Assembly: GCF_900105155.1 (NCBI RefSeq)
Contig: NZ_LT629762.1
Coordinates: 806,001-870,000 of the forward strand
DNA: 64,000 nt
Direction: 5' to 3'
DNA from: Pseudomonas prosekii
GTDB lineage: Bacteria > Pseudomonadota > Gammaproteobacteria > Pseudomonadales > Pseudomonadaceae
The position numbers and the translations under genes are program-made. Below, piece after piece: positions 1 to 64,000 of this stretch. Each line of letters starts with the position of its first letter. Positions within the stretch are counted from its first letter, which is position 1. The notes beneath the pieces are model-generated. The model had not been told where the DNA came from, made no database searches, and saw nothing but the letters and a program-made list of their open reading frames with translations.

Positions 1-387
1 AAAACCACCGCGCTCGACGGCCAGCGAGTGGTCGACGATCAATTGTGTCGGCACCACCGGGTTGACTTGCGCCGGGTCGCCGCCCTGCAACGCAATGGCG
101 TCGCGCAGGCCGGCGAGGTCGACCAGCGCGGTCTGGCCGAGGATGTCGTGGCAGACCACGCGCGCCGGGAACCATGGGAAATCGAGGTCGCGTTTGCGCT
201 CGATGAATTGCTTCAGGGAGTCGGTGAGCGTGGCCGGGTCACAGCGACGCACCAGGTTTTCCGCGAGCACGCGGGAGGTGTACGGCAGGCTGTCATAGGC
301 GCCGGGCTGGATCGCTTCCACCGCCGCGCGGACGTCGAAGTAATCCAGAGCGGTGCCGGGCAGCGGTTTGCGGAATTCAGTGTTCAT
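1..387 (-). CDS. acnD: 2-methylisocitrate dehydratase AcnD, N-terminal part (cut by window edge)
   Basis: The visible 129 codons are the amino end of the Fe-S aconitase-like enzyme that dehydrates 2-methylcitrate in the methylcitrate cycle for propionate breakdown. The protein begins MNTEFRKPLPGTALDYFDVR and shows the aconitase N-domain stretch FPWFPARVVCHDILGQTALVD (about residues 73-93) and then IVDHSLAVERGGF, where the window ends. The [4Fe-4S] ligand cysteines would lie beyond the edge. It follows prpC by 182 bp, and a paired REP element fills the gap. AcnD rather than PrpD is called because of this aconitase-type start and the prpB-prpC-acnD order usual in Pseudomonas. Its usual partner prpF would lie outside the window. 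Confidence 0.9.
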   Translation of the reverse strand, partial: MNTEFRKPLPGTALDYFDVRAAVEAIQPGAYDSLPYTSRVLAENLVRRCDPATLTDSLKQFIERKRDLDFPWFPARVVCHDILGQTALVDLAGLRDAIALQGGDPAQVNPVVPTQLIVDHSLAVERGGF

Positions 388-442
388 CAGGTCAGGACTC
401 GGTCACGGTAAGTGCAAAAGGTGGGGCCGATCTGAATCCGAT

Positions 443-539
443 CCTGTAGGAGCGAAGCTTGCTCGCGAAAGCGGTCTATCTGTCGACATCAATGTTGAAT
501 GTCGGTCCGTCTTCGCGAGCAAGCTTCGCTCCTACAGGG
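443..539. repeat. Paired REP element (TTGCTCGCGA subtype)
   Basis: Two inverted copies of a roughly 25 bp palindromic unit (TGTAGGAGCGAAGCTTGCTC and its complement) flank a unique centre of about 45 bp. It lies between prpC and acnD and could form a long cruciform or RNA hairpin after prpC. Confidence 0.9.
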
Positions 540-569
540 GTATCGGCGTTCGCGTCGGCCCTCCCCCGA

Positions 570-1697
570 TCAGCGTTGTTCGATTGGCACGAACTTGCGC
601 TGTTCGACGCCGATGTATTCGGCGCTCGGGCGGATGATGCGGTTGTTGGCGCGTTGTTCGAACACGTGCGCGGCCCAGCCGGTCAGGCGCGAGCAGACGA
701 AAATCGGCGTGAACAACTTGGTCGGAATGCCCATGAAGTGATACGTCGACGCGTGGTAGAAGTCGGCGTTCGGGAACAGTTTCTTCTGCTCCCACATGGT
801 TTTGTCGATGGCTTCCGAGACCGGGAACAGCACGGTATCGCCCACTTCGTCCGCGAGTTTTTTCGACCAGCCCTTGATCACCTCGTTGCGCGGATCGTTG
901 TCCTTATAGATCGCGTGGCCGAAACCCATGATCTTGTCTTTGCGCTCAAGCATGCCAAGCGTGCCTTTGATCGCCTCTTCCGGCGACTTGAAGCGCTCGA
1001 TCATTTCCATCGCCGCTTCGTTGGCGCCGCCGTGCAGCGGGCCGCGCAACGAACCGATGGCAGCGGTGACGCAGGAATACATGTCGGACAGGGTCGACGC
1101 GCAGACACGCGCGGTGAACGTCGAGGCGTTGAATTCGTGTTCGGCGTAAAGGATCAGCGACACGTTCATCACTTTGACGTGCAGGTCGCTCGGCTTCTTG
1201 TCGTGCAGCAGTTGCAGGAAATGCCCGCCGATGGTCGCTTCGTCGGTCACGCAATTGATGCGTTTGCCGTCGTGGCTGAAGCGATACCAGTAACACATGA
1301 TCGCCGGGAACGCGGCCAGCAGACGGTCGGTGACGTCGTGTTGGGCGCCGAAGTCTTTCTCCGGTTCGATGTTGCCGAGGAACGAGCAACCGGTGCGCAT
1401 CACGTCCATCGGGTGGGCGTCGGCGGGGATCCGTTCCAGCACTTCTTTCAGCGCTTGCGGCAGGTCGCGCAGCTTGCTCAGTTTGCTGATGTAGCCGTCC
1501 AGTTGCGACTTGTTCGGCAGTTCGCCGTACAGCAGCAGGTAGGCGACTTCTTCAAATTGCGCGTCCGCCGCCAGTTCGCGAACGTCGTAGCCGCGATAGG
1601 TCAGGCCGGCACCGGATTGGCCCACGGTGGACAGTGCGGTTTGCCCGGCAACCTGGCCACGGAGCCCGGCGCCACTGAGTACTTTTGCTTCGGCCAT
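570..1697 (-). CDS. prpC: 2-methylcitrate synthase PrpC
   Basis: Condenses propionyl-CoA with oxaloacetate to 2-methylcitrate in the cytoplasm. The protein is 375 residues, normal for PrpC. Citrate-synthase features are visible: the N-terminal SGAGLRGQVAGQTALSTVGQ, the GGANEAAMEM loop with GPLHGGANE, MGFGHAIYK around residue 258, and a C-terminal R-rich end (NNRIIRPSAEYIG). An upstream in-frame extension to 1820 exists. I chose the ATG at 1697 because a GGAG ribosome site lies 7 bases upstream and homologues start MAEAKVLSG. It lies downstream of prpB, separated by 217 bp that hold an inverted repeat, so translation is independent although transcription is probably shared. Confidence 0.95.
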   Translation of the reverse strand: MAEAKVLSGAGLRGQVAGQTALSTVGQSGAGLTYRGYDVRELAADAQFEEVAYLLLYGELPNKSQLDGYISKLSKLRDLPQALKEVLERIPADAHPMDVMRTGCSFLGNIEPEKDFGAQHDVTDRLLAAFPAIMCYWYRFSHDGKRINCVTDEATIGGHFLQLLHDKKPSDLHVKVMNVSLILYAEHEFNASTFTARVCASTLSDMYSCVTAAIGSLRGPLHGGANEAAMEMIERFKSPEEAIKGTLGMLERKDKIMGFGHAIYKDNDPRNEVIKGWSKKLADEVGDTVLFPVSEAIDKTMWEQKKLFPNADFYHASTYHFMGIPTKLFTPIFVCSRLTGWAAHVFEQRANNRIIRPSAEYIGVEQRKFVPIEQR

Positions 1698-1758
1698 TGC
1701 TGTCTCCAATCTTGAAATTTTTAGGGAATCTGCAATTTCTGTACGGTTATCGTGATTT

Positions 1759-1907
1759 TGTAGCAGCTGCCGAGCAGCGCGAGGCTGCGTCCGGCGGCGC
1801 AGCCGACGTAAACCCGGCATACGCGCTACGAGCAGAAAAACTCAAGCGCCTGGTCTGGCGAGTCCTTCGGCCTCGGACGCAGCCTCGCAGGCTCGGCAGC
1901 TGCTACA
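1759..1907. repeat. Long inverted repeat of a second REP-like family (GTAGCAGCTGCCGAGC type)
   Basis: Arms of about 38 bases, TGTAGCAGCTGCCGAGC...GAGGCTGCGTCCG on the left and its near complement on the right, enclose about 70 bases. The sequence is unrelated to the GGAGCGAGC REP units elsewhere. It occupies the prpB-prpC gap. Confidence 0.8.
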
Positions 1908-1914
1908 TAAACCT

Positions 1915-2805
1915 CTACTTCTTGGCGGCAAACAGCGCATCGAGCTTCTGCTCGAACGTGTGGTAGTCGATGCGATCGTAGAGCTCCATGCGCGTTTGCA
2001 TGGTGTCGATCACATTCTGTTGCGTGCCGTCGCGGCGGATCGCGGTGTAGACGTTTTCCGCAGCCTTGTTCATCGCGCGGAACGCCGACAGCGGGTACAG
2101 CACCAGCGACACGTCGGCAGCGGCGAGTTGCTCGGTGGTGTACAGCGGCGTCGCGCCGAATTCGGTGATGTTGGCCAGAATCGGCGCTTTCACGCGGTTG
2201 GCGAACAGCTTGTACATGTCCAGTTCGGTGATGGCTTCCGGGAAGATCATGTCAGCGCCGGCCTCGATGCACGCGGCGGCGCGATCCAGCGCGGATTCCA
2301 GGCCTTCGACGGCCAGCGCATCGGTGCGCGCCATGATCACGAAGCTGTCATCGGTGCGCGCGTCGACGGCGGCTTTGATCCGGTCGACCATTTCCTGCAA
2401 CGACACGATCTCTTTATTCGGACGATGACCGCAGCGCTTGGCGCCGACCTGGTCTTCGATGTGAATCGCCGCCGCGCCGAACTTGCTCATCGACTTGACG
2501 GTGCGCGCGACGTTGAACGCCGAGGAACCGAAACCGGTGTCGACGTCGACCAGCAGCGGCAGGTCGCAGACGTCGGTGATGCGGCGCACGTCGGTGAGCA
2601 CGTCATCCAGGCCGGTAATGCCCAGGTCCGGCACGCCGAGGGAGCCGGCAGCCACCCCGCCACCCGACAGGTAAATAGCCTTGAAACCGGCGCGCTTGGC
2701 CAGCAGCGCGTGGTTGGCGTTGATCGCGCCGACCACTTGCAGCGGATGTTCGCTGGCGACCGCATCGCGGAAACGCTGGCCTGGAGTGCTCTTGTTGGAA
2801 CTCAT
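1915..2805 (-). CDS. prpB: Methylisocitrate lyase PrpB
   Basis: Cleaves 2-methylisocitrate to pyruvate and succinate. 296 residues, the usual size. The isocitrate-lyase-superfamily signature KRCGH (residues about 121-125, with the catalytic cysteine) is intact, preceded by DVDTGFG and IEDQ, which supply the Mg2+-binding acidic residues. Its ATG overlaps the TGA of the GntR gene by four bases, so it is translationally coupled to its regulator and is the first enzyme gene of the operon. Confidence 0.95.
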
Positions 2806-3527
2806 GACTCACCTCGTTCAGTGGCTGTCTTATTGTTGGCGCCGTCCTGGTAATGACGGGCGATATTGCGTTTGGAGGCGCCGATGTGGCGGCGCATCAA
2901 CAACTCGGCCAGTTCACCGTCACGGTCGGCGATGGCGTCGAGAATTCGGTGATGCTCGGCAAATGCCTGGCGCGGGCGGTTGGGCGTGGTGGAAAACTGG
3001 ATGCGGTACATGCGCACCAGTTGATAGAGCTCGCCGCAAAGCATCTGCGTCAGCGTGCGGTTGCCGCTGCCCTGGATGATCCGGTAATGAAAGTCGAAAT
3101 CGCCTTCCTGCTGGTAATAACCGACGCCGGCCTGAAACGCCGCATCGCGCTCGTGGGTTTCGAGAACCCGGCGCAGCTCGTCGATTTCTTCAAGGGTCAT
3201 GCGTTCGGCAGCGAGGCGACAGGCCATGCCTTCAAGGGATTCGCGGATTTCGTAGAGTTCGAGCAGCTCGGCATGGCTCAGTGACACCACGCGCGCGCCG
3301 ACATGCGGCACGCGCACCAGCAGGCGCTGGCCTTCGAGGCGATGGATCGCTTCACGCAGCGGCCCGCGACTGATGCCGTAGGTGCGCGCCAGCTCGGGCT
3401 CGGAGATTTTGCTGCCCGGGGCGATCTCGCCTTTGACGATAGCGGCCTGAATGCGCCGGAAGACATTCTCGGAAAGTGTCTCCGAATCGTCCTGCACCAT
3501 CACCGGGGGATCGAGTTGATCCAGCAT
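2802..3527 (-). CDS. GntR-family (FadR/FCD type) regulator of the methylcitrate operon
   Basis: 241 residues. A winged helix at about 15-80 ([20 protein letters not shown], then [20 protein letters not shown]) is followed by an all-helical FCD ligand domain at about 90-225 with the metal/ligand-binding pattern FDFHYRII and HHRIL. An upstream in-frame extension is open to 3683. I prefer the ATG at 3527, which has GAGGTG 8 bases upstream and starts the usual [12 protein letters not shown]. It is first in the operon and overlaps prpB, which strongly suggests it controls prpBC-acnD. The ligand is inferred to be a methylcitrate-cycle intermediate. Confidence 0.88.
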
Positions 3528-3558
3528 ATTGTTGACACCTCGAAAGCTGATGCGGCAA

Positions 3559-3587
3559 AAACTAGCGAATACGACCCTTGGAGTCAA
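3559..3587 (-). promoter_or_regulatory. Candidate sigma-70 promoter for gntR-prpBC-acnD
   Basis: On the minus strand TTGACT (3582-3587) and TAGTTT (3559-3564) are separated by exactly 17 bases. Transcription would start near 3552, leaving a 5' leader of about 25 bases before the GntR start codon. It is the best -35/-10 pair seen in this gap. Confidence 0.5.
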
Positions 3588-3600
3588 AGGATAAATGGGT

Positions 3601-3612
3601 ATTGTCGACAAT
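3601..3612. promoter_or_regulatory. Candidate GntR operator ATTGTCGACAAT
   Basis: A perfect 12-bp palindrome lies 13 bases upstream of the proposed -35 element of the prp operon. The TTGTCGACAA core has the T-GT...AC-A half-site layout common to GntR-family operators. Autoregulation by the adjacent GntR protein is inferred. Confidence 0.45.
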
Positions 3613-3830
3613 CGTCTAATAACCGCCCGCGCCATAACGAATCGGCACTGTCGGTTATAGCCCCCTGCCAGCGCTGGCGCCATAAAACCACCGTGCTAGA
3701 ATGCCGCCCGCATTTGCTTGTCATCTGCATCTGCACGGCTTGTCATAAATAGCTGATAGGCATACGAGGGAGCTTGCGCAGTGATGCCAGGGCCTAGAAT
3801 CGAAAAACGGACCTCCGCGCACCAGGATTT
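3613..3830. other. Divergent intergenic region between prp operon and the protease-like gene
   Basis: Nothing coding is convincing here. It must hold the plus-strand promoter for the 3831-6891 operon, but no clear -35/-10 pair stands out. CCAGGATTT just before 3831 supplies the ribosome site. Confidence 0.4.
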
Positions 3831-4367
3831 ATGAGACTCAAGCCCTTCGCCACATTTTTATCCCTGCTCTTCCTGCCCGGCGTTGCCGCTGCGGGAGAGA
3901 AAACCGTGTACGGCCTCAACGAATACGCTGCGCTGGATGGCATCGACCTCGAAGTCGCGGCCAAACTCGACACCGGGGCGAAAACCGCTTCTTTAAGTGC
4001 ACGCGACATCAAACGTTTCAAGCGCAATGGCGAATCGTGGGTACGCTTCTACTTGGCGATCGACACCGCGCATTCGCACCCGATCGAACGACCACTGGCG
4101 CGCGTCAGCAAAATCAAGCGCCGGGCCGGTGATTACGACCCGGAAGAAGGCAAGAAGTACACGGCCCGCCCGGTCATCGAACTGGATATCTGCATGGGTT
4201 CGGCATTACGCAGCATCGAAGTGAACCTGACCGACCGCAGCGCCTTCCAATATCCGCTGCTGATCGGCTCCGAAGCGCTGAAACGCTTCGACGCGCTGGT
4301 CGACCCCAGTCTTAAATACGCTGCTGGCAAACCCGCCTGCGCCACCGACGCACATACCGCAGAGTAA
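3831..4367 (+). CDS. Secreted retropepsin-like protein (Pfam Zn_protease / RimK-associated family)
   Basis: 178 residues with a clear signal peptide (MRLKPFATFLSLLFLPGVAAA, about 21 residues), so exported. The mature part carries LDTGAKTASLSA at about residues 45-56. The DTGA sequence is the catalytic motif of retropepsin-fold aspartic proteases, although the family was originally named a zinc protease. A later VRPVIE-like strand (ARPVIELDICMGS) and PLLIGSEAL match the conserved end of the fold. First gene of a three-gene operon, 5 bp before the next. Family members usually occur with ATP-grasp ligases. Proteolytic activity and substrate are not established from the sequence. Confidence 0.8.
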   Translation: MRLKPFATFLSLLFLPGVAAAGEKTVYGLNEYAALDGIDLEVAAKLDTGAKTASLSARDIKRFKRNGESWVRFYLAIDTAHSHPIERPLARVSKIKRRAGDYDPEEGKKYTARPVIELDICMGSALRSIEVNLTDRSAFQYPLLIGSEALKRFDALVDPSLKYAAGKPACATDAHTAE

Positions 4368-4372
4368 TTCCA

Positions 4373-5905
4373 ATGCGCTCTATCAACCTTCACCTGAAAA
4401 TCCTCATCGCCATTCTGGTGGTGCTGGGCATTTCAGTTACGGCCTATCAGATTTTCGTGCTCGGCATCCCCGTGACCGAAGACGCCACGGACGACCTGTG
4501 GAACATCGACGCCAAGGTCGAGTTCGTCGCCAGCGCCAAGGACCCGGTCAAGATCCAGATGTTCGTGCCGCCGTTGAGCCGCGACTATGTGAGCCTGAAC
4601 GAAAGCTTCATTTCGAATAATTACGGCGTTGCGGTGAACCGCGTCGATGGCAACCGCAAGGTCACCTGGTCGGCACGTCGGGCCAAGGGCAATCAGACTC
4701 TTTATTACCGTTTGGTCCTGACCAAGCGTTACACCGGCGAAAAAGCCAAGATCAAAGGCCCGACCTTCCGCGACAGCATTGCCGTCGAAGGCGCGGAGAA
4801 GGTCGCCGCCGAAGCCCTGCTCGCGCCGATCCGCCAACACTCCGCCGACGTCGAAACCTTTATTGGCGAGGCGATCAAGCGGGTCAACAACGTCAACGAT
4901 GACAACGTGAAACTGCTGCTGGGCGGCGATCCGTCGAGCGGGCACAAAGCCAAGATCGTCGAACTGGTGCTGTCGATCGCGCACGTGCCGGTGGAAAAAG
5001 TCCACACCATCCGCCTCGTCGCCGACCAACCGCAAACCCCGGAATTGTGGTTGCGCAGTTTCAACGGCACCGATTGGTTGTACTTCAACCCGGAAACCGG
5101 CGAACAGGGCCTGCCGACCGACCGCCTGCTTTGGTGGACCGGCGATGAAAACCTGATCACCGTTGATGGCGGCAAGAAAGCCAACGTGACGTTCAGCCTC
5201 AACAACAGCGAAATGAACGCGATTCGCCTGGCCAAGCTGACCGACGAAAACACTGACGCCAACTTCCTCGAATACTCGCTGTACGGCTTGCCGCTGCAAA
5301 CCCAGCAGACGTTCATGATCATGGTGATGATCCCGATTGGCGTGCTGGTGATCCTGATCCTGCGTAACCTGATCGGCCTGCAGACTCTCGGCACGTTTAC
5401 CCCGGTGCTGATCGCCCTGGCGTTCCGCGAAACGCAACTCGGTTTCGGCATCGTGCTGTTTACGATCATCACCGCGCTGGGGCTGTCGCTGCGTTCCTAC
5501 CTAGAGCATTTGAAGCTGCAAATGTTGCCGAGGCTGTCGGTGGTGCTGACGTTTGTTGTGGTGCTGATCGCCGCGATCAGCCTGTTCAGCCACAAACTCG
5601 GCCTCGAACGCGGGTTGTCGGTGGCGCTGTTCCCGATGGTGATTCTGACCATGACCATCGAACGCCTGTCGATCACCTGGGAAGAACGCGGTGCCGGGCA
5701 CGCGATGAAAGTGGCGATTGGTACGCTGTTCGCAGCGTCGCTGGCGCACCTGATCATGAGCGTGCCGGAACTGGTGTACTTCGTGTTCACGTTCCCGGCG
5801 ATTCTGCTGATCCTCGTTGGCTTCATGCTGGCCATGGGTCGCTATCGCGGCTATCGCCTGACCGAACTGGTGCGCTTCAAAGCGTTCCTCAAGGCTGATT
5901 CGTAA
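4373..5905 (+). CDS. Inactive-transglutaminase / 7-TM membrane protein
   Basis: 510 residues. One N-terminal membrane anchor (about 9-28) is followed by a large periplasmic domain (about 30-275) resembling the inactive transglutaminase domain of this family. At least six or seven hydrophobic segments follow from about residue 310 (TFMIMVMIPIGVLVILILRN; LIALAFRETQLGFGIVLFTII; LSVVLTFVVVLIAAISLF; and others to about 495). It sits between the retropepsin-like gene and the ATP-grasp gene, overlapping the latter by one base (TAATG). Family knowledge predicts a membrane platform binding the peptide product. No catalytic cysteine triad was recognised. Confidence 0.8.
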   Translation: MRSINLHLKILIAILVVLGISVTAYQIFVLGIPVTEDATDDLWNIDAKVEFVASAKDPVKIQMFVPPLSRDYVSLNESFISNNYGVAVNRVDGNRKVTWSARRAKGNQTLYYRLVLTKRYTGEKAKIKGPTFRDSIAVEGAEKVAAEALLAPIRQHSADVETFIGEAIKRVNNVNDDNVKLLLGGDPSSGHKAKIVELVLSIAHVPVEKVHTIRLVADQPQTPELWLRSFNGTDWLYFNPETGEQGLPTDRLLWWTGDENLITVDGGKKANVTFSLNNSEMNAIRLAKLTDENTDANFLEYSLYGLPLQTQQTFMIMVMIPIGVLVILILRNLIGLQTLGTFTPVLIALAFRETQLGFGIVLFTIITALGLSLRSYLEHLKLQMLPRLSVVLTFVVVLIAAISLFSHKLGLERGLSVALFPMVILTMTIERLSITWEERGAGHAMKVAIGTLFAASLAHLIMSVPELVYFVFTFPAILLILVGFMLAMGRYRGYRLTELVRFKAFLKADS

Positions 5906-6891
5906 TGTTCGGTTTCTGGAAGACCTGGAAGGCTCTGGAAGCCCGGGGCATCATGGGCATCAATCGGCGTAACGCCGACTACGTGCTCAAGTACAACAAG
6001 CGCAGTCTGTACCCGATTGTGGATGACAAGATCATCACCAAGGAACGCGCGCTCTCCGCCGGCATCAACGTGCCGGAGATGTACGGGGTGATTTCCACCG
6101 AGAAGGAAATCGACAACCTCAATGACATCATTGGCGGCCGCAGCGACTTCGTGATCAAACCGGCCCAGGGCGCCGGCGGTGACGGCATTATCGTGATCGC
6201 CGACCGTTTTGAAGGCCGCTATCGCACGGTGTCGGGCAAGATCATCAGCCACGAGGAGATCGAGCACCATATCTCGAGCATCCTCACCGGCCTGTATTCG
6301 CTCGGTGGTCACCGCGACCGCGCGCTGATCGAATACCGCGTGACGCCGGACCAGATCTTCAAAAGCATCAGTTACGAAGGTGTGCCGGATATCCGCATCA
6401 TTGTGTTGATGGGTTATCCGGTGATGGCCATGTTGCGCCTGCCGACGCGGCAGTCAGGTGGCAAGGCCAACCTGCACCAGGGCGCCATCGGCGTCGGCGT
6501 CGATCTGGCCACCGGCCTGACGCTGCGCGGCACCTGGCTGAACAACATCATCACCAAACACCCGGACACCACCAACGCGGTGGATGGCGTGCAACTGCCC
6601 TACTGGGACGGTTTCATGAAACTCGCGGCAGGCTGCTATGAGTTGTGCGGCCTGGGTTACATCGGCGTCGACATGGTGCTCGATCAGGAAAAAGGCCCGC
6701 TGATTCTTGAACTCAACGCGCGGCCGGGGCTGAACATCCAGATTGCCAACGATTGCGGCCTGACGTTGCGCACCCACGCGGTCGAAGCACGGCTGGAAGA
6801 GCTGAAGGCGCGTGGAGTGGTCGAGACGGTTGAGGAACGGGTAGCGTTTGCGCAGGAAATGTTCGGGCATATTCCACCGGTCGAGGGTTGA
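5905..6891 (+). CDS. Alpha-L-glutamate ligase-like ATP-grasp protein
   Basis: 328 residues, cytoplasmic, no signal peptide. ATP-grasp landmarks are visible: KPAQGAGGDGIIVI (about 90-103, nucleotide-binding lysine and glycine loop), ALIEYRVTPDQIFK (about 141-154), a central R-rich loop RLPTRQSGGKANLHQG, and the metal site DMVLDQEKGPLILELNARPG (about 255-274, with E and N coordinating Mg2+). These enzymes join a carboxylate to an amine using ATP. The partner substrates are unknown. Last gene of the operon. It resembles RimK-type ligases but lacks evidence for ribosomal protein S6 as target. Confidence 0.85.
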   Translation: MFGFWKTWKALEARGIMGINRRNADYVLKYNKRSLYPIVDDKIITKERALSAGINVPEMYGVISTEKEIDNLNDIIGGRSDFVIKPAQGAGGDGIIVIADRFEGRYRTVSGKIISHEEIEHHISSILTGLYSLGGHRDRALIEYRVTPDQIFKSISYEGVPDIRIIVLMGYPVMAMLRLPTRQSGGKANLHQGAIGVGVDLATGLTLRGTWLNNIITKHPDTTNAVDGVQLPYWDGFMKLAAGCYELCGLGYIGVDMVLDQEKGPLILELNARPGLNIQIANDCGLTLRTHAVEARLEELKARGVVETVEERVAFAQEMFGHIPPVEG

Positions 6892-6914
6892 TCGTCCAGG
6901 ATCACCCAGATGCT

Positions 6915-7047
6915 TGTGGCGAGGGGGCTTGCCCCCGTTGGGCAGCGAAGCAGCTCCAAACCATCCAATTCAATAGCGTCAGGCAGACCGCGTTAGCCGG
7001 TTTTACGACTGCTGCGCAGCCGAACGGGGGCAAGCCCCCTCGCCACA
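6915..7047. repeat. Inverted repeat of the TGTGGCGAGGGGGCTTGCCCCC family
   Basis: Left arm TGTGGCGAGGGGGCTTGCCC and its complement near 7024-7047 enclose about 85 bases that contain a further inverted segment (GCAGCGAAGCAG versus CTGCTGCGCAGC). This is a distinct Pseudomonas repeat family. It follows the ATP-grasp operon and may end transcription. Confidence 0.85.
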
Positions 7048-7158
7048 GGTTTCGCGCCAGTCGCTGCCAATCTACTCAACACCGACATCCCCTCTAGGAG
7101 CAAATCCCTCAGGGGACTACAATCGCCACCCCGCCTCGATGGCTGATACGCCCCGCCC

Positions 7159-8496
7159 ATGTTGACCTGCTCCGTACACCCACTGCCCTATCGCAGCAAC
7201 CCCGCCGACTACTTCGCGGCGATTCGTCATGCCCCCGGCGCCGTGCTGCTCGACAGTGGCCGGCCGACGGCGGATCGCGGGCGCTTCGATTTGCTCAGCG
7301 CCTGGCCGCTGCAACAACTGGCGGTATTGCCGGACGAAAGCGGTGGCGATTTCCTGCAACGGTTGCGCAGCCATCTGACGGCACTCGGCGAAGCGTCTGT
7401 CGCGGATGAACTGCCGTTCGCCGGAGGTCTGATCGGTTACCTGAGTTACGACTTCGGCCGTCATCTGGAACACCTGCCAAGTCAGGCGCAGGACGACTTG
7501 CACTTGCCGGATGCGCGGTTTGGTTTGTATGACTGGGCGTTGATCAGCGATCACCTGCGTATGACCAGCCAATTGGTGTTTCACCCGTCGCTGCCCGCCA
7601 GCGAACACCAGCGCCTGATCGACCTGTTCGGCCAGCCTGTGGATAACCCGGTCGCGCCGTTCAAACTGCAAGCGCCGATGAACGCCGACCTCAGTGCTGA
7701 CGACTATCGCCAGGCGCTGGAGCGGATTCAGCAATACATCCGGGCTGGCGATTGTTATCAGGTGAACTTCGCTCAACGGTTCCGCGCCGAGTGCGCGGGC
7801 GACCCGTGGACCGCTTATTGCGCACTGCGAGAAGCCTGCCCGACGCCGTTTTCCGGGTTTCAGAGCTTGCCCGACGGCGGCGCAGTGCTGAGCCTGTCGC
7901 CCGAACGTTTCGTCAAAGTCAGCCAACGCCAGGTTGAAACCCGCCCGATCAAAGGCACGCGCCCGCGCGGCGTGACCCCGGCCGAAGACGCCGCCAACGC
8001 CGCCGAACTGCTGGCCAGCCCCAAGGATCGCGCAGAAAACCTGATGATCGTCGACCTGCTGCGCAACGACCTCGGCCGCACGTGCCGCATCGGCTCGGTG
8101 CGGGTGCCGGAGTTGTTCAGCCTCGAAAGTTATCCCAACGTGCATCACTTGGTGAGCAGCGTCACCGGCGAATTGGCCGAGGACAAGGATGCGCTGGACC
8201 TGATCGCCGGCAGCTTCCCCGGCGGTTCGATTACCGGCGCACCGAAGATCCGCGCGATGCAGATCATCGATGAACTCGAGCCGACCCGGCGCGGGTTGTA
8301 TTGCGGTTCGCTGCTGTACCTGGACGTGCGCGGCGAGATGGACAGCTCCATCGCCATCCGCAGCTTGCTGGTCAAGGATGGGCAGGTGTGTTGCTGGGGC
8401 GGCGGCGGGATTGTCGCGGATTCCGAGTGGCAGGCCGAATATCAGGAATCGATCACCAAAGTGAAAGTGCTGCTCGATACTTTGCAGAACCTTTAA
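7159..8496 (+). CDS. pabB: Aminodeoxychorismate synthase component I PabB
   Basis: Makes 4-amino-4-deoxychorismate from chorismate for folate synthesis, together with a glutaminase subunit encoded elsewhere. 445 residues. The N-terminal Anth_synt_I_N-like part is followed by the chorismate-binding domain from about residue 185. PIKGTRPRG (about 265) contains the PabB-specific lysine that forms the covalent intermediate and separates PabB from TrpE/isochorismate synthases. ENLMIVDLLRNDLGR, GSITGAPK and a glycine-rich WGGGGIV close the active site. Flanked by REP-type repeats on both sides, so probably its own transcript. Confidence 0.93.
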   Translation: MLTCSVHPLPYRSNPADYFAAIRHAPGAVLLDSGRPTADRGRFDLLSAWPLQQLAVLPDESGGDFLQRLRSHLTALGEASVADELPFAGGLIGYLSYDFGRHLEHLPSQAQDDLHLPDARFGLYDWALISDHLRMTSQLVFHPSLPASEHQRLIDLFGQPVDNPVAPFKLQAPMNADLSADDYRQALERIQQYIRAGDCYQVNFAQRFRAECAGDPWTAYCALREACPTPFSGFQSLPDGGAVLSLSPERFVKVSQRQVETRPIKGTRPRGVTPAEDAANAAELLASPKDRAENLMIVDLLRNDLGRTCRIGSVRVPELFSLESYPNVHHLVSSVTGELAEDKDALDLIAGSFPGGSITGAPKIRAMQIIDELEPTRRGLYCGSLLYLDVRGEMDSSIAIRSLLVKDGQVCCWGGGGIVADSEWQAEYQESITKVKVLLDTLQNL

Positions 8497-8498
8497 GA

Positions 8499-8598
8499 GC
8501 TTCGCGGGCAAGCCTCGCTCCTACGGGTTTTGCGGCGTTTGATCGTTCCCACGCGTGGGAACAATCAATCCTGTAGGAGCGAGGCTTGCCCGCGAAGG
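8499..8598. repeat. Paired REP (CCCGCGAA subtype) with a nested palindrome
   Basis: CTTCGCGGGCAAGCCTCGCT at 8500 and its complement ending near 8598 enclose a perfect 18-bp palindrome GTTCCCACGCGTGGGAAC (8545-8562), itself typical of another Pseudomonas repeat. It lies between convergent pabB and thrH. Confidence 0.88.
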
Positions 8599-8613
8599 CG
8601 TCCTCCCGGTCGA

Positions 8614-9231
8614 CTACAAACTCAACGGCCGGTTGGAGGCCTTGATGAATTCCTGCTTCAAATCCGCAAAACTGTGCACCGCCGGGAATTGCGGAAACTC
8701 GCGAATCACGTTGTCCGGCGCGTGGAACAAGATCCCCGCATCTGCCTCGCCGAGCATCGTCGTGTCGTTATACGAATCCCCCGCCGCGATCACTCGGTAA
8801 TAAAGGCTCTTGAACGCCAGCACCGACTGGCGCTTGGGGTCTTTCTGACGCAACTGATAACTCGTCACCCGCCCGGTGTCATCAGTAATCAGCCGATGGC
8901 AGAGCAACGTCGGGAAACCCAACTGACGCATCAGCGGCTGGGAAAACTCGTAGAAGGTGTCCGACAGAATCACCACTTGAAAGCGCTCGCGCAGCCAGTT
9001 GACGAACTCGATGGCGCCGTCCAGCGGTTGCAGGGTGGCGATCACCTCCTGAATGTCGGACAGCTTCAAGCCATGCTCGTCGAGAATGCGCAGGCGTTGC
9101 TTCATTAATACGTCGTAATCGGGAATGTCCCGAGTGGTGGCCCGGAGTGATTCGATCCCGGTTTTTTCCGCGAAAGCGATCCAGATTTCCGGGACCAGCA
9201 CACCTTCAAGATCCAGACAGGCAATTTCCAC
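8614..9231 (-). CDS. thrH: ThrH: phosphoserine phosphatase / homoserine phosphotransferase
   Basis: HAD-fold enzyme that dephosphorylates phosphoserine and transfers the phosphate to homoserine. 205 residues, exactly the length I recall for P. aeruginosa ThrH. Motif I is DLEGVL (DxExV variant, Asp nucleophile at residue 6), motif II is LSDTF, and motif IV is AAGDSYNDTTML. The start is GTG at 9231 with GGGAG seven bases before it. The in-frame upstream ATG at 9273 would add an unrelated leader. Oriented against pabB and divergent from cysH. Confidence 0.93.
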   Translation of the reverse strand: MEIACLDLEGVLVPEIWIAFAEKTGIESLRATTRDIPDYDVLMKQRLRILDEHGLKLSDIQEVIATLQPLDGAIEFVNWLRERFQVVILSDTFYEFSQPLMRQLGFPTLLCHRLITDDTGRVTSYQLRQKDPKRQSVLAFKSLYYRVIAAGDSYNDTTMLGEADAGILFHAPDNVIREFPQFPAVHSFADLKQEFIKASNRPLSL

Positions 9232-9404
9232 AAGACACTCCCATTTGTAGTGATTATTGAGTCGAGCGAGCAAAAGGACTGCCGAACTCTAGCGACTCGC
9301 ACGGGGCTGCGCAACGCAGAGGGCGCGCCAGCGGCAGCGGGTTTTTGTTACCATCGGCGCCATATAGAGCGCCCAGCGCCACCGACCTGTAGGAAGCCGC
9401 CCTG

Positions 9405-10145
9405 ATGAGCCCATCGTTCGATGTCGTGGAACTCGCCACGACCTATGCCAACAAATCCGCCCAGGACATCCTCAAACTCGCCTTTGCCGAGTTCGGCGAT
9501 GAGCTGTGGATATCTTTCAGCGGCGCCGAAGACGTGGTGCTGGTGGACATGGCCTGGAAGCTGAACAAGAACGTCAAAGTGTTCAGCCTCGACACCGGCC
9601 GCCTGCACCCGGAGACCTATCGGTTCATCGACCAAGTGCGCGAGCACTACAAGATCGACATCGAACTGGTGTCGCCGGACTACACGAAACTTGAACCGTT
9701 CGTGAAGGAAAAAGGCCTGTTCAGTTTCTACAAGGACGGCCACGGCGAATGCTGCGGGATTCGCAAGATCGAACCGCTGCGGCGCAAACTGTCGACTGTC
9801 CGCGCCTGGGCCACCGGCCAGCGCCGCGACCAGAGCCCCGGCACCCGCAGCGCAGTGGCGGTGCTGGAAATCGACACCGCGTTCTCGACGCCGGAACGCA
9901 CGCTGTACAAATTCAACCCGCTGGCGCAGATGACCAGTGAAGAAATCTGGGGTTACATCCGCATGCTGGAGTTGCCATACAACAGCCTGCACGAGCGCGG
10001 TTTTATCAGCATCGGCTGCGAGCCCTGCACCCGCCCGGTGTTGCCAAACCAGCACGAACGCGAAGGCCGCTGGTGGTGGGAAGAAGCCACGCAGAAAGAA
10101 TGCGGGCTGCATGCGGGGAATATCATCAGCAAGTCCAAGGTGTAA
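9405..10145 (+). CDS. cysH: Adenylylsulfate (APS) reductase, CysH
   Basis: Reduces adenylylsulfate to sulfite in assimilatory sulfur metabolism. 246 residues. [15 protein letters not shown] (about 38-52) forms the P-loop-like nucleotide site. Cysteine pairs in [10 protein letters not shown] (about 120-123) and IGCEPCTRP (about 203-209) are the four [4Fe-4S] ligands that distinguish APS reductases from PAPS reductases. The catalytic cysteine lies in the C-terminal KECGLHAGN. The iron-sulfur ligands make APS the likely substrate. No neighbouring sulfur genes are in the window. Confidence 0.94.
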
Positions 10146-10167
10146 ACCAACCCTCGCGCCATCCACC

Positions 10168-10258
10168 GTAGGAGCAAAGCTTGCTCGCGATAGCGGTATA
10201 AAGGTCGACATCGATTTTGAATGTCAGTCCGGTATCGCGAGCAAGCTTTGCTCCCACG
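10168..10258. repeat. Paired REP element (TTGCTCGCGA subtype)
   Basis: GTAGGAGCAAAGCTTGCTCG and its complement flank about 45 bases immediately after cysH. Confidence 0.88.
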
Positions 10259-10701
10259 TAAATGTGTACACACGACTGTCACCATCGGTGCCATTTATGT
10301 GTGCACTTTTCATTTCAGCGCCCTGAAAAGTTACACAACTCCTTCCTGACTCCCTCAGTAACCGTTGCCCACAAACCCCGCCAAAAAATAAATACCTGTT
10401 CAATCGGTCAATTTATATCGCCTTTTTTTCAACCACTTATCACCCATCGATAACCATTCGAAATGAGCAGGGTTTTTCATAGATCCTGAACTGGCATAGA
10501 TCTGGCTTAAGTGCATACATGTTTTGTATACAATCACCGACAAGACATACACACACTTTCGATCCGCAAGCCTGAAGCGCCCTATCCCGTACAGGCTGCA
10601 GATGCCCCGTAACCAATGATGCTCATTGCCCGCGACGAAGATTTGTCGAGCCGACGCTCACGCACAGTCATCGCGATGCCAAGCTTCAGGAGCCTGCCGG
10701 A
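10259..10701. other. Regulatory gap upstream of the NCS1 permease
   Basis: About 440 bases with no convincing gene. The part from about 10380 to 10470 is visibly A+T rich (CAATTTATATCGCC and a T-tract), as in bent promoter DNA. It contains a weak sigma-54-like site at 10492-10507 (TGGCATAGATCTGGCT, two mismatches, GG and GC kept) and the operator palindrome at 10524. Confidence 0.5.
10524..10533. promoter_or_regulatory. Operator palindrome TTGTATACAA overlapping a -10 element
   Basis: A perfect 10-bp palindrome whose right half forms a -10-like TACAAT (10529-10534). The same sequence with the same -10 overlap precedes puuE at 53316, and it also occurs before the NCS2 permease at 50236. Repression by a shared regulator is inferred. 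Confidence 0.6.
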
Positions 10702-12231
10702 ATGCGTACTAGCCTCTCCAATAACAACATCGCGCTGGATCTGCCCTCCTCACCCCCTGTCCTCGACACCCACAATCAACCCGTGGTCCTCAGCCCTCGC
10801 CTGCACAACAAAGACCTCGCGCCGACCAAGGCTGAAGGCAGGCGTTGGGGGCGTTACAGCATCTTTGCGCTGTGGACCAACGACGTTCACAACATCGCCA
10901 ACTACTCGTTCGCCATCGGTCTCTACGCGTTGGGCCTCGGCGGCTGGCAAATCCTCCTGTCGCTGGGGATCGGCGCGGCGCTGGTGTATTGCTTCATGAA
11001 CCTGTCCGGTTACATGGGGCAGAAAACCGGCGTGCCGTTCCCGGTGATCAGCCGGATCAGCTTCGGCATCCACGGCGCGCAGATCCCTGCACTGATCCGC
11101 GCGGTGATCGCCATCGCCTGGTTCGGCATTCAGACCTACCTGGCGTCAGTGGTTTTTCGCGTGCTGCTGACCGCCGTGCATCCCGGATTCGCCGATTACG
11201 ACCACAACTCGATCCTCGGCTTATCGACGCTGGGCTGGATCTGTTTTGTCGCGATCTGGTTGGTGCAACTGGCGATCCTCGCGTACGGCATGGAAATGGT
11301 CCGGCGCTACGAGGCGTTCGCCGGGCCGGTGATTCTGCTGACGGTCGCCGCCCTCGCCGGGTGGATGTATTTTCAGGCCAACGCGACCATTGCCTGGTCG
11401 ACTCGCGAGCCGCTGACTGGCGCCGAGATGTGGCGCAATATCTTTGCCGGCGGCGCATTGTGGCTGGCGATCTACGGCACGCTGATCCTCAATTTCTGCG
11501 ACTTCGCGCGTTCCTCGCCGTGCCGCAAAACCATCAAGGTCGGCAATTTCTGGGGCCTGCCGGTGAATATTCTGGTGTTCGCGGCCATCACCGTTCTGCT
11601 CTGCGGCGCGCAATTTCAGATCAATGGCCGGATCATCGAAAGCCCGACGGAAATCATCGCCTCGATTCCCAACACGTTCTTTCTGGTGCTCGGTTGCCTG
11701 GCGTTCCTGATCGTCACCGTGGCGGTGAACATCATGGCCAACTTCGTCGCGCCAGCCTTCGTCCTCAGCAACCTGGCGCCGAAATACCTGACGTTCCGCC
11801 GCGCCGGCCTGATCAGCGCGACCATCGCCGTGCTGATCCTGCCGTGGAATCTCTACAACAGCCCACTGGTGATCGTGTATTTCCTCTCCGGCCTCGGCGC
11901 CCTGCTCGGCCCGTTGTACGGGGTGATCATGGTCGACTACTGGCTCGTACGAAAAGCTCAGATCAACGTGCCGCAGTTGTACAGCGAAGACCCCAACGGC
12001 GCTTATTACTACAGCCGCGGGGTCAACCTGCGCGCAGTCGCGGCGTTTATTCCTGCAGCACTGATCGCCATCGTCCTGGCGCTGGTGCCGGGTTTCCACT
12101 TGGTGTCGCCGTTCTCGTGGCTGATCGGCGCCGGGATTGCCGGGATGCTGTACCTGATCATCGCCAAGCGCGAGGCGCATTACGCCGATGTCAGCGGCGA
12201 ATGCATCGCGGTCGATAACGTCAGCCATTAA
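10702..12231 (+). CDS. NCS1-family nucleobase/hydantoin/allantoin permease
   Basis: 509 residues with about 12 hydrophobic segments, typical of the nucleobase:cation symporter-1 family. Visible family landmarks are NDVHNIANYSFAIGLYALGLG (about 60-80, helix 1), IAWFGIQTYLAS with the substrate-stacking Trp/Gln region (about 137-148), and ILNFCDFARSS (about 261-271) at the cation/substrate helix. The first roughly 45 residues are a polar cytoplasmic tail. It lies 56 bp before a racemase-like gene, forming an operon. An allantoin or hydantoin substrate is inferred from that neighbour and from the operator shared with the urate cluster. Confidence 0.85.
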   Translation: MRTSLSNNNIALDLPSSPPVLDTHNQPVVLSPRLHNKDLAPTKAEGRRWGRYSIFALWTNDVHNIANYSFAIGLYALGLGGWQILLSLGIGAALVYCFMNLSGYMGQKTGVPFPVISRISFGIHGAQIPALIRAVIAIAWFGIQTYLASVVFRVLLTAVHPGFADYDHNSILGLSTLGWICFVAIWLVQLAILAYGMEMVRRYEAFAGPVILLTVAALAGWMYFQANATIAWSTREPLTGAEMWRNIFAGGALWLAIYGTLILNFCDFARSSPCRKTIKVGNFWGLPVNILVFAAITVLLCGAQFQINGRIIESPTEIIASIPNTFFLVLGCLAFLIVTVAVNIMANFVAPAFVLSNLAPKYLTFRRAGLISATIAVLILPWNLYNSPLVIVYFLSGLGALLGPLYGVIMVDYWLVRKAQINVPQLYSEDPNGAYYYSRGVNLRAVAAFIPAALIAIVLALVPGFHLVSPFSWLIGAGIAGMLYLIIAKREAHYADVSGECIAVDNVSH

Positions 12232-12287
12232 CTCCCTCGCGGCCCGGCGATGTCGGGCCGCCGAACCACCCGTTATAAGGATTTCCC

Positions 12288-13016
12288 ATGCGAATTCTCG
12301 TGGTCAACGTCAACACCACCGAATCCATCACCCAGGCCATCGCCCGTCAGGCGCAATCGGTCGCCGCGCCGGGCACTGAAATCGTCGGCCTGACGCCGTA
12401 CTTCGGTGCCGATTCGATTGAAGGCAATTTCGAAAGCTACCTCGCCGCCATCGCCGTGATGGACCGGGTGATGGCCGACGACCAACCGTTCGACGCGGTG
12501 ATCCAAGCGGGTTACGGCGAACACGGTCGCGAAGGTTTGCAGGAATTGCTCAACGTGCCAGTGGTGGACATCACCGATGCGGCGGCGAGCACCGCGATGT
12601 TTCTCGGCCACGCGTATTCGGTGGTCACCACGCTGGACCGCACCGTGCCGCTGATCGAGGATCGCCTGAAACTGTCTGGATTGTGGGACCGTTGCGCCTC
12701 GGTGCGCGCCAGTGGTCTGGCTGTGCTGGAGCTGGAATCCGAGCCGCAACGCGCACTGGAAGCGATTGTTCGTCAGGCGGAATTGGCGGTGCTGGAGGAT
12801 AAAGCCGAGGTGATTTGCCTGGGCTGCGGCGGCATGGCCGGGCTGGACGAGCAGATCCGCCAGCGCACCGGCGTGCCGGTGGTGGACGGCGTGACAGCGG
12901 CGGTGACGATTGCCGAGTCGCTGGTGCGCTTGGGGTTGTCGACGTCGAAAGTGCGGACGTATGCGACGCCGCGGCCGAAAGCGATTATCGGCTGGCCGGG
13001 GCGGTTTGGGCGGTAG
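12288..13016 (+). CDS. Asp/Glu/hydantoin racemase family protein, allantoin racemase-like
   Basis: 242 residues, the usual length for hydantoin/allantoin racemases (HpxA-like). It starts with the family pattern RILVVNVNTTESI and ends with TPRPKAIIGWPGR. The second catalytic cysteine is present in VICLGCGGMAG (about 177-187). The first, normally in an ACF/ACY segment near residue 79, appears replaced: the segment reads IQAGYGEHG. Interconversion of allantoin enantiomers would feed an S-specific allantoinase. The missing cysteine makes standard two-base racemisation doubtful. AAGGATTT before the ATG supplies the ribosome site. Confidence 0.78.
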   Translation: MRILVVNVNTTESITQAIARQAQSVAAPGTEIVGLTPYFGADSIEGNFESYLAAIAVMDRVMADDQPFDAVIQAGYGEHGREGLQELLNVPVVDITDAAASTAMFLGHAYSVVTTLDRTVPLIEDRLKLSGLWDRCASVRASGLAVLELESEPQRALEAIVRQAELAVLEDKAEVICLGCGGMAGLDEQIRQRTGVPVVDGVTAAVTIAESLVRLGLSTSKVRTYATPRPKAIIGWPGRFGR

Positions 13017-13027
13017 ACCGCGTTATC

Positions 13028-13098
13028 GTTCTTCGCGGGTAAGCCTCGCTCCTACAGGACCTGCAAAATCTCTGTAGGAGCGAGGCTTGCCCGCGAAC
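13028..13098. repeat. Paired REP element (CCCGCGAA subtype)
   Basis: Two inverted units about 27 bases long (CTTCGCGGGTAAGCCTCGCT and CGAGGCTTGCCCGCGAAC) separated by a short spacer. It lies between the convergent racemase and LysR genes. Confidence 0.88.
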
Positions 13099-13123
13099 GC
13101 CTGACCTCGGTCAACAGCCGAAC

Positions 13124-14047
13124 TCAAACCGCACTGAACCGCTCCGCCAACCCCTGCTCGGCAAACTGCTCAATAATGAAATCGACAAACGCCCGAGTCT
13201 TGCCCGGCAACAATTTGTGCTCGGCGTAATAAATCGAAATGTTGCCATCGTCGACATACCAATCCGGCAACACCCGCTGCAAGGTCCCGGCCTGCAGATA
13301 ACCGACGGCAAACGGCAAACTCACCAGCGCAATCCCCAAACCCTGCGCTGCGGTGGCGCACGCCGCTTCCGAATCGCTCATGGTCATCCGTGGCTTGAGC
13401 ACCAGCGGGCTGTGTTGCCGGGTGCGGCTGGTCAGTTGCCAGGAGCGCACGCGACCGGTTTGCGGCGAGCGGATCAAAATCCCGTCACAGTGCTCGAGGT
13501 CGTCCGGGCCGACAATCGCCTCACGCTGCGCCAGATAATCCACCGAAGCCACCAACACCCGATGCGCCGGGGTCAACTTGCGCGCCACCACGCCTTGCGG
13601 CAATTCAAAGCCGCCGCCAATGGCCGCGTCGAAACCCTGCCCGATCAGGTCAACCTGGCGATTATCGAAATGCCAGTCCGGGTTGATCGCCGGAAAACGC
13701 CGCAAGAATTCCCCGAGCAATGGCACCACATATAAGCGCCCGAACACCGTGCCCATGCTTACCTTCAGCGTGCCGGCCGGCTGCCCTTCAGCACTGGCCA
13801 GATTGGCCACGGCGTTTTGAATGGTGTACAGGCTGGCACTGACTTCGCTCAAAAACAGCTGACCGGCTTCGGTCAACGTCAGGCTGCGGGTACTGCGCTG
13901 AAACAACCGCACGCCAAGGCGCGCCTCAAGTTTGGCGACGCTTTTGCCGACGGCGGCGGGCGTCAGACTAAGGCGCCGCGCGGCCTCGGCAAAGCTGCCG
14001 ACTTCGGCGCTGCGGACGAAGCATTCGATGCTGCTGAAGTTTTCCAT
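13124..14047 (-). CDS. LysR-family transcriptional regulator
   Basis: About 307 residues from the ATG at 14047. A GTG three codons upstream (14056) is also possible and neither has a strong ribosome site. The N-terminal winged helix (MENFSSIECFVRSAEVGSFAEAARRLSLTPAAVGKSVAKLE, residues 1-41) continues into the linker helix. The periplasmic-binding-protein-like effector domain starts near residue 90 (GTLKVSMGTVFGRLYVVPLL). It is divergent from an SDR gene, the classic arrangement in which a LysR protein controls its neighbour. The effector is unknown. Confidence 0.88.
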   Translation of the reverse strand: MENFSSIECFVRSAEVGSFAEAARRLSLTPAAVGKSVAKLEARLGVRLFQRSTRSLTLTEAGQLFLSEVSASLYTIQNAVANLASAEGQPAGTLKVSMGTVFGRLYVVPLLGEFLRRFPAINPDWHFDNRQVDLIGQGFDAAIGGGFELPQGVVARKLTPAHRVLVASVDYLAQREAIVGPDDLEHCDGILIRSPQTGRVRSWQLTSRTRQHSPLVLKPRMTMSDSEAACATAAQGLGIALVSLPFAVGYLQAGTLQRVLPDWYVDDGNISIYYAEHKLLPGKTRAFVDFIIEQFAEQGLAERFSAV

Positions 14048-14067
14048 GGTCGCCACTATAAACTTTT

Positions 14068-14103
14068 GGTTTACACAGACAATCGTAATTATGGTCTACA
14101 CAG
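14068..14103. promoter_or_regulatory. Direct repeats in the LysR-SDR divergent promoter
   Basis: GGTTTACACAG (14068-14078) and GGTCTACACAG (14093-14103) repeat at 25-bp spacing, about two and a half helical turns. They lie just upstream of the LysR start codon, in the LysR-SDR gap. Plausible recognition or activation half-sites for the LysR protein. Confidence 0.4.
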
Positions 14104-14171
14104 GAGGTAATGCGCGGCCGATACTCGACGCCAACCACAAGGCATCCCGCCTTGAATTTCTGGAGATCGAC

Positions 14172-14918
14172 ATGACCACGCAAAATCTCAGCGGCAAAGT
14201 AGCTCTCATTCAAGGCGGATCCCGCGGCATCGGCGCCGCCATCGTCAAACGCCTGGCCGCCGAAGGCGCGACCGTTGCCTTCACTTACGTCAGCTCGAGC
14301 GCAAAAGCTGAAGAGCTGCAAAACAGCATTACCGGCAATGGCGGCCAAGCCTTGGCGATCAAGGCTGACAGTGCTGACGCCGAAGCCATTCGCAACGCCG
14401 TGACCGCTACTGTCGAAGCCTTTGGCCGCCTCGACATCCTGGTCAACAACGCCGGTGTGCTGGCCGTCGCCCCGCTGGAAGAATTCAAACTGGAAGATTT
14501 CGACCAGACCCTGGCCATCAACGTACGCAGTGTATTCATCGCCACTCAGGCTGCCGCCAAACACATGACCGAGGGCGGCCGCGTGATCAACATCGGCAGC
14601 ACCAACGCCGACCGCATGCCCTTCGCCGGTGGCGGCCCGTACGCCATGAGCAAAGCGGCGCTGGTCGGCCTGACCAAAGGCTTGTCGCGCGACCTCGGCC
14701 CGCGCGGCATCACCGTCAACAACGTGCAACCGGGCCCGGTCGACACCGACATGAACCCGGCCAGCGGCGACTTCGCTGAAAGTCTGATCCCGCTGATGGC
14801 TGTCGGCCGTTACGGCAAAGTGGAAGAAATCGCCAGTTTCGTCGCCTACCTGGCCGGCCCGGAAGCGGGCTACATCACCGGCGCGAGCCTGACGATCGAT
14901 GGTGGTTTCGGCGCTTGA
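14172..14918 (+). CDS. Short-chain dehydrogenase/reductase (SDR)
   Basis: 248 residues, classical SDR length. Cofactor loop GGSRGIGAAI (about 14-23, with G in place of the usual T at the first position), NNAG (about 91-94), a catalytic serine in INIGSTNAD and YAMSKAAL (Tyr and Lys), then the PGPVDTDMNP substrate loop and a C-terminal YITGASLTIDGGFGA. The open frame runs upstream to 13932 through the LysR gene. The ATG at 14172, following TGGAGATCGAC, is the sensible start. The substrate cannot be read from the sequence. Control by the divergent LysR protein is inferred. Confidence 0.9.
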   Translation: MTTQNLSGKVALIQGGSRGIGAAIVKRLAAEGATVAFTYVSSSAKAEELQNSITGNGGQALAIKADSADAEAIRNAVTATVEAFGRLDILVNNAGVLAVAPLEEFKLEDFDQTLAINVRSVFIATQAAAKHMTEGGRVINIGSTNADRMPFAGGGPYAMSKAALVGLTKGLSRDLGPRGITVNNVQPGPVDTDMNPASGDFAESLIPLMAVGRYGKVEEIASFVAYLAGPEAGYITGASLTIDGGFGA

Positions 14919-14939
14919 TGCCTTAAAAGGCATCCAAAT

Positions 14940-14970
14940 GTGGGAGCGAGCCTACCGCTCCCACTTTTTT
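14940..14970 (+). terminator. Rho-independent terminator after the SDR gene
   Basis: Perfect 9-bp stem GTGGGAGCG / CGCTCCCAC with a 7-base loop, followed directly by six T. The stem resembles half of a REP unit, so the terminator may derive from one. Confidence 0.8.
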
Positions 14971-14973
14971 GCA

Positions 14974-15669
14974 TCAGGCCCATTCAAGCGCCGGCAGACC
15001 ACACGCGCTCGGGGTGAATGCTTTCAACGTACGAAGAATCACATCGGCGTGTGCGTATTTTTCATCGGCCATGGCCGCATCCGGGATCGCAATCGCGGTC
15101 ATCCCCGCCGCTTTCGCTGCGGTCACGCCAAACGGCGAATCCTCGAACACCAGGCAATCCTGCGGCGCGACACCGAGACGGCGCGCGGCGGCCAGGAAGA
15201 TATCCGGCGCCGGTTTCGCCGCGCCGACTTCCGGGTCATCGGCCGTAACGACGAAGTCGAACAGCGCAAACCAGTCACGGTGCAGGGTGGTTTTCTGGCC
15301 GAACGATTGGCGCGAAGAACTGGTGCCCACCGCAATCGGAATGTTGTTGGCCTTCAAGTGCCGCACCAGTTCTTCGGCGCCAGGCATCGCCAATGCCGAG
15401 GGAAAACGCTCGCGCATCAGCGGTTCACGGATCACCAGAAACTCTTCGGCGGTGATCGGCAAATCCAACGCTTCGACCACGTAACGCGCAAGGTCGCCCG
15501 CGCCGCGGCCAATGATGTTTTGCTTCACGCTCCAGTCGAAGGTGCGGCCGTACCGTTCGACGATCATCGATGTGACTTCGGTGTAGATGCCTTCCGTATC
15601 CAGCAACAAACCATCCATGTCGAAAATAACGGCCTTGATCGGGCCAAACGCTTTCAGTGGTGCATTCAT
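14974..15669 (-). CDS. HAD superfamily phosphatase (beta-phosphoglucomutase/pseudouridine-phosphatase-like)
   Basis: 231 residues. Motif I is FDMDGLLLDTE (Asp nucleophile and acid/base Asp at about residues 17 and 19), followed by a helical cap domain. Motif II is GTSSSRQ (about 116), motif III lysine is in GAAKPAPDIFL (about 150), and motif IV is VFEDSPFG (about 170). The cap type and DxDG(L)(L)xDTE signature place it with subfamily IA enzymes acting on small phosphosugars or nucleotides. Substrate specificity is not readable. It converges on the SDR gene and the terminator between them. Confidence 0.87.
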   Translation of the reverse strand: MNAPLKAFGPIKAVIFDMDGLLLDTEGIYTEVTSMIVERYGRTFDWSVKQNIIGRGAGDLARYVVEALDLPITAEEFLVIREPLMRERFPSALAMPGAEELVRHLKANNIPIAVGTSSSRQSFGQKTTLHRDWFALFDFVVTADDPEVGAAKPAPDIFLAAARRLGVAPQDCLVFEDSPFGVTAAKAAGMTAIAIPDAAMADEKYAHADVILRTLKAFTPSACGLPALEWA

Positions 15670-15927
15670 CGCATCTGATCCGTTCTTGATGACATCCCAG
15701 GCGGCTCAGCTACGGCCATGACTCGGATCGATTAAAGGGTTCAGCAGCATAACGAGCACGGCCCGCCTGGGGCAACCGGGAAAATCCGTCGGGTAAAAAT
15801 CGTCATTCGCGTGCTCGTCGTCATTTAGCGAATATCCCTACAGCATTCACCTCTTTTCCCGACTTCTTTCTCGGCTGATGCAACGCAAAGTCTGGCGCTC
15901 CTTAATGCTGAGCGCGAGTGACTGCGA
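15670..15927. other. Gap upstream of the RHS gene
   Basis: 258 bases between divergent HAD and RHS genes with no gene or repeat recognised. It presumably holds both promoters. Confidence 0.4.
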
Positions 15928-18900
15928 ATGTTCGAACCCAATCGACTGCTGGCTCTGAACAACACCATCGGCCTGCTGGTGGTTGCCGCGATGAACCCGC
16001 AGCGGCCTGACGTCGAAAGCGTGCTCGGCGAGTTCCGCCTCTGCCTTAACGACTACGAACGCTGGGCGGAAAACTTCTGGAGCGGCTGGGCGCTGGATGT
16101 CGAGCAAGTATTCAAGGTTGGCAACGATGTTCGCCTCAGCGCGCCGCTGAAACCGGATAAACCCGTCAGTTCAGTGGTTGCCCAATGCAGCGCGGCCGGC
16201 TCATTGACTTTGGTGCACATGTTCGACGCCGCGCGGTTCGTGCCGATCGGCAATACGCCGGTGATGCTCGAGCCGGTGATCGCGGAACGCGACGGCGAGC
16301 TGACACTCGGCGAGCCGGTCCACGAGACCATTGGCCCGAGCGGCATTCTCGAAGTTTCCGGTTGCCCGCGGGGCCAGCGTTATCGCATCACCTTCTTTCC
16401 CGATGTGTCCGCCGAGCACGTCAAAGTGCTTTACGCCTCCTATCAGGGCTTGCTCGACGGACTCGAGGGCTGGCTGCGCGCGGAGTGGAGCAACCAATTC
16501 GAGCCGCTGTGGAAAGAATTCGCCAGCGGCGGATTTCTCGAGCGCTACGGTCAACTGCAAGAAGCCGATTGGCGCGGCGTCGGCAACTCGTTGCAAGGCG
16601 TCTGGGATGAAGTGAAACAGGTCTACGAGTTGCTCGCCGACTTGCAGGCCAACAGCGAAAAATTGCTGGAATACATTTCCCAGGCTGAGTTGGATGCCTT
16701 GCTCGACGCCTCGGCTGAAGCCATCGCCAACGGCTTGCTGGTATTGAGCGACGAGCCGCTGCTGTTTATTCACCTCGCCGCGCTCACCAGTTGGCTGAAG
16801 ATGCTGCCGCCGCAGTTTGCCGCTGAAGTGGTGGCGCAAATCCGCACTGACCTGCTGATCGCCTTCCTCCTGACAATCGTCACGCGCCGCGTGGGCCTGA
16901 AGCTCGGTTTGAGCGCGAAGATCCTCGGCAAGATCAAATCCCCTCGAGCGCGGCAATGGCTGGCGGCCGCGACGTTGCGCTTGAGCGAACTGAGCTCCGA
17001 CTCTCGCCTCGACAGCCATGCCGCCGCGTTCAAACCGTTGGCGGTCAATGCGCGCCAGGCTCCGTTGCGGCCGACACCCACGGTGCCGCTGGACATTCGC
17101 AGCGACGACGGCACGGCTTTGCGGGTGAAAAACCCCGCCGCCATCGCTCGCAAAAAATCCGACGCGCAAACGCGAATGGTCCGACAGGAACCGCACGACG
17201 ATGCGCCGGAACAAGCCAAAAACACCAACGGCGACAGCGCCGATTGCGCCCCGCTGACCTGTACCAACGGTTGCCCGGTATCGATGGTCACCGGTGAAGA
17301 ACTGCTGACCCTCACCGATGGCGCGCTCGACGGCGTACTGCCATTCGATTTCACCCGGTTGTACCGCACCAGCGCGGCGGAACTCGACTGCGGACTGGGC
17401 TGGGGCTGGAGCCATTCGCTGGCGCATCGCCTGGAATTCGACGGCGATAAAGTCGTCTGGATCGACCACGAGAACCGCCGCACGCCCTTCCCCCTGCCGA
17501 ACATCGAACGCCCGGCGATCCACAACAGCCTCTCGCGAGCGGCGATTTATCTGGGCGACAACGCACAAGAACTGATCGTCGCAATGGCTGGCGAGGCGCC
17601 GCGGTTTTATCACTTCCACAACGGCCAACTGACGGCGATCAGCGATGCCTACGACAACCGCCTGCTGATTACCCGCGATCGGATGGAGCGCATTCAACGC
17701 CTGGATAACGGCGCTGGACGCTCGCTGCTGCTCAGCTACGAACGCGGACATCTGATCGCAATCGAGTATCAGCTCTTTCGCCCCGCCGACACGCTGAGCG
17801 ATGGCTGGCGCACCGAACAGACGCTGGTTTCCTATCGCTACGACGCGCGTCATCACTTGGTCGAAGTCGCCAATGCCGCGGGCGAAAGCGAGCGTTACGA
17901 CTACGACGACCAGCACGTCATCCTCCAGCGGCAATTGCCCGGTGGCGCGAGTTACTTCTGGGAGTGGGAAAGGTCGGGCAAGGCTGCGCGATGCATCCGC
18001 CACCGCGCAACGTTTTCGCAGATGGACACCGCTTACACCTGGGATGACCAGGGCGGCGTGGTGGTGAAAAACGTCGATGGCAGCGAAGAAACTTATGTCC
18101 ACGACGATAAGGCGCGACTGGTGCGGCGCGTCGAGCCGGGCGGCGGCGAACACCGCAAACGTTACGACGAACAGGGTCGGTTGATTGCCGAGCAGGATCC
18201 GCTCGGGGCAATTACCCACTATCGCTACGACGACATCGGACGGCTGATCGCCTCGATTCCTCCCGAAAGTGAGCCGACGTCCTACGAATACCGTAATGGT
18301 TTCCTGCACGCGCGGCGTCGCGGCAAAGCAGTCTGGAAATATCAGCGCAACGCCGAGGGTGATGTGACCGAGGCGACCGACCCCGACGGTCAGGTCACGC
18401 ACTATCACTACGATGCTCGCGGCCGCTTGTTGTCGACCCGCTACCCGGATGCCAGTCGGCACCTGCTGGTCTGGAATGATCTAGGGCAATTGGTCGAAGA
18501 GACCTTGCCGGATGGCGGGCAGCGCTATTTTTCCTACGACTCGCTGGGGCGACGGGCTACCAGCAAGGACGAACATGGCGCGATCACGGCCTATCGATGG
18601 GACGCCATTGGCCGACTGATCCAGACCACGCTTCCTACAGGCGCCACGCGCGCATTCAGTTACAACGCCTACGGCAAGGTGACGGCTGAGCAGGACGAAC
18701 TCGGTCGCATCACCCGTTACGAATATGCCGACGACCTGCATCTGGTCAGCCGCCGGACCAATCCCGACGGCACGCAACTGAGTTACCGCTACGACAATGC
18801 GCAGCTGTTGCTGACGGAAATCGAGAATGAGTCCGGCGAGAAATATCAGCTGGATTACACGCCTGACGGATTGATCCGACAAGAAACCGGATTTGATGGT

Positions 18901-20751
18901 CAACGCACGGCGTATGCCTACGACGCCGGCGGACACCTGCTGAAGAAAACCGAGTTCGGCGATGACGGTTCGCAGCTGATCACCGGTTATCAGCGTGATG
19001 CCTCAGGTCGGTTGCTGGTTAAAACCCTGCCGGACGCAAGCACTGTCGAATATCGCTACGACAGCCTCGGGCGCCTGGTCAGCGTCGACGACAGTCACGA
19101 TCACCCGTTGGAATTCGAGTACGACCTGCAGGACCGGCTGATCACCGAGCATCAGGGCTGGGGCACTTTGCGTTATGGCTATGACGCGTGCGGTCAGCTC
19201 AACCACATGCGCCTGCCCGACGGCAGCAAACTCGCCTACCACCACGCCAAGGGTGGCGCGCTGACGGCCATCGACTTGAACGGCGCGCAGCTGACGACGC
19301 ATACCTTTTCCGCTGGCCGCGAGCAGCAACGCCAACAAGGTCTGCTGCTCAGCGACTACCAATACGACGAACAGGGTCGCCTCAAAGCCCATTCCGTCAG
19401 CCAACAACGTCAACCGCTGTACCGCCGCGATTATGCCTACAGCGCCAACGGTAACCTCGACCGCATCGCCGACACCCGTCATGGCCAGCGCAGCTATCAA
19501 TACGATGCGCTCGACCGCCTGATCCGCGTCCGTCATTCCCGCGACCACCTGCCGGAAAGCTTCGCCCACGACCCTGCCGGCAATTTGCTGATGCCGGACC
19601 GCCCCGGCGCGGCGAAAGTATTGGGTAACCGTCTGCTGATGCAGGGTGATCGGCATTACGACTATGACGCCTTCGGCAACCTGATCCGCGAACGGCGCGG
19701 CACCGCGCAAAAACTCGTCACCGAATATCGCTACGACTGCCAGCACCGACTAGTCGGCGTCACGCTTCCTGATGGCCGCTGCGCCAGTTATCGCTACGAC
19801 GCCTTCGGCCGCCGAATCGCGAAAACCGTCGATGGCAAAACCACCGAATTTTTCTGGCAAGGCGATCACCTGGTCGCGGAAAGCAGCCATGAACATCACC
19901 GCAGCTATGTCTACGAACCCGGCACCTTCCGTCCGCTGGCCATGCTCGACGGCAAAGGCTCGCGCCAGGCCTGCCCGTTCTACTACCAACTCGACCACCT
20001 CGGCACACCACAAGAATTGACCGACTACAGCGGCGAAATCGTCTGGGCCGCCCAATACACCGCCCACGGCCGACTCACCCGCTTAAACCGCGACACCGAC
20101 CAGGTGCTGGATCAACCGCTGCGTTTTCAGGGCCAGTACTTCGACGCGGAAACGGGCCTGCATTACAACCGCCATCGGTATTACAACCCGGATGTCGGGC
20201 GGTATCTGACTCCGGACCCGGTGAAATTGGCTGGCGGGGTCAATGGGTATCGGTATGCGGTGAATCCGACGGGGTGGGTTGATCCGTTGGGGTTGAGCGA
20301 TTGTCCGGGTGGGGATGGGTGTGATTTGCCGGGGGATGGGTGTGATTTGCCGGGGGATGGGGGTGAGGATCCGGCGGGTAAGGTTAGGGTTGATGAGGGG
20401 GAGCCAGCTTTACCTGATATTGTCAGAAACGTTGACCCAAATAGCCTCAGGCGGGTTCATGCGATTGAAGGAAAGAGTTCTACGAAACGGGTAGAAGACG
20501 TTGCTGGCAGAATGCAGGCAAATGGCTTTGATGACGATTGGCCTATCGACGTAGTTGAGCACGAAGGCGAACGCTATATTGTGGATGGACACCATAGGGC
20601 GTCAGCCGCGAGACGCACTCATACTCCAGTGACAATCAAACTAATCACGGACATTGCAGCCCACAAAAAGAGTATTTTTACCACCGTAGAAGAAGTGAAA
20701 GAGTCTGCAGACTCTGTAGGGTTAGACAGACTGACGAGACCTCGAAGATGA
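15928..20751 (+). CDS. RHS-repeat polymorphic toxin with ParB-like C-terminal cargo
   Basis: 1607 residues. An N-terminal region (1 to about 435) without PAAR motif contains a hydrophobic stretch near 300-325 (LIAFLLTIVTRRVGLKLG). The shell starts near 440 with the DUF6531-like SMVTGEELLTLTDGALDG and continues as many YD repeats (YRYDxxGRL). The RHS core ends with YYNPDVGRYLTPDPVKLAGG and WVDPLGL near 1455. The variable cargo (about 1458-1607) opens with a repeated GDGCDLP linker and contains DGHHRASAARR, matching ParB/sulfiredoxin-fold nuclease-like toxin domains. The cargo DNA is A+T richer than the shell, as expected of exchanged tips. Delivery route is unknown; no VgrG or EagR gene is adjacent. 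Confidence 0.88.
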   Translation: MFEPNRLLALNNTIGLLVVAAMNPQRPDVESVLGEFRLCLNDYERWAENFWSGWALDVEQVFKVGNDVRLSAPLKPDKPVSSVVAQCSAAGSLTLVHMFDAARFVPIGNTPVMLEPVIAERDGELTLGEPVHETIGPSGILEVSGCPRGQRYRITFFPDVSAEHVKVLYASYQGLLDGLEGWLRAEWSNQFEPLWKEFASGGFLERYGQLQEADWRGVGNSLQGVWDEVKQVYELLADLQANSEKLLEYISQAELDALLDASAEAIANGLLVLSDEPLLFIHLAALTSWLKMLPPQFAAEVVAQIRTDLLIAFLLTIVTRRVGLKLGLSAKILGKIKSPRARQWLAAATLRLSELSSDSRLDSHAAAFKPLAVNARQAPLRPTPTVPLDIRSDDGTALRVKNPAAIARKKSDAQTRMVRQEPHDDAPEQAKNTNGDSADCAPLTCTNGCPVSMVTGEELLTLTDGALDGVLPFDFTRLYRTSAAELDCGLGWGWSHSLAHRLEFDGDKVVWIDHENRRTPFPLPNIERPAIHNSLSRAAIYLGDNAQELIVAMAGEAPRFYHFHNGQLTAISDAYDNRLLITRDRMERIQRLDNGAGRSLLLSYERGHLIAIEYQLFRPADTLSDGWRTEQTLVSYRYDARHHLVEVANAAGESERYDYDDQHVILQRQLPGGASYFWEWERSGKAARCIRHRATFSQMDTAYTWDDQGGVVVKNVDGSEETYVHDDKARLVRRVEPGGGEHRKRYDEQGRLIAEQDPLGAITHYRYDDIGRLIASIPPESEPTSYEYRNGFLHARRRGKAVWKYQRNAEGDVTEATDPDGQVTHYHYDARGRLLSTRYPDASRHLLVWNDLGQLVEETLPDGGQRYFSYDSLGRRATSKDEHGAITAYRWDAIGRLIQTTLPTGATRAFSYNAYGKVTAEQDELGRITRYEYADDLHLVSRRTNPDGTQLSYRYDNAQLLLTEIENESGEKYQLDYTPDGLIRQETGFDGQRTAYAYDAGGHLLKKTEFGDDGSQLITGYQRDASGRLLVKTLPDASTVEYRYDSLGRLVSVDDSHDHPLEFEYDLQDRLITEHQGWGTLRYGYDACGQLNHMRLPDGSKLAYHHAKGGALTAIDLNGAQLTTHTFSAGREQQRQQGLLLSDYQYDEQGRLKAHSVSQQRQPLYRRDYAYSANGNLDRIADTRHGQRSYQYDALDRLIRVRHSRDHLPESFAHDPAGNLLMPDRPGAAKVLGNRLLMQGDRHYDYDAFGNLIRERRGTAQKLVTEYRYDCQHRLVGVTLPDGRCASYRYDAFGRRIAKTVDGKTTEFFWQGDHLVAESSHEHHRSYVYEPGTFRPLAMLDGKGSRQACPFYYQLDHLGTPQELTDYSGEIVWAAQYTAHGRLTRLNRDTDQVLDQPLRFQGQYFDAETGLHYNRHRYYNPDVGRYLTPDPVKLAGGVNGYRYAVNPTGWVDPLGLSDCPGGDGCDLPGDGCDLPGDGGEDPAGKVRVDEGEPALPDIVRNVDPNSLRRVHAIEGKSSTKRVEDVAGRMQANGFDDDWPIDVVEHEGERYIVDGHHRASAARRTHTPVTIKLITDIAAHKKSIFTTVEEVKESADSVGLDRLTRPRR
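20314..20361 (+). repeat. 21-bp tandem repeat encoding the GDGCDLP linker
   Basis: Two exact 21-bp units (20314-20334 and 20335-20355) and the start of a third code GDGCDLP twice, directly after the RHS core. It marks the shell-cargo junction. Confidence 0.85.
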
Positions 20752-21167
20752 AAAATTTAGCGCTAGAGTATTTGATAGAAGACTTTTTAGAAAAAGTCGA
20801 CAAAGCGACTGCAATGCTGGAAAAAAAATTCGGCGACAGGTTCATTCTGAGATTATGGGGGAGCAAGAAAATCCCCCAGCGAGGAAGTGTCAGCGGCAAC
20901 GTCACTTATGAGTTGCACGGTGTTGGATGCCGCGTTTATTTGCCCGAGGCTTGTATTGACTTTGATTATGGTCCCGATGGAAGGATCGACGGATTCGATT
21001 CTTGGAGACTGTATATCTATGCAAATGAATTCCCAGAAAGGCATCCGCAGTACACAGAACTGGAAATAGTAGAGCGCGATCTAGATGAATACATAACTGC
21101 AGGGAAAGTTAAAAGAATTCAGAGCGTAATGTCGAATCTTTACTTCAAAGACGAGCTACTTTGGTGA
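20748..21167 (+). CDS. Candidate immunity protein for the RHS toxin (DUF6896-like)
   Basis: 139 residues, overlapping the toxin gene by four bases (ATGA), the usual toxin-immunity coupling. It is soluble with no signal peptide or membrane segment, so it would act in the cytoplasm. A helical start (ALEYLIEDFLEKVDKATAMLEKKFG) leads to a conserved-looking core YELHGVGCRVYLPEACIDFD and SWRLYIYANEF, which I recall from DUF6896 proteins. Base composition is A+T rich like the toxin tip, suggesting they moved together. The immunity role is inferred from position; binding residues are not identifiable. Confidence 0.75.
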   Translation: MKNLALEYLIEDFLEKVDKATAMLEKKFGDRFILRLWGSKKIPQRGSVSGNVTYELHGVGCRVYLPEACIDFDYGPDGRIDGFDSWRLYIYANEFPERHPQYTELEIVERDLDEYITAGKVKRIQSVMSNLYFKDELLW

Positions 21168-21179
21168 TCTGACATGTTG

Positions 21180-21203
21180 AGCCCGGAAACACCGGGCTTT
21201 AAC
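21180..21203 (+). terminator. Hairpin after the immunity gene
   Basis: GCCCGG-AAACA-CCGGGC followed by TTT. The short T run makes it a weak intrinsic terminator. Confidence 0.5.
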
Positions 21204-21226
21204 ATTTAACAATCCAAATGAATTTC

Positions 21227-21382
21227 TTAACTACGCCCCCCATCACCCTCCGACACCTGCTCCACCCCAACCTCATCCTCATCATCAGGCGGACGCTGAT
21301 CACGGGGCAGTGAATCCGTAGGTGAAGGCAGCGGGTATTCCGGTGTTTCGTCGACATCTTCGACTTTAGGATCAGCGTTCAT
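21227..21382 (-). CDS. Acidic 51-residue microprotein
   Basis: MNADPKVEDVDETPEYPL... ending in SEGDGGRS, with 17 Asp/Glu and five Pro in the first half. No hydrophobic segment, cysteine or known domain. AGAGGTG lies five bases upstream of the ATG, a strong ribosome site, and it follows another acidic microprotein gene by 43 bp on the same strand. Likely disordered. Function unknown. Evidence is ribosome site, reading frame and pairing only. Confidence 0.55.
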   Translation of the reverse strand: MNADPKVEDVDETPEYPLPSPTDSLPRDQRPPDDEDEVGVEQVSEGDGGRS

Positions 21383-21425
21383 AAATCACCTCTCATTGAA
21401 CTCGGTACGATCAATCAGCCGACGA

Positions 21426-21608
21426 TCAATCCAAGTCCACATCCTCGTCTTCATACTCGGTGTTACCGACATCGCCGGCATCGTCCGAATCGTTTAGCGG
21501 CACGGTCGCGTCGTCCATCAGCGAGCCCGGATCCTCATTGCCGGGATCATTCAAATACGGGTCGCCGCTGCGGTCGTCCTGTTCCTTCACTTCGGTTGAA
21601 AGTGCCAT
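21426..21608 (-). CDS. Acidic 60-residue microprotein
   Basis: The ATG at 21608 gives MALSTEVKEQDDRSGDPYLN and an end rich in Asp/Glu (NTEYEDEDVDLD). It is preceded by GAGG nine bases upstream. A possible minus-strand promoter (TTGGTT, 18 bases, TATACA) lies between it and the terminator at 21691. No domain recognised. Composition resembles the neighbouring 51-residue protein, so the two probably form one small transcript. The open frame runs further upstream to 21860, but that part overlaps the next gene and has no start signal. Confidence 0.6.
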   Translation of the reverse strand: MALSTEVKEQDDRSGDPYLNDPGNEDPGSLMDDATVPLNDSDDAGDVGNTEYEDEDVDLD

Positions 21609-21690
21609 GGCCTGCCTCACATATTTCGCGGAGTGTATAAAGTTCGAGGCACCCACGAACCAAACGTTCCGCCGCCAAATCGCAGAAACA

Positions 21691-21717
21691 AAAAACCCGG
21701 CGCCAGGCCGGGTTTTT
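21691..21717 (-). terminator. Bidirectional intrinsic terminator
   Basis: AAAAACCCGG-CGCCAGG-CCGGGTTTTT: a strong C+G stem flanked by five A and five T, so it can stop transcription on both strands. It ends the glycine-zipper gene at 21736. Confidence 0.8.
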
Positions 21718-21735
21718 CGCGTCACACAAAAACAA

Positions 21736-22158
21736 TCAGCGATGTTTGTTTTTGTGTTTGTTCTTGTGCTTATGGCCGCCGCCAGAATGGGATTTGCCGC
21801 TGTCGGTACCCAAGTTGTTGCCAACCGCGCCACCCGCCGCGCCGCCGAGGCCTGCGCCAATGGTCGAACCAGTGGAGCCGCCCAAGCTGTGGCCGACTAC
21901 TGAACCGCCTGCTGCGCCAACACCGCCACCGAGTGCCGCTGCAGTGCGGCTGCCCTTCGGTGCGGCGACTGCGCCACCCGCCGCGCCACCGACACCAGCA
22001 CCAATTGCCGCGCCGGTGCTGCCGCCCATTTGCTGGCCGACCACATTACCCAGCGCCCCGCCGAGACCGCCGCCGACCGCTGCAGTGCCATCTCCGGCCG
22101 CCATGGCGCCCTGAGCGACCAACACACCTAAAAACAACGTGGACAATGTCAAACGCAT
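21736..22158 (-). CDS. Secreted glycine-zipper protein, paralogue 1
   Basis: 140 residues. Signal peptide MRLTLSTLFLGVLVAQGAMA with cleavage after AMA. The mature part is built from repeated GxxxGxxxG blocks (GGGLGGALGNVVGQQMGG; GAAIGAGVGGAAGGAV; GGSTGSTIGAGLGGAAGGAVG), the pattern of glycine-zipper membrane-packing or amyloid-like proteins. The tail is a His/Lys-rich HKHKNKHKNKHR that could bind metal or anionic surfaces. Adjacent to a shorter paralogue with nearly the same signal peptide, hence a tandem duplication. Function unknown. Confidence 0.78.
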   Translation of the reverse strand: MRLTLSTLFLGVLVAQGAMAAGDGTAAVGGGLGGALGNVVGQQMGGSTGAAIGAGVGGAAGGAVAAPKGSRTAAALGGGVGAAGGSVVGHSLGGSTGSTIGAGLGGAAGGAVGNNLGTDSGKSHSGGGHKHKNKHKNKHR

Positions 22159-22283
22159 GATATGAACCTCAGATTTTCCGCATCAGGGCTCGCAAGTGCA
22201 TCAGCCCGCCCACACGGTACTCGCTAACGAAGAGGGTGTTGCAAGAGATTGGAGGCGGATTCGAATAAAACGTTCAGAAACGC

Positions 22284-22310
22284 AAAAGCCCGGTAGCGAA
22301 CCGGGCTTTT
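22284..22310 (-). terminator. Intrinsic terminator after paralogue 2
   Basis: AAAAGCCCGG-TAGCGAA-CCGGGCTTTT; symmetric A and T runs allow use from either strand. Located 19 bases past the stop of the gene at 22329. Confidence 0.78.
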
Positions 22311-22328
22311 GCTCCGACCTGCAAAAAA

Positions 22329-22700
22329 TCAGTGGCGTTTGTGGCCCTTCGACAAATTGGTCCCGACGGCGCCACCCGCCGCACCACCCAGGCCTGCGCC
22401 GATGGTTGCGCCGTTCTTGCCGCCCAAGCTGTTGCCGATGACCGAGCCGCCAGCCGCGCCGACGCCACCGCCGATCGCCGCTTTAGTGCGGCTACGTTTC
22501 GGCGCGGCAATCGCGCTGCCGGCCGCACCCGCGACACCCGCACCAATCACTGCGCCGGTGCTGCCGCCCATTTTCTGACCGACCACATTACCCAGCGCGC
22601 CACCCAGGCCACCACCGAGCGCGGCAGTGCCTTCGCCCGCAGCCAATGCACCTTGAGCAACCAGAAGCCCGAGAACCAGAGCAGGCAGTGTTAAACGCAT
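22329..22700 (-). CDS. Secreted glycine-zipper protein, paralogue 2
   Basis: 123 residues from the ATG at 22700 (MRLTLPALVLGLLVAQGALA signal peptide). The mature sequence repeats the same GxxxG blocks as its neighbour at 21736 (GGGLGGALGNVVGQKMGG; GGGVGAAGGSVIGNSLGG) but has a shorter basic tail, SKGHKRH. The frame continues upstream to 22796, but the homologous start with paralogue 1 fixes the ATG. Each paralogue has its own terminator, so they are separate transcripts despite being tandem. Confidence 0.78.
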   Translation of the reverse strand: MRLTLPALVLGLLVAQGALAAGEGTAALGGGLGGALGNVVGQKMGGSTGAVIGAGVAGAAGSAIAAPKRSRTKAAIGGGVGAAGGSVIGNSLGGKNGATIGAGLGGAAGGAVGTNLSKGHKRH

Positions 22701-22842
22701 GTCGAAAACCTCAAAAAATGGGGGAAACAAGAAGTCGCTGATCGAATGTCTTAGCGATGCCATCATCCAGACACAAATCCCGCGCAACCGCCGCAATCAG
22801 CGACGGTTGGACAGCGTTTACGGGAAAGGTTTTATGACAGGC

Positions 22843-22869
22843 AAAAAAAAGCCCGCTGGGGAACGGGCT
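22843..22869 (-). terminator. Orphan intrinsic terminator (minus strand)
   Basis: Read on the minus strand, AGCCCG-TTCCCCAG-CGGGCT is followed by eight T. No coding gene ends here; the nearest minus-strand gene upstream already has its own terminator at 22989. It may close a small RNA. Confidence 0.7.
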
Positions 22870-22988
22870 GGAGTACTGCTTTCTAACGGATGAGCTGAGA
22901 CTACGTAAGTCCTTGTGAAAACTTTGTGAAAGAAAAATCGCAAGAACGTCAAGTGGCTGTAAGGCATTTCCTCGATACGGTCCGCGCA
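22870..22988 (-). ncRNA. Possible small RNA between two terminators (speculative)
   Basis: About 120 bases free of coding signal lie between a gene-end terminator (22989-23015) and an orphan terminator (22843-22869), both on the minus strand. Weak promoter-like pairs exist (TTGACG near 22945, or TTCACA, 17 bases, TACGTA). This spacing would fit a transcript of about 60-100 nt. No known RNA family recognised. Confidence 0.25.
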
Positions 22989-23015
22989 CAAAAAACCCCG
23001 CTCGATGGCGGGGTT
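22989..23015 (-). terminator. Intrinsic terminator after the CxxC microprotein gene
   Basis: On the minus strand AACCCCGCC-ATCGA-GCGGGGTT is followed by a T run. It sits 15 bases past the stop at 23030. Confidence 0.8.
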
Positions 23016-23029
23016 GGCGTTTGTAACGG

Positions 23030-23218
23030 TTACTTCCTGGAGGACACTGCCATTTTCGGCAGGAACTTCGACTTCAAACCTCGCGTAGCCTTCGATTTGA
23101 TCTTGCCGGTCTTGACCTGATCCTCGCCGAAACTGGCCACGTACTCCGTCTGGCCACACTGCACGCAATTGTTGATTGGAAACTCAGCCCCGTCGTCTTC
23201 GATATACGGATCAGCCAT
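23030..23218 (-). CDS. 62-residue microprotein with a CxxC motif
   Basis: MADPYIEDDGAEFPINNCVQCGQ... The single CVQC pair near residues 18-21 could be half of a metal site (possibly a dimeric zinc ribbon) or redox active. The basic C-terminal half (KTGKIKSKATRGLKSKFLPK) suggests nucleic-acid or membrane contact. The ATG at 23218 follows a CGAAAGGGGCAGAAAA ribosome region. The in-frame upstream extension to 23257 has no support. It has its own terminator, supporting a genuine gene. No family name recalled. Confidence 0.65.
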   Translation of the reverse strand: MADPYIEDDGAEFPINNCVQCGQTEYVASFGEDQVKTGKIKSKATRGLKSKFLPKMAVSSRK

Positions 23219-23459
23219 TTTTCTGCCCCTTTCGCAAAACGGGGTCGACACCGGCAAGCCCTGATTGCCTGAAAAATATCGACCTCCAAGGCTTTTGAGA
23301 CTAGCCGGTCATTACTGGACTTGCGGTTCAGATTAGCCAAGCGCCGACGAATGGAAAAAGCTCATCCGACCCGCACTCTCAGGAGTTCCAGCGAGCCCAG
23401 GTGGCTCAGGCAGCTCTCGACAACGACCCGTATGCGCAACGTACGGCCAGTCGAAAACC

Positions 23460-23780
23460 TCACCTCAGTTTTACGGCCGTCCCGGTCACGAACACCACGA
23501 CCATTCCGCCCTTGCCCGCCGGCATGCTGATCTCGAAATCCATGCCGACCACCGCATCCGCCTGCAACGCTCGCGCCCGCTCCTTGATCTCGTCCGTCGC
23601 CTGCACGCGCGCCTCCATCAACGCCCGTTCCAGCGTTTGCGACCGCCCGCCGAAAAAATCGCGCATCCCGGCGAACATGTCGCGAATCACGTTCACGCCC
23701 TGCACCGACTCGGCGCTGACGATATCCAGGTAAGCGGTGATCTGCCGACCTTCGACGGTGTGGGTAGTCGTGGTGATCAT
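23460..23780 (-). CDS. YbjQ/DUF74 family protein
   Basis: 106 residues, standard for the pentameric YbjQ (heavy-metal-binding domain annotation) family. Recognised from the opening HTVEGRQITAYLDIVSAESVQGVNVIRDMFAGMRDFFGGRS, the helix RALMEARVQATDEIKERARAL, and the end ADAVVGMDFEISMPAGKGGMVVVFVTGTAV. AAGGAAAT precedes the ATG at 23780. Despite its domain name, a metal role is not demonstrated by any Cys/His cluster here. It stands alone between the CxxC microprotein and tRNA-Ser. Confidence 0.85.
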   Translation of the reverse strand: MITTTTHTVEGRQITAYLDIVSAESVQGVNVIRDMFAGMRDFFGGRSQTLERALMEARVQATDEIKERARALQADAVVGMDFEISMPAGKGGMVVVFVTGTAVKLR

Positions 23781-23914
23781 GGGATTTCCTTATGGATGGA
23801 TTTTCGCTTCGAGGCAAACCGGGCAAGGTTACCGGTTCATTGGCGCATTTGCTGGCCGCAGGATGCAAGTTAGCGTGCCCTCCTCGATCTGAAAAACCAT
23901 ACGCCAGAAACCAC

Positions 23915-23946
23915 AAAACCCCTGACTTCTTTCGAAATCAGGGGTT
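23915..23946 (-). terminator. Terminator of tRNA-Ser
   Basis: On the minus strand AACCCCTGATTTCG / GAAGTCAGGGG forms an 8-bp-plus stem followed by TTTTG, 17 bases after the tRNA 3' end. Confidence 0.75.
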
Positions 23947-23962
23947 CTGGTTACAACGAATT

Positions 23963-24052
23963 TGGCGGTGAAGGAGAGATTCGAACTCTCGATACAATTT
24001 CTTGTATACACACTTTCCAGGCGTGCTCCTTAAGCCACTCGGACACTTCACC
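23963..24052 (-). tRNA. tRNA-Ser(GGA)
   Basis: 90 bases including encoded CCA. The acceptor stem GGTGAAG pairs with CTTCACC, followed by discriminator G and CCA. The anticodon loop CTGGAAA carries GGA (genome 24016-24018). A long variable arm (TATACAAGAAATTGTAT) is typical of class II serine tRNAs. The T arm has GTTCGAATC. It reads UCC and UCU codons. Confidence 0.97.
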
Positions 24053-24359
24053 GTATCTCTGCAAACATGTTCTGTCTGTCGAGGCGCGCTAATGTAGTCG
24101 AAAGCTTTTCCGATGGCAAATATTTTTTCAGAATTTTCATGCGCTTAGCGATTCACAGCTTCCGGCAGTTTCGTGGCTATGGCAAACCGGCCAATCTCCG
24201 GCGCGGCGCTCTCTTCTATATAGACAAGAATGCACGGCCGGCGCGGTCGGCTACCCTTCTGCGACTGGCAAAGCATGACTGGCGAGTCAGTCACGGCGCT
24301 TTACCTGGCCGGCGGCGGTGGGTAACGTCTGCCTCAACTTTCATACAAGGAATAGCGTC
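24053..24359. other. Gap between tRNA-Ser and the crotonase gene
   Basis: About 307 bases with no convincing gene, repeat or terminator. It should hold the tRNA promoter on the minus strand and the crotonase promoter on the plus strand. A short plus-strand frame here lacks a start signal. Confidence 0.4.
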
Positions 24360-25049
24360 ATGAGTGAGTTGATTTCCTACCACCTCGAAGACGGTATCGC
24401 GACCCTGACGTTGGCCAACGGCAAGGTGAATGCCATTTCGCCGGACGTGATTGCGGCGTTCAACGCTGCGCTGGATCAGGCTGTGACTGATCGTGCGGTG
24501 GTGATCATTACCGGCACGCCAGGGATTTTGTCCGGTGGTTATGACCTGAAAGTAATGACCGCCGGGCCTAAAGAAGCCGTCGCGCTGGTCACCGCCGGTT
24601 CGACGCTGGCTCGCCGTTTGCTCGCGCACCCGTTCCCGGTGATCGTGGCGTGTACCGGGCACGCGGTGGCCAAGGGCGCGTTCCTGTTGTTGTCCGCCGA
24701 TTACCGCATCGGCGTTGATGGTGCTTTCAGCATTGGCCTGAATGAAGTGCAGATCGGCATGACCATGCACCACGCCGGCATCGAACTGGCTCGCGATCGC
24801 CTGAGCAACGCGGCGTTTCATCGCTCGGTGATCAATGGTGAGATGTTCAACCCGCAGAGCGCGATTGCGGCCGGTTTCCTCGATGTCGTGGTCGCGGCCG
24901 AAGAACTGCAAGGTGCAGCACTGGCGGCGGCGCGTCAGTTGAAGAAGATCAACATGAACGCGCACAAGGCCACAAAGTTGAAAGTGCGCAAGGCGCTGCT
25001 GGAGACGCTGGACAACGCGATCATCCAGGATCAGGAACATCTGGGCTGA
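24360..25049 (+). CDS. Crotonase / enoyl-CoA hydratase family protein
   Basis: 229 residues from ATG 24360 (CAAGGAATAGCGTC ribosome region). Crotonase fold: the N-terminal LEDGIATLTLANGKVNAIS, the oxyanion-hole segments GILSGGYDLKVM (about 58-69) and GHAVAKGAFLLLSADYRIGVDG (about 100-121). The hydratase glutamates are not clearly in place: after GHAVAKGAF one expects GGGxE. It may therefore be a non-hydratase crotonase such as a thioesterase, isomerase or decarboxylase. Monocistronic, with its own terminator. Confidence 0.82.
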   Translation: MSELISYHLEDGIATLTLANGKVNAISPDVIAAFNAALDQAVTDRAVVIITGTPGILSGGYDLKVMTAGPKEAVALVTAGSTLARRLLAHPFPVIVACTGHAVAKGAFLLLSADYRIGVDGAFSIGLNEVQIGMTMHHAGIELARDRLSNAAFHRSVINGEMFNPQSAIAAGFLDVVVAAEELQGAALAAARQLKKINMNAHKATKLKVRKALLETLDNAIIQDQEHLG

Positions 25050-25069
25050 GCCAAAAGCTGTGACAGCGA

Positions 25070-25099
25070 AAAGCCCGACCGTCGTGTCGGGCTTTTTCT
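25070..25099 (+). terminator. Intrinsic terminator after the crotonase gene
   Basis: AAAAGCCCGAC-CGTC-GTGTCGGGCTTTTT: a strong stem with T5 starting about 20 bases past the stop codon. Confidence 0.85.
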
Positions 25100-25262
25100 T
25101 ACGTGCCGCGTCGAAAAGTATGCAAGCGCTCTAGGCTGCGTCTGACATGCAACTCTGAAACATGCGCTTAAACATCGCCTATCTCCTACCTCTATAGCGG
25201 CAATTGCCGAAAACAGTGCACATCCGTACACTGCGCCACCTTTTGTCCGGTGGGGCCTGTAA

Positions 25263-25985
25263 ATGCTGTTTGTGTTTCGTATGTTATTGATGGGCCTGCA
25301 CTTTATTCTCGCTGGCGTGTTGGGCGTGCTGCTTGGGCTGTGCCGGCCGTTCAATCCGGACAACAGTCGTTTGTGCGCGCGGCTGTATGCCTGGCCGGCG
25401 ATGTGCATTTTGCGCCTGCGGGTCAAGGCTGACGTCGGGCCGATGATGGACAAACCTGAAAGCTGCGTAATCATCGCCAATCACCAATCCAACTATGATC
25501 TGTTTGTCCTCGGCAACGTGGTGCCGCGCCGCACCGTGTGCATCGGCAAGAAGAGCCTGAAGTGGGTGCCGCTGTTCGGCCAGTTGTTCTGGTTGGCGGG
25601 CAACGTGCTGATCGACCGGGGCAACGCGCACAAGGCGCGCCAGTCGATGCTGACTACCACGCACACCTTGCAACACGAAGACACATCGATTTGGGTCTTC
25701 CCGGAAGGCACGCGCAATCTGGGCGAGGATTTGCTGCCGTTCAAAAAAGGCGCGTTCCAGATGGCTATCGCCGCCGGCGTGCCGATCATCCCGGTGTGTG
25801 TCAGCAGTTACGTCAAACACATGCGATTAAACCGCTGGCGCAGTGGGAAAATTCTGATCCGCTCGCTGCCGGCAATTCCTACAGCCGGTTTGAGCATGGA
25901 TGACATGCCGCAGCTGATCGCCCAATGCCGCGAGCAGATGCGCGAGTGCATCGCCTCGATGGATCAGCAGCTGAAAATCGCCTGA
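25263..25985 (+). CDS. 1-acyl-sn-glycerol-3-phosphate acyltransferase (PlsC family)
   Basis: 240 residues. One or two N-terminal hydrophobic segments (MLLMGLHFILAGVLGVLLGL) anchor it in the inner membrane. The acyltransferase blocks are intact: NHQSNYD (HX4D, about 72-78), IDRGN (about 116) and FPEGTRN (about 142-148), then VPIIPVCVSS. It makes phosphatidic acid from lysophosphatidate. Several PlsC paralogues are common in Pseudomonas, so this need not be the essential one. No operon partner; corA follows 143 bp later. Confidence 0.9.
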   Translation: MLFVFRMLLMGLHFILAGVLGVLLGLCRPFNPDNSRLCARLYAWPAMCILRLRVKADVGPMMDKPESCVIIANHQSNYDLFVLGNVVPRRTVCIGKKSLKWVPLFGQLFWLAGNVLIDRGNAHKARQSMLTTTHTLQHEDTSIWVFPEGTRNLGEDLLPFKKGAFQMAIAAGVPIIPVCVSSYVKHMRLNRWRSGKILIRSLPAIPTAGLSMDDMPQLIAQCREQMRECIASMDQQLKIA

Positions 25986-26128
25986 ACTGGCGTACGCAAA
26001 CACTGCTGAAAAACAGAGGATTTTTTCTGCCGGCGAACTCTGCAGGTTTCACTGAATCTCAAGCAACACAAGGCTAAGCTGCACACTGCCTGCCACTGCC
26101 ATTTGCTGACAAGAAGTGAACCAACACC

Positions 26129-27100
26129 ATGGGTAGAGTTGTTGCTGCTGCGGTTTACAGCGCCGGTAAGAAAATCACCAATATCACCCTCGATGAAGGC
26201 GCGGCGTGGGCCGCCAAGCCCGGCCACTTTGTGTGGATCGGCCTCGAAGAGCCGAGCGCCGATGAGCTCACCGCGCTGCAAAGCCAGTTCAACCTGCACG
26301 AACTGGCCATCGAAGACGCCATGGAAAAACACAGCCGCCCGAAGCTGGAAACCTTCGGCGACGCGCTGTTCATCGTTACCTACTCGCCCATTCGCAATGA
26401 CGGCAAACTGGAGTTCATCGAAACTCACATCTTTGCCGGCACCGGCTACATCATCACCGCCCGCAACGGCCACTCGGCGTCCTACGCGTATGTCAGACAA
26501 CGCTGCGAAGCGCGTCCGATTTTGCTCGAACACGGCGAGGATTTTGTCCTTTACGCGATTCTCGATTTTGTCATCGAGAACTATCAGCCGGTCGGCGAAG
26601 CAATTCACGCGGAGATTGATGAGCTGGAACGCAACGTGTTGTGCAGCGCGCTGAACGAGCGCGATATCCAGAAACTTCACGGCTTGCGGCGCGACGTATT
26701 GCGCTTGCGGCGTTACGCGGCGCCGATGGTCGAGATTGGCGAGGAACTGCAAAAGCTCAGCTTCCCGTTTATCGACAAGAACATGCGCCCGTATTTCCGC
26801 GATGTGCAGATTCACGTCACGCGGCAAATGGAAGACCTGACGACGTTGGCGGATATCGCCAGCCAGACCATTGAGGTCGGGGTGTTGCTGGAAGCGTCAC
26901 GCCAAAGCGTGGTGCAGCGCAAGTTTGCGGCGTGGGCAGCGATTCTCGCGTTCCCGACAGCGGTGGCGGGGATTTACGGGATGAATTTCCAGAACATGCC
27001 GGAGTTGAGCTGGCATTACGGCTATTTCGGCGTGCTGGGGTTTATTGCGGTGGGATGTGTAAGTTTGTGGGCGAGTTTCAAAAAGTCCGGCTGGTTGTAG
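26129..27100 (+). CDS. CorA-family magnesium/cobalt channel
   Basis: 323 residues, normal for CorA. A large N-terminal cytoplasmic domain is followed by a long stalk helix region (about 200-260) and two C-terminal transmembrane helices. The first ends in the invariant selectivity motif YGMN (GIYGMNFQNMPELSW, about 288-301), and the second is GYFGVLGFIAVGCVSLWASF. The C-terminal end is basic (KKSGWL). Forms a pentamer in the inner membrane. It is a stand-alone gene ending in a short REP-like hairpin. Confidence 0.92.
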   Translation: MGRVVAAAVYSAGKKITNITLDEGAAWAAKPGHFVWIGLEEPSADELTALQSQFNLHELAIEDAMEKHSRPKLETFGDALFIVTYSPIRNDGKLEFIETHIFAGTGYIITARNGHSASYAYVRQRCEARPILLEHGEDFVLYAILDFVIENYQPVGEAIHAEIDELERNVLCSALNERDIQKLHGLRRDVLRLRRYAAPMVEIGEELQKLSFPFIDKNMRPYFRDVQIHVTRQMEDLTTLADIASQTIEVGVLLEASRQSVVQRKFAAWAAILAFPTAVAGIYGMNFQNMPELSWHYGYFGVLGFIAVGCVSLWASFKKSGWL

Positions 27101-27108
27101 AAATCTTG

Positions 27109-27137
27109 CGGTGAGGGGGCAAGCCCCCTCGCCACAG
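27109..27137. repeat. Short GAGGGGGC hairpin (half of the TGTGGCGAGGGGG repeat family)
   Basis: GAGGGGGC (27113-27120), AA, GCCCCCTC (27123-27130) form a perfect 8-bp stem between convergent corA and amidotransferase genes. It may act as a transcription block. Confidence 0.7.
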
Positions 27138-27144
27138 ATTTGGC

Positions 27145-27867
27145 TCAGACAGCTGCTGGCTTGTGCGCCACAAAGCGCATCATCCATTCCGCCACCGTGG
27201 TGCCGTGGTGTTCACTTTCAAGGCTGGCCACGCCTTTCGAATAGACCTGTTCGCCCAACGCTTCCTGACGAATATCCAGCAGCGCGCGCGAGTAATCGTG
27301 AATGAATTCCGGGTGACCCTGGAAGCACAGCACCTGATCGTTGATGTGGTACGCGGCAAACGGGCAGAAATCGCTTGAAGCAATCACCGTGGCGTTTTCC
27401 GGCAGCGCGGTGACCTGGTCCTGGTGACTGATCAGCAGCGTCAGCTCTTCGCGAACCGGGCTCATCCACGGCGCTTTTGCCGCCAGTTTGTAGTTGTGAG
27501 TGCCAACGCCCCAGCCTGCGGTCGAGCGCTCGCTCTTGCCACCCAGCAACAACGCCAGCAACTGATGGCCGAAGCACACGCCAATCAATTTGTCGCCGCG
27601 CTCGTAGCGCTTCAGCAAGTAAGTACGCAGGGTTTCGATCCATGGGTCGGTGCCGAAGGAATCGGCCTTGCTGCCGGTGATCAGGTAAGCGTCGAACGTC
27701 AGCTCATCACTCGGGTATTCGCCCTGCACCACGTTGTAAACGGTGAACTCGGCTTCGATCGGTTGCTGCGAAAACAGACGCTGGAACATCTGCCCGTAAC
27801 CCTGATATTGATCGACCAGCTCTGGACGCAGGTTGTCGGTTTCAAGAATGCAGATGCGTAACGACAT
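27145..27867 (-). CDS. Class I glutamine amidotransferase (GMP synthase-like)
   Basis: 240 residues from ATG 27867. The frame extends to 27933 without a better signal. The catalytic triad is present: Cys in GVCFGHQLLA (about 97-106), His-x-Glu in CFQGHPEF (about 180-187), plus the LITGSKADS loop. It lacks any synthase domain, so it either works with a separate partner or hydrolyses gamma-glutamyl compounds. Homologues are annotated GuaA-like amidotransferase. It follows the beta-oxidation operon on the same strand, but 95 bp separates them and no functional link is evident. Confidence 0.85.
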   Translation of the reverse strand: MSLRICILETDNLRPELVDQYQGYGQMFQRLFSQQPIEAEFTVYNVVQGEYPSDELTFDAYLITGSKADSFGTDPWIETLRTYLLKRYERGDKLIGVCFGHQLLALLLGGKSERSTAGWGVGTHNYKLAAKAPWMSPVREELTLLISHQDQVTALPENATVIASSDFCPFAAYHINDQVLCFQGHPEFIHDYSRALLDIRQEALGEQVYSKGVASLESEHHGTTVAEWMMRFVAHKPAAV

Positions 27868-27962
27868 AAAAAATACCTGACACGTGATGGGAATAATGCA
27901 CACCCCGAAGCCTGCCTCGAAACACGGTGGCAAGGCAAGCCCCGGCGTGCGTCATCGATCCC

Positions 27963-30107
27963 TTAAAACGCCTCACCTTTCGCGGCTTTTTCCAGCAGCA
28001 ACGCGGGCGGGGCAAAGCGTTCGCCGTACTGTTCAGCCAAATATTGCGCGCGGGCAACAAAGTCTTTCAGGCCATATTGATTGATGAACTGCAACGCGCC
28101 GCCGGTCCACGCGGCAAAGCCGATGCCGAAAATCGAGCCAATGTTGGCGTCCGCCGTCGAGGTGAGCACGCCCTCCTCCACACAGCGCACGGTTTCGATT
28201 GCTTGCACGAACAGCAGCCGATCACGCACGTCCTTCGGCGAAATCTGCCCGTCGGCCTTCTCGAAACGCGTCTTCAGTTCCGCCCACAAATGTTTCTGCC
28301 CGGCGGCCGGGTAATCGTAAAAACCCGCGCGAGCGGCTTTGCCCGGACGCTTGTACTCGTTGAGCAGCAAGTCAATTACGGCGAACGCCGGGTGCTCAAT
28401 CAGCGGCTTCCCTTCTGCTTGCAGATCCTTCGCCGTTTGTTGTCGGATGTGGCTCATGAGGCTGAGGGAAACTTCGTCGGAGATCGCCAGCGGCCCGATC
28501 GGCATCCCGGCTTTGCGCGCCTCGGTCTCGATCATCGGCGCGCTCACGCCTTCGCCGAGCATGGCGATGCCTTCATTGGTGAACGTGCCGAACACCCGCG
28601 AGGTAAAGAAGCCGCGACTGTCGTTGACGACAATCGGGGTTTTCCTGATTTGCAGGACGAAATCGAAACCGCGCGCCAGGCTTTCGTCACTGGTGTGGCT
28701 GCCTTTGATGATTTCCACCAGCGGCATTTTTTCCACTGGACTGAAGAAGTGCAGGCCAATGAATTTGCTTTGATCCGGCACCGCAGTGGCCAGGCCGCTG
28801 ATTGGCAAGGTCGAGGTATTGGACGCGATCAACGCGTCGGCGCCGACGACTTGCTGCGCCGCCGCAGACACCTTGGCTTTCAATTCGCGATCTTCAAACA
28901 CCGCTTCAATGATCAGGTCGCAACTGGCCAGGTCGGCATCGCTGTCGGTGGTTTTGATCCGCGCCAGCACCGCGTCGCGCTGTTCGGCGCTCAACTGACC
29001 GCGCGCCACTTTCTTCTCCAGCAACGAAGCGGAATGCGCTTTACCCTTCTCCGCCGCCGCAACGTTGATGTCCTTGAGCACCACCTCGATGCCCGCCGAA
29101 GCGCTGACGAAAGCAATCCCGGCGCCCATCATGCCGGCGCCAAGCACGCCGACCTTCTTGGTCACATAAGGCGCAAAACCCTGCGGCCGCGAACCGCCGG
29201 CATTGATCTCATTCAGTTGAAACCAGAACGTGCCAATGAGGTTTTTCGCGACTTGGCCGGTGGTCAATTCGGTGAAATAACGCGTCTCGATCAAGTGCGC
29301 AGTGTCGAAATCGACCTGTGCGCCTTCGACTGCCGCACAGAGGATTTTTTCCGGCGCGGGCATGCAGCCCTGGGTTTTGGCGCGCAGGATCGACGGCGCG
29401 ATGGCCAGCATCTGCGCGACTTTCGGGTTCGACGGCGTGCCGCCCGGGATCTGATAACCCTTCACGTCCCAGCGCTGCACGGCGCTCGGATTGGCCACGA
29501 TCCAAGCCCGCGCCTTGCCGAGCAATTCATCCTGATCCGCTGCCAATTGATCGATCAACCCTGCTTGCAACGCCTGTTGCGGGCGGACCTTTTTGCCTTC
29601 GAGCAAGTACGGCAACGCTTTCTCCAAGCCCAACATGCGCACCATGCGCACCACCCCGCCGCCGCCCGGCAGCAAGCCGAGCGTGACTTCCGGCAGGCCG
29701 AGTTGCACCGCTGGATTGTCCAGCGCGACACGATGATGGCAGGCCAGGCAGATTTCCCAGCCGCCGCCCAGCGCCGCGCCGTTGATTGCGGCGACCACCG
29801 GTTTGCCCAGTGTTTCCAGGGTACGCAATTGCCCTTTCAGGGTCAGCACCATGTCGTAGAACGCTTTGGCTTCGGGTTTGCCAACCTTGATCAGCTCGTT
29901 GAGGTCGCCCCCGGCAAAAAAAGTCTTCTTCGCCGAAGTGATGATCACCCCGGCGATGTTGTCCTTGTCCGCCACCAGCCGGGCGACGCAGGTGGCCATG
30001 GCGTCGCGGTAAACCGCGTTCATGGTGTTGGCGCTCTGGCCCGGCATGTCGATGGTCAGGACCACGATCTGGTCTTGGCCTTTGTCGTAACGAATCGCTT
30101 CAGTCAT
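27963..30107 (-). CDS. Multifunctional enoyl-CoA hydratase / 3-hydroxyacyl-CoA dehydrogenase (FadB/FadJ type)
   Basis: 714 residues from ATG 30107. The N-terminal crotonase domain (about 1-190) has TFFAGGDLNEL and the oxyanion segment NGAALGGGWEICLACHHR. An NAD-binding dehydrogenase domain follows at about 315-490 (KVGVLGAGMMGAGIAFVSA, then LHFFSPVEKMPLVEII), and the C-terminal 3HCDH domain contains GFFTSRVFG. It carries out the hydration and second oxidation of fatty acid beta-oxidation. It is 25 bp downstream of a thiolase gene in one operon. The thiolase-first order differs from the classical fadBA operon, so this is a secondary set. Confidence 0.92.
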   Translation of the reverse strand: MTEAIRYDKGQDQIVVLTIDMPGQSANTMNAVYRDAMATCVARLVADKDNIAGVIITSAKKTFFAGGDLNELIKVGKPEAKAFYDMVLTLKGQLRTLETLGKPVVAAINGAALGGGWEICLACHHRVALDNPAVQLGLPEVTLGLLPGGGGVVRMVRMLGLEKALPYLLEGKKVRPQQALQAGLIDQLAADQDELLGKARAWIVANPSAVQRWDVKGYQIPGGTPSNPKVAQMLAIAPSILRAKTQGCMPAPEKILCAAVEGAQVDFDTAHLIETRYFTELTTGQVAKNLIGTFWFQLNEINAGGSRPQGFAPYVTKKVGVLGAGMMGAGIAFVSASAGIEVVLKDINVAAAEKGKAHSASLLEKKVARGQLSAEQRDAVLARIKTTDSDADLASCDLIIEAVFEDRELKAKVSAAAQQVVGADALIASNTSTLPISGLATAVPDQSKFIGLHFFSPVEKMPLVEIIKGSHTSDESLARGFDFVLQIRKTPIVVNDSRGFFTSRVFGTFTNEGIAMLGEGVSAPMIETEARKAGMPIGPLAISDEVSLSLMSHIRQQTAKDLQAEGKPLIEHPAFAVIDLLLNEYKRPGKAARAGFYDYPAAGQKHLWAELKTRFEKADGQISPKDVRDRLLFVQAIETVRCVEEGVLTSTADANIGSIFGIGFAAWTGGALQFINQYGLKDFVARAQYLAEQYGERFAPPALLLEKAAKGEAF

Positions 30108-30132
30108 GAGGGAATTTCCTTGAAGTCGGGGC

Positions 30133-31338
30133 TCAGAGGCGTTCGATGATGGTGGCAATGCCCATGCCGCCGCCGACACACAGGGTCGCGAGGCCATAAC
30201 GCAGACGCCGGGTTTCCAGTTCATCGAGCAAGGTGCCGAGGATCGCGCAACCAGTGGCCCCCAACGGATGGCCCATGGCAATCGAGCCGCCATTGACGTT
30301 GACCTTGTCCGGGTCGATCGCCATGTCTTTGATGAACTTCAACACCACCGAGGCGAAGGCCTCGTTGACCTCGAACAGATCGATGTCTTCGACGCGCAGC
30401 CCGGCTTTGGCCAAGGCTTTGCGCGTGGCCGGCGCCGGGCCGGTGAGCATGATCGTCGGGTCGGTGCTGGTGACCGCCGTCGCGACGATCCGCGCTCGCG
30501 GTTGCAGACCCAGCGCGCGGCCCTTGGCTTCGGAACCGATCAGCATCAGCGCCGCGCCGTCGACGATCCCGGAGCTGTTGCCCGGCGTGTGCACGTGGTT
30601 GATCCGCTCGATGTGGCTGTACACACGCAGCGCAGTGGCGTCGAAACCCATTTGCCCCATCATCTCGAAACTCGGCTTGAGCTTGCCGAGGCCTTCCAGC
30701 GTCGATTCGGCGCGGATGAATTCATCGTGATCGAGCAGGATGATGCCGTTCTGGTCCTGTACCGGCACCAGTGATTTGTTGAACGACCCATCCGCCCTCG
30801 CCCGCGCAGCTTTTTGTTGCGAGTGCAGCGCGTAGGCATCGACGTCCTGACGGCTGAAACCTTCGATGGTGGCGATCAGGTCGGCGCCGACGCCTTGCGG
30901 GGTGAAATGGCTGTGCAGGTTGGTTGCCGGGTCCAGCGCCCATGCGCCGCCGTCGCTGCCCATCGGCACGCGCGACATCGACTCGACGCCGCCGACCACC
31001 ACCAGATCCTCGAAACCGGAACGAACTTTCATTGCGCCGAGGTTCACCGCTTCCAGGCCCGAAGCGCAGAACCGGTTGATTTGCACGCCCGCGACGCTGA
31101 CGTCCCAATCGGCAACTTGCGTGGCGGTCTTGGCGATGTCCGAACCTTGATCGCCGATCGGCGTGACGCAACCGAGCACCACGTCATCGACCTGGCTGGT
31201 GTCGAGGGACGTGCGTTGTTGCAACGCCGTCAGCAACCCGGCCACCAGGTTCACCGGTTTGACGCTGTGCAGCGCGCCATCAGCCTTGCCTTTGCCACGG
31301 GGCGTGCGTAGCGCGTCGAAAATCAAAGCTTGGGTCAT
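30133..31338 (-). CDS. Acetyl-CoA C-acyltransferase (thiolase)
   Basis: 401 residues. Nucleophilic cysteine in [12 protein letters not shown] (about 88-99), NEAFASVVL (about 325), [14 protein letters not shown] (catalytic His, about 352-365) and the second catalytic cysteine in TLCVGGGMG (about 387-395). It performs the thiolytic last step of beta-oxidation or the reverse condensation. First gene of a two-gene operon with the multifunctional FadB/FadJ-type protein. Chain-length specificity cannot be read. Confidence 0.93.
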
Positions 31339-31728
31339 GACGTCCTCGAACCTGTACGGGGAGTGAATGCTGAGTGGTCACCTTAAGCCCAGCGGCGTTG
31401 GATTCAATGACCGCAATGCTCATCGACGTTGACGCTCACGCTCAGACGGACGGTAGTCAGCTATCGGATTAACCGTTTCAGGTGACCAAGGTGTCTAGCC
31501 AACGGGCGTCCACGCAGCTGGCGATAGGCCTCATGCCTTTTTAAGAGCTTTTTTCCTGCACACCAGACGAAATGGATCTAAACCACGAGTGACGCGGGCT
31601 CTAAGGTGAACATGTACGAAGTTGTCGTCGGGTTTTGCCGAGGCACTCGTCTTACAGGAAGTGCAGCGCTTTGCCGTCATGGAGATATGCAGGCAGGCAT
31701 CAGCAAATAACAAAAAAGGCGGTCAGCC
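31339..31728. other. Gap between the thiolase operon and a microprotein gene
   Basis: About 390 bases. A 60-residue minus-strand frame exists near 31531-31713 but has only a TTG start and no ribosome site, so I leave it out. The rest should hold the thiolase promoter and the promoter of the 31-residue gene. Confidence 0.4.
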
Positions 31729-31824
31729 ATGTTCAAACATTCGAAAGTACGTCAAGCGGGACTCATCTTATTCGCCACCACGCTGTTGTTGATTTTGCCC
31801 AACCTGACCAAGGTGATTGGTTAG
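31729..31824 (+). CDS. 31-residue single-span membrane microprotein
   Basis: Sequence begins MFKHSKVRQAGLILFATTLL and ends PNLTKVIG. A basic N-terminus (KHSKVRQ) is followed by a 17-residue hydrophobic helix, giving a predicted N-in single membrane span. AAGGCGG lies nine bases before the ATG. I believe near-identical short proteins occur in other Pseudomonas as unnamed hypotheticals. No partner gene is evident; the cytochrome gene begins 120 bp downstream. Too short for routine gene finders. Confidence 0.6.
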   Translation: MFKHSKVRQAGLILFATTLLLILPNLTKVIG

Positions 31825-31944
31825 GCGGCTGATCGAAAACGGCGCCAGGTTTTGTTATCGCCCGAACGGCTTTGATTGGAAAAGTTGCCTGGCTCGCTAC
31901 CCGAGCCAGCGTGGGTGTGCCAACCTTCCCGGCACTTCCACGAC

Positions 31945-32766
31945 ATGGACGGCGATCATTTGAGAGCTTTTTTACTGATTGGGGCCATGCTGTTCGGCAC
32001 GCCCCTGTTTGCCGCACAGCTGAACCTGCAGCTGGGCGCGAGCACTCGCACCTGGCAGACCGAGGAGTTGCTCAAGCATCCTCAAGTCCAGACCATCAAT
32101 ATCAGCAACGACGTTTCCTACAAACGCGACATGCGCTATCAAGCGGTGCCGCTGGCGGCGTTGTTGACTGGCGTTAAACCTGAAGATCATCTGCAAGCCG
32201 TGGCACTCGATGGTTTTGCTGCTGAATTGGCGGCCGCGCCGTTGCTCAATAAGCACGGCGCGCAGGCTTGGCTGGCGATTGAAGATCCGGGCAAACCGTG
32301 GCCGGCGCTGTCGGCGAGCAAGCCCAGCGCCGGGCCGTTTTATCTGGTCTGGACCGATCCGCAGGCCGGCGATATCAGCCCCGAGCAATGGCCGTTTCAG
32401 GTCGCCAGCATCAAGCGCATGGCGCCGGTGGCCGAGCGCTTTCCGGCGTTGTTGCCGGATCCGGCGTTGAAGGCGGACGATCCGGTGAATCAGGGATTTG
32501 CGCTGTTTCAGCAGAATTGCCTGGCGTGCCATCGGCTTAATGGCGCGGGCGATGCGCAGTTTGGGCCGGACCTGAATATCCCGTACAACCCCACCGAATA
32601 TTTCGGCGTCGACTTCCTCAAACGCTACATCCGCGACCCGCAAAGCCTGCGCCATTGGCCACAGGCGAAAATGCCGGGCTTCTCCGAGCAGGTATTGCCG
32701 GCGGCGGACCTGGATAAGTTGGTCGCGTATCTGCAACACATGGCCGGGCGCAAAACCCAGCCGTGA
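31945..32766 (+). CDS. Secreted c-type cytochrome with an N-terminal molybdopterin-oxidoreductase-like domain
   Basis: About 273 residues from ATG 31945; a TTG at 31960 is an alternative and neither has a strong ribosome site. Signal peptide FLLIGAMLFGTPLFA. Residues about 25-150 (LQLGASTRTWQTEELLKHPQV, then YQAVPLAALLTG) resemble the SUOX-like molybdopterin-binding fold but show no cofactor cysteine. Residues about 185-270 form a mono-haem class I cytochrome: CLACH haem site and the methionine in QAKMPGF as likely sixth ligand. Periplasmic electron transfer is inferred. Partner unknown. Confidence 0.75.
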   Translation: MDGDHLRAFLLIGAMLFGTPLFAAQLNLQLGASTRTWQTEELLKHPQVQTINISNDVSYKRDMRYQAVPLAALLTGVKPEDHLQAVALDGFAAELAAAPLLNKHGAQAWLAIEDPGKPWPALSASKPSAGPFYLVWTDPQAGDISPEQWPFQVASIKRMAPVAERFPALLPDPALKADDPVNQGFALFQQNCLACHRLNGAGDAQFGPDLNIPYNPTEYFGVDFLKRYIRDPQSLRHWPQAKMPGFSEQVLPAADLDKLVAYLQHMAGRKTQP

Positions 32767-32793
32767 CACGCGCTCACTCCAATACACCCAATC

Positions 32794-32889
32794 CCTGTGG
32801 GAGCCGAGCTTGCTCGCGATAGCGGTGGGTCAGCCGATGCAGTTCTTTCTGGCAGGACGCCTTCGCGAGCAAGCTCAGCTCCCACAAGG
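32794..32889. repeat. Paired REP element, first of a tandem pair
   Basis: TGTGGGAGCCGAGCTTGCTC and the complement ending CTCAGCTCCCACA enclose about 45 bases. Confidence 0.9.
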
Positions 32890-32906
32890 GCGAAACGCAC
32901 GCAACC

Positions 32907-33002
32907 CCTGTGGGAGCCAAGCTTGCTCGCGATAGCGGTGGGTCAGGCAATAGAGTTGTGTCTGATCGGACGCCTTCGCGAGCAAGCTCAGCTCCTACAA
33001 GG
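32907..33002. repeat. Paired REP element, second of a tandem pair
   Basis: Repeats the element at 32794 with a 113-bp period, including the shared GATAGCGGTGGGTCAG just inside the left arm. This indicates duplication of the whole paired unit. Confidence 0.9.
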
Positions 33003-33013
33003 ATTTGTGCCTG

Positions 33014-33052
33014 CGCAAAAACGAGAACGGCCAACCCGAAGGTCAGCCGTTA
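33014..33052 (-). terminator. Possible terminator after the RraB-family gene
   Basis: On the minus strand AACGGCTGACC-TTC-GGGTTGGCCGTT pairs with G-U tolerance and is followed by CTCGTTTTT. The offset T run lowers confidence. Confidence 0.35.
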
Positions 33053-33077
33053 GTGGATGTTGTCGCTGTTCATAGTG

Positions 33078-33419
33078 TTATGCGAGTAGCCCTCGTACCT
33101 CCTGCTTGACGCCCCAGCCCTCGATAATTCCGCCCAGAGGCTCGACCACCGCCTCGAAATCCTGCTCGAAATCGCCAATACCGTCGTAGGTGGCGTGCAT
33201 CACTTTGCTTAATTCCAAATGCCAGGCGCCGTCGTCACGCACGCTGACCTGCGCGTTCAGCGATTCACCACAAAAATGCACTGCTGCTCTGCGGGCCCGT
33301 TCCTCGTCCGGGAAAATTGCGTAAAACTCGATGGGATGGAACCGTGAAAAATCGAAACCGCCTTCCTTCATGCGGCGCAGCACGCTGGTGCTGATGTCTT
33401 CTTGATAGGCTGTGCTCAT
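33078..33419 (-). CDS. RraB family ribonuclease E regulator-like protein
   Basis: 113 residues from ATG 33419 with AGGAGG eight bases upstream, which excludes the longer frame to 33542. Pattern fits the RraB/DUF695-like family: an N-terminal helix (SVLRRMKEGGFDFSRFHPIEFYAIFPDEERARRAA), a beta strand with AQVSVRDDGAWHLELSKVM, and a C-terminal FEQDFEAVVEPLGGIIEGWGVK. In E. coli the family protein inhibits RNase E, and such a role here is only inferred. Acidic, cytoplasmic. Confidence 0.78.
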   Translation of the reverse strand: MSTAYQEDISTSVLRRMKEGGFDFSRFHPIEFYAIFPDEERARRAAVHFCGESLNAQVSVRDDGAWHLELSKVMHATYDGIGDFEQDFEAVVEPLGGIIEGWGVKQEVRGLLA

Positions 33420-33639
33420 GAATCGTCCTCCTGAAAAATATGGATAGACTTTCCGTACTCCCATTGCCCGCGACCGATTGGCGAGGACATTACGCCAACC
33501 CGTCATCAGGTTGCCGCCGGGGTTTAAGCATGTAGCTGACAAGACCAGACCTTAGCGATCCAATCGCTGATCTCGCTTGCAGAGTAGCCCCATCTCGGAG
33601 CTGCTGCCAAGGTCTGGTTGAGAATGAGACAGATGAGGT

Positions 33640-33873
33640 TCAGGCAGGCGTAATGCCGAGGATTTCTATGCTGTTCTGGGTTTTCAGACTTTTGACGCTG
33701 GCATCAGTGGTCCGGCCTTCCAGATCATTCAGATCCAGCTCGGCAGCCACCGGCAGGAATCGAGCCTTGATGAGTTTGGCGGCGTGCTCGTTATCCGGGC
33801 ATTCCTCGCACTCGAAGACTTCATCGACCGTTTCACCGTGATCATCTACGAAAGTGATTTTCCACTTTGACAT
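33640..33873 (-). CDS. 77-residue acidic hypothetical protein
   Basis: Starts MSKWKITFVDDHGETVDEVF with a perfect GAGGAGG ribosome site eight bases before the ATG. A CEECPDNEHAAKL segment (about 22-34) contains two cysteines in CxxC spacing, possibly a metal site. The end is LKTQNSIEILGITPA. No domain recognised. It lies 220 bp upstream of the RraB-family gene on the same strand. The strong ribosome site and clean frame argue for a real gene. Confidence 0.68.
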   Translation of the reverse strand: MSKWKITFVDDHGETVDEVFECEECPDNEHAAKLIKARFLPVAAELDLNDLEGRTTDASVKSLKTQNSIEILGITPA

Positions 33874-33983
33874 CAGTGCCTCCTCGATCAAACCCGCAAA
33901 TGGGCTTACAACTATCTGGACTTTTGCACTGTGTGATCGTTCAAACGGATTGCGTCACTGGGTCAGCAAAAACTTACCGCAAC

Positions 33984-34080
33984 CCTGTAGAAGCAAAGCT
34001 TGCTCGCGAAGACGCTGTATCAGTCAAAACATCTGTCGACGGGTACACCGCTTTCGCGAGCAAGCTCTGCTCCTACGGGG
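33984..34080. repeat. Paired REP element (TTGCTCGCGA subtype)
   Basis: CTGTAGAAGCAAAGCTTGCT and its complement flank about 45 bases downstream of speE. Confidence 0.88.
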
Positions 34081-34101
34081 ATTTCGTTGCTTCGGAACGG
34101 G

Positions 34102-34977
<876 letters not shown>

Positions 34978-35120
34978 GGGAAGTGCTCCGATGAATGCGG
35001 CGGCAACGGACGGTTACCCGCCCATGATGGCCAATCGAAAGGCTCGATTGCCCGGGAAAGGCGCGCATTCTACGTTGCGGAACATGACAGGTCGAACCTC
35101 ACATGATCACGCACCGAATT

Positions 35121-35217
35121 CCTGCAGGAGCGAGGCTTGCCCGCGACGGCGTAGTGTCAGTCGATATCAATGTCGAATGACACGACCTCTTCGCGGGCAA
35201 GCCTCGCCCCTGCAGGG
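35121..35217. repeat. Paired REP element (CCCGCGAA subtype)
   Basis: CTGCAGGAGCGAGGCTTGCC and its complement flank about 45 bases. The unit ends are CTGCAGG instead of the usual CTGTAGG, with the compensating change in both arms. Confidence 0.88.
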
Positions 35218-35232
35218 GAGCCGGGTACAAGG

Positions 35233-35424
35233 TCAGATGCGCACATTGCCTCGTGGTCCGGCGATGGCCCAGATGATCAGGCCCAGCACCGGCAGCAACA
35301 GGATCAGCAGCACCCAGACGATTTTCATCCCGGTGGTAGCGCCGCTTTTCAGCACGTTGATGATGGCCCAGATGTCGAGGGCGAAAATGATCAGGCCAAT
35401 CAGACCGTTAAACGTCGAACCCAT
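35233..35424 (-). CDS. Small membrane protein with PLDc_N domain
   Basis: 63 residues with two hydrophobic helices (GLIGLIIFALDIWAIINVL and IVWVLLILLLPVLGLIIWAIAGPR). The pattern WVLLILLLPVLGLIIW..GPR is the phospholipase D-nuclease N-terminal (PLDc_N) membrane module, here stand-alone as often in Pseudomonas. No enzymatic residues. Function unknown; an inner-membrane location is predicted. GGGAGCAACACC precedes the ATG. Confidence 0.8.
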   Translation of the reverse strand: MGSTFNGLIGLIIFALDIWAIINVLKSGATTGMKIVWVLLILLLPVLGLIIWAIAGPRGNVRI

Positions 35425-35495
35425 GGTGTTGCTCCCTAGATAGTGGCATGCAGTCTTAGGATAGCCGGCCCTGACGAGGGTTCCGTTTTATTGCA

Positions 35496-36026
35496 TTAAA
35501 CGTGAATCGCCACTTTCAGCGCTTCCAGAGACGGCGCGGCAGCGATGCCGACTTCGGCGCACAACTGCAGAACACGCGGCACGTCGTTGCCGTAAACCAG
35601 CACCACTTGCAGTTCGTCGTCGAGCAACTGGCTGAAGTTCATCAGCGTGTAACCGCCGTTTTCCTTGTTCATGCTGCTCATCTGCACCTGGATGCGGTTG
35701 AGCGCCGTCAGGGCTTCAGTCTTGGCCAGTTGCTTGGGTTTGACGTTGAAGTCGACGCCGGGGCCGAACGAGGCGACGATCTGCGCGAACAAGTCCATGT
35801 AGGTGTCAGCCTGAAACAGGACGGTTTCCGGCAGACTGCCGACCACCACCCACTCGCCCAATGGCATCGGGAAGGTGTCGTCGTAGTTGATGTCGGGATT
35901 GGCTGTCAGGAAAGCTTGCGGATCAGCGTAGGCCTGCGCCGCTTCGTCAGCGATCTTGAGGATTTCGTCATCGCCCATGCACCCGGAGCTGATTTTGCTG
36001 ATGAGTTCGACGAGTGCGGTTTTCAT
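35496..36026 (-). CDS. Conserved hypothetical protein, 176 residues
   Basis: Soluble, acidic, without signal peptide. MKTALVELISKISSGCMGDDEILKIADEAAQAYADPQAFLTAN looks helical; then PMPLGEWVVVGSLPETVLFQADTYMDLFAQIVASFG and YTLMNFSQLLDDELQVVLVYGNDVPRVLQLCAEVG suggest alternating strands and helices. I do not recognise a named domain. GAAGGAG-type purines occur upstream (CTTCGCTACAGG on the complement). It is bounded by REP and PLDc_N genes; no functional context. Confidence 0.65.
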   Translation of the reverse strand: MKTALVELISKISSGCMGDDEILKIADEAAQAYADPQAFLTANPDINYDDTFPMPLGEWVVVGSLPETVLFQADTYMDLFAQIVASFGPGVDFNVKPKQLAKTEALTALNRIQVQMSSMNKENGGYTLMNFSQLLDDELQVVLVYGNDVPRVLQLCAEVGIAAAPSLEALKVAIHV

Positions 36027-36095
36027 GGCGCGGATCCTGTAGCGAAGGAGAATTTTGAGGGCGCGAAGGATACAGCATTACGCCGCCCATTGACG

Positions 36096-36166
36096 CTGTA
36101 GGAGCCTGGCTTGCCCGCGATGACATCAGCAAAATCGCCATCGCGGGCAAGCCAGGCTCCTACGGG
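36096..36166. repeat. Paired REP element (CCCGCGA subtype, short spacer)
   Basis: CTGTAGGAGCCTGGCTTGCC and its complement are separated by about 20 bases. The arms carry CCTGGC/GCCAGG, a compensated variant of the usual CGAGGC. Confidence 0.88.
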
Positions 36167-36185
36167 ATCAGCGGCAGGTTCGGGT

Positions 36186-36704
36186 TCAGGCCAGCAGCTT
36201 CTCCAGTTGCGCCATGGTATCCACCGCGCCCATGGTTTTCGCCGCATCGATTGCGGTCACGCCATTGGCGTCCTTGGCGCGCGGGTCGGCACCTTTGCTG
36301 ATCAGGTAATCGACGATTTCCACGCGGTTGAACATCGCCGCCATCATCAGCGCCGTGCGGCCATCGAACGACGAGCCGTCAACCTGCGCCCCGCCTTCCA
36401 CCAGCGCTTTGACCACCGCCAGATCGCCCTTGTACGCGGCGCCGGCAATCGGGCTCTGGCCGTTGTCGTTGCGGATCTCGGGATCGGCCTTGTGCTCGAG
36501 CAATACTTTCACCGTCTCGGCGTGACAGTGGTACGCAGCGAGCATCAACAACGTGTCGCCCTTGTGGTTGCGCAGGTTCGGCGGCAAGCCTTTGGTCAGC
36601 AGCGCAGCCATCATCGCGGCATCGCCCTCGCGCGCTTTGTTGAACACCTGTTCGGCAAATTCAGCAGCTTCTTCGGGCGTCATCTGGCGGCTTTGGTCTG
36701 ACAT
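36186..36704 (-). CDS. Ankyrin-repeat protein
   Basis: 172 residues from ATG 36704 (GGAG four bases upstream). Three to four ankyrin repeats are readable from about residue 45: NHKGDTLLMLAAYHCHAETVKVLLEHKADPE, NDNGQSPIAGAAYKGDLAVVKALVEGGAQVD, FDGRTALMMAAMFNRVEIVDYLISKGADP, and a partial fourth. No signal peptide, so cytoplasmic, unlike the periplasmic AnkB of catalase operons. Binding partner unknown. No catalase gene nearby. Confidence 0.88.
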   Translation of the reverse strand: MSDQSRQMTPEEAAEFAEQVFNKAREGDAAMMAALLTKGLPPNLRNHKGDTLLMLAAYHCHAETVKVLLEHKADPEIRNDNGQSPIAGAAYKGDLAVVKALVEGGAQVDGSSFDGRTALMMAAMFNRVEIVDYLISKGADPRAKDANGVTAIDAAKTMGAVDTMAQLEKLLA

Positions 36705-36800
36705 AGGGACTCCATAATTGGTCGTTCGCAAAAGCCGACAGTTTCCCGAGCGCCCTCGCGCCTGTCACTCATTTTTTCTCATGCGCTGCCATAGCCAGAT

Positions 36801-38639
36801 TTAATAGCGGTACTTGCCCGCGTAAATATCTGCCAGTACCTGCGTGGTCACTTGCACGTAAGTCTGGCTGCCCGGCAGCCACGCATAGATCGGATCATCA
36901 GCGGTTTTGCCCGGATCGAAACCCTCATCCTTGAGCCGGGTTTTCTGATATTTGAAGGTCCCGGTGGTTTCCATTTTGACCTTCACCCGCAGAAACAACG
37001 GCACTGCGTACGCCGGCATTTGTGCCTGCAAAAAACTCAGCAATTCGCTGAAATCCAGGGTCGCCAGCGACTCGGCCGGCGTGATCGCGGCCATGCCGGC
37101 GCGGCCATTGGTGTTGCAGATTTCCACGCCGTACGCCACGGCTTCGGAAATGTTCGGGTGCAGCAGCAGAATGTTTTCGACTTCGGTGGTCGAGACGTTT
37201 TCGCCCTTCCAGCGATAAGTGTCGCCCAAGCGATCAACAAACTGCGCATGGCCAAAACCGATGTTGCGCAACAAGTCGCCGGTATTGAAATAGCGGTCGC
37301 CTTTGCTGAACACATCGCGGAGCACGACTTTTTCGGTTTTCTGCGGATCGGTGTAGCCGTCCAGCGGCGCTTTGTCGTCGATTCTGGCGAGCAATAAACC
37401 CTGCCCGCCCTTGGCGACTTTGCTCATCAAACCCTTGGCGTTGCGAATTGGCGCGCCGCTGTCGTGGTCGTACGCCACCAGCTCCCAGTTCATCAATGAG
37501 AAACCGATGGTGTTGTCGAAGTTGAGAATGTTGCTGAAACCAATGTTGCCGTCGCTCGCCGCGTAGAGCTCGCAGATGTGGCCGACGCCGAAGCGCGTCT
37601 TGAATTGTTGCCACGCGCCGGGGCGCAGGCCGTTGCCGATCATCTTGGTCACGCCGTGTTGGTTGTCATCGGCGCTGGGCGGTTGATCGACCAGGTAACG
37701 GCACAATTCGCCGACATAACCGAGGGTGGTCGCGCGGTATTTGCGCACGTCGCTCCAGAACTGGCTGGCGCTGAATTTGCGGCGAATCGCAAACGCCGAG
37801 GCGCCGCTGATCGCCGAGCCCCAGCACACGCACAGGCCGGTGGCGTGATACAGCGGCAACGGGCAATAGACGACGTCTTCGGGGCGCATGTCCAACGCGA
37901 TCAAACCAAAACTCGCCGAGCTGCGCATCCAGCGCCCGTGTTTGAACACGCCGGCCTTGGGCAGCCCGGTGGTGCCGGAGGTGTAGATGTAAAAGCAGGT
38001 GTCATCGCAAAACACCTGTTGGCTGCTTGGCGGGTTGTGGTTTCGGCTGGCGTCGCCAGCGTCGGCGCTGACTTCCATCAAGTTGATAAAGCCGTCGGGC
38101 GAAATGCCCGGACTGCCATAAGTTTCGCGGTCGGCGACAAACCAGGTGCGGGTTTCGGCAATCGCTACGCGCTGGCGGACTGCGGAATACGCCGGCACCA
38201 GCTCTTCGCCGACGATGATCGCGACCGGCGCCACGAGGTTAAGGCTGTGAACCAGCGCGTCACGAGTCTGCGAAGTGTTGAGCAACGCGCTGATCGCGCC
38301 GACCTTGGCCACGGCGAGAATGCTCACCAGCAGTTCCGGGCGGTTCTCGATGAAAATCGCCACCGCGTCGCCCTTGCCGATGCCTTGGCTGATCAGATGA
38401 TGAGCGATGCGATTGGCCCACTGATTGACCTGCGCATAGGTCAGCGCCACGTCGTTTTGCAGCAGCGCGAGGCCGTCGGGGTTGCGCAAAGTCGCCTGTT
38501 CGAAGGTCCAGGCAAGGCCACACGGTTGGGTCGGGTCCTTGACGTTGGCGACTTTCATGCCCTTCACCACGCGGGGAATGGCTTTGGCGATCGTCGGTAA
38601 TTTGCGGAGCATCATGCCCCAGGTGATCGTGTCGCGCAT
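36801..38639 (-). CDS. Long-chain acyl-CoA synthetase (FadD6/FATP-like)
   Basis: 612 residues, within the size range of this subfamily. ANL-superfamily motifs: P-loop FYIYTSGTTGLPKAGV (about 218-233), CPLPLYHATG (about 263), LYAASDGNIGF (about 363), the adenylate-binding GDRYFNTGDLLR (about 450) and the C-terminal KGENVSTTEVE hinge (about 480), with the lysine in GTFKYQKTRLK (about 575). It activates fatty or related carboxylic acids to CoA thioesters. GGGAGCTACC precedes the ATG. Divergent from the DUF3509 gene, and no operon partner. Confidence 0.88.
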   Translation of the reverse strand: MRDTITWGMMLRKLPTIAKAIPRVVKGMKVANVKDPTQPCGLAWTFEQATLRNPDGLALLQNDVALTYAQVNQWANRIAHHLISQGIGKGDAVAIFIENRPELLVSILAVAKVGAISALLNTSQTRDALVHSLNLVAPVAIIVGEELVPAYSAVRQRVAIAETRTWFVADRETYGSPGISPDGFINLMEVSADAGDASRNHNPPSSQQVFCDDTCFYIYTSGTTGLPKAGVFKHGRWMRSSASFGLIALDMRPEDVVYCPLPLYHATGLCVCWGSAISGASAFAIRRKFSASQFWSDVRKYRATTLGYVGELCRYLVDQPPSADDNQHGVTKMIGNGLRPGAWQQFKTRFGVGHICELYAASDGNIGFSNILNFDNTIGFSLMNWELVAYDHDSGAPIRNAKGLMSKVAKGGQGLLLARIDDKAPLDGYTDPQKTEKVVLRDVFSKGDRYFNTGDLLRNIGFGHAQFVDRLGDTYRWKGENVSTTEVENILLLHPNISEAVAYGVEICNTNGRAGMAAITPAESLATLDFSELLSFLQAQMPAYAVPLFLRVKVKMETTGTFKYQKTRLKDEGFDPGKTADDPIYAWLPGSQTYVQVTTQVLADIYAGKYRY

Positions 38640-38798
38640 GGTAGCTCCCGGTCGGTCTTCTTATTATCGGGCGGCATGGAATGAGCCCGAAAATACGTCA
38701 GCCGTTCCGACGCTGTACACGCGGTTTTTGCAATGTTTTGTATCCGCTGCCGGGACACGCGAAAACACGATCCTTGCTTGTGCCTTTGGTTCCGTTGA

Positions 38799-38857
38799 AT
38801 CGTGCAAAACCACGCAAAATGCAGGATGCACGATGGCTATTCATGCAGATTGCACGA
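38799..38857. promoter_or_regulatory. Three TGCACGA/TCGTGCA elements, candidate enhancer sites
   Basis: ATCGTGCA (38799-38806) and TGCACGAT (38827-38834) form an inverted pair, and TGCACGA recurs at 38851-38857. They lie about 90-150 bases upstream of the start expected from the sigma-54-like promoter at 38920, the normal range for enhancer-binding activators. Confidence 0.4.
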
Positions 38858-38919
38858 AAGCACAAATTCGACATATAAATAACTTGTTGATTTATAACGA
38901 TTTTTTAATTGCCTCGTGC

Positions 38920-38935
38920 TGGCACAATCACTGCA
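38920..38935 (+). promoter_or_regulatory. Candidate sigma-54 promoter for the DUF3509 gene
   Basis: TGGCACAATCACTGCA matches the -24/-12 consensus TGGCACRNNNNTTGCW at 15 of 16 positions, with the invariant GG and GC correctly spaced. The start would be near 38946, 37 bases before the coding start. An A+T-rich stretch (38880-38910) upstream could bind IHF. Confidence 0.55.
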
Positions 38936-38982
38936 ACTACCTCTCCATGCTTGCTAATCAAGTGCTAACGGAGCTGATAGAC

Positions 38983-39261
38983 ATGAGCCTGATCCAAGAA
39001 AAATTTAACTCCCTGTTCTCCAACTTCGACGTGACCACCCAGGCTCGACCTGACGGTGGCATCCTGCTGACATTGCGCAGCGCCGAAGGCAAAGTGTTCA
39101 AACGCTCGATCTCTTACCAGCAGTTGCACGCTGGCGATCAGTTGTCGTGGGTGATCAGCGCGATCCGCCGTGACCTGGCTGAACAGGCCAGTGAACTGCC
39201 GCAGATTTCGATGCTGCAGAGCCAACAACGATTTGCCCTGCCGACGTACCACTCGGCGTAA
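38983..39261 (+). CDS. DUF3509 family protein
   Basis: 92 residues from ATG 38983 (AACGGAGCTGATAGAC gives GGAG). Recognised from MSLIQEKFNSLFSNFDVTTQARPDGGILLTLRS and FKRSISYQQLHAGDQLSWVISAIRRDLAEQ, the pattern of the small Pseudomonas DUF3509 family. Soluble, alpha/beta. The open frame runs far upstream (to 38482) only because of antisense overlap with the acyl-CoA synthetase gene. A sigma-54-type promoter and enhancer-like repeats upstream suggest nitrogen- or metabolite-controlled expression. Function unknown. Confidence 0.8.
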   Translation: MSLIQEKFNSLFSNFDVTTQARPDGGILLTLRSAEGKVFKRSISYQQLHAGDQLSWVISAIRRDLAEQASELPQISMLQSQQRFALPTYHSA

Positions 39262-39283
39262 ATCGTTCGACGCTGCAAACAGA

Positions 39284-39318
39284 CAGGCCGTGAGCGTTAT
39301 CGCTTCACGGCCTGAGTT
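39284..39318 (+). terminator. Hairpin terminator after the DUF3509 gene
   Basis: CAGGCCGTGAGCG / CGCTTCACGGCCTG pair over 13 bases with one bulge and a TTAT loop, followed by AGTTGTTTG. The stem is strong; the T tract is imperfect. Confidence 0.55.
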
Positions 39319-39357
39319 GTTTGTGGGGTCTGCAACCCTATTGAATCCTGCGCACAC

Positions 39358-39451
39358 CCTGTGGGAGCGAGCTTGCTCGCGATGGCGGTCTAGCAGTCAT
39401 CCATTGGTTAACTGATCGGACGCTATCGCGAGCAAGCTCGCTCCCACAGGG
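39358..39451. repeat. Paired REP element (TTGCTCGCGA subtype)
   Basis: CTGTGGGAGCGAGCTTGCTC and its complement flank about 45 bases between the convergent DUF3509 and mtnC genes. Confidence 0.9.
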
Positions 39452-39478
39452 ATTGTGGTGTTGCGCAGGTTTGGTGGT

Positions 39479-40162
39479 TTAGAACACGCAGGGATCGATT
39501 TTGCCGAAGCTGTCGACGGTCACGTGCCCTGCCAACTCGCCACCCTCACGCGCCAACCCGCACGTTGCCATGCCCGCAGTTCGCGCCGCGTCGAGTTCTT
39601 CGACGATGTCGGACAGGAACAGAATCTCCCCCGCTGTCACGCCAATCGCCTGGGTAATGCGCTGATACGACTGCGCCTCACGTTTCGGCCCGGAGGTCGT
39701 GTCGAAATACCCGCTGAACAGCGGCGACAAATCCCCCGCCTCCGAGCAACCGAAGATCAGCTTCTGTGCCTGGATCGAGCCGGAGGAATACACAAACAGT
39801 TGAAAACCGTCCTGATGCCAGCGCTTCAGCGCGTCAACCGCGTCCGGGTAAACGTGGCCCTTCAACTGCCCGGCCTGATAACCCTGCTCCCAGACCATGC
39901 CCTGGATTGCCTTCAGCGGCGTGGCTTTGCGGTCTTCGGCGATCCAGCCCAGCAGAATCTCGATGACTCGCTCGACATCCGCCTGCGGTTCATTGCTGTC
40001 ACGGCGCACGGCATCCAGTTGCTCGGCGACATCGGCGCGACCAGCGTTTTGCCGAACGAAGTCCGGCAAGTGTTTGGCGGCGTACGGGAACAGCACGTCG
40101 AAGACAAAACTCACCGCGCTGGTGGTGCCTTCGATGTCGGTGAGAATCGCTTTGATCGGCAT
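39479..40162 (-). CDS. mtnC: Enolase-phosphatase MtnC (acireductone synthase)
   Basis: Converts 2,3-diketo-5-methylthiopentyl-1-phosphate to acireductone in methionine salvage. 227 residues from ATG 40162. HAD motif I is [15 protein letters not shown] (MtnC-type DIEGTT, Asp nucleophile at about 9), motif II is [10 protein letters not shown] (about 125), and motif IV is [14 protein letters not shown] (about 185). The gene start is 4 bases past the mtnD stop. Last gene of the minus-strand salvage operon. Confidence 0.95.
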
Positions 40163-40166
40163 CGGC

Positions 40167-40712
40167 TCAGTCCTCCAGGCGTGGGAAACGGCTGGCGATG
40201 TCTTCGCCGGTGAATTTGGCCACCCAGCCTTCAGCATTGTTAAACAGACGAATCGCCACGAAATGCGGATGTTCGCCCATGTCGAACCAGTGCGGCGTGC
40301 CGGCCGGCACCGAAATCAGGTCGTTTTTTTCGCAGAGCACGGCGTACACGTAATCGTCGATGTGCAGGGTAAACAAGCCACGCCCGGCGACGAAAAATCT
40401 GACTTCGTCTTCGCCATGTCGGTGCTCATCGAGAAACTTGGCGCGCAACTCGGCTTTCTGCGGATGGTCGCTGTTCAGGCTGATGACATCGACAGTGACG
40501 TAACCGCGCTCGGTCATCAGTTTGTCGATTTGTTCCTGATACGCAGCGATCACTTTTTCCTGACTGGCGCCGGGCTGGATTTTTGCGGCGGCTTGCCAGC
40601 GGTCGAAACGCACGCCTTGTTCGGCGAGGGTCGAAGCGATGTCTTCGAAATGGGTCAATACCTTGTTGGGTATTTCCGGGCTGGAGACGTGATAAACGGA
40701 CAGGCTGCTCAT
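40167..40712 (-). CDS. mtnD: Acireductone dioxygenase MtnD
   Basis: Cupin metalloenzyme that oxidises acireductone to the methionine keto-acid precursor (Fe form) or to formate, CO and methylthiopropionate (Ni form). 181 residues. The metal-binding [12 protein letters not shown] (about 96-107) supplies two His and one Glu, and [12 protein letters not shown] (about 141-152) supplies the third His. Sits between mtnB (93 bp upstream) and mtnC (4 bp downstream). Confidence 0.95.
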
Positions 40713-40805
40713 GGGGCAATTCCTCGGTAGCGGCAGCGCCGTCCGGTTCTTGCAGACCGGTCGGGCGCGGCGTTTAAACAGGCAAACACGCTGCTTCTGG
40801 TGAAG

Positions 40806-41432
40806 TCAGCCTTGGCGGTTCAGGACGCTGCGGGTCTTCAACTCGCACTCGAACAAAAATTCAAAAGCTTCGATCTGCCGCAACGCGTCGCTCATGCGCG
40901 CGCCCCAGGTGTAAAGGCCGTGGCCACGGATCAGATAACCAACGCAATCGGGATGGGCGTCGAGCCAAGGCTGCACCTTGGCGGCGAGGCGCGCAATGTC
41001 TTGATCATTGTCGAAAATCGGCACGCGCACCAACGATTCGTGGGTCGAAATACCGCTGAAGGCTTTCTGCAATTCGTAGTCTTCGAACTCGATAAAATCT
41101 TCCGGCGTCAGGCGCGACAGCACCGTGGCGTTGACCGAATGCGTGTGCAACACCGCGCCGATCTCCGTGCGCCAGCTATACAGCTGCGTGTGCAACAAGG
41201 TTTCGGCGGACGGTTTTTTGCCCGGCTCCAGGCTATTGCCCGACAGGTCGGTGGCCAGCACATCGTCGATGCCGAGCTGGCCTTTGTGCTTGCCGGATAC
41301 GGTCAGCAGCGCTTCGGTCGGCGACAGGCGCGTCGAGTAATTGCTGCTGGTGGCCGGCGACCAACCGCGTCCATAGAGAAAACGCCCGGCGTCGATGATT
41401 TCCAGGGCGAGGTGTTCACGGGTAAGGCTCAT
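40806..41432 (-). CDS. mtnB: Methylthioribulose-1-phosphate dehydratase MtnB
   Basis: Class II aldolase-fold zinc enzyme of methionine salvage. 208 residues. Zinc ligands in VLHTHSVNATVLSR (His-x-His, about 94-107) and GYLIRGHGLYTWG (third His, about 165-177). The acid/base Glu is in the KPSAETLLHTQLY stretch. Its ATG overlaps the stop of the MFS transporter gene by four bases, so the transporter and MtnB are co-translated. Confidence 0.95.
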   Translation of the reverse strand: MSLTREHLALEIIDAGRFLYGRGWSPATSSNYSTRLSPTEALLTVSGKHKGQLGIDDVLATDLSGNSLEPGKKPSAETLLHTQLYSWRTEIGAVLHTHSVNATVLSRLTPEDFIEFEDYELQKAFSGISTHESLVRVPIFDNDQDIARLAAKVQPWLDAHPDCVGYLIRGHGLYTWGARMSDALRQIEAFEFLFECELKTRSVLNRQG

Positions 41433-42574
41433 GGCCGGTCCTCTTGCATGCGTGTGGCAATGATAACGGCAGCGGCGAAGGCTGCGAGGCTGGCAATACT
41501 AAAGGTCAATGTTGCGCCGAGGGCATTCCAGCTGTAACCGGAATACAACGCGCCGAGCGCGCCGCCGGTGCCGGCCAACGCCGCGTATAACGCCTGGCCC
41601 TGACCTTGCTGGCGTGCGCCGAAACTACGTTGCACGAACTGGATGGCAGCAGCGTGAAAGCTGCCGAACGTTGCCGCGTGCAGCACTTGCGCGAACAGCA
41701 ACACCCAGAGAAATTCGGCAAACGAACCTAGCAGCAACCAGCGCAGCGCCGCCAGCAGAAAACTCGCCATCAGCACCCGGCGCACCGAGAAGCGCGCGAG
41801 GATTTTGCTCATGGCCAGGAACATCAGCACTTCAGCGACCACGCCGACCGCCCAGAGCATGCCGATCACGCCGCGGCTATAACCGAGTCGCTCAAGGTGC
41901 AAAGTCAGAAAGGTGTAATACGGGCCGTGGCTCATCTGCATCAGCGCCACGCAGGCATAAAACGCCAATACGCCGGGGCTGCGCAATTGCTTGAGAAAAC
42001 CCTGCCCCGCCACGCGTTCGCTGTGCAGCGGTTGCGCGTTCGGCACCCACACGCTGCTGACGACAATCCCGGCCATGATCAGCACCAGCGCAATCGGGTA
42101 GACGTCCAGGCTCAGCCATTCGAACACGCGCCCGAGCGCGACCACGGTGATGATGAAACCGATCGAGCCCCACAAGCGAATCTGGCTGTAACGCGAGGTC
42201 TGACCGTTCAAATGTGCGAGCGTGATCACTTCGAATTGCGGCAACACCGCGTGCCAGAAGAATGCGTGCAGCGCCATGACCATCGCCAGCCAGGCGTAGG
42301 TTTTGCTGACGAAGATCAGCGAGAACGTGAGCAACGTACAGACGGCGCCGAAACGCACGATGGCCAGGCGCCGGCCAGTGTAGTCGCCGAGCCAGCCCCA
42401 GATGTTAGGCGCGACGCAGCGCATCAACATCGGAATCGCCACCAGCTCGCCGATGCGCGCGCTGGAAAATCCGAGGTGATCGAAATACAGCGCCAGAAAT
42501 GGCGCTGTCGAACCGAGCAAGGCGAAATAGAACAGGTAAAAACTGGACAGCCGCCAGTACGGGAGCGCCGCCAT
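41429..42574 (-). CDS. MFS transporter (NupG/HcaT/LacY-like) in the methionine salvage operon
   Basis: 381 residues with about 12 hydrophobic segments. The opening YWRLSSFYLFYFALLGSTAPFLALYFDHLGFSSARIGELVAI and the loop GWLGDYTGRRLAIVRFG fit the MFS_1_like group (phenylpropionate/nucleoside-sugar type symporters). GAGGACC directly precedes the ATG. It overlaps mtnB by four bases and follows aroC by 34 bp. The same order (aroC, MFS, mtnB, mtnD, mtnC) is what I recall from P. aeruginosa. Uptake of a methylthio-nucleoside or methylthioribose is inferred from context only. Confidence 0.85.
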   Translation of the reverse strand: MAALPYWRLSSFYLFYFALLGSTAPFLALYFDHLGFSSARIGELVAIPMLMRCVAPNIWGWLGDYTGRRLAIVRFGAVCTLLTFSLIFVSKTYAWLAMVMALHAFFWHAVLPQFEVITLAHLNGQTSRYSQIRLWGSIGFIITVVALGRVFEWLSLDVYPIALVLIMAGIVVSSVWVPNAQPLHSERVAGQGFLKQLRSPGVLAFYACVALMQMSHGPYYTFLTLHLERLGYSRGVIGMLWAVGVVAEVLMFLAMSKILARFSVRRVLMASFLLAALRWLLLGSFAEFLWVLLFAQVLHAATFGSFHAAAIQFVQRSFGARQQGQGQALYAALAGTGGALGALYSGYSWNALGATLTFSIASLAAFAAAVIIATRMQEDRP

Positions 42575-42608
42575 GGTCCTCAGACCAAAACGGCTTTGAG
42601 GTCAGCCA

Positions 42609-43700
42609 TTACAGCTGACCCAACACCGGCGTGTTGACGCGCACATCGGCGTTTTGCCCACGATGACGCAGCAGGTGATCCATCAACACAATGGCCATCA
42701 TCGCCTCGGCAATCGGCGTGGCGCGGATGCCGACGCACGGGTCGTGACGGCCCTTGGTGATGACATCGACCGGGTTGCCATTGACGTCAATCGAGCGGCC
42801 CGGCGTGGTAATGCTGGAGGTGGGCTTCAACGCCAGGTGCGCGACGATTGGCTGGCCGGAGGAGATCCCGCCGAGGATGCCGCCGGCATTGTTGCTGAGG
42901 AAACCGTCCGGGGTCATTTCGTCGCGGTGCTCGGTGCCGCGCTGGGCGACACTGGCGAAACCGGCGCCGATTTCCACGCCTTTGACCGCGTTGATGCTCA
43001 TCAGCGCGTGGGCCAGTTCGGCGTCGAGGCGATCGAAGATCGGCTCGCCGAGGCCGGGCATCACGCCTTCGGCAACCACGGTGATTTTTGCACCGACCGA
43101 ATCCTGGTCGCGGCGCAACTGGTCCATATAGGCTTCCAGTTCCGGCACTTTGTCCGGGTCGGGGCTGAAGAACGCGTTGTCTTCTACCGAATCCCAAGTC
43201 TTGAACGGGATTTCGATCGGGCCGAGCTGGCTCATGTAACCGCGAATGACGATGCCTTGGCTCGCCAGGTATTTCTTGGCAATCGCCCCCGCCGCCACGC
43301 GCATCGCGGTTTCCCGCGCCGAGCTGCGACCGCCGCCGCGGTAATCGCGTTCGCCGTACTTGTGGTGGTAGGTGTAGTCGGCGTGCGCCGGGCGGAACAG
43401 GTCTTTGATCGCCGAGTAGTCCTTGGACTTCTGGTCGGTGTTGCGGATCAACAGGCCAATCGCGCAACCGGTGGTGCGGCCTTCAAACACGCCGCTGAGG
43501 ATTTCGACTTCGTCGGCTTCCTGGCGTTGCGTGGTGTGGCGGCTGGTGCCGGGCTTGCGCCGATCAAGGTCACGCTGCAGATCCTCCAGGGAAATCTCCA
43601 GCCCCGGCGGGCAGCCGTCGACAATGGCGACCAACGCCGGACCATGGCTTTCGCCAGCGGTGGTGACCGTGAACAGCTTGCCGTAGGTATTGCCGGACAT
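42609..43700 (-). CDS. aroC: Chorismate synthase AroC
   Basis: Makes chorismate from EPSP with reduced FMN, the last common step to aromatic amino acids and folate. 363 residues. Signatures: [18 protein letters not shown] (about 16-33), [20 protein letters not shown] (about 124-143) and R-rich [26 protein letters not shown] (about 259-284). GGAGCGTCCCGC precedes the ATG. Upstream of, and probably co-transcribed with, the MFS-mtnBDC genes. Confidence 0.97.
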
Positions 43701-43778
43701 GCGGGACGCTCCGTGAAATCGAACCTGAATACGTAATGCGCGCCAGTATACGCAGGCTACCCAAGTAGTTCATCCTCG

Positions 43779-43847
43779 AACCTTTCTAGCCTTAACCTTT
43801 CCACCCTTGAACCTTTCCACCCCTGAACCTTTCCACCTGCGAACCTT
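43779..43847. repeat. 16-bp tandem repeat, four and a half copies
   Basis: Units AACCTTTCTAGCCTT, AACCTTTCCACCCTTG, AACCTTTCCACCCCTG, AACCTTTCCACCTGCG and a partial AACCTT run head to tail in the aroC-hydrolase divergent gap. No coding frame. Confidence 0.85.
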
Positions 43848-43894
43848 ATTGGGTGCCCGCGAGTCCAACCGGCAACCTTGTTGATGATGGCGTG

Positions 43895-44848
43895 ATGATG
43901 CTGCGAGTTCTAGTCTTGAGCCTTACCCTGTTTACCGGCTTCGCCCAGGCCACTGTCCTACAGCGGCCAATCAGTTTGATCACCGGCACCGGGGAGCTTT
44001 TCGGCTCCCTGCTGTTGCCTAAATCCGACACGCCTGTGCCCGTTGTCCTGATCATTTCCGGCTCCGGTCCTACAGATCGCGACGGCAATAATCCGGATGG
44101 CGGACGCAACGACAGCCTCAAACGGCTGGCGTGGGTGTTGGCCAAACACAATATTGCCAGCGTGCGCTACGACAAGCGCGGCGTCGCGGCGAGCCTTGCC
44201 GCGACCCCGGACGAGCGCAATCTGTCGGTGGAAGCCTACGTTGCCGACGCCGAAGCCTGGGGCCAGAAGCTCAAGGCTGATCCGCGTTTTGGCCCGTTGA
44301 TTCTGCTGGGCCACAGCGAAGGCGCATTGATCGCCACGCTGGCGGCGCCGAGTGTCGATGCGTCGGCGGTGATTTCCATGTCCGGCAGCGCGCGCCCGGT
44401 TGACCAAGTGTTGCGTCAGCAATTGAGCAATCGCCTGCCGCCACCGCTGATGCTGCGCAGCAATGAATTGCTCGACAGCCTCAAGGCCGGGCGCACCGAC
44501 GAAAATGTCCCGCCACAATTGCAGGTGATTTTCCGTCCGAGCGTGCAGCCCTACCTGATTTCATTGTTCCGTCAGGACCCGGCCGCCGCGTTTGCCAAAC
44601 TGAAAATGCCGGCGCTTATCGTTCAGGGCACCAACGATATCCAGGTCGGCGTCGGTGACGCCAAGCTGCTCAAGGAAGCCAAACCGGACGCCGAACTGGC
44701 GGTGATTGAAGGCATGAACCACGTGATGCGCATCGTCCCCAACGACGTGAAGCGGCAATTGGCCTCGTACAAGGACCCGCAATTGCCGCTGGCCGCCGAA
44801 CTGGGTGCGCGCATCCTTGGGTTTATTGACGGACTTCGCACCCGTTAA
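43895..44848 (+). CDS. Secreted alpha/beta-hydrolase
   Basis: About 317 residues from ATG 43895, which directly starts a signal peptide (MMLRVLVLSLTLFTGFAQA). A GTG at 43853 would place 14 polar residues before it and is less likely. Hydrolase fold: oxyanion ISGSGPTDRDGN (about 49-60), nucleophile elbow LLGHSEGALIA (Ser in GHSEG, about 140), acid Asp in VQGTNDIQVG (about 245) and catalytic His in EGMNHVMR (about 275). Such proteins are dienelactone- or serine-peptidase-like esterases. Substrate unknown; periplasmic. Confidence 0.83.
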   Translation: MMLRVLVLSLTLFTGFAQATVLQRPISLITGTGELFGSLLLPKSDTPVPVVLIISGSGPTDRDGNNPDGGRNDSLKRLAWVLAKHNIASVRYDKRGVAASLAATPDERNLSVEAYVADAEAWGQKLKADPRFGPLILLGHSEGALIATLAAPSVDASAVISMSGSARPVDQVLRQQLSNRLPPPLMLRSNELLDSLKAGRTDENVPPQLQVIFRPSVQPYLISLFRQDPAAAFAKLKMPALIVQGTNDIQVGVGDAKLLKEAKPDAELAVIEGMNHVMRIVPNDVKRQLASYKDPQLPLAAELGARILGFIDGLRTR

Positions 44849-44947
44849 GCGCTGATTGCCCTCCAGTCTTGAGTAAAACGGCCGATAAGCCTTTGTCGCC
44901 AGCGCTAAGACTGGCGGCAAGCAGAGCTTGGACAGGATCTCGCCGTT

Positions 44948-45739
44948 ATGACTGATACCCAGACTTCACCCGACACCAGCGCTGAAAAAGAAGCACCGCC
45001 AGCGGTCGAGCTGCCGTGGGCGGATGTGCATGCCGAGCACCACAGAATGCTGCGTCTGGCGCCGTTGAAGACCGATCGCAACACCGGCGGGCGGCCGTTG
45101 CGTTTTGTTGAATTCGGTTACGCCGAGCGCAACAGCAAAGAACTCAGCCTGATGCGCCTGACCATCAAGCTGCCGGGCCAGCGGGTGCGCAAGGAACAGA
45201 ATCTGCTGGACGTGTGGGTCGATCACCAGACCCGCCGCGTGCATTTCGGCCCTGACAGCGGGCTGCAGATCGAACCGCTGAACCGTGGCATCGGCCGTTA
45301 CCTCGCCGCTCAAGGCATCAGTTGGGCGAAGAAACGCTGGCCGGGCTACACCGTCGACGGCACCGACCTGAACAACAAAGACGCGCTGAACGAAGACACT
45401 CGCCTGCGCCGCGATCACTTTTTGCGCGCGCACGGTTTTGAAGTGGCGTATGCCGATGCCCAGCATTTGAAGGGCAGCGTCAAAGAAGTGAAGGTTGGTG
45501 ATTTACTCGCGGACTGGAACAGCGAAAAGCTCCAGCAGGTGGAAATTCTCGAAGCCGCGCAGATGCTTCAGCAAGCCGAGCACAACCTGGCTGAGCAGGA
45601 AGTGAAGCTGAAGAAGCACGAAGAGAAAGTCAGCAAGTACAAACGTGAAGACGCCGGGCTGCGCTTCACCATTACCTGCCTGGTGGCATTTGCAGTGTTT
45701 CAGGCGGGATTGCTGATCTGGATTGCTACGCACCGGTAG
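44948..45739 (+). CDS. Hypothetical tail-anchored coiled-coil protein
   Basis: 263 residues. A soluble domain (about 20-180; e.g. RPLRFVEFGYAERNSKELSLMRLTIKLPGQ and RRVHFGPDSGLQIEPLNRGIGRYLAAQGISWAKKRWPG) is followed by a coiled coil (about 190-235, AQMLQQAEHNLAEQEVKLKKHEEKVSKYKRE) and a single C-terminal membrane helix (FTITCLVAFAVFQAGLLIWIA). It should face the cytoplasm with the tail in the inner membrane. No family name recalled. Downstream of the hydrolase gene by 99 bp on the same strand. Confidence 0.7.
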   Translation: MTDTQTSPDTSAEKEAPPAVELPWADVHAEHHRMLRLAPLKTDRNTGGRPLRFVEFGYAERNSKELSLMRLTIKLPGQRVRKEQNLLDVWVDHQTRRVHFGPDSGLQIEPLNRGIGRYLAAQGISWAKKRWPGYTVDGTDLNNKDALNEDTRLRRDHFLRAHGFEVAYADAQHLKGSVKEVKVGDLLADWNSEKLQQVEILEAAQMLQQAEHNLAEQEVKLKKHEEKVSKYKREDAGLRFTITCLVAFAVFQAGLLIWIATHR

Positions 45740-45765
45740 CAACACTTTGTGGCGATGGGGCTTGT

Positions 45766-45896
45766 TGTGGCGAGGGGGCTTGCCCCCGTTCGGCTGCGCA
45801 GCAGTCGTAAACCGCTTGCTGCGGTTTAACGCTGAAATGCGCGGGGAAATGCGCGGGCCGCCTCGCGACCCAACGGGAGCAAGCCCCCTCGCCACA
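45766..45896. repeat. Inverted repeat of the TGTGGCGAGGGGGCTTGCCCCC family
   Basis: Same family as 6915-7047, between convergent genes. The right arm (GGGAGCAAGCCCCCTCGCCAC) has one mismatch. Inside, AAACCGCTTGCTGCGGTTT is a further hairpin. Confidence 0.85.
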
Positions 45897-45907
45897 AATG
45901 ATAGCGG

Positions 45908-46816
45908 TCAGACGCGGGACGCGAAGACGGCCTGATGCTCGCGGCATTGCTCCGCTGTCAGCATGAACACGCCATGCCCGCCGCGCTCGAAATCGAGCCA
46001 GGCGAAATCGACTTCCGGGTATAGCGCTTCAACGTGAACCTGGCTGTTGCCCACTTCGACAATCAACAAACCCTTCTCGGTCAGGTGATCCGCCGCTTCG
46101 GCGAGCATCCGGCGCACCAGGTTCAAACCATCCTCACCACACGCCAGGCCCAGCTCCGGTTCGTGCTGGTATTCATCCGGCATGTCGGCGAAATCTTCGG
46201 CATCGACGTAAGGCGGGTTCGACACGATCAAGTCGAAACGTTGCCCCGGCAAACCATCAAAACCATCGCCCTGAACCGTGTACACGCGCTCATCGACGCC
46301 GTGGCGCTCGATGTTCTGGTTCGCCACTTCGAGCGCTTCGAACGACAGATCGGCCAGCACCACTTCGGCGTTCTGGAACTCGTAGGCACAGGCAATGCCG
46401 ATGCAACCGGAACCGGTGCAGAGGTCGAGAATGCGTGCCGGATCGTTGCCCAGCCAAGGCGCAAAGCGCTTTTCGATCAGCTCACCAATCGGTGAACGCG
46501 GGATCAGCACACGCTCGTCAACGATGAACGACATGCCGCAGAACCAGGCCTCGCCCAACAGGTAAGCGGTGGGAATGCGCTCCTCGATGCGGCGCTTGAG
46601 CAGCCGTTGCAGCTTGACCAGCTCGTCGTCTTCCAACGCGCAATCGAGGTAGCTGTCGGCGATTTCCCACGGCAAGTGCAGCGAACCCAACACCAGTTGA
46701 CGGGCTTCGTCCCAGGCGTTGTCGGTCCCATGGCCGAAAAACAGATCCTCCCCATGGAAGCGGCTGACGGCCCAACGGATATGGTCGCGCAGGGTACGAA
46801 GTCGGGAAGTGATCAC
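45908..46816 (-). CDS. prmB: PrmB, ribosomal protein L3 glutamine N5-methyltransferase
   Basis: Methylates a glutamine of ribosomal protein L3 using S-adenosylmethionine. 302 residues from a GTG start at 46816 with GGAG nine bases upstream; the frame otherwise continues to 47053 through a non-homologous leader. Signatures: [16 protein letters not shown] (SAM-binding, about 136-151), [14 protein letters not shown], and the glutamine-methylating tetrapeptide NPPY in [14 protein letters not shown] (about 203-216). Convergent with the coiled-coil gene. Confidence 0.93.
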
Positions 46817-47069
46817 GAGGCAAACTCCAAATAAAACGAGTGGCAATAAAACGACTGGCGATTCTACCAGCCAAAGCGCGCCACGACGACGCGGGAAAAA
46901 CACCGGAGCAGATGTAGGACTTATCTGTATTTTCCATTGGCTATTGAACACAATGCGCATCTTGACAAGGCTGCACGCCAGCAACGACGGCGCCTGCGAT
47001 AGTAGCGATTCACAGAACCGCTCAGCCAGAGGACAATGTCGCAAAAGCCCCACTCCAAGGAGCCCCAGA

Positions 47070-47660
47070 ATGTCCGTTCCACAAACGATGTTTCATCTCA
47101 GCGGCCGCGGTTACCCGGCGGCCAAACTGAGCCAGGCGACGCTGATCATCATCGATGCGCAGAAGGAATACCTCAGCGGCCCGCTGGCCCTGAGCGGCAT
47201 GGATAATGCCGTCGCCAACATCAAGCAACTGGTGAGCGCTGCCCGCGCAGCCGGTCGGCCGATCGTCCATGTGCGCCACCTCGGCACCGTCGGCGGGCTG
47301 TTCGATCCGCAAGGCGAACGCGGTGAATTCATCCCGGGCCTGGAGCCACAGGGCGACGAAACCATCATCGGCAAGTTGCTGCCGAGCGCGTTTCACGGCA
47401 CCCCGCTGTACGATCGTTTGCAGGAACTCGGTTCGCTGGACCTGATCGTTGCCGGTTTCATGAGCCATTCCAGCGTCAGCACCACGGTACGCGCGGCGAA
47501 AAACCTGGGTTTCCGTTGCACACTCGTTGAAGACGCCTGCGCCACTCGCGATTTGCCCTACAAGGACAGCGTGCTGAGCGCCGAACATGTGCAGCAGACC
47601 GAAATGGCGATCATGGCGGACAACTTCGCCACCCTCACCCTGACCCACGATTTGATCTGA
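47070..47660 (+). CDS. Isochorismatase-like cysteine-hydrolase family protein with serine at the nucleophile position
   Basis: 196 residues from ATG 47070 with AAGGAG nine bases upstream. The family Asp ([11 protein letters not shown], about 30) and Lys ([14 protein letters not shown], about 106) are present. The nucleophile segment, usually GxxTxxCVxxTxxxA, reads [16 protein letters not shown], so Ser replaces Cys. Either it uses another mechanism, like true isochorismatases, or it is inactive as an amidohydrolase. Follows prmB divergently, with no pathway context. Confidence 0.82.
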
Positions 47661-47791
47661 TCGCCTGACGCTGAGCGGTCGATGCCGCCGCTCATCCGCA
47701 AAAGCCTCTCATTTGCTGCAATTGCCTTAGCCTCAGGAACATCCCGGTCAACTCCCGGTCGAAGGGCCGATACCCATTGAGGAAGGTCGGA

Positions 47792-48112
47792 ATGAAGTTA
47801 TCCGATGGTTTTGACGCACGCCGCTTGCGGCCCAAAGGCCAAAGCAACTGGCGTTTTCGAATCGGCGCAACGATTGCCGCGCTGCTGGCGATGCTCGGTG
47901 TGCTGATGGCACTGGCCGGCGGCGCCAGTCTGCTCGGCCACGCGCCCGCGATGGGCGAACTGAACACCAACAAGGCCGGCGCGGCGGTGATCCTGGTGAT
48001 TGGCCTGCTGGTGTTGTACATCGGCGTCTGGCTGTGGCGTCGTTGCAGACGTCGCTCGCGCCAGTCGCAAGAGCTGAACATGGCTCCGCATCTGATGAAA
48101 AAACACGACTGA
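47792..48112 (+). CDS. Two-span membrane protein of unknown function
   Basis: 106 residues from ATG 47792 with GAGGAAGG before it. A basic N-terminus (ARRLRPKGQSNWRFR) is followed by two hydrophobic helices (IGATIAALLAMLGVLMALAGGASLLG and AAVILVIGLLVLYIGVWLWRR) and a very basic cytoplasmic tail RRCRRRSRQSQEL. No domain recognised. It lies before the Smr gene with 90 bp spacing. Confidence 0.7.
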   Translation: MKLSDGFDARRLRPKGQSNWRFRIGATIAALLAMLGVLMALAGGASLLGHAPAMGELNTNKAGAAVILVIGLLVLYIGVWLWRRCRRRSRQSQELNMAPHLMKKHD

Positions 48113-48202
48113 ATCCTCGAGCTCGGCACTGGCCGGGCTCCAATTGTTTGTTATGGATAGCGTCGTGACTTGGGTAAACTGCCCTCCTTCGCGGAGGCTG
48201 AC

Positions 48203-48760
48203 ATGCAAGACGACGATTTTTCCCTGTTCAAAAGTGCGATCCAAGGCGTCAAGCCGATCAAGCACGATCGCGCCGAAACCGGCAAACCCAAGGCTGACCG
48301 CGCGCAGATTGCCAAGCTGCGTCAGGCTGCCACCGTGCGCACCGATGCGACCACCGTCGACGGCCTGTCCGATCAGTTTGTGATCGACGTTGGCCCGGAA
48401 GACGAGCTCATGTGGGCCCGCGACGGGGTTCAGGAAAGCCAGATCCGCAAACTGAAGATTGGCCAGATCCCCTTCGAAGGCAGCCTCGACCTGCACGGCA
48501 TGAATGTCGGAAAGGCCCGCGAAACCCTGTGGGCGTTCCTTGCCGAAGCGACCAAATTCGAAATCCGCTGCGTGCGCGTCACCCACGGCAAAGCGGTGCG
48601 CCTGGACGGCAAGCGGCCGATGATCAAAAGCCACGTCAACACCTGGCTGCGCCAGCATTCCCAAGTACTCGGCTTCACCTCTTGCCAAGCTAAACACGGC
48701 GGCGCCGGAGCGGTTTATGTGCTGCTCAAACGGACCATGATGGAAGGTCGCGACGAGTAA
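48203..48760 (+). CDS. Smr-domain protein (putative endonuclease, YfcN/SmrA type)
   Basis: 185 residues from ATG 48203 (CGGAGG eight bases upstream); an ATG at 48170 is possible but weaker. The C-terminal Smr domain starts near residue 98: GSLDLHGMNVGKARETLWAFL contains the LDLHG motif, VRVTHGKAVRLDG the xTHGK motif, and CQAKHGGAGAVYVLL the GGxGA-like end. The N-terminal part is charged and probably disordered. Stand-alone Smr proteins cut nucleic acids; E. coli SmrB acts on collided ribosomes, but that particular role is not inferable here. Upstream of folE by 77 bp. Confidence 0.87.
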   Translation: MQDDDFSLFKSAIQGVKPIKHDRAETGKPKADRAQIAKLRQAATVRTDATTVDGLSDQFVIDVGPEDELMWARDGVQESQIRKLKIGQIPFEGSLDLHGMNVGKARETLWAFLAEATKFEIRCVRVTHGKAVRLDGKRPMIKSHVNTWLRQHSQVLGFTSCQAKHGGAGAVYVLLKRTMMEGRDE

Positions 48761-48837
48761 AGCTGTCGCTTCACGCTTGCAGCGCCGTGTCCGCCACCGT
48801 ACCCTTGCCCTTTGCGTAAAATCCCACAGGTAGTTTC

Positions 48838-49383
48838 ATGTCCCTGGAACAGAATTACACCGCGATTCTCGGCCAATTGGGCGAGGACGTTTCCCGCGAG
48901 GGCCTGCTCGACACGCCAAAGCGTGCCGCCAAAGCCATGCAGTACCTCTGCCGCGGTTATGAACAGACGCTTGAAGAAGTCACCAATGGTGCCTTGTTCA
49001 GCTCCGACAACAGCGAAATGGTGCTGGTCAAGGACATCGAGCTCTACTCGTTGTGCGAACACCATTTGCTGCCGTTTATCGGCAAGGCGCACGTCGCCTA
49101 TATCCCGAGCGGCAAGGTGTTGGGGCTGTCGAAAGTCGCGCGGATCGTCGATATGTACGCCCGCCGCCTGCAGATCCAGGAAAACCTCAGCCGCCAGATC
49201 GCCGACGCGGTCCAGCAAGTCACCGGCGCCCTGGGCGTTGCAGTGGTGATCGAGGCCAAGCACATGTGCATGATGATGCGCGGTGTCGAGAAACAGAATT
49301 CGTCGATGATCACTTCGGTGATGCTCGGCGAGTTCCGCGAAAACGCCGCTACCCGCAGCGAGTTTCTCAGCCTGATCAAGTAA
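48838..49383 (+). CDS. folE: GTP cyclohydrolase I FolE
   Basis: Converts GTP to dihydroneopterin triphosphate, the first step of folate/pterin synthesis. 181 residues, the short form common in Pseudomonas. Zinc ligands: Cys and His in [10 protein letters not shown] (about 63-72) and Cys in [12 protein letters not shown] (about 141-152). [24 protein letters not shown] is the family signature. Has its own terminator. Adjacent Smr gene order resembles other Pseudomonas chromosomes. Confidence 0.95.
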
Positions 49384-49400
49384 TTCGGCAGCACGAAGAA

Positions 49401-49428
49401 AACCGGCATTCATCGCCGGTTTTTTTTC
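49401..49428 (+). terminator. Intrinsic terminator after folE
   Basis: AACCGGC-ATTCATC-GCCGGTT followed by a run of T, about 18 bases past the stop. Confidence 0.85.
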
Positions 49429-49484
49429 GCCCGTGAAAAGTACGGTAAGCTGCGCGCCTTCTTTCGCCCCGTGAGGCTTATACC

Positions 49485-49856
49485 GTGTTCGTAAAAGCGC
49501 TTCGTGTCGGCCTTGGCCAACTGATCATCTTCATCGACTTCATCACCCGCCCCGGCAAGAAGCAGCGCCCGGCGGAACATCAAGCCAAGGTCAACGCGGC
49601 AGCCAAGGACCTGACGCTGTATCAGTTCCACGCCTGCCCGTTCTGCGTGAAAACCCGCCGCACGCTGCGCCGCTTGAATGTGCCGGTGGCGTTGCGTGAT
49701 GCGAAAAACAACGAGCAGGATCGCCAGGCGTTGCTGGATCAGGGCGGCAAAATCAAAGTCCCGTGCCTGCGCATCGAAGAAAATGGGCAGACCACCTGGA
49801 TGTATGAATCCAAGGTGATTATTGATTATCTGGATAAGCGCTTTGCTGCGGTTTGA
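49485..49856 (+). CDS. Glutaredoxin-like / GST-N-terminal-like thiol protein
   Basis: 123 residues from GTG 49485 with GTGAGG about nine bases upstream. A hydrophobic N-terminal segment (KALRVGLGQLIIFIDFIT) may anchor it. The thioredoxin-fold part starts near residue 42 (LTLYQFHACPFCVKTRRTLRRLNVPV) with the redox CPFC motif, the cis-Pro in KVPCLRIEE and ESKVIIDYLDKRF at the end. A small glutaredoxin with membrane attachment is the best description. No partner in the operon. Confidence 0.85.
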   Translation: MFVKALRVGLGQLIIFIDFITRPGKKQRPAEHQAKVNAAAKDLTLYQFHACPFCVKTRRTLRRLNVPVALRDAKNNEQDRQALLDQGGKIKVPCLRIEENGQTTWMYESKVIIDYLDKRFAAV

Positions 49857-49880
49857 TGGATTTGCAGTGTCCTGTTTGAT

Positions 49881-49977
49881 GCCATCGCGAGCAAGCTCGC
49901 TCCCGCAGGGTTTTGTGGGGTGATGGAAATAGGCGGCACCTTCGATCCCTTGCGGGAGCGAGCTTGCTCGCGATGAG
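49881..49977. repeat. Paired REP element (CTCGCGA subtype, inverted arrangement)
   Basis: ATCGCGAGCAAGCTCGCTCC and its complement CGGGAGCGAGCTTGCTCGCG flank about 45 bases. Head order is reversed relative to the TGTAGG...CTACA pairs. Confidence 0.9.
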
Positions 49978-50006
49978 GCCAGCCCAGACACCACAATTCA
50001 CAGACC

Positions 50007-50037
50007 CAAAAAAACCGGCCCTCGAGCCGGTTTTTTT
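50007..50037 (+). terminator. Intrinsic terminator
   Basis: AAACCGGC-CCTCGA-GCCGGTTT followed by T run. It lies 150 bases past the glutaredoxin-like gene, between two REP pairs. Confidence 0.8.
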
Positions 50038-50094
50038 ATGCCTTCACGCAGCCTGCAACGCCTGCGCCTGCCGCACCACCGTCGCCAGTCTGAG

Positions 50095-50165
50095 CCCTAT
50101 CGCGAGCAGGCTCGCTCCTACAGGGAAATGCGGTCGACTGGAGGAGTGAGCCTGCTCGCGATGGC
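50095..50165. repeat. Paired REP element (CTCGCGA subtype, short spacer)
   Basis: CTATCGCGAGCAGGCTCGCT and its near complement GAGTGAGCCTGCTCGCGATG with about 20 bases between; arms share the compensated CAGG/CCTG variant. Confidence 0.85.
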
Positions 50166-50374
50166 GTCGGAACAGGCGATATATCGCTAACGCCAAAAAA
50201 TTCGTCTACAAAACCAAAAACATTATTTGCTTTATTTGTATACAAAAGCATAATCCACTTCGTGCGAGTTCCTGACCAAGCGGTCAACAAATTCGCAAGT
50301 GCCTCAAAGGACCGCTGCCACCCTCATGGGTCCGGTCCTGGAAATAAAAATAAAACTCTTGAGGAGTACTCGCT
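50166..50374. promoter_or_regulatory. Promoter region of the NCS2 permease gene
   Basis: Contains TTGCTT (50227-50232), 16 bases, CATAAT (50249-50254) as a possible promoter with the operator palindrome inside the spacer. No gene seen. Confidence 0.4.
50235..50246. promoter_or_regulatory. Operator palindrome TTTGTATACAAA
   Basis: A perfect 12-bp palindrome that contains the same TTGTATACAA core (50236-50245) found before the NCS1 permease and before puuE. It sits between candidate -35 and -10 elements, a repressing position. Confidence 0.6.
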
Positions 50375-51724
50375 GTGGAAAGCCGCAAATCCGAAGCCCC
50401 GTCGCTGGATCTCTCGCCGCCGTTACGCAAAGGCTGGCTGGAGCGCATCTTCAAACTCAGCTTGCATGGCACCACGGTGAAGACCGAGCTGATCGCCGGT
50501 CTGACAACCTTCATTACCATGGCGTACATCATCTTCGTCAACCCGAACATCATGGCTGACGCTGGCATCGACCACGGTGCGGCGTTTGTTGCCACTTGCA
50601 TCGCCGCCGCGCTCGGCTGCCTGCTGATGGGCCTGTACGCGAACTGGCCGGTCGGCCTCGCGCCGGGCATGGGCCTCAACGCGTTCTTCACCTATACCGT
50701 GGTCGGCACCATGGGCTACAACTGGGAAACCGCCCTCGGCGCGGTGTTTATCTCGGGCGTGTTGTTCATGTTCCTGACCTTTTCGCGGATCCGCGAATGG
50801 TTGCTCAACAGCATTCCAGTCAGCCTGCGCTACGCCATGGGCGCCGGCGTCGGCCTGTTCCTCGGCCTGATCGGCCTGAAAACCGCCGGCATCGTCGTCG
50901 ACAGCCCGGCCACCCTGATCAAACTCGGCTCCCTGCGCGAGCCCGGCCCGCTGCTCGCGGCCATCTGCTTCCTGATGATCGCCGTGCTCAGCTATCACCG
51001 AGTGTTCGGCGCCATTTTGATCAGTATCATCGCCGTGACATTGGCCGGTTGGGGCCTGGGCCTGGTTCACTATCAAGGCCTGATGTCGGCACCGCCAAGT
51101 CTGGCGCCGACCTGGATGGCCATGGACGTCGCCGGCGTGTTCAACATCAGCATGATCAGCGTGGTGTTGGCGTTCCTCTTCGTGCACATGTTCGACACCG
51201 CGGGCACCTTGATGGGCGTCGCCCAGCGCGCCGGTCTGGTCAACGCCGACGGCAAAATCGAAAACCTCTCCCGCGCACTCAAGGCTGACAGTGCGTCGAG
51301 CGTATTCGGCGCGATGGTCGGCGTGCCGCCGGTCACCAGTTATGTAGAAAGTGCCGCCGGTGTGGCAGCGGGTGGTCGGACTGGTCTTACCGCTGTGACC
51401 GTAGGTGTGCTATTTATTGCCGCAATGTTTTTCGCACCGCTGGCCGGCATGATTCCGGCTTACGCCACCGCCGGCGCACTGATTTATGTCGCGATGCTGA
51501 TGATGGGCGGCATGGCGCACATCGAATGGGACGAAGCCACCGACAGCATTCCGGCCATCGTGACCGCGATCATGATGCCGCTGACCTTCTCGGTCGCCGA
51601 CGGCATCGCGCTGGGCTTTATCACTTACGTGGTGTTGAAGGCTTGCACCGGTAAACACAAGGAAATTTCCATCAGTTTGTGGGTGCTCTGCGCGATCTTC
51701 ATCGCCAAGTTCGTTTTTCTGTAA
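50375..51724 (+). CDS. NCS2-family purine permease (AzgA/GhxP-like, COG2252)
   Basis: 449 residues from GTG 50375 (GAGGAG about nine bases upstream). About 12-14 hydrophobic segments. Family stretches: TELIAGLTTFITMAYIIFVNP (about 38-58), ANWPVGLAPGMGLNAFFTYTV (about 90-110), LFVHMFDTAGTLMGVAQRAG (about 270-289) and VPPVTSYVESAAGVAAGGRTGLTA (about 310-333). This group moves adenine, guanine or hypoxanthine with protons. The operator upstream links it to the urate genes that follow. Confidence 0.9.
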   Translation: MESRKSEAPSLDLSPPLRKGWLERIFKLSLHGTTVKTELIAGLTTFITMAYIIFVNPNIMADAGIDHGAAFVATCIAAALGCLLMGLYANWPVGLAPGMGLNAFFTYTVVGTMGYNWETALGAVFISGVLFMFLTFSRIREWLLNSIPVSLRYAMGAGVGLFLGLIGLKTAGIVVDSPATLIKLGSLREPGPLLAAICFLMIAVLSYHRVFGAILISIIAVTLAGWGLGLVHYQGLMSAPPSLAPTWMAMDVAGVFNISMISVVLAFLFVHMFDTAGTLMGVAQRAGLVNADGKIENLSRALKADSASSVFGAMVGVPPVTSYVESAAGVAAGGRTGLTAVTVGVLFIAAMFFAPLAGMIPAYATAGALIYVAMLMMGGMAHIEWDEATDSIPAIVTAIMMPLTFSVADGIALGFITYVVLKACTGKHKEISISLWVLCAIFIAKFVFL

Positions 51725-51735
51725 GCCGTCTACGT

Positions 51736-51784
51736 TTCAAAACAGTTTTCAAAACAGTTTTTTCAAAACGGTGCTTCAAAACAG
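51736..51784. repeat. Four irregular copies of TTCAAAACAG
   Basis: Copies at 51736, 51748, 51762 (as TTCAAAACGG) and 51775, spaced 12-14 bases, directly after the permease stop and before its terminator. Confidence 0.8.
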
Positions 51785-51809
51785 CCTCACCCCGTCGGGT
51801 GGGGCTTTT
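51785..51809 (+). terminator. Intrinsic terminator between permease and LysE-family gene
   Basis: CCTCACCC-CGTC-GGGTGGGG stem followed by CTTTTG. Confidence 0.7.
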
Positions 51810-51828
51810 GCACATTAGGAGGAAAGTG

Positions 51829-52455
51829 ATGAGTCTGGAAACCTGGCTGCTGTTCAGCGGCGCTGCGCTGGTGGTAATCCTGATCCCGGGGCCGTTGTCT
51901 TTGCTGATGATCAGCAACAGCTTGAATTACGGTTTGCGCCGATCTTATCCGGCATTCCTCGGTGGCGTGATTGCTTCGATCTGTCTGCTCAGCGCCTCGG
52001 CACTGGGCCTGGGCGCCCTGCTGCTGGCGTCGGAACAGTTGTTCAGCGCGCTGAAGATCGTCGGCGCGCTGTACCTGTTTTACCTCGCCTGGCAGAGCTG
52101 GCAGCAATCGCGCCAGCCGTCGGTGGGTGCCGAAGTGCCGCAGACCGCCGCGGTGCCGCGCTTTCGGGCGCTGTTCGGGCGCGCGTTTGTGCTGGGCGCG
52201 AGCAATCCGAAAGACATCCTGTTCTTCGCCGCGTTTCTGCCGCAATTCTTGAGCGCCGAGCAGCCGTTTCTCCCGCAATTGCTGGTGATGATCGCGACCT
52301 GGACGGTGCTCGATCTGCTGTGCAAGTTGGCGTATGGGCTGGGCGCGCACGGCGCGGCGCGGTATCTGCGCAGCGGCAAGGGGCAGAGTTGGTTTAACCG
52401 GGTCAGTGCCGGGTTGTTCAGTGGCGCGGGCGCGGCGTCGTTGTTGAGCCGCTAA
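51829..52455 (+). CDS. LysE/RhtB-family amino acid exporter
   Basis: 208 residues from ATG 51829 with AGGAGG seven bases before it. Five to six hydrophobic helices. Family signature near the start: LIPGPLSLLMISNSLNYGLRRSYPAFLGG (about 19-47), and GASNPKDILFFAAFLPQFL (about 122-140). These export amino acids or homoserine lactones. It lies inside the purine region but behind its own terminator and strong ribosome site, so a link to purines is not indicated. Confidence 0.88.
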   Translation: MSLETWLLFSGAALVVILIPGPLSLLMISNSLNYGLRRSYPAFLGGVIASICLLSASALGLGALLLASEQLFSALKIVGALYLFYLAWQSWQQSRQPSVGAEVPQTAAVPRFRALFGRAFVLGASNPKDILFFAAFLPQFLSAEQPFLPQLLVMIATWTVLDLLCKLAYGLGAHGAARYLRSGKGQSWFNRVSAGLFSGAGAASLLSR

Positions 52456-52457
52456 AA

Positions 52458-52523
52458 GCTTCGCGGGCAAGCCTCGCTCCTACAGGTATCACCGACCGTA
52501 GGAGCGAGGCTTGCCCGCGAAGG
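52458..52523. repeat. Paired REP element (CCCGCGAA subtype, short spacer)
   Basis: CTTCGCGGGCAAGCCTCGCT and CGAGGCTTGCCCGCGAAG around about 15 bases. Confidence 0.9.
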
Positions 52524-52553
52524 CGCCGTCCGCAACAGCATATTTCTCAAGGC

Positions 52554-52580
52554 AAAAAAAAGCCCGCAGTGTGAGCGGGC
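52554..52580 (-). terminator. Intrinsic terminator of uraH
   Basis: On the minus strand CGCCCGCTC-ACACT-GCGGGCT is followed by a long T run (eight or more). About 57 bases past the uraH stop. Confidence 0.8.
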
Positions 52581-52636
52581 GAAAGACCAAAGAAGCTTTA
52601 TGCGCAGCTTTTTTCAGAAGAAGCGGCTTGGGGGAC

Positions 52637-52990
52637 CTAGCTTCCTCTGTAGGTCGAATAGCTGTATGGCGAAATCAGCAACGGCACATGGTAGTGATCC
52701 TGCTCGGCAGAGATGCCGAACCGCAGCACCACCACATCCAGGAACGCCGGCTCCGGCAGCTGAACGCCACGGGCGCGGTAGTAATCGCCCGCATGGAACT
52801 GAACCTGATAGACCCCGGAACGGTAATCATCACCCTGCAACAGCGGTGCATCGACACGGCCATCGCTGTTGGTTATCGCGCTGGCGACCAATTCCAGCTG
52901 CGAACCTTCAACGCGGTACAACTCGACTTTGATCGAGCTGCCCGGGCAACCGTGTGCAGCGTCTAAAACGTGTGTAGTCAAACGTCCCAT
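52637..52990 (-). CDS. uraH: 5-hydroxyisourate hydrolase UraH
   Basis: Transthyretin-like enzyme that opens 5-hydroxyisourate, the product of urate oxidation, to OHCU. 117 residues. The N-terminal LTTHVLDAAHGCPG has the catalytic His; GRVDAPLL holds the conserved Arg; YHVPLLISPYSYSTYRGS ends in the diagnostic YRGS tetrapeptide. On the minus strand, divergent from puuE. No good ribosome site is seen before the ATG. A 9-bp hairpin occupies the leader instead. Confidence 0.95.
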   Translation of the reverse strand: MGRLTTHVLDAAHGCPGSSIKVELYRVEGSQLELVASAITNSDGRVDAPLLQGDDYRSGVYQVQFHAGDYYRARGVQLPEPAFLDVVVLRFGISAEQDHYHVPLLISPYSYSTYRGS

Positions 52991-53002
52991 TGATTCTGCG
53001 CG

Positions 53003-53025
53003 CCTGACTGCTCAGTGCAGTCAGG
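53003..53025 (-). promoter_or_regulatory. Hairpin in the uraH 5' leader
   Basis: CCTGACTGC-TCAGT-GCAGTCAGG: a perfect 9-bp stem ending 12 bases before the uraH start codon on the minus strand, where a ribosome site would normally lie. No T run follows on either strand, so it is not a terminator. Confidence 0.45.
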
Positions 53026-53120
53026 CCTCGCGCCTCCCGAAGTCAGTTGAAAGGAGACCGCACCGTTTCGGAGCACGAAAAGCTGCGGCGAGCGACTGAT
53101 TAAGACACTTTTCAAAAAAA

Positions 53121-53130
53121 TTGTACACAA
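53121..53130. promoter_or_regulatory. Imperfect operator TTGTACACAA near the uraH promoter
   Basis: Differs from the TTGTATACAA operators by one base. Positioned 131 bases upstream of the uraH start codon on the uraH side of the divergent region. A second site for the same regulator is inferred. Confidence 0.4.
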
Positions 53131-53296
53131 TAAAAACGACATTTTTCTCACGACCAACGCCATCTACCGATTTGCGCCGAATCACACCCCGGACCAGACG
53201 ATCAGCGGACCTCCTGTCCATTAGCTGACCATTCAGGCAGGTTTCTTGCAGTATCACGTTTGGATGACAGCCAATGAAAAATGCAAAAATTCAGGC

Positions 53297-53326
53297 TTAC
53301 AAAGTCGATATAAAGTTGTATACAAT
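53297..53326 (+). promoter_or_regulatory. Promoter with operator TTGTATACAA for puuE-uraD-alc-allA-puuD
   Basis: TTACAA (53297-53302), 18 bases, TACAAT (53321-53326). The operator palindrome at 53316-53325 overlaps the -10, exactly as at 10524-10534. Binding here should block RNA polymerase. Confidence 0.55.
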
Positions 53327-53420
53327 CAGCCCATCGCTGTGACGCCAGCCTGTGAATCGATCCCAGGCCGCCACACCTAACCGGACTTTGTACAAGCCAC
53401 GAATAAAAAGGAAGACTGCA

Positions 53421-54347
53421 GTGAGCGCTGACTACCCACGCGACCTGGTCGGTTACGGCAGTAACCCTCCGCACCCACACTGGCCGGGCAATGCCCGCAT
53501 CGCCCTGTCCTTCGTGCTGAATTACGAAGAAGGTGGCGAGCGCAACATTCTGCACGGCGACAAAGAGTCTGAAGCCTTCCTCTCGGAAATGGTCTCGGCG
53601 CAGCCGCTGCAAGGCGCGCGCAACATGAGCATGGAATCGCTTTACGAGTATGGCAGCCGTGCCGGCGTCTGGCGGATTCTGAAACTGTTCAAGGAATTCG
53701 ACATTCCGCTGACCATCTTCGCCGTCGCCATGGCCGCCCAGCGCCACCCGGACGTGATCCGCGCGATGGTCGAGGCCGGCCACGAGATTTGCAGCCACGG
53801 CTATCGCTGGATCGACTATCAGTACATGGACGAAGCGCAGGAACGCGAGCACATGCTCGAAGCGATCCGCATCCTCACCGAACTCACCGGCGAACGCCCA
53901 TTGGGCTGGTACACCGGCCGCACCGGCCCGAACACCCGTCGGCTGGTGATGGAAGAAGGCGGTTTCCTCTATGACTGCGACACCTACGACGACGACCTGC
54001 CCTACTGGGAACCGAACAACCCGACCGGCAAACCGCACTTGGTGATCCCGTACACGCTGGACACCAACGACATGCGCTTCACCCAGGTCCAGGGTTTCAA
54101 CAAGGGCGATGACTTCTTCGAATACCTCAAAGACGCATTCGACGTGCTCTACGCCGAAGGTGCCGAAGCGCCGAAGATGCTCTCGATCGGCCTGCACTGC
54201 CGCCTGATCGGCCGTCCGGCGCGTCTGGCCTCGCTGAAACGCTTTATCGAATACGCTAAAAGTCATGAACAGGTGTGGTTCAGCCGTCGCGTCGACATCG
54301 CTCGCCACTGGCACGAAACCCACCCGTATCAAGAGGCCGCGAAATGA
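53421..54347 (+). CDS. puuE: Allantoinase PuuE (polysaccharide-deacetylase fold)
   Basis: Hydrolyses allantoin to allantoate; a metal-independent analogue of classical allantoinase. 308 residues from GTG 53421 (AAGGAAG seven bases upstream), the length I recall for the P. fluorescens enzyme. Deacetylase-fold features: ALSFVLNYEEGGERN (about 28-42), SHGYRWIDYQYMDEAQER (about 125-142) and GWYTGRTGPNTRR (about 162-174). GLHCRLIGRPARLASL is near the end. Its stop overlaps the uraD start by four bases. First gene of the urate degradation operon. Confidence 0.96.
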   Translation: MSADYPRDLVGYGSNPPHPHWPGNARIALSFVLNYEEGGERNILHGDKESEAFLSEMVSAQPLQGARNMSMESLYEYGSRAGVWRILKLFKEFDIPLTIFAVAMAAQRHPDVIRAMVEAGHEICSHGYRWIDYQYMDEAQEREHMLEAIRILTELTGERPLGWYTGRTGPNTRRLVMEEGGFLYDCDTYDDDLPYWEPNNPTGKPHLVIPYTLDTNDMRFTQVQGFNKGDDFFEYLKDAFDVLYAEGAEAPKMLSIGLHCRLIGRPARLASLKRFIEYAKSHEQVWFSRRVDIARHWHETHPYQEAAK

Positions 54348-54859
54348 GCCAGTTCCAAACCATCCAACCTTCGACCCTGAGCCGCGACGCGTTTGTCGCC
54401 GCTTTCGCCGACATCTACGAACATTCGCCATGGGTGGCCGAGAAGGCCTTCGACCTGGGCCAGGACACTTCGATCGACCAGATCGAAACCCTGCACCAGC
54501 GCATGAGCGACATCCTGTTGAGCGCTGATCATCAAAGCCAATTGGCCCTGATCAACGCTCACCCGGACCTGGCCGGCAAAGCCGCCGTCCAGGGCCAACT
54601 GACCGAAGCCAGTACCAATGAACAAGCTGGCGCCGGTATTCACCAATGCACGGCCGAAGAGTTCCAGCGCTTCACCGAGCTGAACGACGCCTACAAAGCC
54701 AAGTTCAAGTTTCCCTTCATCATGGCGGTAAAAGGCAGCAACCGGCATCAGATCCTCGCGGCGTTCGAAACGCGCATTAACAATTCGCAAGACGCCGAAT
54801 TCAAATGCGCGCTGGCGGAGATCAACAAGATCGCCCTGTTCCGATTACTGACCCTATAG
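54344..54859 (+). CDS. uraD: OHCU decarboxylase UraD
   Basis: Converts 2-oxo-4-hydroxy-4-carboxy-5-ureidoimidazoline to S-allantoin. 171 residues from ATG 54344, overlapping puuE by ATGA. Signatures: FADIYEHSPWVAEKAF with the catalytic His (about 27), INAHPDLAGKAA (about 71-82), and FKFPFIMAVKGSNRHQILAAFETRINN (about 123-149). The stereochemistry set here feeds PuuE. Confidence 0.95.
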   Translation: MSQFQTIQPSTLSRDAFVAAFADIYEHSPWVAEKAFDLGQDTSIDQIETLHQRMSDILLSADHQSQLALINAHPDLAGKAAVQGQLTEASTNEQAGAGIHQCTAEEFQRFTELNDAYKAKFKFPFIMAVKGSNRHQILAAFETRINNSQDAEFKCALAEINKIALFRLLTL

Positions 54860-54946
54860 CGAGCCTTGCCCGAGCGCCTAGAACGCAAACGTCGCCCAGG
54901 GCACTGCAAGCATCCCAAGCCAACTTATTAAAGGCAGACAAGAAGA

Positions 54947-55942
54947 ATGAAAGCTTACGCCGTACCTTTCGAGAAGTTCGTCAACCTGGCCGACGCCCGT
55001 CTGGGCACCAAAATCATCTCGGTCACCGATGACTGGTTCGCTGATGCCAACCGCCTGTTCCAGCCGACCCCGGCGGTGTGGAAAGAAGGCGTGTTCGATG
55101 ACAACGGCAAGTGGATGGACGGCTGGGAATCGCGCCGCAAGCGTTTCGAAGGTTACGACAGCGCGGTGATTCGCCTGGGCGTTCCAGGCTCGATCAAAGG
55201 CGTGGACATCGACACTTCATTCTTCACCGGCAACTTCCCGCCGTCGGCCTCCCTGGAAGCGTGTTTCCTCGCTGAAGGCGAACCGACTGAAAGCACCCAG
55301 TGGGTTGAAGTACTGTCGGCCGTCGAGCTGCAAGGCAACAGCCATCACTTCCACGAAATCAATAACGATCAGGCATTCAGCCACCTGCGTTTCAACATCT
55401 ACCCGGATGGCGGCGTAGCGCGTCTGCGTGTGTACGGCGTGCCGCACCGCGACTGGTCCGCTGTGGGCGACAACGAGCAGATCGATTTGGCCGCAGCCCT
55501 GAATGGTGGCCGCGCCCTCGCCTGCTCCGACGAACACTTCGGCCGCATGAGCAACATCCTCAACCCGGGTCGTGGCATCAACATGGGCGACGGCTGGGAA
55601 ACTGCACGTCGTCGTACGCCGGGCAATGACTGGGTAATCGTCGCGCTGGGGCATGCCGGTGAAGTCGAGAAAGTCATCGTCGACACCCTGCACTTCAAAG
55701 GCAACTACCCGGACACGTGCTCGATCCAGGGCGCATTCGTCAAGGGCGGCACCGACAGCCAGATCGAAACCCAATCGCTGTTCTGGCGCGAATTGTTGCC
55801 GGCACAAAAACTGGAAATGCACGCCGAACACAGCTTCGCCGAGCAGATCAAGGCACTGGGCCCGATCACCCACATCCGCCTCAACGTGTTCCCGGATGGT
55901 GGTGTGAGCCGCCTGCGCGTTTTGGGCAAAGTCGCCAAGTAA
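54947..55942 (+). CDS. alc: Allantoicase
   Basis: Hydrolyses allantoate to ureidoglycolate and urea. 331 residues, two repeated beta-jelly-roll halves: first DGWESRRKR...[25 protein letters not shown] (about 62-106), second DGWETARRR...[25 protein letters not shown] (about 219-265). Each half ends with a [13 protein letters not shown] / [13 protein letters not shown] strand. Third gene of the operon, 87 bp after uraD. Confidence 0.96.
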
Positions 55943-55958
55943 GCGGTTGATGAAAAAC

Positions 55959-56027
55959 CTGTGGGAGCGCAGCTTGCTGGCGATGGCGTCAGTGAGGGCC
56001 CCATCGCCAGCAAGCTGTGCTCCCACA
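55959..56027. repeat. Paired REP element (variant TTGCTGGCGA)
   Basis: TGTGGGAGCGCAGCTTGCTG and ATCGCCAGCAAGCTGTGCTC are complementary arms with about 20 bases between, sited inside the operon between alc and allA. The CTGGCGA variant has the compensating change in both arms. Confidence 0.85.
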
Positions 56028-56067
56028 AAAGGCAACACAACAACGAACTCAAGGTAAGAAGACCAGC

Positions 56068-56571
56068 ATGCGCACATTGACGATTGAACCGCTGACCAAA
56101 GAAGCTTTCGCCCCGTTCGGTGACGTGATCGAAACCGATGGCAGCGATCACTTCATGATCAACAACGGTTCGACCATGCGCTTTCATAAACTGGCGACGG
56201 TAGAAACCGCCACGCCAGAAGACAACGCGATCATCAGCATCTTCCGCGCCGACGCGCAGGACATGCCGCTGACCGTGTGCATGCTGGAGCGTCACCCGCT
56301 GGGCAGCCAGGCTTTCATTCCGCTGCTCGGCAACCCCTTTCTGATCGTGGTCGCGCCACTTGGCGATGAACCTGTATCAGGCTTGGTCCGCGCCTTCGTC
56401 ACCAACGGCAGGCAGGGCATTAATTACCATCGCGGCGTTTGGCACCATCCGGTGCTGACGATCGAAAAGCGGGATGACTTCCTGGTGGTTGATCGCAGTG
56501 GCACAGGCAATAACTGCGATGAGCATTTTTTCAAAGAGGATGAGCGTTTGATCCTTGCCCCCCACCAATAA
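56068..56571 (+). CDS. allA: Ureidoglycolate lyase AllA
   Basis: Splits ureidoglycolate into glyoxylate and urea, finishing urate degradation. 167 residues from ATG 56068 (AAGGTAAG upstream). Cupin-like beta-barrel landmarks: TKEAFAPFGDVIETDGSDHFMINNGSTMRFHKLA (about 10-43), MLERHPLGSQAFIPL (about 72-86), and GINYHRGVWHHPVLTIEKRDDFLVVDR (about 117-143) with the conserved histidines. Confidence 0.94.
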   Translation: MRTLTIEPLTKEAFAPFGDVIETDGSDHFMINNGSTMRFHKLATVETATPEDNAIISIFRADAQDMPLTVCMLERHPLGSQAFIPLLGNPFLIVVAPLGDEPVSGLVRAFVTNGRQGINYHRGVWHHPVLTIEKRDDFLVVDRSGTGNNCDEHFFKEDERLILAPHQ

Positions 56572-56621
56572 GAGAAGGTCTGATCACTCGACAACAGAGT
56601 GACAGGCGAGAGGTAAAGACT

Positions 56622-57923
56622 GTGGAAGCACATCTGTTTGAATGGCTGAACCTGAGCGTGCGCTGGGTTCACATGATTACTGGCGTGGCCTGGATCGGTG
56701 CGTCGTTCTATTTCGTCTGGCTGGAAAACAACCTCAATCGGGTCAACCCGAAAAGTGGTCTGGCCGGTGATCTGTGGGCGATCCATGGCGGCGGTATCTA
56801 TCACCTGGAAAAATACAAACTGGCTCCACCGACCATGCCGGACAACCTGCACTGGTTCAAATGGGAAGCCTACTTCACCTGGCTGTCGGGGATCGCGCTG
56901 CTGTGCGTGGTGTTCTACTCCAACCCGACGCTCTACCTGCTGGCACCCGGCAGCAGCCTGACCGGTCCTGAAGGTGTTGCCCTGGGCATCGCTTCATTGT
57001 TCGTCGGCTGGTTCGTCTACTCCTTCCTTTGCGACTCGGCCTTGGGCAAACGCCCTGCCCTGCTCGGTTTCATCCTGTTTGTGCTGATCATTGGCGCGGC
57101 TTACGGCTTCAGCAAAGTGTTCAGCGGTCGTGGTGCGTACCTGCACGTCGGCGCGATCATCGGCACCATCATGGTCGGCAACGTGTTCCGCATCATCATG
57201 CCGGCGCAACGTGCACTGGTAGCGGCGATTGCCGAGAACCGCACGCCCGATCCGGCACTGCCGGCCAAAGGCCTGTTGCGTTCGCGTCACAACAATTACT
57301 TCACCTTGCCAGTGCTGTTCATCATGATCAGCAACCACTTCCCGAGCACGTACGGCAGCCAATACAACTGGCTGATCCTGGCCGGGATCGCGGTGCTGGC
57401 GGTGTTGGTGCGTCACTACTTCAACACCCGTCACGACAGCCACAAGTTCGCCTGGACCTTGCCGGTCGCCGCCGTCGGCATGATCTGCCTGGCTTACGTG
57501 ACTGGCCCGGCGCAAATGCCGAGTTCACCGGAAGTGGCCAAGGCGCCTGGCACCATCGAGTACCAGCCGTTGCCGGAAACCGCAATCGGTGGCGGGGCCA
57601 AACCCGTTGACGCGAAACCTGCTGCGCCTGCCGCTGCACCGGCCCAGGCATCCAACGCTGGCCCGAGTTTCGACAAGGTGCACAGCGTGATCCAGGAACG
57701 TTGCTCGGTCTGCCACTCGGCCAAACCGACCAGCCCGTTGTTCAGTGCCGCGCCGGCCGGCGTGATGTTCGATACCCCTGACCAGATCCGCCAGAACGCC
57801 CCGCGCATTCAGGCGCAAGCGGTCACCAGCCAGATCATGCCACTGGGCAACATCACCCAGATGACCCAGCAGGAACGTGACCTGATCGGCGCCTGGATTG
57901 TTCAGGGAGCCCAGACCAATTAA
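56622..57923 (+). CDS. puuD: PuuD: membrane urate oxidase with C-terminal cytochrome c
   Basis: Oxidises urate to 5-hydroxyisourate at the inner membrane. 433 residues from GTG 56622 (GAGAGG upstream). About eight hydrophobic helices in the N-terminal 300 residues (WVHMITGVAWIGASFYFVWLENNL; WEAYFTWLSGIALLCVVFY; LPVLFIMISNHFPSTYG). After a Pro/Ala linker (about 325-350) a mono-haem cytochrome domain carries CSVCH (about 366-370) and methionines near QIMPLGN as sixth ligand. Electrons should enter the respiratory chain rather than yield peroxide. It supplies the substrate of UraH. Confidence 0.95.
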   Translation: MEAHLFEWLNLSVRWVHMITGVAWIGASFYFVWLENNLNRVNPKSGLAGDLWAIHGGGIYHLEKYKLAPPTMPDNLHWFKWEAYFTWLSGIALLCVVFYSNPTLYLLAPGSSLTGPEGVALGIASLFVGWFVYSFLCDSALGKRPALLGFILFVLIIGAAYGFSKVFSGRGAYLHVGAIIGTIMVGNVFRIIMPAQRALVAAIAENRTPDPALPAKGLLRSRHNNYFTLPVLFIMISNHFPSTYGSQYNWLILAGIAVLAVLVRHYFNTRHDSHKFAWTLPVAAVGMICLAYVTGPAQMPSSPEVAKAPGTIEYQPLPETAIGGGAKPVDAKPAAPAAAPAQASNAGPSFDKVHSVIQERCSVCHSAKPTSPLFSAAPAGVMFDTPDQIRQNAPRIQAQAVTSQIMPLGNITQMTQQERDLIGAWIVQGAQTN

Positions 57924-57931
57924 TCGTTAGA

Positions 57932-58000
57932 AGCTTCGCGGGCAAGCCTCGCTCCTACAGGATTTGCGCAGAACCTGTAGGAGCGAGGCTTGCCCGCGAA
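57932..58000. repeat. Paired REP element (CCCGCGAA subtype, short spacer)
   Basis: CTTCGCGGGCAAGCCTCGCT and CGAGGCTTGCCCGCGAAC, nearly identical to 52458-52523, after puuD. Confidence 0.9.
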
Positions 58001-58062
58001 CGGCCGCGCAGCGGTCGCCTGATGCACAAAATCACAAGAATAAAAAAGATCCGAGGTGTTGC

Positions 58063-59421
58063 ATGTCCGAGCTCTCCCAAGCGCGCATCCCCGACGCACC
58101 CGCCATTCAGCGTTTGCCCCTTTTGCAACTGATCCTGGTCGGTCTGCAACATGTTCTGCTGATGTACGGCGGTGCCATCGCGGTGCCGCTGATCATCGGA
58201 CAGGCCGCTGGCCTGAGTCGTGAAGAAATCGCCTTCCTGATCAACGCCGACCTGCTGGTCGCCGGCATCGCCACCATCGTCCAGTCGCTGGGCATCGGCC
58301 CGATGGGCATTCGCATGCCAGTGATGATGGGCGCCAGTTTTGCCGCCGTCGGCAGCATGGTCGCCATGGCCGGCATGCCGGGGATTGGCCTGCAAGGGAT
58401 CTTCGGCGCAACCATCGCCGCCGGGTTCTTCGGCATGCTCATCGCGCCGTTCATGTCCAAAGTCGTGCGCTTCTTCCCGCCCCTGGTGACCGGCACGGTC
58501 ATCACCTCGATCGGTTTGTCGCTGTTCCCCGTGGCCGTGAATTGGGCCGGCGGCGGTGCCAGCGCCACGCAATTCGGCTCACCGATTTACCTCGCCATCG
58601 CCGCCCTGGTGCTGGCGACCATCCTGCTGGTGCATCGCTTCATGCGCGGTTTCTGGGTGAACATTTCGGTGTTGATCGGCATGTGCCTGGGCTACGCGAT
58701 TTGCGGCGTGATCGGCATGGTCGACCTCAGCGGCATGGCCGAGGCGCCATGGTTGCAGATCGTCACCCCGCTGCACTTCGGCATGCCGAAATTCGAACTC
58801 GCGCCGATCCTGTCGATGTGTCTGGTGGTGGTGATCATCTTCGTCGAGTCCACCGGCATGTTCCTCGCACTCGGCAAAATCACCGGCCAGGAAGTCTGCC
58901 CACGGATGCTCCGTCGCGGCTTGCTGTGTGATGCCGGCGCGTCGTTTTTCGCCGGGTTCTTCAACACCTTCACCCACTCCTCGTTCGCACAGAACATCGG
59001 CCTGGTGCAGATGACCGGCGTGCGCTGCCGCTCGGTGACGATCGTTGCCGGCGGCTTGCTGATCCTGTTGAGCCTGCTGCCGAAAGCGGCGTTCCTGGTC
59101 GCATCGATTCCGCCGGCGGTACTCGGCGGCGCGGCGATTGCGATGTTCGGCATGGTCGCGGCCACCGGGATCAAGATTCTCCAGGAAGCCGACATCGGTG
59201 ACCGCCGCAACCAATTGCTGGTGGCGGTGAGCATCGGCATGGGCCTGATCCCGGTGGTACGTCCGGAGTTCTTCGCGCACCTGCCACTGTGGATGAGCCC
59301 GATCACCCACAGCGGTATTGCGATGGCGACTCTGAGTGCGCTGGCGCTGAACCTGCTGTTCAACATCCTCGGCGGCAAGGAACGCGCCGCGATCAACGAC
59401 TGCCACGCGCACCAGCACTAA
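58063..59421 (+). CDS. NCS2-family urate/xanthine permease (UacT/PucJ-like)
   Basis: 452 residues from ATG 58063 with CCGAGGTG before it. About 12-14 hydrophobic helices of the NAT/NCS2 family: LLQLILVGLQHVLLMYGGAIAVPLIIG (about 20-46), GIRMPVMMGASFAAVG (about 84-99), and the NAT signature region with glutamate in VVIIFVESTGMFLALGKITGQE (about 260-281), followed by NTFTHSSFAQNIGLVQMTGVRCRSV. Distinct from the COG2252 permease at 50375. A urate or xanthine substrate is inferred from the adjoining urate oxidase operon. Confidence 0.92.
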   Translation: MSELSQARIPDAPAIQRLPLLQLILVGLQHVLLMYGGAIAVPLIIGQAAGLSREEIAFLINADLLVAGIATIVQSLGIGPMGIRMPVMMGASFAAVGSMVAMAGMPGIGLQGIFGATIAAGFFGMLIAPFMSKVVRFFPPLVTGTVITSIGLSLFPVAVNWAGGGASATQFGSPIYLAIAALVLATILLVHRFMRGFWVNISVLIGMCLGYAICGVIGMVDLSGMAEAPWLQIVTPLHFGMPKFELAPILSMCLVVVIIFVESTGMFLALGKITGQEVCPRMLRRGLLCDAGASFFAGFFNTFTHSSFAQNIGLVQMTGVRCRSVTIVAGGLLILLSLLPKAAFLVASIPPAVLGGAAIAMFGMVAATGIKILQEADIGDRRNQLLVAVSIGMGLIPVVRPEFFAHLPLWMSPITHSGIAMATLSALALNLLFNILGGKERAAINDCHAHQH

Positions 59422-59440
59422 CAGCAACACCTATGGAACC

Positions 59441-59534
59441 CCGTAGGAGCGAGCCTGCTCGCGATAGCGTCATCAGCCCCGACATCATCGTTGACTGATT
59501 CACCGCCATCGCCAGCAGGCTCGCTCCTACAGGG
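59441..59534. repeat. Paired REP element (hybrid CTCGCGA / CCAGCAGG arms)
   Basis: CGTAGGAGCGAGCCTGCTCG on the left and CGCCAGCAGGCTCGCTCCTA on the right, with a 45-base centre. Confidence 0.85.
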
Positions 59535-59583
59535 GCAGCAACAGCTTTGCGCCTGAAAAAATAAAAACAACAGGGAGCATCAG

Positions 59584-60369
59584 ATGATTCGCACGCAAAC
59601 CAATCTGCTGTTAAGCGGTGGCCTGCTCGCCGCCAGTCAAGCCATGGCCGGCGACCTGCTGCTGTGGCAGAGCAACAGCCTGAGCTATTTGTACGGCAAG
59701 AACTTCGCGATCAATCCGTCGATCCAGCAGACTGTGACGTTCGAGCACGCCGATAAATGGAAATACGGCGACAACTTTCTGTTCGTCGACAAGATCTTCT
59801 ACAACGGTGCAGAAGACCGGAACAAAGGTCGCCACGCCTTCTACGGTGAGTTCAGCCCACGCCTGTCGTTTGGCAAGATCTTCGACAAACGCCTCGAATA
59901 CGGCCCGATCAAAGATGTGTTGCTGGCCATGACTTACGAGTACGGCGAAGGCGACAGCGAGGCTTACCTGATCGGCCCGGGCTTCGACCTCGCCGTGCCG
60001 GGTTTCAACTATTTCACCCTGAACTTCTATCGCCGCCAGACCGAAGGCCCGCGCCCCGGCGATGGCGTGTGGCAGATCACCCCGGCGTGGTCCTACAGCA
60101 TTCCTCTGGGCAATTCGGATTTGCTGTTCGACGGTTACATCGATTGGGTGGTGGACAACGATCAGAATTCGCGCGGCACCTACCACGCCAACCTGCACGT
60201 CAATCCGCAGCTAAAATACGACCTCGGCAAAGCACTCGGCTGGAGCCACAAACAGGTGTACGTCGGCACCGAGTACAGCTACTGGAAAAACAAGTACGGG
60301 GTCGAAAACAGCGCCAATCTCGACACCAACCAAAACACCGCCAGCCTGTTGCTCAAGGTGCATTTCTAA
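59584..60369 (+). CDS. Outer-membrane Tsx/OmpK-like channel, copy 1
   Basis: 261 residues with a signal peptide ending AMA (MIRTQTNLLLSGGLLAASQAMA). The mature part is a 12-strand barrel type: alternating aromatic strands (LLWQSNSLSYLYGKNF; WKYGDNFLFVDKIFYNG; YHANLHVNPQLKYDLGKAL) and a terminal phenylalanine (LLLKVHF) required for barrel assembly. Tsx in E. coli passes nucleosides; here a role in purine or urate entry is inferred from position after the permease gene. Closely paralogous to the gene at 60746. Confidence 0.88.
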   Translation: MIRTQTNLLLSGGLLAASQAMAGDLLLWQSNSLSYLYGKNFAINPSIQQTVTFEHADKWKYGDNFLFVDKIFYNGAEDRNKGRHAFYGEFSPRLSFGKIFDKRLEYGPIKDVLLAMTYEYGEGDSEAYLIGPGFDLAVPGFNYFTLNFYRRQTEGPRPGDGVWQITPAWSYSIPLGNSDLLFDGYIDWVVDNDQNSRGTYHANLHVNPQLKYDLGKALGWSHKQVYVGTEYSYWKNKYGVENSANLDTNQNTASLLLKVHF

Positions 60370-60553
60370 GATGGCCCGCAACATTGCCCCACACTTGCCG
60401 CCGGTGCTCTGTTGCGGGGCACTTGAGACCTGGCGAAGGAGTCAGTATTCTCCGCCGCCGCCCGAATCCGCTTTAAAAAAAAGCCCGGATTTAATTCCTG
60501 ACCAGAAAGCCAACTTATCCCGGCCCTGGACGGTCCCAAGGCGCTCCAAAAAA

Positions 60554-60597
60554 CCTCTCAATCGACTGTTTCAGAACAGCCGAGCGGGAGTTTTTTT
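60554..60597 (+). terminator. Possible terminator after Tsx copy 1
   Basis: CTGTT-TCAG-AACAG forms the top of an imperfect stem extended by CTC...GGGAG and followed by seven T. Confidence 0.4.
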
Positions 60598-60612
60598 GCT
60601 TTTTGGAAGCCT

Positions 60613-60628
60613 TGGCTCAGCTCTTGCT
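60613..60628 (+). promoter_or_regulatory. Sigma-54 promoter match before Tsx copy 2
   Basis: TGGCTCAGCTCTTGCT agrees with TGGCACRNNNNTTGCW at 15 of 16 positions; GG and GC are intact at the correct spacing. Expected start near 60639, about 107 bases before the coding start. Confidence 0.6.
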
Positions 60629-60745
60629 AACTGCACTGAAGCTGACCGATTGGATGAATTTTCAGCGCAACGAAAAAAGGCGCCACACCAGAGCGCCGAC
60701 CTAAGAAAAACAACGTGGAACCACCTACTTTTTGGGAGCAACCGA

Positions 60746-61531
60746 ATGAAACGTACGTGCACCAGCCTGATGCTCGCGGGCTCTTTGTTGGCCGGCGGCC
60801 AGGCGATGGCCGGCGACTTGCTGCAGTGGCAGGACAACAGCCTGACCTACCTGTATGGCAAAGACTTCAAAGTCAATCCGGCGATCCAGCAGACCGTCAC
60901 TTTCGAGCACGCTGACGGCTGGAAATATGGGGACAACTTCTTCTTCCTCGACAAGATCTTTTACAACGGTGACAAGGATTTCAACGTTGGCCCGAACACT
61001 TACTACGGCGAGTTCAGCCCGCGTATTTCGTTGGGCAAGGTGCTTGGCCAGAAGATCGAATTCGGCCCGATCAAAGACGTGTTGCTGGCGATGACGTATG
61101 AGTTCGGCGAAGGCGATACCGAGTCGTACTTGATCGGTCCGGGTTTCGACCTGGCGATCCCCGGTTTCGATTACTTCCAGCTGAACTTCTATCAGCGTCA
61201 GACCGAAGGCGCACGTGCTGGCGACAACGTCTGGCAGATCACCCCGGTATGGGCTTACACGATTCCGGTGGGCAACTCGAACATCCTGATCGACGGTTTC
61301 ATGGACTGGGTGGTCGACAACGACTCCAATTCCAAGGGTGATTACCACGCCAACCTGCACTTCAACCCGCAGGTCAAATACGACTTGGGCAAGGCGCTGA
61401 ATTTCGGCGAGAAGCAGCTCTATGTCGGTGTCGAGTACGACTACTGGAAGAACAAATACGGGATCGACGACACCCGTGCGTTCACCACCAACCAGAACGT
61501 GACGAGCTTTTTGGTGAAGTTCCACTTCTGA
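60746..61531 (+). CDS. Outer-membrane Tsx/OmpK-like channel, copy 2
   Basis: 261 residues from ATG 60746 (GGGAGC nine bases upstream); the frame opens earlier at 60371 but without start signals. Signal peptide ends QAMA. The barrel sequence is collinear with copy 1 (LLQWQDNSLTYLYGKDF; WKYGDNFFFLDKIFYNG; YHANLHFNPQVKYDLGKAL) and ends FLVKFHF. Divergence in surface-loop-like segments suggests different ligands. Its separate sigma-54-type promoter suggests control different from copy 1. Confidence 0.9.
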   Translation: MKRTCTSLMLAGSLLAGGQAMAGDLLQWQDNSLTYLYGKDFKVNPAIQQTVTFEHADGWKYGDNFFFLDKIFYNGDKDFNVGPNTYYGEFSPRISLGKVLGQKIEFGPIKDVLLAMTYEFGEGDTESYLIGPGFDLAIPGFDYFQLNFYQRQTEGARAGDNVWQITPVWAYTIPVGNSNILIDGFMDWVVDNDSNSKGDYHANLHFNPQVKYDLGKALNFGEKQLYVGVEYDYWKNKYGIDDTRAFTTNQNVTSFLVKFHF

Positions 61532-61550
61532 TCCGGCGGCGTCTGAAAAG

Positions 61551-61625
61551 ACGCCTTCGCGGGCAAGCCTCGCTCCTACAGGTGATCGCGTATCCCTTGT
61601 GGGAGTGAGCCTGCTCGCGATGGCA
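61551..61625. repeat. Hybrid REP pair: CCCGCGAA arm with CTCGCGA arm
   Basis: Left CTTCGCGGGCAAGCCTCGCT belongs to the CCCGCGAA subtype; right TGGGAGTGAGCCTGCTCGCG belongs to the CTCGCGA subtype. The arms are only partly complementary. Confidence 0.85.
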
Positions 61626-61637
61626 TCAGCGCCGATC

Positions 61638-62810
61638 TCAAGCTGGAACAACCGCCTCCGACAACCCCAAAAACCGGGACAACTCCGCGCGCTTGGCCAA
61701 CGCATCGCGCCGCCCCAGCTCGATCAATTCGCTGCAATACCCCGCCTCGAACAGCAGATAACTCAGCACCCCCGCCCCGCTCGTCTTGGTCGCCCCCGGC
61801 CCGCGCAAAAACAGGCGCAACGCCGCCGGCAATTCCTGGCGATGGCGCGCCGCGATTTCATCGATCGGCTGGCTCGGCGAAATCACCAGCACCTCCACCG
61901 GCGCCACGCCCAGCGCGCGGGTCGGCGTGCCATCGGGGAGCAAATGGCTGAACTGATTCAGACGCTGCAACAACTCGATATCGCTTTCCAGGCTATCGAT
62001 GAACGTGCTGTTGAGCATGTGCCCGCCAATCTGCGCCAGCGTCGGCTGCTGGCCGGTGTACGCGCGTTGCAGCGGTTGCTCGGGATCGACGCCGCGCGGG
62101 TTGCCGCTGACGCCGACCACCAGCACGCGCGTGGCGCCAAGGTGCAGCGCCGGGCTGATCGGCGCCGACTGCCGCACCGCGCCATCGCCGAAAAATTCGT
62201 CGCCGATTTTCACCGGCGCAAACAACAGCGGAATCGCCGAACTGGCGAGCAAATGTTCCACGCTCAATTGGGTCGGCACGCCGATGCGGCGATGGCGCAA
62301 CCACGCATCAATCGTCCCGCCGCCCTGATAGAACGTGACCGCCTGCCCCGATTCATAACCGAACGCGGTCACCGCCACTGCTTGCAATTGCTTGCGCGCG
62401 ATGGCCTCGGCGATGCCGTTCATCTGTAATTTTTCGTTGAGCAGATTGCGCAGCGGCGAACTGTTGAGCAGCGCCACCGGCACCGGCGCGCCGATACCCA
62501 ACAAGCTGCGACTGACAAACCGCGCGGCCTGATGGATCACCCCCGGCCAATCGCTGCGCAACACTTGATGGCTGCGAAAGCCCTGCCAGAACGCGGTGAG
62601 GCGCTCGATGGCGCTGCGAAAATCCATTGCGCCGCTGGCCAGACTGACCGCGTTGATCGCCCCGGCGGAAGTGCCGACGATCACTGGAAACGGATTGTCA
62701 GCGCCCACCGGCAACAATTCGGCAATCGCAGCCAGCACGCCCACCTGATACGCCGCCCGAGCACCACCGCCGGAGAGAATCAATCCTGTAACCGGTTCGC
62801 CTGGATTCAT
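61638..62810 (-). CDS. Patatin-like phospholipase
   Basis: 390 residues from ATG 62810 with GGAG eight bases upstream; a TTG six bases earlier is less likely. Oxyanion loop LILSGGGARAAYQVG (about 10-24), nucleophile elbow VGTSAGAINA (Ser about 48) and the catalytic Asp in FFGDGAVRQSAP (DGA motif, about 208-212) are intact. No signal peptide, so an intracellular lipid acyl hydrolase. The C-terminal third is Leu/Ala-rich and helical. Flanked by REP pairs, no operon. Confidence 0.9.
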   Translation of the reverse strand: MNPGEPVTGLILSGGGARAAYQVGVLAAIAELLPVGADNPFPVIVGTSAGAINAVSLASGAMDFRSAIERLTAFWQGFRSHQVLRSDWPGVIHQAARFVSRSLLGIGAPVPVALLNSSPLRNLLNEKLQMNGIAEAIARKQLQAVAVTAFGYESGQAVTFYQGGGTIDAWLRHRRIGVPTQLSVEHLLASSAIPLLFAPVKIGDEFFGDGAVRQSAPISPALHLGATRVLVVGVSGNPRGVDPEQPLQRAYTGQQPTLAQIGGHMLNSTFIDSLESDIELLQRLNQFSHLLPDGTPTRALGVAPVEVLVISPSQPIDEIAARHRQELPAALRLFLRGPGATKTSGAGVLSYLLFEAGYCSELIELGRRDALAKRAELSRFLGLSEAVVPA

Positions 62811-62866
62811 GCACAACGCTCCATGGTGCTGGACGGGATCATTATCCAGCCCTGTCTAACACAAAA

Positions 62867-62958
62867 CCTGTAGGAGCGAGGCTTGCCCGCGAAGGCTTCA
62901 CCTCGGTTTCTGGGTGTCGCAGATGACGCCTTCGCGGGCAAGCCTCGCTCCTACAGGG
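62867..62958. repeat. Paired REP element (CCCGCGAA subtype)
   Basis: CTGTAGGAGCGAGGCTTGCC and its complement flank about 40 bases just past the lpxL stop. Confidence 0.92.
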
Positions 62959-62967
62959 GATCGGGGT

Positions 62968-63900
62968 TCAGCCGCGTTTTGCGTACAGTTTAGGCTCGCC
63001 GGGCGGGCGGCTTTTAAAGCGGCGATGGGCCCAGAGGTATTGCTCCGGGCAATCGCGCAAGGCGCCTTCGACCCATTGATTGATGCGGATGCAGTCGGCC
63101 TCTTCGGTTTCGCCGGGGAAACCTTCGAGCGGCGCATGAATCACCAAGCGATAACCGCTGCCGTCCGCCAGACGCTCCTGCGTGAACGGCACCACCAGCG
63201 CCTTGCCCAAACGGGCAAATTTGCTGGTCGCGGTGACCGTCGCCGCCTGAATCCCGAACAGCGGCACAAAGATACTTTGCTTGGCGCCATAGTCCTGATC
63301 CGGCGCGTACCAGATCGCCCGGCCGGCGCGCAGCAACTTGAGCATGCCGCGCACGTCGTCACGCTCCACCGCCAGCGAATCGAGGTTATGCCGCTCGCGA
63401 CCGCGACGCTGGATGTAGTCGAACAACGGATTTTTGTGTTCGCGGTACATGCCGTCGATGGTGTGCTGCTGACCGAGCAACGCCGCGCCGATTTCCAGCG
63501 TGGTGAAGTGCAGCGCCATCAGAATCACGCCTTTGCCGTCGCGCTGGGCTTTTTTCAGATGCTCAAGGCCTTCGACATGCGCCAATTTGGCCAGACGCTC
63601 GCGTGACCACCACCAACTCATGGCCATTTCGAAGAAGGCAATGCCGGTGGAGGCGAAGTTTTCCTTGAGCAGGCGCTTGCGTTCGGCCGCGGATTTTTCC
63701 GGGAAACACAGTTCAAGGTTGCGTTTGGCAATGCGCCGTCGGTCGCCCGCCACGCGGTACATCAGCGCACCGAGGGCGCGGCCGACAAACAGCAGCGCCG
63801 GGTACGGCAACTGCACGATCAGCCACAACAGCCCCAGCCCGCACCACAGCGGCCAGAAACGCGGAGAAAGAAATGCTGTACGAAAACGCGGGCGATCCAT
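62968..63900 (-). CDS. lpxL: LpxL/HtrB-family lipid A acyltransferase
   Basis: 310 residues. One N-terminal membrane helix (FWPLWCGLGLLWLIVQLPYPALLF, about 15-38) anchors it to the inner membrane. The acyltransferase HX4D-type motif HFTTLEIG (His and Glu variant typical of LpxL/LpxM, about 133-140) and PDQDYGAKQSIFVPLFG (about 205-221) are visible, ending in YLWAHRRFKSRP (about 287-298). It adds a secondary acyl chain to lipid A. In Pseudomonas this gene commonly lies divergent from minC, which would start beyond the window. Confidence 0.92.
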   Translation of the reverse strand: MDRPRFRTAFLSPRFWPLWCGLGLLWLIVQLPYPALLFVGRALGALMYRVAGDRRRIAKRNLELCFPEKSAAERKRLLKENFASTGIAFFEMAMSWWWSRERLAKLAHVEGLEHLKKAQRDGKGVILMALHFTTLEIGAALLGQQHTIDGMYREHKNPLFDYIQRRGRERHNLDSLAVERDDVRGMLKLLRAGRAIWYAPDQDYGAKQSIFVPLFGIQAATVTATSKFARLGKALVVPFTQERLADGSGYRLVIHAPLEGFPGETEEADCIRINQWVEGALRDCPEQYLWAHRRFKSRPPGEPKLYAKRG

Positions 63901-64000
63901 TAAAGGTTCCGGAAAGACAATGGCCGCGCATTCTACATCGTTCGACCCGGCTTGCGGCCTGCGGGCGTTCTCGTTATAAGTCTCGGCACTTTTAGTGACA
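63901..64000. other. Promoter region upstream of lpxL, cut by window edge
   Basis: 100 bases to the edge with no coding signal. It should contain the lpxL promoter and possibly part of the next gene's regulatory region. Confidence 0.35.

Follow-up and report, generated by a model that had tools for sequence, protein, structure and literature searches.

A palindromic decamer, very probably the UgmR/GclR operator, places an allantoin permease/racemase pair in a split urate regulon of Pseudomonas

In a soil Pseudomonas, the perfect palindrome TTGTATACAA is, with high likelihood, the operator for UgmR (GclR), a GntR/FCD repressor that is encoded next to xdhABC-guaD and is predicted to control a split urate/allantoin regulon. 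The observation is real and, as the palindrome is very probably a UgmR/GclR site, mainly extends a known regulon, whose primary study is reportedly that of Xu et al. 2022. New are the addition of the allantoin pair and of purine uptake to the UgmR regulon, as well as an operator and a target list for the whole family. The preliminary description of the window (the whole 64-kb stretch of DNA analyzed) had proposed a single repressor over a split purine/allantoin regulon. The context of the GntR gene and the conservation of the sites support this proposal, with binding of the strain's own UgmR to these sites predicted from sequence.

Within the window, exact copies of TTGTATACAA occur at 10524-10533, 50236-50245, and 53316-53325 only, as had been stated, and the variant described on the uraH side at 53121-53130 is indeed present as the one-mismatch copy TTGTACACAA. 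A second one-mismatch copy, TTGTATACAC, starts at 24002 and, read by eye, lies inside a putative minus-strand serine tRNA gene. Together, the five matches with at most one mismatch compare with 0.49 expected, and five were reached in 0 of 100 shuffles.

The 6.09-Mb genome contains nine exact copies, compared with one for a control with the letters read backwards. When one mismatch is allowed (exact copies included), the numbers are 31 for TTGTATACAA and 45 for the reversed control, indicating that genome-wide enrichment is limited to the exact palindrome and does not extend to near-misses. The low number of near-matches would fit a chance similarity of an AT-rich 10-mer, but the ratio of nine exact copies to one and their conservation at orthologous positions reduce this explanation to a negligible probability. 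Six of the nine exact copies precede purine, allantoin, or glyoxylate genes (one copy each at a xanthine permease, the NCS1 permease/allantoin racemase pair, a further purine permease, and puuE, plus two at glyoxylate carboligase). The remaining three are found at azurin, a Chalcone_3 gene, and zapA, which do not fit purine catabolism. Literature text searches returned the letters of TTGTATACAA in combination with Pseudomonas solely within a primer and, for the letters alone, no title on this regulon among the matches listed.

The first base of the operator at 10524..10533 is located 178 bp before the start of an NCS1 permease gene (10702..12231, plus strand; PF02133 above cut-off), which is followed by an allantoin racemase gene (12288..13016, plus strand; PF01177). 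The racemase shares 216 of 242 residues with PDB 5lfd, “Allantoin racemase,” and thus resembles the solved enzyme (PDB codes 5lfd and 5lg5), which is uninformative on regulation. The permease is a relative of the hydantoin permease Mhp1 and scores below the cut-offs of the NCBIfam allantoin permease models (NF008476, 281 versus 620 bits; NF047713, 231 versus 800) and of the NCS1 model TIGR00800 (297 versus 353). It is best read as an allantoin permease, the substrate being suggested by the neighboring racemase. The operator is exact here and in all three other orthologues from the same genus (89–94% identical), and, within the 200 bp upstream, no window exceeds it in conservation among these four loci, our own included. 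Given the operator sites and the evidence for UgmR, this distant pair very likely serves allantoin import and racemization as part of the UgmR regulon.

The operator at 50236..50245 begins 139 bp before the start of a purine permease gene of the Xan_ur_permease family (50375..51724, plus strand; PF00860), for which no NCBIfam model matched. With at most one mismatch, this site is kept in 29 of 30 loci of the genus (own included), and its conservation ranks 8th of 191 windows (30 loci). Two operators lie between uraH and puuE. The variant at 53121..53130, on the side of uraH (hydroxyisourate hydrolase; 52637..52990, minus strand; PF00576), ranks 16th of 311 windows in 17 aligned loci. The exact copy at 53316..53325, upstream of puuE, is found with at most one mismatch in 30 of 30 family-wide loci (own included; exact in 29), and no window is better conserved in the 17 of these loci that were aligned. 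The cluster comprises, all on the plus strand, puuE (allantoinase; 53421..54347; TIGR03212 above cut-off), uraD (OHCU decarboxylase; 54344..54859; TIGR03164 above cut-off), alc (allantoicase; 54947..55942; PF03561), ureidoglycolate lyase (56068..56571; PF04115), puuD (membrane urate oxidase; 56622..57923; PF06181), and, downstream, an NCS2 permease of the Xan_ur_permease family (58063..59421; PF00860). PuuD features a C-terminal CSVCH haem-binding motif at residue 361; a cytochrome domain was not reported by the Pfam domain search.

The operators at 10524 and 53316 are overlapped by the hexamer TACAAT (10529-10534 and 53321-53326, respectively), and CATAAT (50249-50254) lies downstream of the 50236 operator. 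A consensus scan gave no sigma-70-like promoter in the three operator regions, so that, of the −10/−35 placement put forward in the preliminary description, the hexamers stand and the reading as promoter elements is plausible rather than firm. TACAAT also overlaps the operator at the azurin promoter. Such overlap at 10524, 53316, and azurin could mean that selection on a −10 element within it (TATACAAT), and not on repressor binding, has preserved the decamer. We consider this highly unlikely, as the full palindrome is kept including the outer TTG, the bases 3′ of it vary among targets, one gcl copy lies 33–37 bp before the start codon and the second 128–157 bp away, and one would not expect −10 elements to track the presence of UgmR.

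In line with the suggestion that the regulator acts from outside the window, a gene of the GntR type, preceded by a near-copy of the operator, is located ∼35 kb to the left (ugmR, genome 770762-771526; GntR winged-helix domain PF00392 and FCD domain PF07729, both above cut-off). The gene order at this locus (L028) is xdhA-xdhB-xdhC-guaD-ugmR, ugmR thus adjoining the xanthine dehydrogenase and guanine deaminase genes. A site near a GntR-type gene had been anticipated, and the one-mismatch operator TTGTGTACAA is found upstream of ugmR. It is kept in 80 of 80 close loci, which are not independent because their proteins are 97–99% identical, and its conservation is unsurpassed by any other window at these promoters. 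Family-wide, all 30 ugmR loci examined (of 37 match rows) possess a site with at most one mismatch within 300 bp. The anticipated sites at xanthine dehydrogenase and guanine deaminase did not materialize. None of 73 xdhA upstream regions contains a site with at most one mismatch and 2 of 73 contain one with at most two (7 of the 80 loci were dropped because they offered no usable upstream region), ruling out xdhA as a target. The guaD gene has no site of its own, the sole site with at most one mismatch in the 19 kb of L028 being at 9621, upstream of ugmR. A second FCD-GntR gene is divergent to xdhA and may control it.

The peptides encoded by two printed PA1520 primers, IDSKLN and GEFHL, are both present in our protein, a comparison that covers primer-encoded peptides only. 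Among 13 FCD proteins, IDSKLN is fully matched by this protein alone, GEFHL is also found in one other (L026), and two further PA1520 primers have no clear match in our protein. The stated deletion in PA1520 (codons 131–145) stops just short of GEFHL, whose first residue is number 147 in our protein. In the PA1520-PA1524 gene order, the regulator is presumably also beside the xanthine dehydrogenase and guanine deaminase genes. No NCBIfam model above cut-off named the regulator, PDB sequences yielded distant GntR chains only, and the best 120 of 490 rows of a large protein search contained no UgmR or GclR name, being mostly unnamed or “GntR family,” with one NanR. The copy from P. umsongensis DSM 16611 (L110) is 97% identical to our UgmR. 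Excerpts of PMC13357446 describe GclR of P. putida KT2440 (PP_4283) as a GntR-type protein that represses gcl and is connected with xanthine metabolism, and give 89% identity to it for the P. umsongensis GO16 protein; the presumed correspondence of our UgmR to PP_4283 is drawn through P. umsongensis. GclR has been studied in the context of ethylene glycol and xylose use.

In P. aeruginosa, UgmR (PA1520) is a GntR protein that, according to excerpts of PMC12694930, represses gcl and the urate/allantoin cluster PA1513-PA1518 from binding sites upstream of both, uric acid relieving the repression. In contrast, ugmR, gcl, and the urate cluster lie apart from one another on the chromosome here. Two purine permeases and the allantoin permease/racemase pair bear the operator in our genome. 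A UgmR dimer would most likely bind the palindrome, in or immediately 3′ of the −10 region, and block transcription, probably by occlusion. Its targets would be ugmR itself, the gcl operon, the genes for purine uptake and for the enzymes leading from urate to glyoxylate, and the allantoin permease/racemase pair. Urate formed by xanthine dehydrogenase, which has no operator, would release it. AllR of Escherichia coli, an IclR-type protein, works alike in that one regulator governs allantoin and glyoxylate genes, and, to go by the title of a report, it is said to sense allantoin and glyoxylate.

The sites are conserved together with their target genes across the Pseudomonadaceae. Upstream sites with at most one mismatch (own genome included) are found for NCS1 permease in 28, purine permease in 29, xanthine permease in 30, puuE in 30, and gcl in 22 of 30 loci each, compared with a mean of 0–1.0 loci per set for 19 control palindromes of the same letters; as the genomes are related, these counts are not independent of one another. 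The 33 genomes with UgmR contain 174 exact copies (control 6), or ∼5 per genome, and the 46 genomes without it contain 62 (control 34), or ∼1 per genome. For three relatives, every exact copy was assigned a location, and 6 of 9, 6 of 8, and 5 of 8 are at the same purine, allantoin, or glyoxylate genes. One genome (G007) has UgmR and no exact copy. In genus g6, where no UgmR reaches E ≤ 1e-50, the operator is nevertheless retained at puuE and NCS1, and these loci adjoin an FCD-GntR gene whose product is 39% identical.

Such a 39%-identical relative on the same operator raises the possibility that the palindrome is common to several FCD-GntR regulators, UgmR and paralogues (e.g. genome 132804-133169) dividing or overlapping in their targets, with some window sites mainly a paralogue's. 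Indeed, a paralogue in our own genome (L025, 39% identical to UgmR) has the near-copy TTGCATACAA upstream of its gene, beside a divergent operon, and excerpts of PMC12694930 report SELEX sites at gcl for a second GntR protein, PA0120. We nevertheless regard shared use as rather unlikely and favor UgmR, as every ugmR locus tested has a site in its upstream region and exact copies track the presence of UgmR.

An unexpected conserved site, also new, is the perfect operator at genome 2133451, 90 bp before the azurin start codon. An alternative target, a LOG/TIGR00730 gene, was rejected: two relatives (G067 and G050) keep the site by azurin and have no LOG gene beside it, and the site is present in 24 of 26 LOG loci with azurin in the stretch and in none of 4 without (30 loci of 35 matches; Fisher p = 0.0005, uncorrected for relatedness). 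Azurin, a blue copper electron carrier, might conceivably belong to the urate regulon and accept electrons from the urate oxidase PuuD via the periplasmic haem domain of the latter, although we hold this to be doubtful. If true, azurin and PuuD would each gain a physiological partner.

At gcl, our genome possesses two operators. Eight of 30 gcl loci are without a site. Genus g15, in which UgmR is present, accounts for seven of the eight. A clean split of gcl promoters, newly observed here, separates those with the operator from those with a divergent LysR gene (22 of 22 versus 8 of 8). According to excerpts of PMC12694930, allantoin likewise induces gcl, probably by a route other than UgmR. 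The gcl promoters have switched between the UgmR operator and a divergent LysR gene, which fits the report, in excerpts of PMC13357446, that deletion of the GclR-like gene in P. umsongensis GO16 had no effect on growth on ethylene glycol. Xanthine dehydrogenase, the maker of the likely inducer, is left outside the UgmR regulon, and UgmR/GclR gains a concrete, testable 10-bp operator.

The 10-bp palindrome TTGTATACAA, a putative operator, occurs in the window as three exact copies (10524, 50236, and 53316), at the positions given in the preliminary description, and as two copies with one mismatch (53121 and 24002). These five matches at ≤1 mismatch compare with 0.49 expected, and none of 100 shuffles gave five. 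The copy at 24002, which by eye looks to lie within a serine tRNA gene, was dropped. The −35 and −10 elements previously assigned around the sites failed a consensus promoter scan. Across the genome, a single contig of 6,091,955 bases in which the window spans 806001–870000, we counted nine exact copies and one of the control (the same letters reversed); at ≤1 mismatch there were 31 matches versus 45 for the control, so that only the exact palindrome is enriched genome-wide. A literature search for the decamer returned no binding data.

Inspection of the gene surroundings of all nine exact sites showed that one pathway fits six of them. These are the three sites inside the window (genome 816524, 856236, and 859316), one upstream of a xanthine permease gene (659796; TIGR03173 above cut-off), and two upstream of gcl-hyi-glxR, with pyruvate kinase further on (979912 and 980050; NCBIfam assignments). 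The other three have no obvious fit to the pathway: one lies 90 bp upstream of the azurin start codon (2133451, L012:8452–8461; TIGR02695), one between zapA and its downstream neighbor (2264047, L013:8048), and one upstream of a Chalcone_3/DUF3833 gene pair (5381012, L014:9013–9022). The Chalcone_3/DUF3833 promoter also contains TTGTACAA and GTGTATAA stretches, which we take to resemble a MerR/LitR light-type promoter. Separately, TTGTGTACAA precedes the gene of a glycine-zipper protein (2482026, L036:6027–6036), where two relatives carry exact TTGTATACAA (L363 and L368); we know of no purine link for this protein.

The regulator was expected to act from outside the window, and the evidence points the same way. 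The FCD-GntR gene within it (2802–3683, L015) has the best FCD score in the genome, and its product is only 30% identical to UgmR and therefore not the regulator meant. Among the 13 FCD-domain matches in the genome, the one at 770876–771241 directly follows xdhA-xdhB-xdhC-guaD, and TTGTACACAA at 771620 lies ∼94 bp upstream of the start codon of its gene, ugmR. The predicted protein is most likely of the UgmR (PA1520)/GclR (PP_4283) type. Two PA1520 primers printed in PMC1173109 encode IDSKLN and GEFHL, and both peptides are present in the P. prosekii protein; IDSKLN matches fully in this one alone among the 13 FCD proteins, and GEFHL is also found in L026. The remaining two primers gave no clear match to the FCD proteins. 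A reported PA1520 deletion of codons 131–145 is consistent with the P. prosekii numbering, in which GEFHL starts at residue 147. According to PMC12694930, UgmR of P. aeruginosa binds upstream of both gcl and PA1513–PA1518 and keeps them repressed, and uric acid lifts this repression. GclR is tied to xanthine metabolism in PMC13357446. Upstream of a paralog in P. prosekii lies a near-copy of the operator, so that the paralog and UgmR may share it. The site predicted at xanthine dehydrogenase was absent (0 of 73 xdhA upstream regions). A second FCD-GntR gene (L028:1424–2083) is divergent from xdhA, and its product is a candidate for a separate xanthine dehydrogenase regulator.

Exact copies accompany UgmR across the family. 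With presence defined as E≤1e-50 (identity 69% or more), the 33 of 79 genomes with UgmR hold 174 exact copies versus 6 of the control, and the 46 without it hold 62 versus 34 (Mann–Whitney p = 3.6e-10 over the 79 genomes, ignoring phylogeny). There are exceptions: G007 has UgmR and zero exact copies, genus g13 has 6–7 copies yet 2–11 of the control, and genus g6 has 2–4 copies and no UgmR at E≤1e-50. In the four g6 loci inspected (L143, L148, L150, and L151), the genes for an NCS1 permease and an FCD-GntR protein are arranged back to back, each preceded by a site. The one g6 regulator that was compared with UgmR shares 39% identity with it (blastp E 1.6e-47); it either represents UgmR in diverged form or has replaced UgmR while keeping the operator. 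In genome G059 (L372:14910), an exact operator lies ∼130 bp upstream of a TetR gene, whose product is 82.6% identical to L011_6546, a TetR_C_3 (YcdC-like) protein; this kind of regulator is proposed for allantoin induction in PMC12694930.

When all exact copies were placed in three relatives, 6 of 9 (G030), 6 of 8 (G067), and 5 of 8 (G050) belonged to the purine, allantoin, or glyoxylate genes already listed for P. prosekii. All three have the azurin site. The zapA site is present in G030 (L377), but G067 and G050 have no exact copy there; both do carry one upstream of the glycine-zipper gene (the position of TTGTGTACAA in P. prosekii). G030 also has one exact copy without a clear gene, and one copy in G050 falls within a long reading frame.

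We then considered orthologous promoters, each locus set including P. prosekii itself. Sites at ≤1 mismatch were sought within 500 bp upstream for NCS1 (30 loci from 39 match rows; matches in 36 of 79 family genomes), the window purine permease (30 from 41 matches; 41 of 50 genus genomes), and LOG/azurin (30 from 35; 35 of 50), and within 600 bp for the xanthine permease (30 from 38 match rows; 37 of 50), Chalcone_3 (all 25 loci; 25 of 50), puuE (30 loci; 52 of 79), and gcl (30 from 31; 31 of 79). Among these best-scoring loci, whose retention under-samples distant relatives, the site was present in 28/30 for NCS1, 29/30 for the purine permease, 24/30 for LOG/azurin, 30/30 for both the xanthine permease and puuE, and 22/30 for gcl; the complete Chalcone_3 set gave 13/25. 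For 19 control palindromes built from these letters, the mean was 0–1.0 loci per set, with a top single value of 9 (xanthine permease). By identity, the NCS1 site occurs in 4/4 close orthologs (≥89%), 9/10 loci at 63–70%, and 15/16 at 33–41%, the last of which may be permeases for other substrates. The Chalcone_3 site is confined to the 13 loci at ≥74% identity, P. prosekii included (13/13 versus 0/12 below 74%).

Ties being possible throughout, the site matched or exceeded every aligned-promoter window in conservation at the xanthine permease (30 loci), azurin (20/30 aligned), puuE (17/30), NCS1 (4/30), Chalcone_3 (13/25), and ugmR (80). The gcl sites rank second and fourth (22/30 aligned), the purine permease site eighth (30 loci), and the uraH site sixteenth (the same 17 loci as puuE). 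The ugmR promoter itself has a site in 80/80 close loci and in 30/30 family-wide loci examined; in 14 of these 30 the sole site is 220–261 bp from ugmR and may serve a divergent neighbor.

The gcl loci (L303–L332) are of two kinds. An HbpS-like gene lies upstream of gcl in each of the 22 operator-bearing loci, and a LysR gene takes that position in each of the 8 that lack the operator. This agrees with the P. umsongensis data in PMC13357446, where the LysR gene ttdR precedes gcl and deletion of a GclR-like gene left growth on ethylene glycol unaffected. Allantoin induces gcl, probably not via UgmR, according to PMC12694930.

At genome 2133451, the LOG gene was rejected as the target, because the site (≤1 mismatch) accompanies azurin: 24 of the 26 azurin-containing loci have it, versus 0 of the 4 that lack azurin; site-by-site reading of relatives likewise showed it kept with azurin and not with LOG. 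PuuD contains a CSVCH heme motif, and a Pfam search reported no cytochrome domain in it. PMC4562309 describes a periplasmic PuuD cytochrome domain with a suggested link to respiration, leaves its electron acceptor open, offers superoxide scavenging as an alternative role, and reports no specific inhibition in an azide test. A text search of PMC13413535, which deals with an azurin mutant in a different Pseudomonas, gave no match to the terms uric, allantoin, and purine. Given one conserved operator and the heme motif, we consider it conceivable, if rather unlikely, that azurin is PuuD's electron acceptor under UgmR control.

For the distant pair behind the site at 10524, the racemase (12288–13016, + strand) shares 216 of 242 residues with PDB code 5lfd, a named allantoin racemase, and its neighbor (10702–12231, + strand) is an NCS1 permease by Pfam. 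Because the permease scored well under the cut-offs of the NCBIfam allantoin permease models, its substrate is only inferred. With that substrate, the pair would serve to import allantoin and to make both of its enantiomers usable, functions that belong naturally to the urate pathway.
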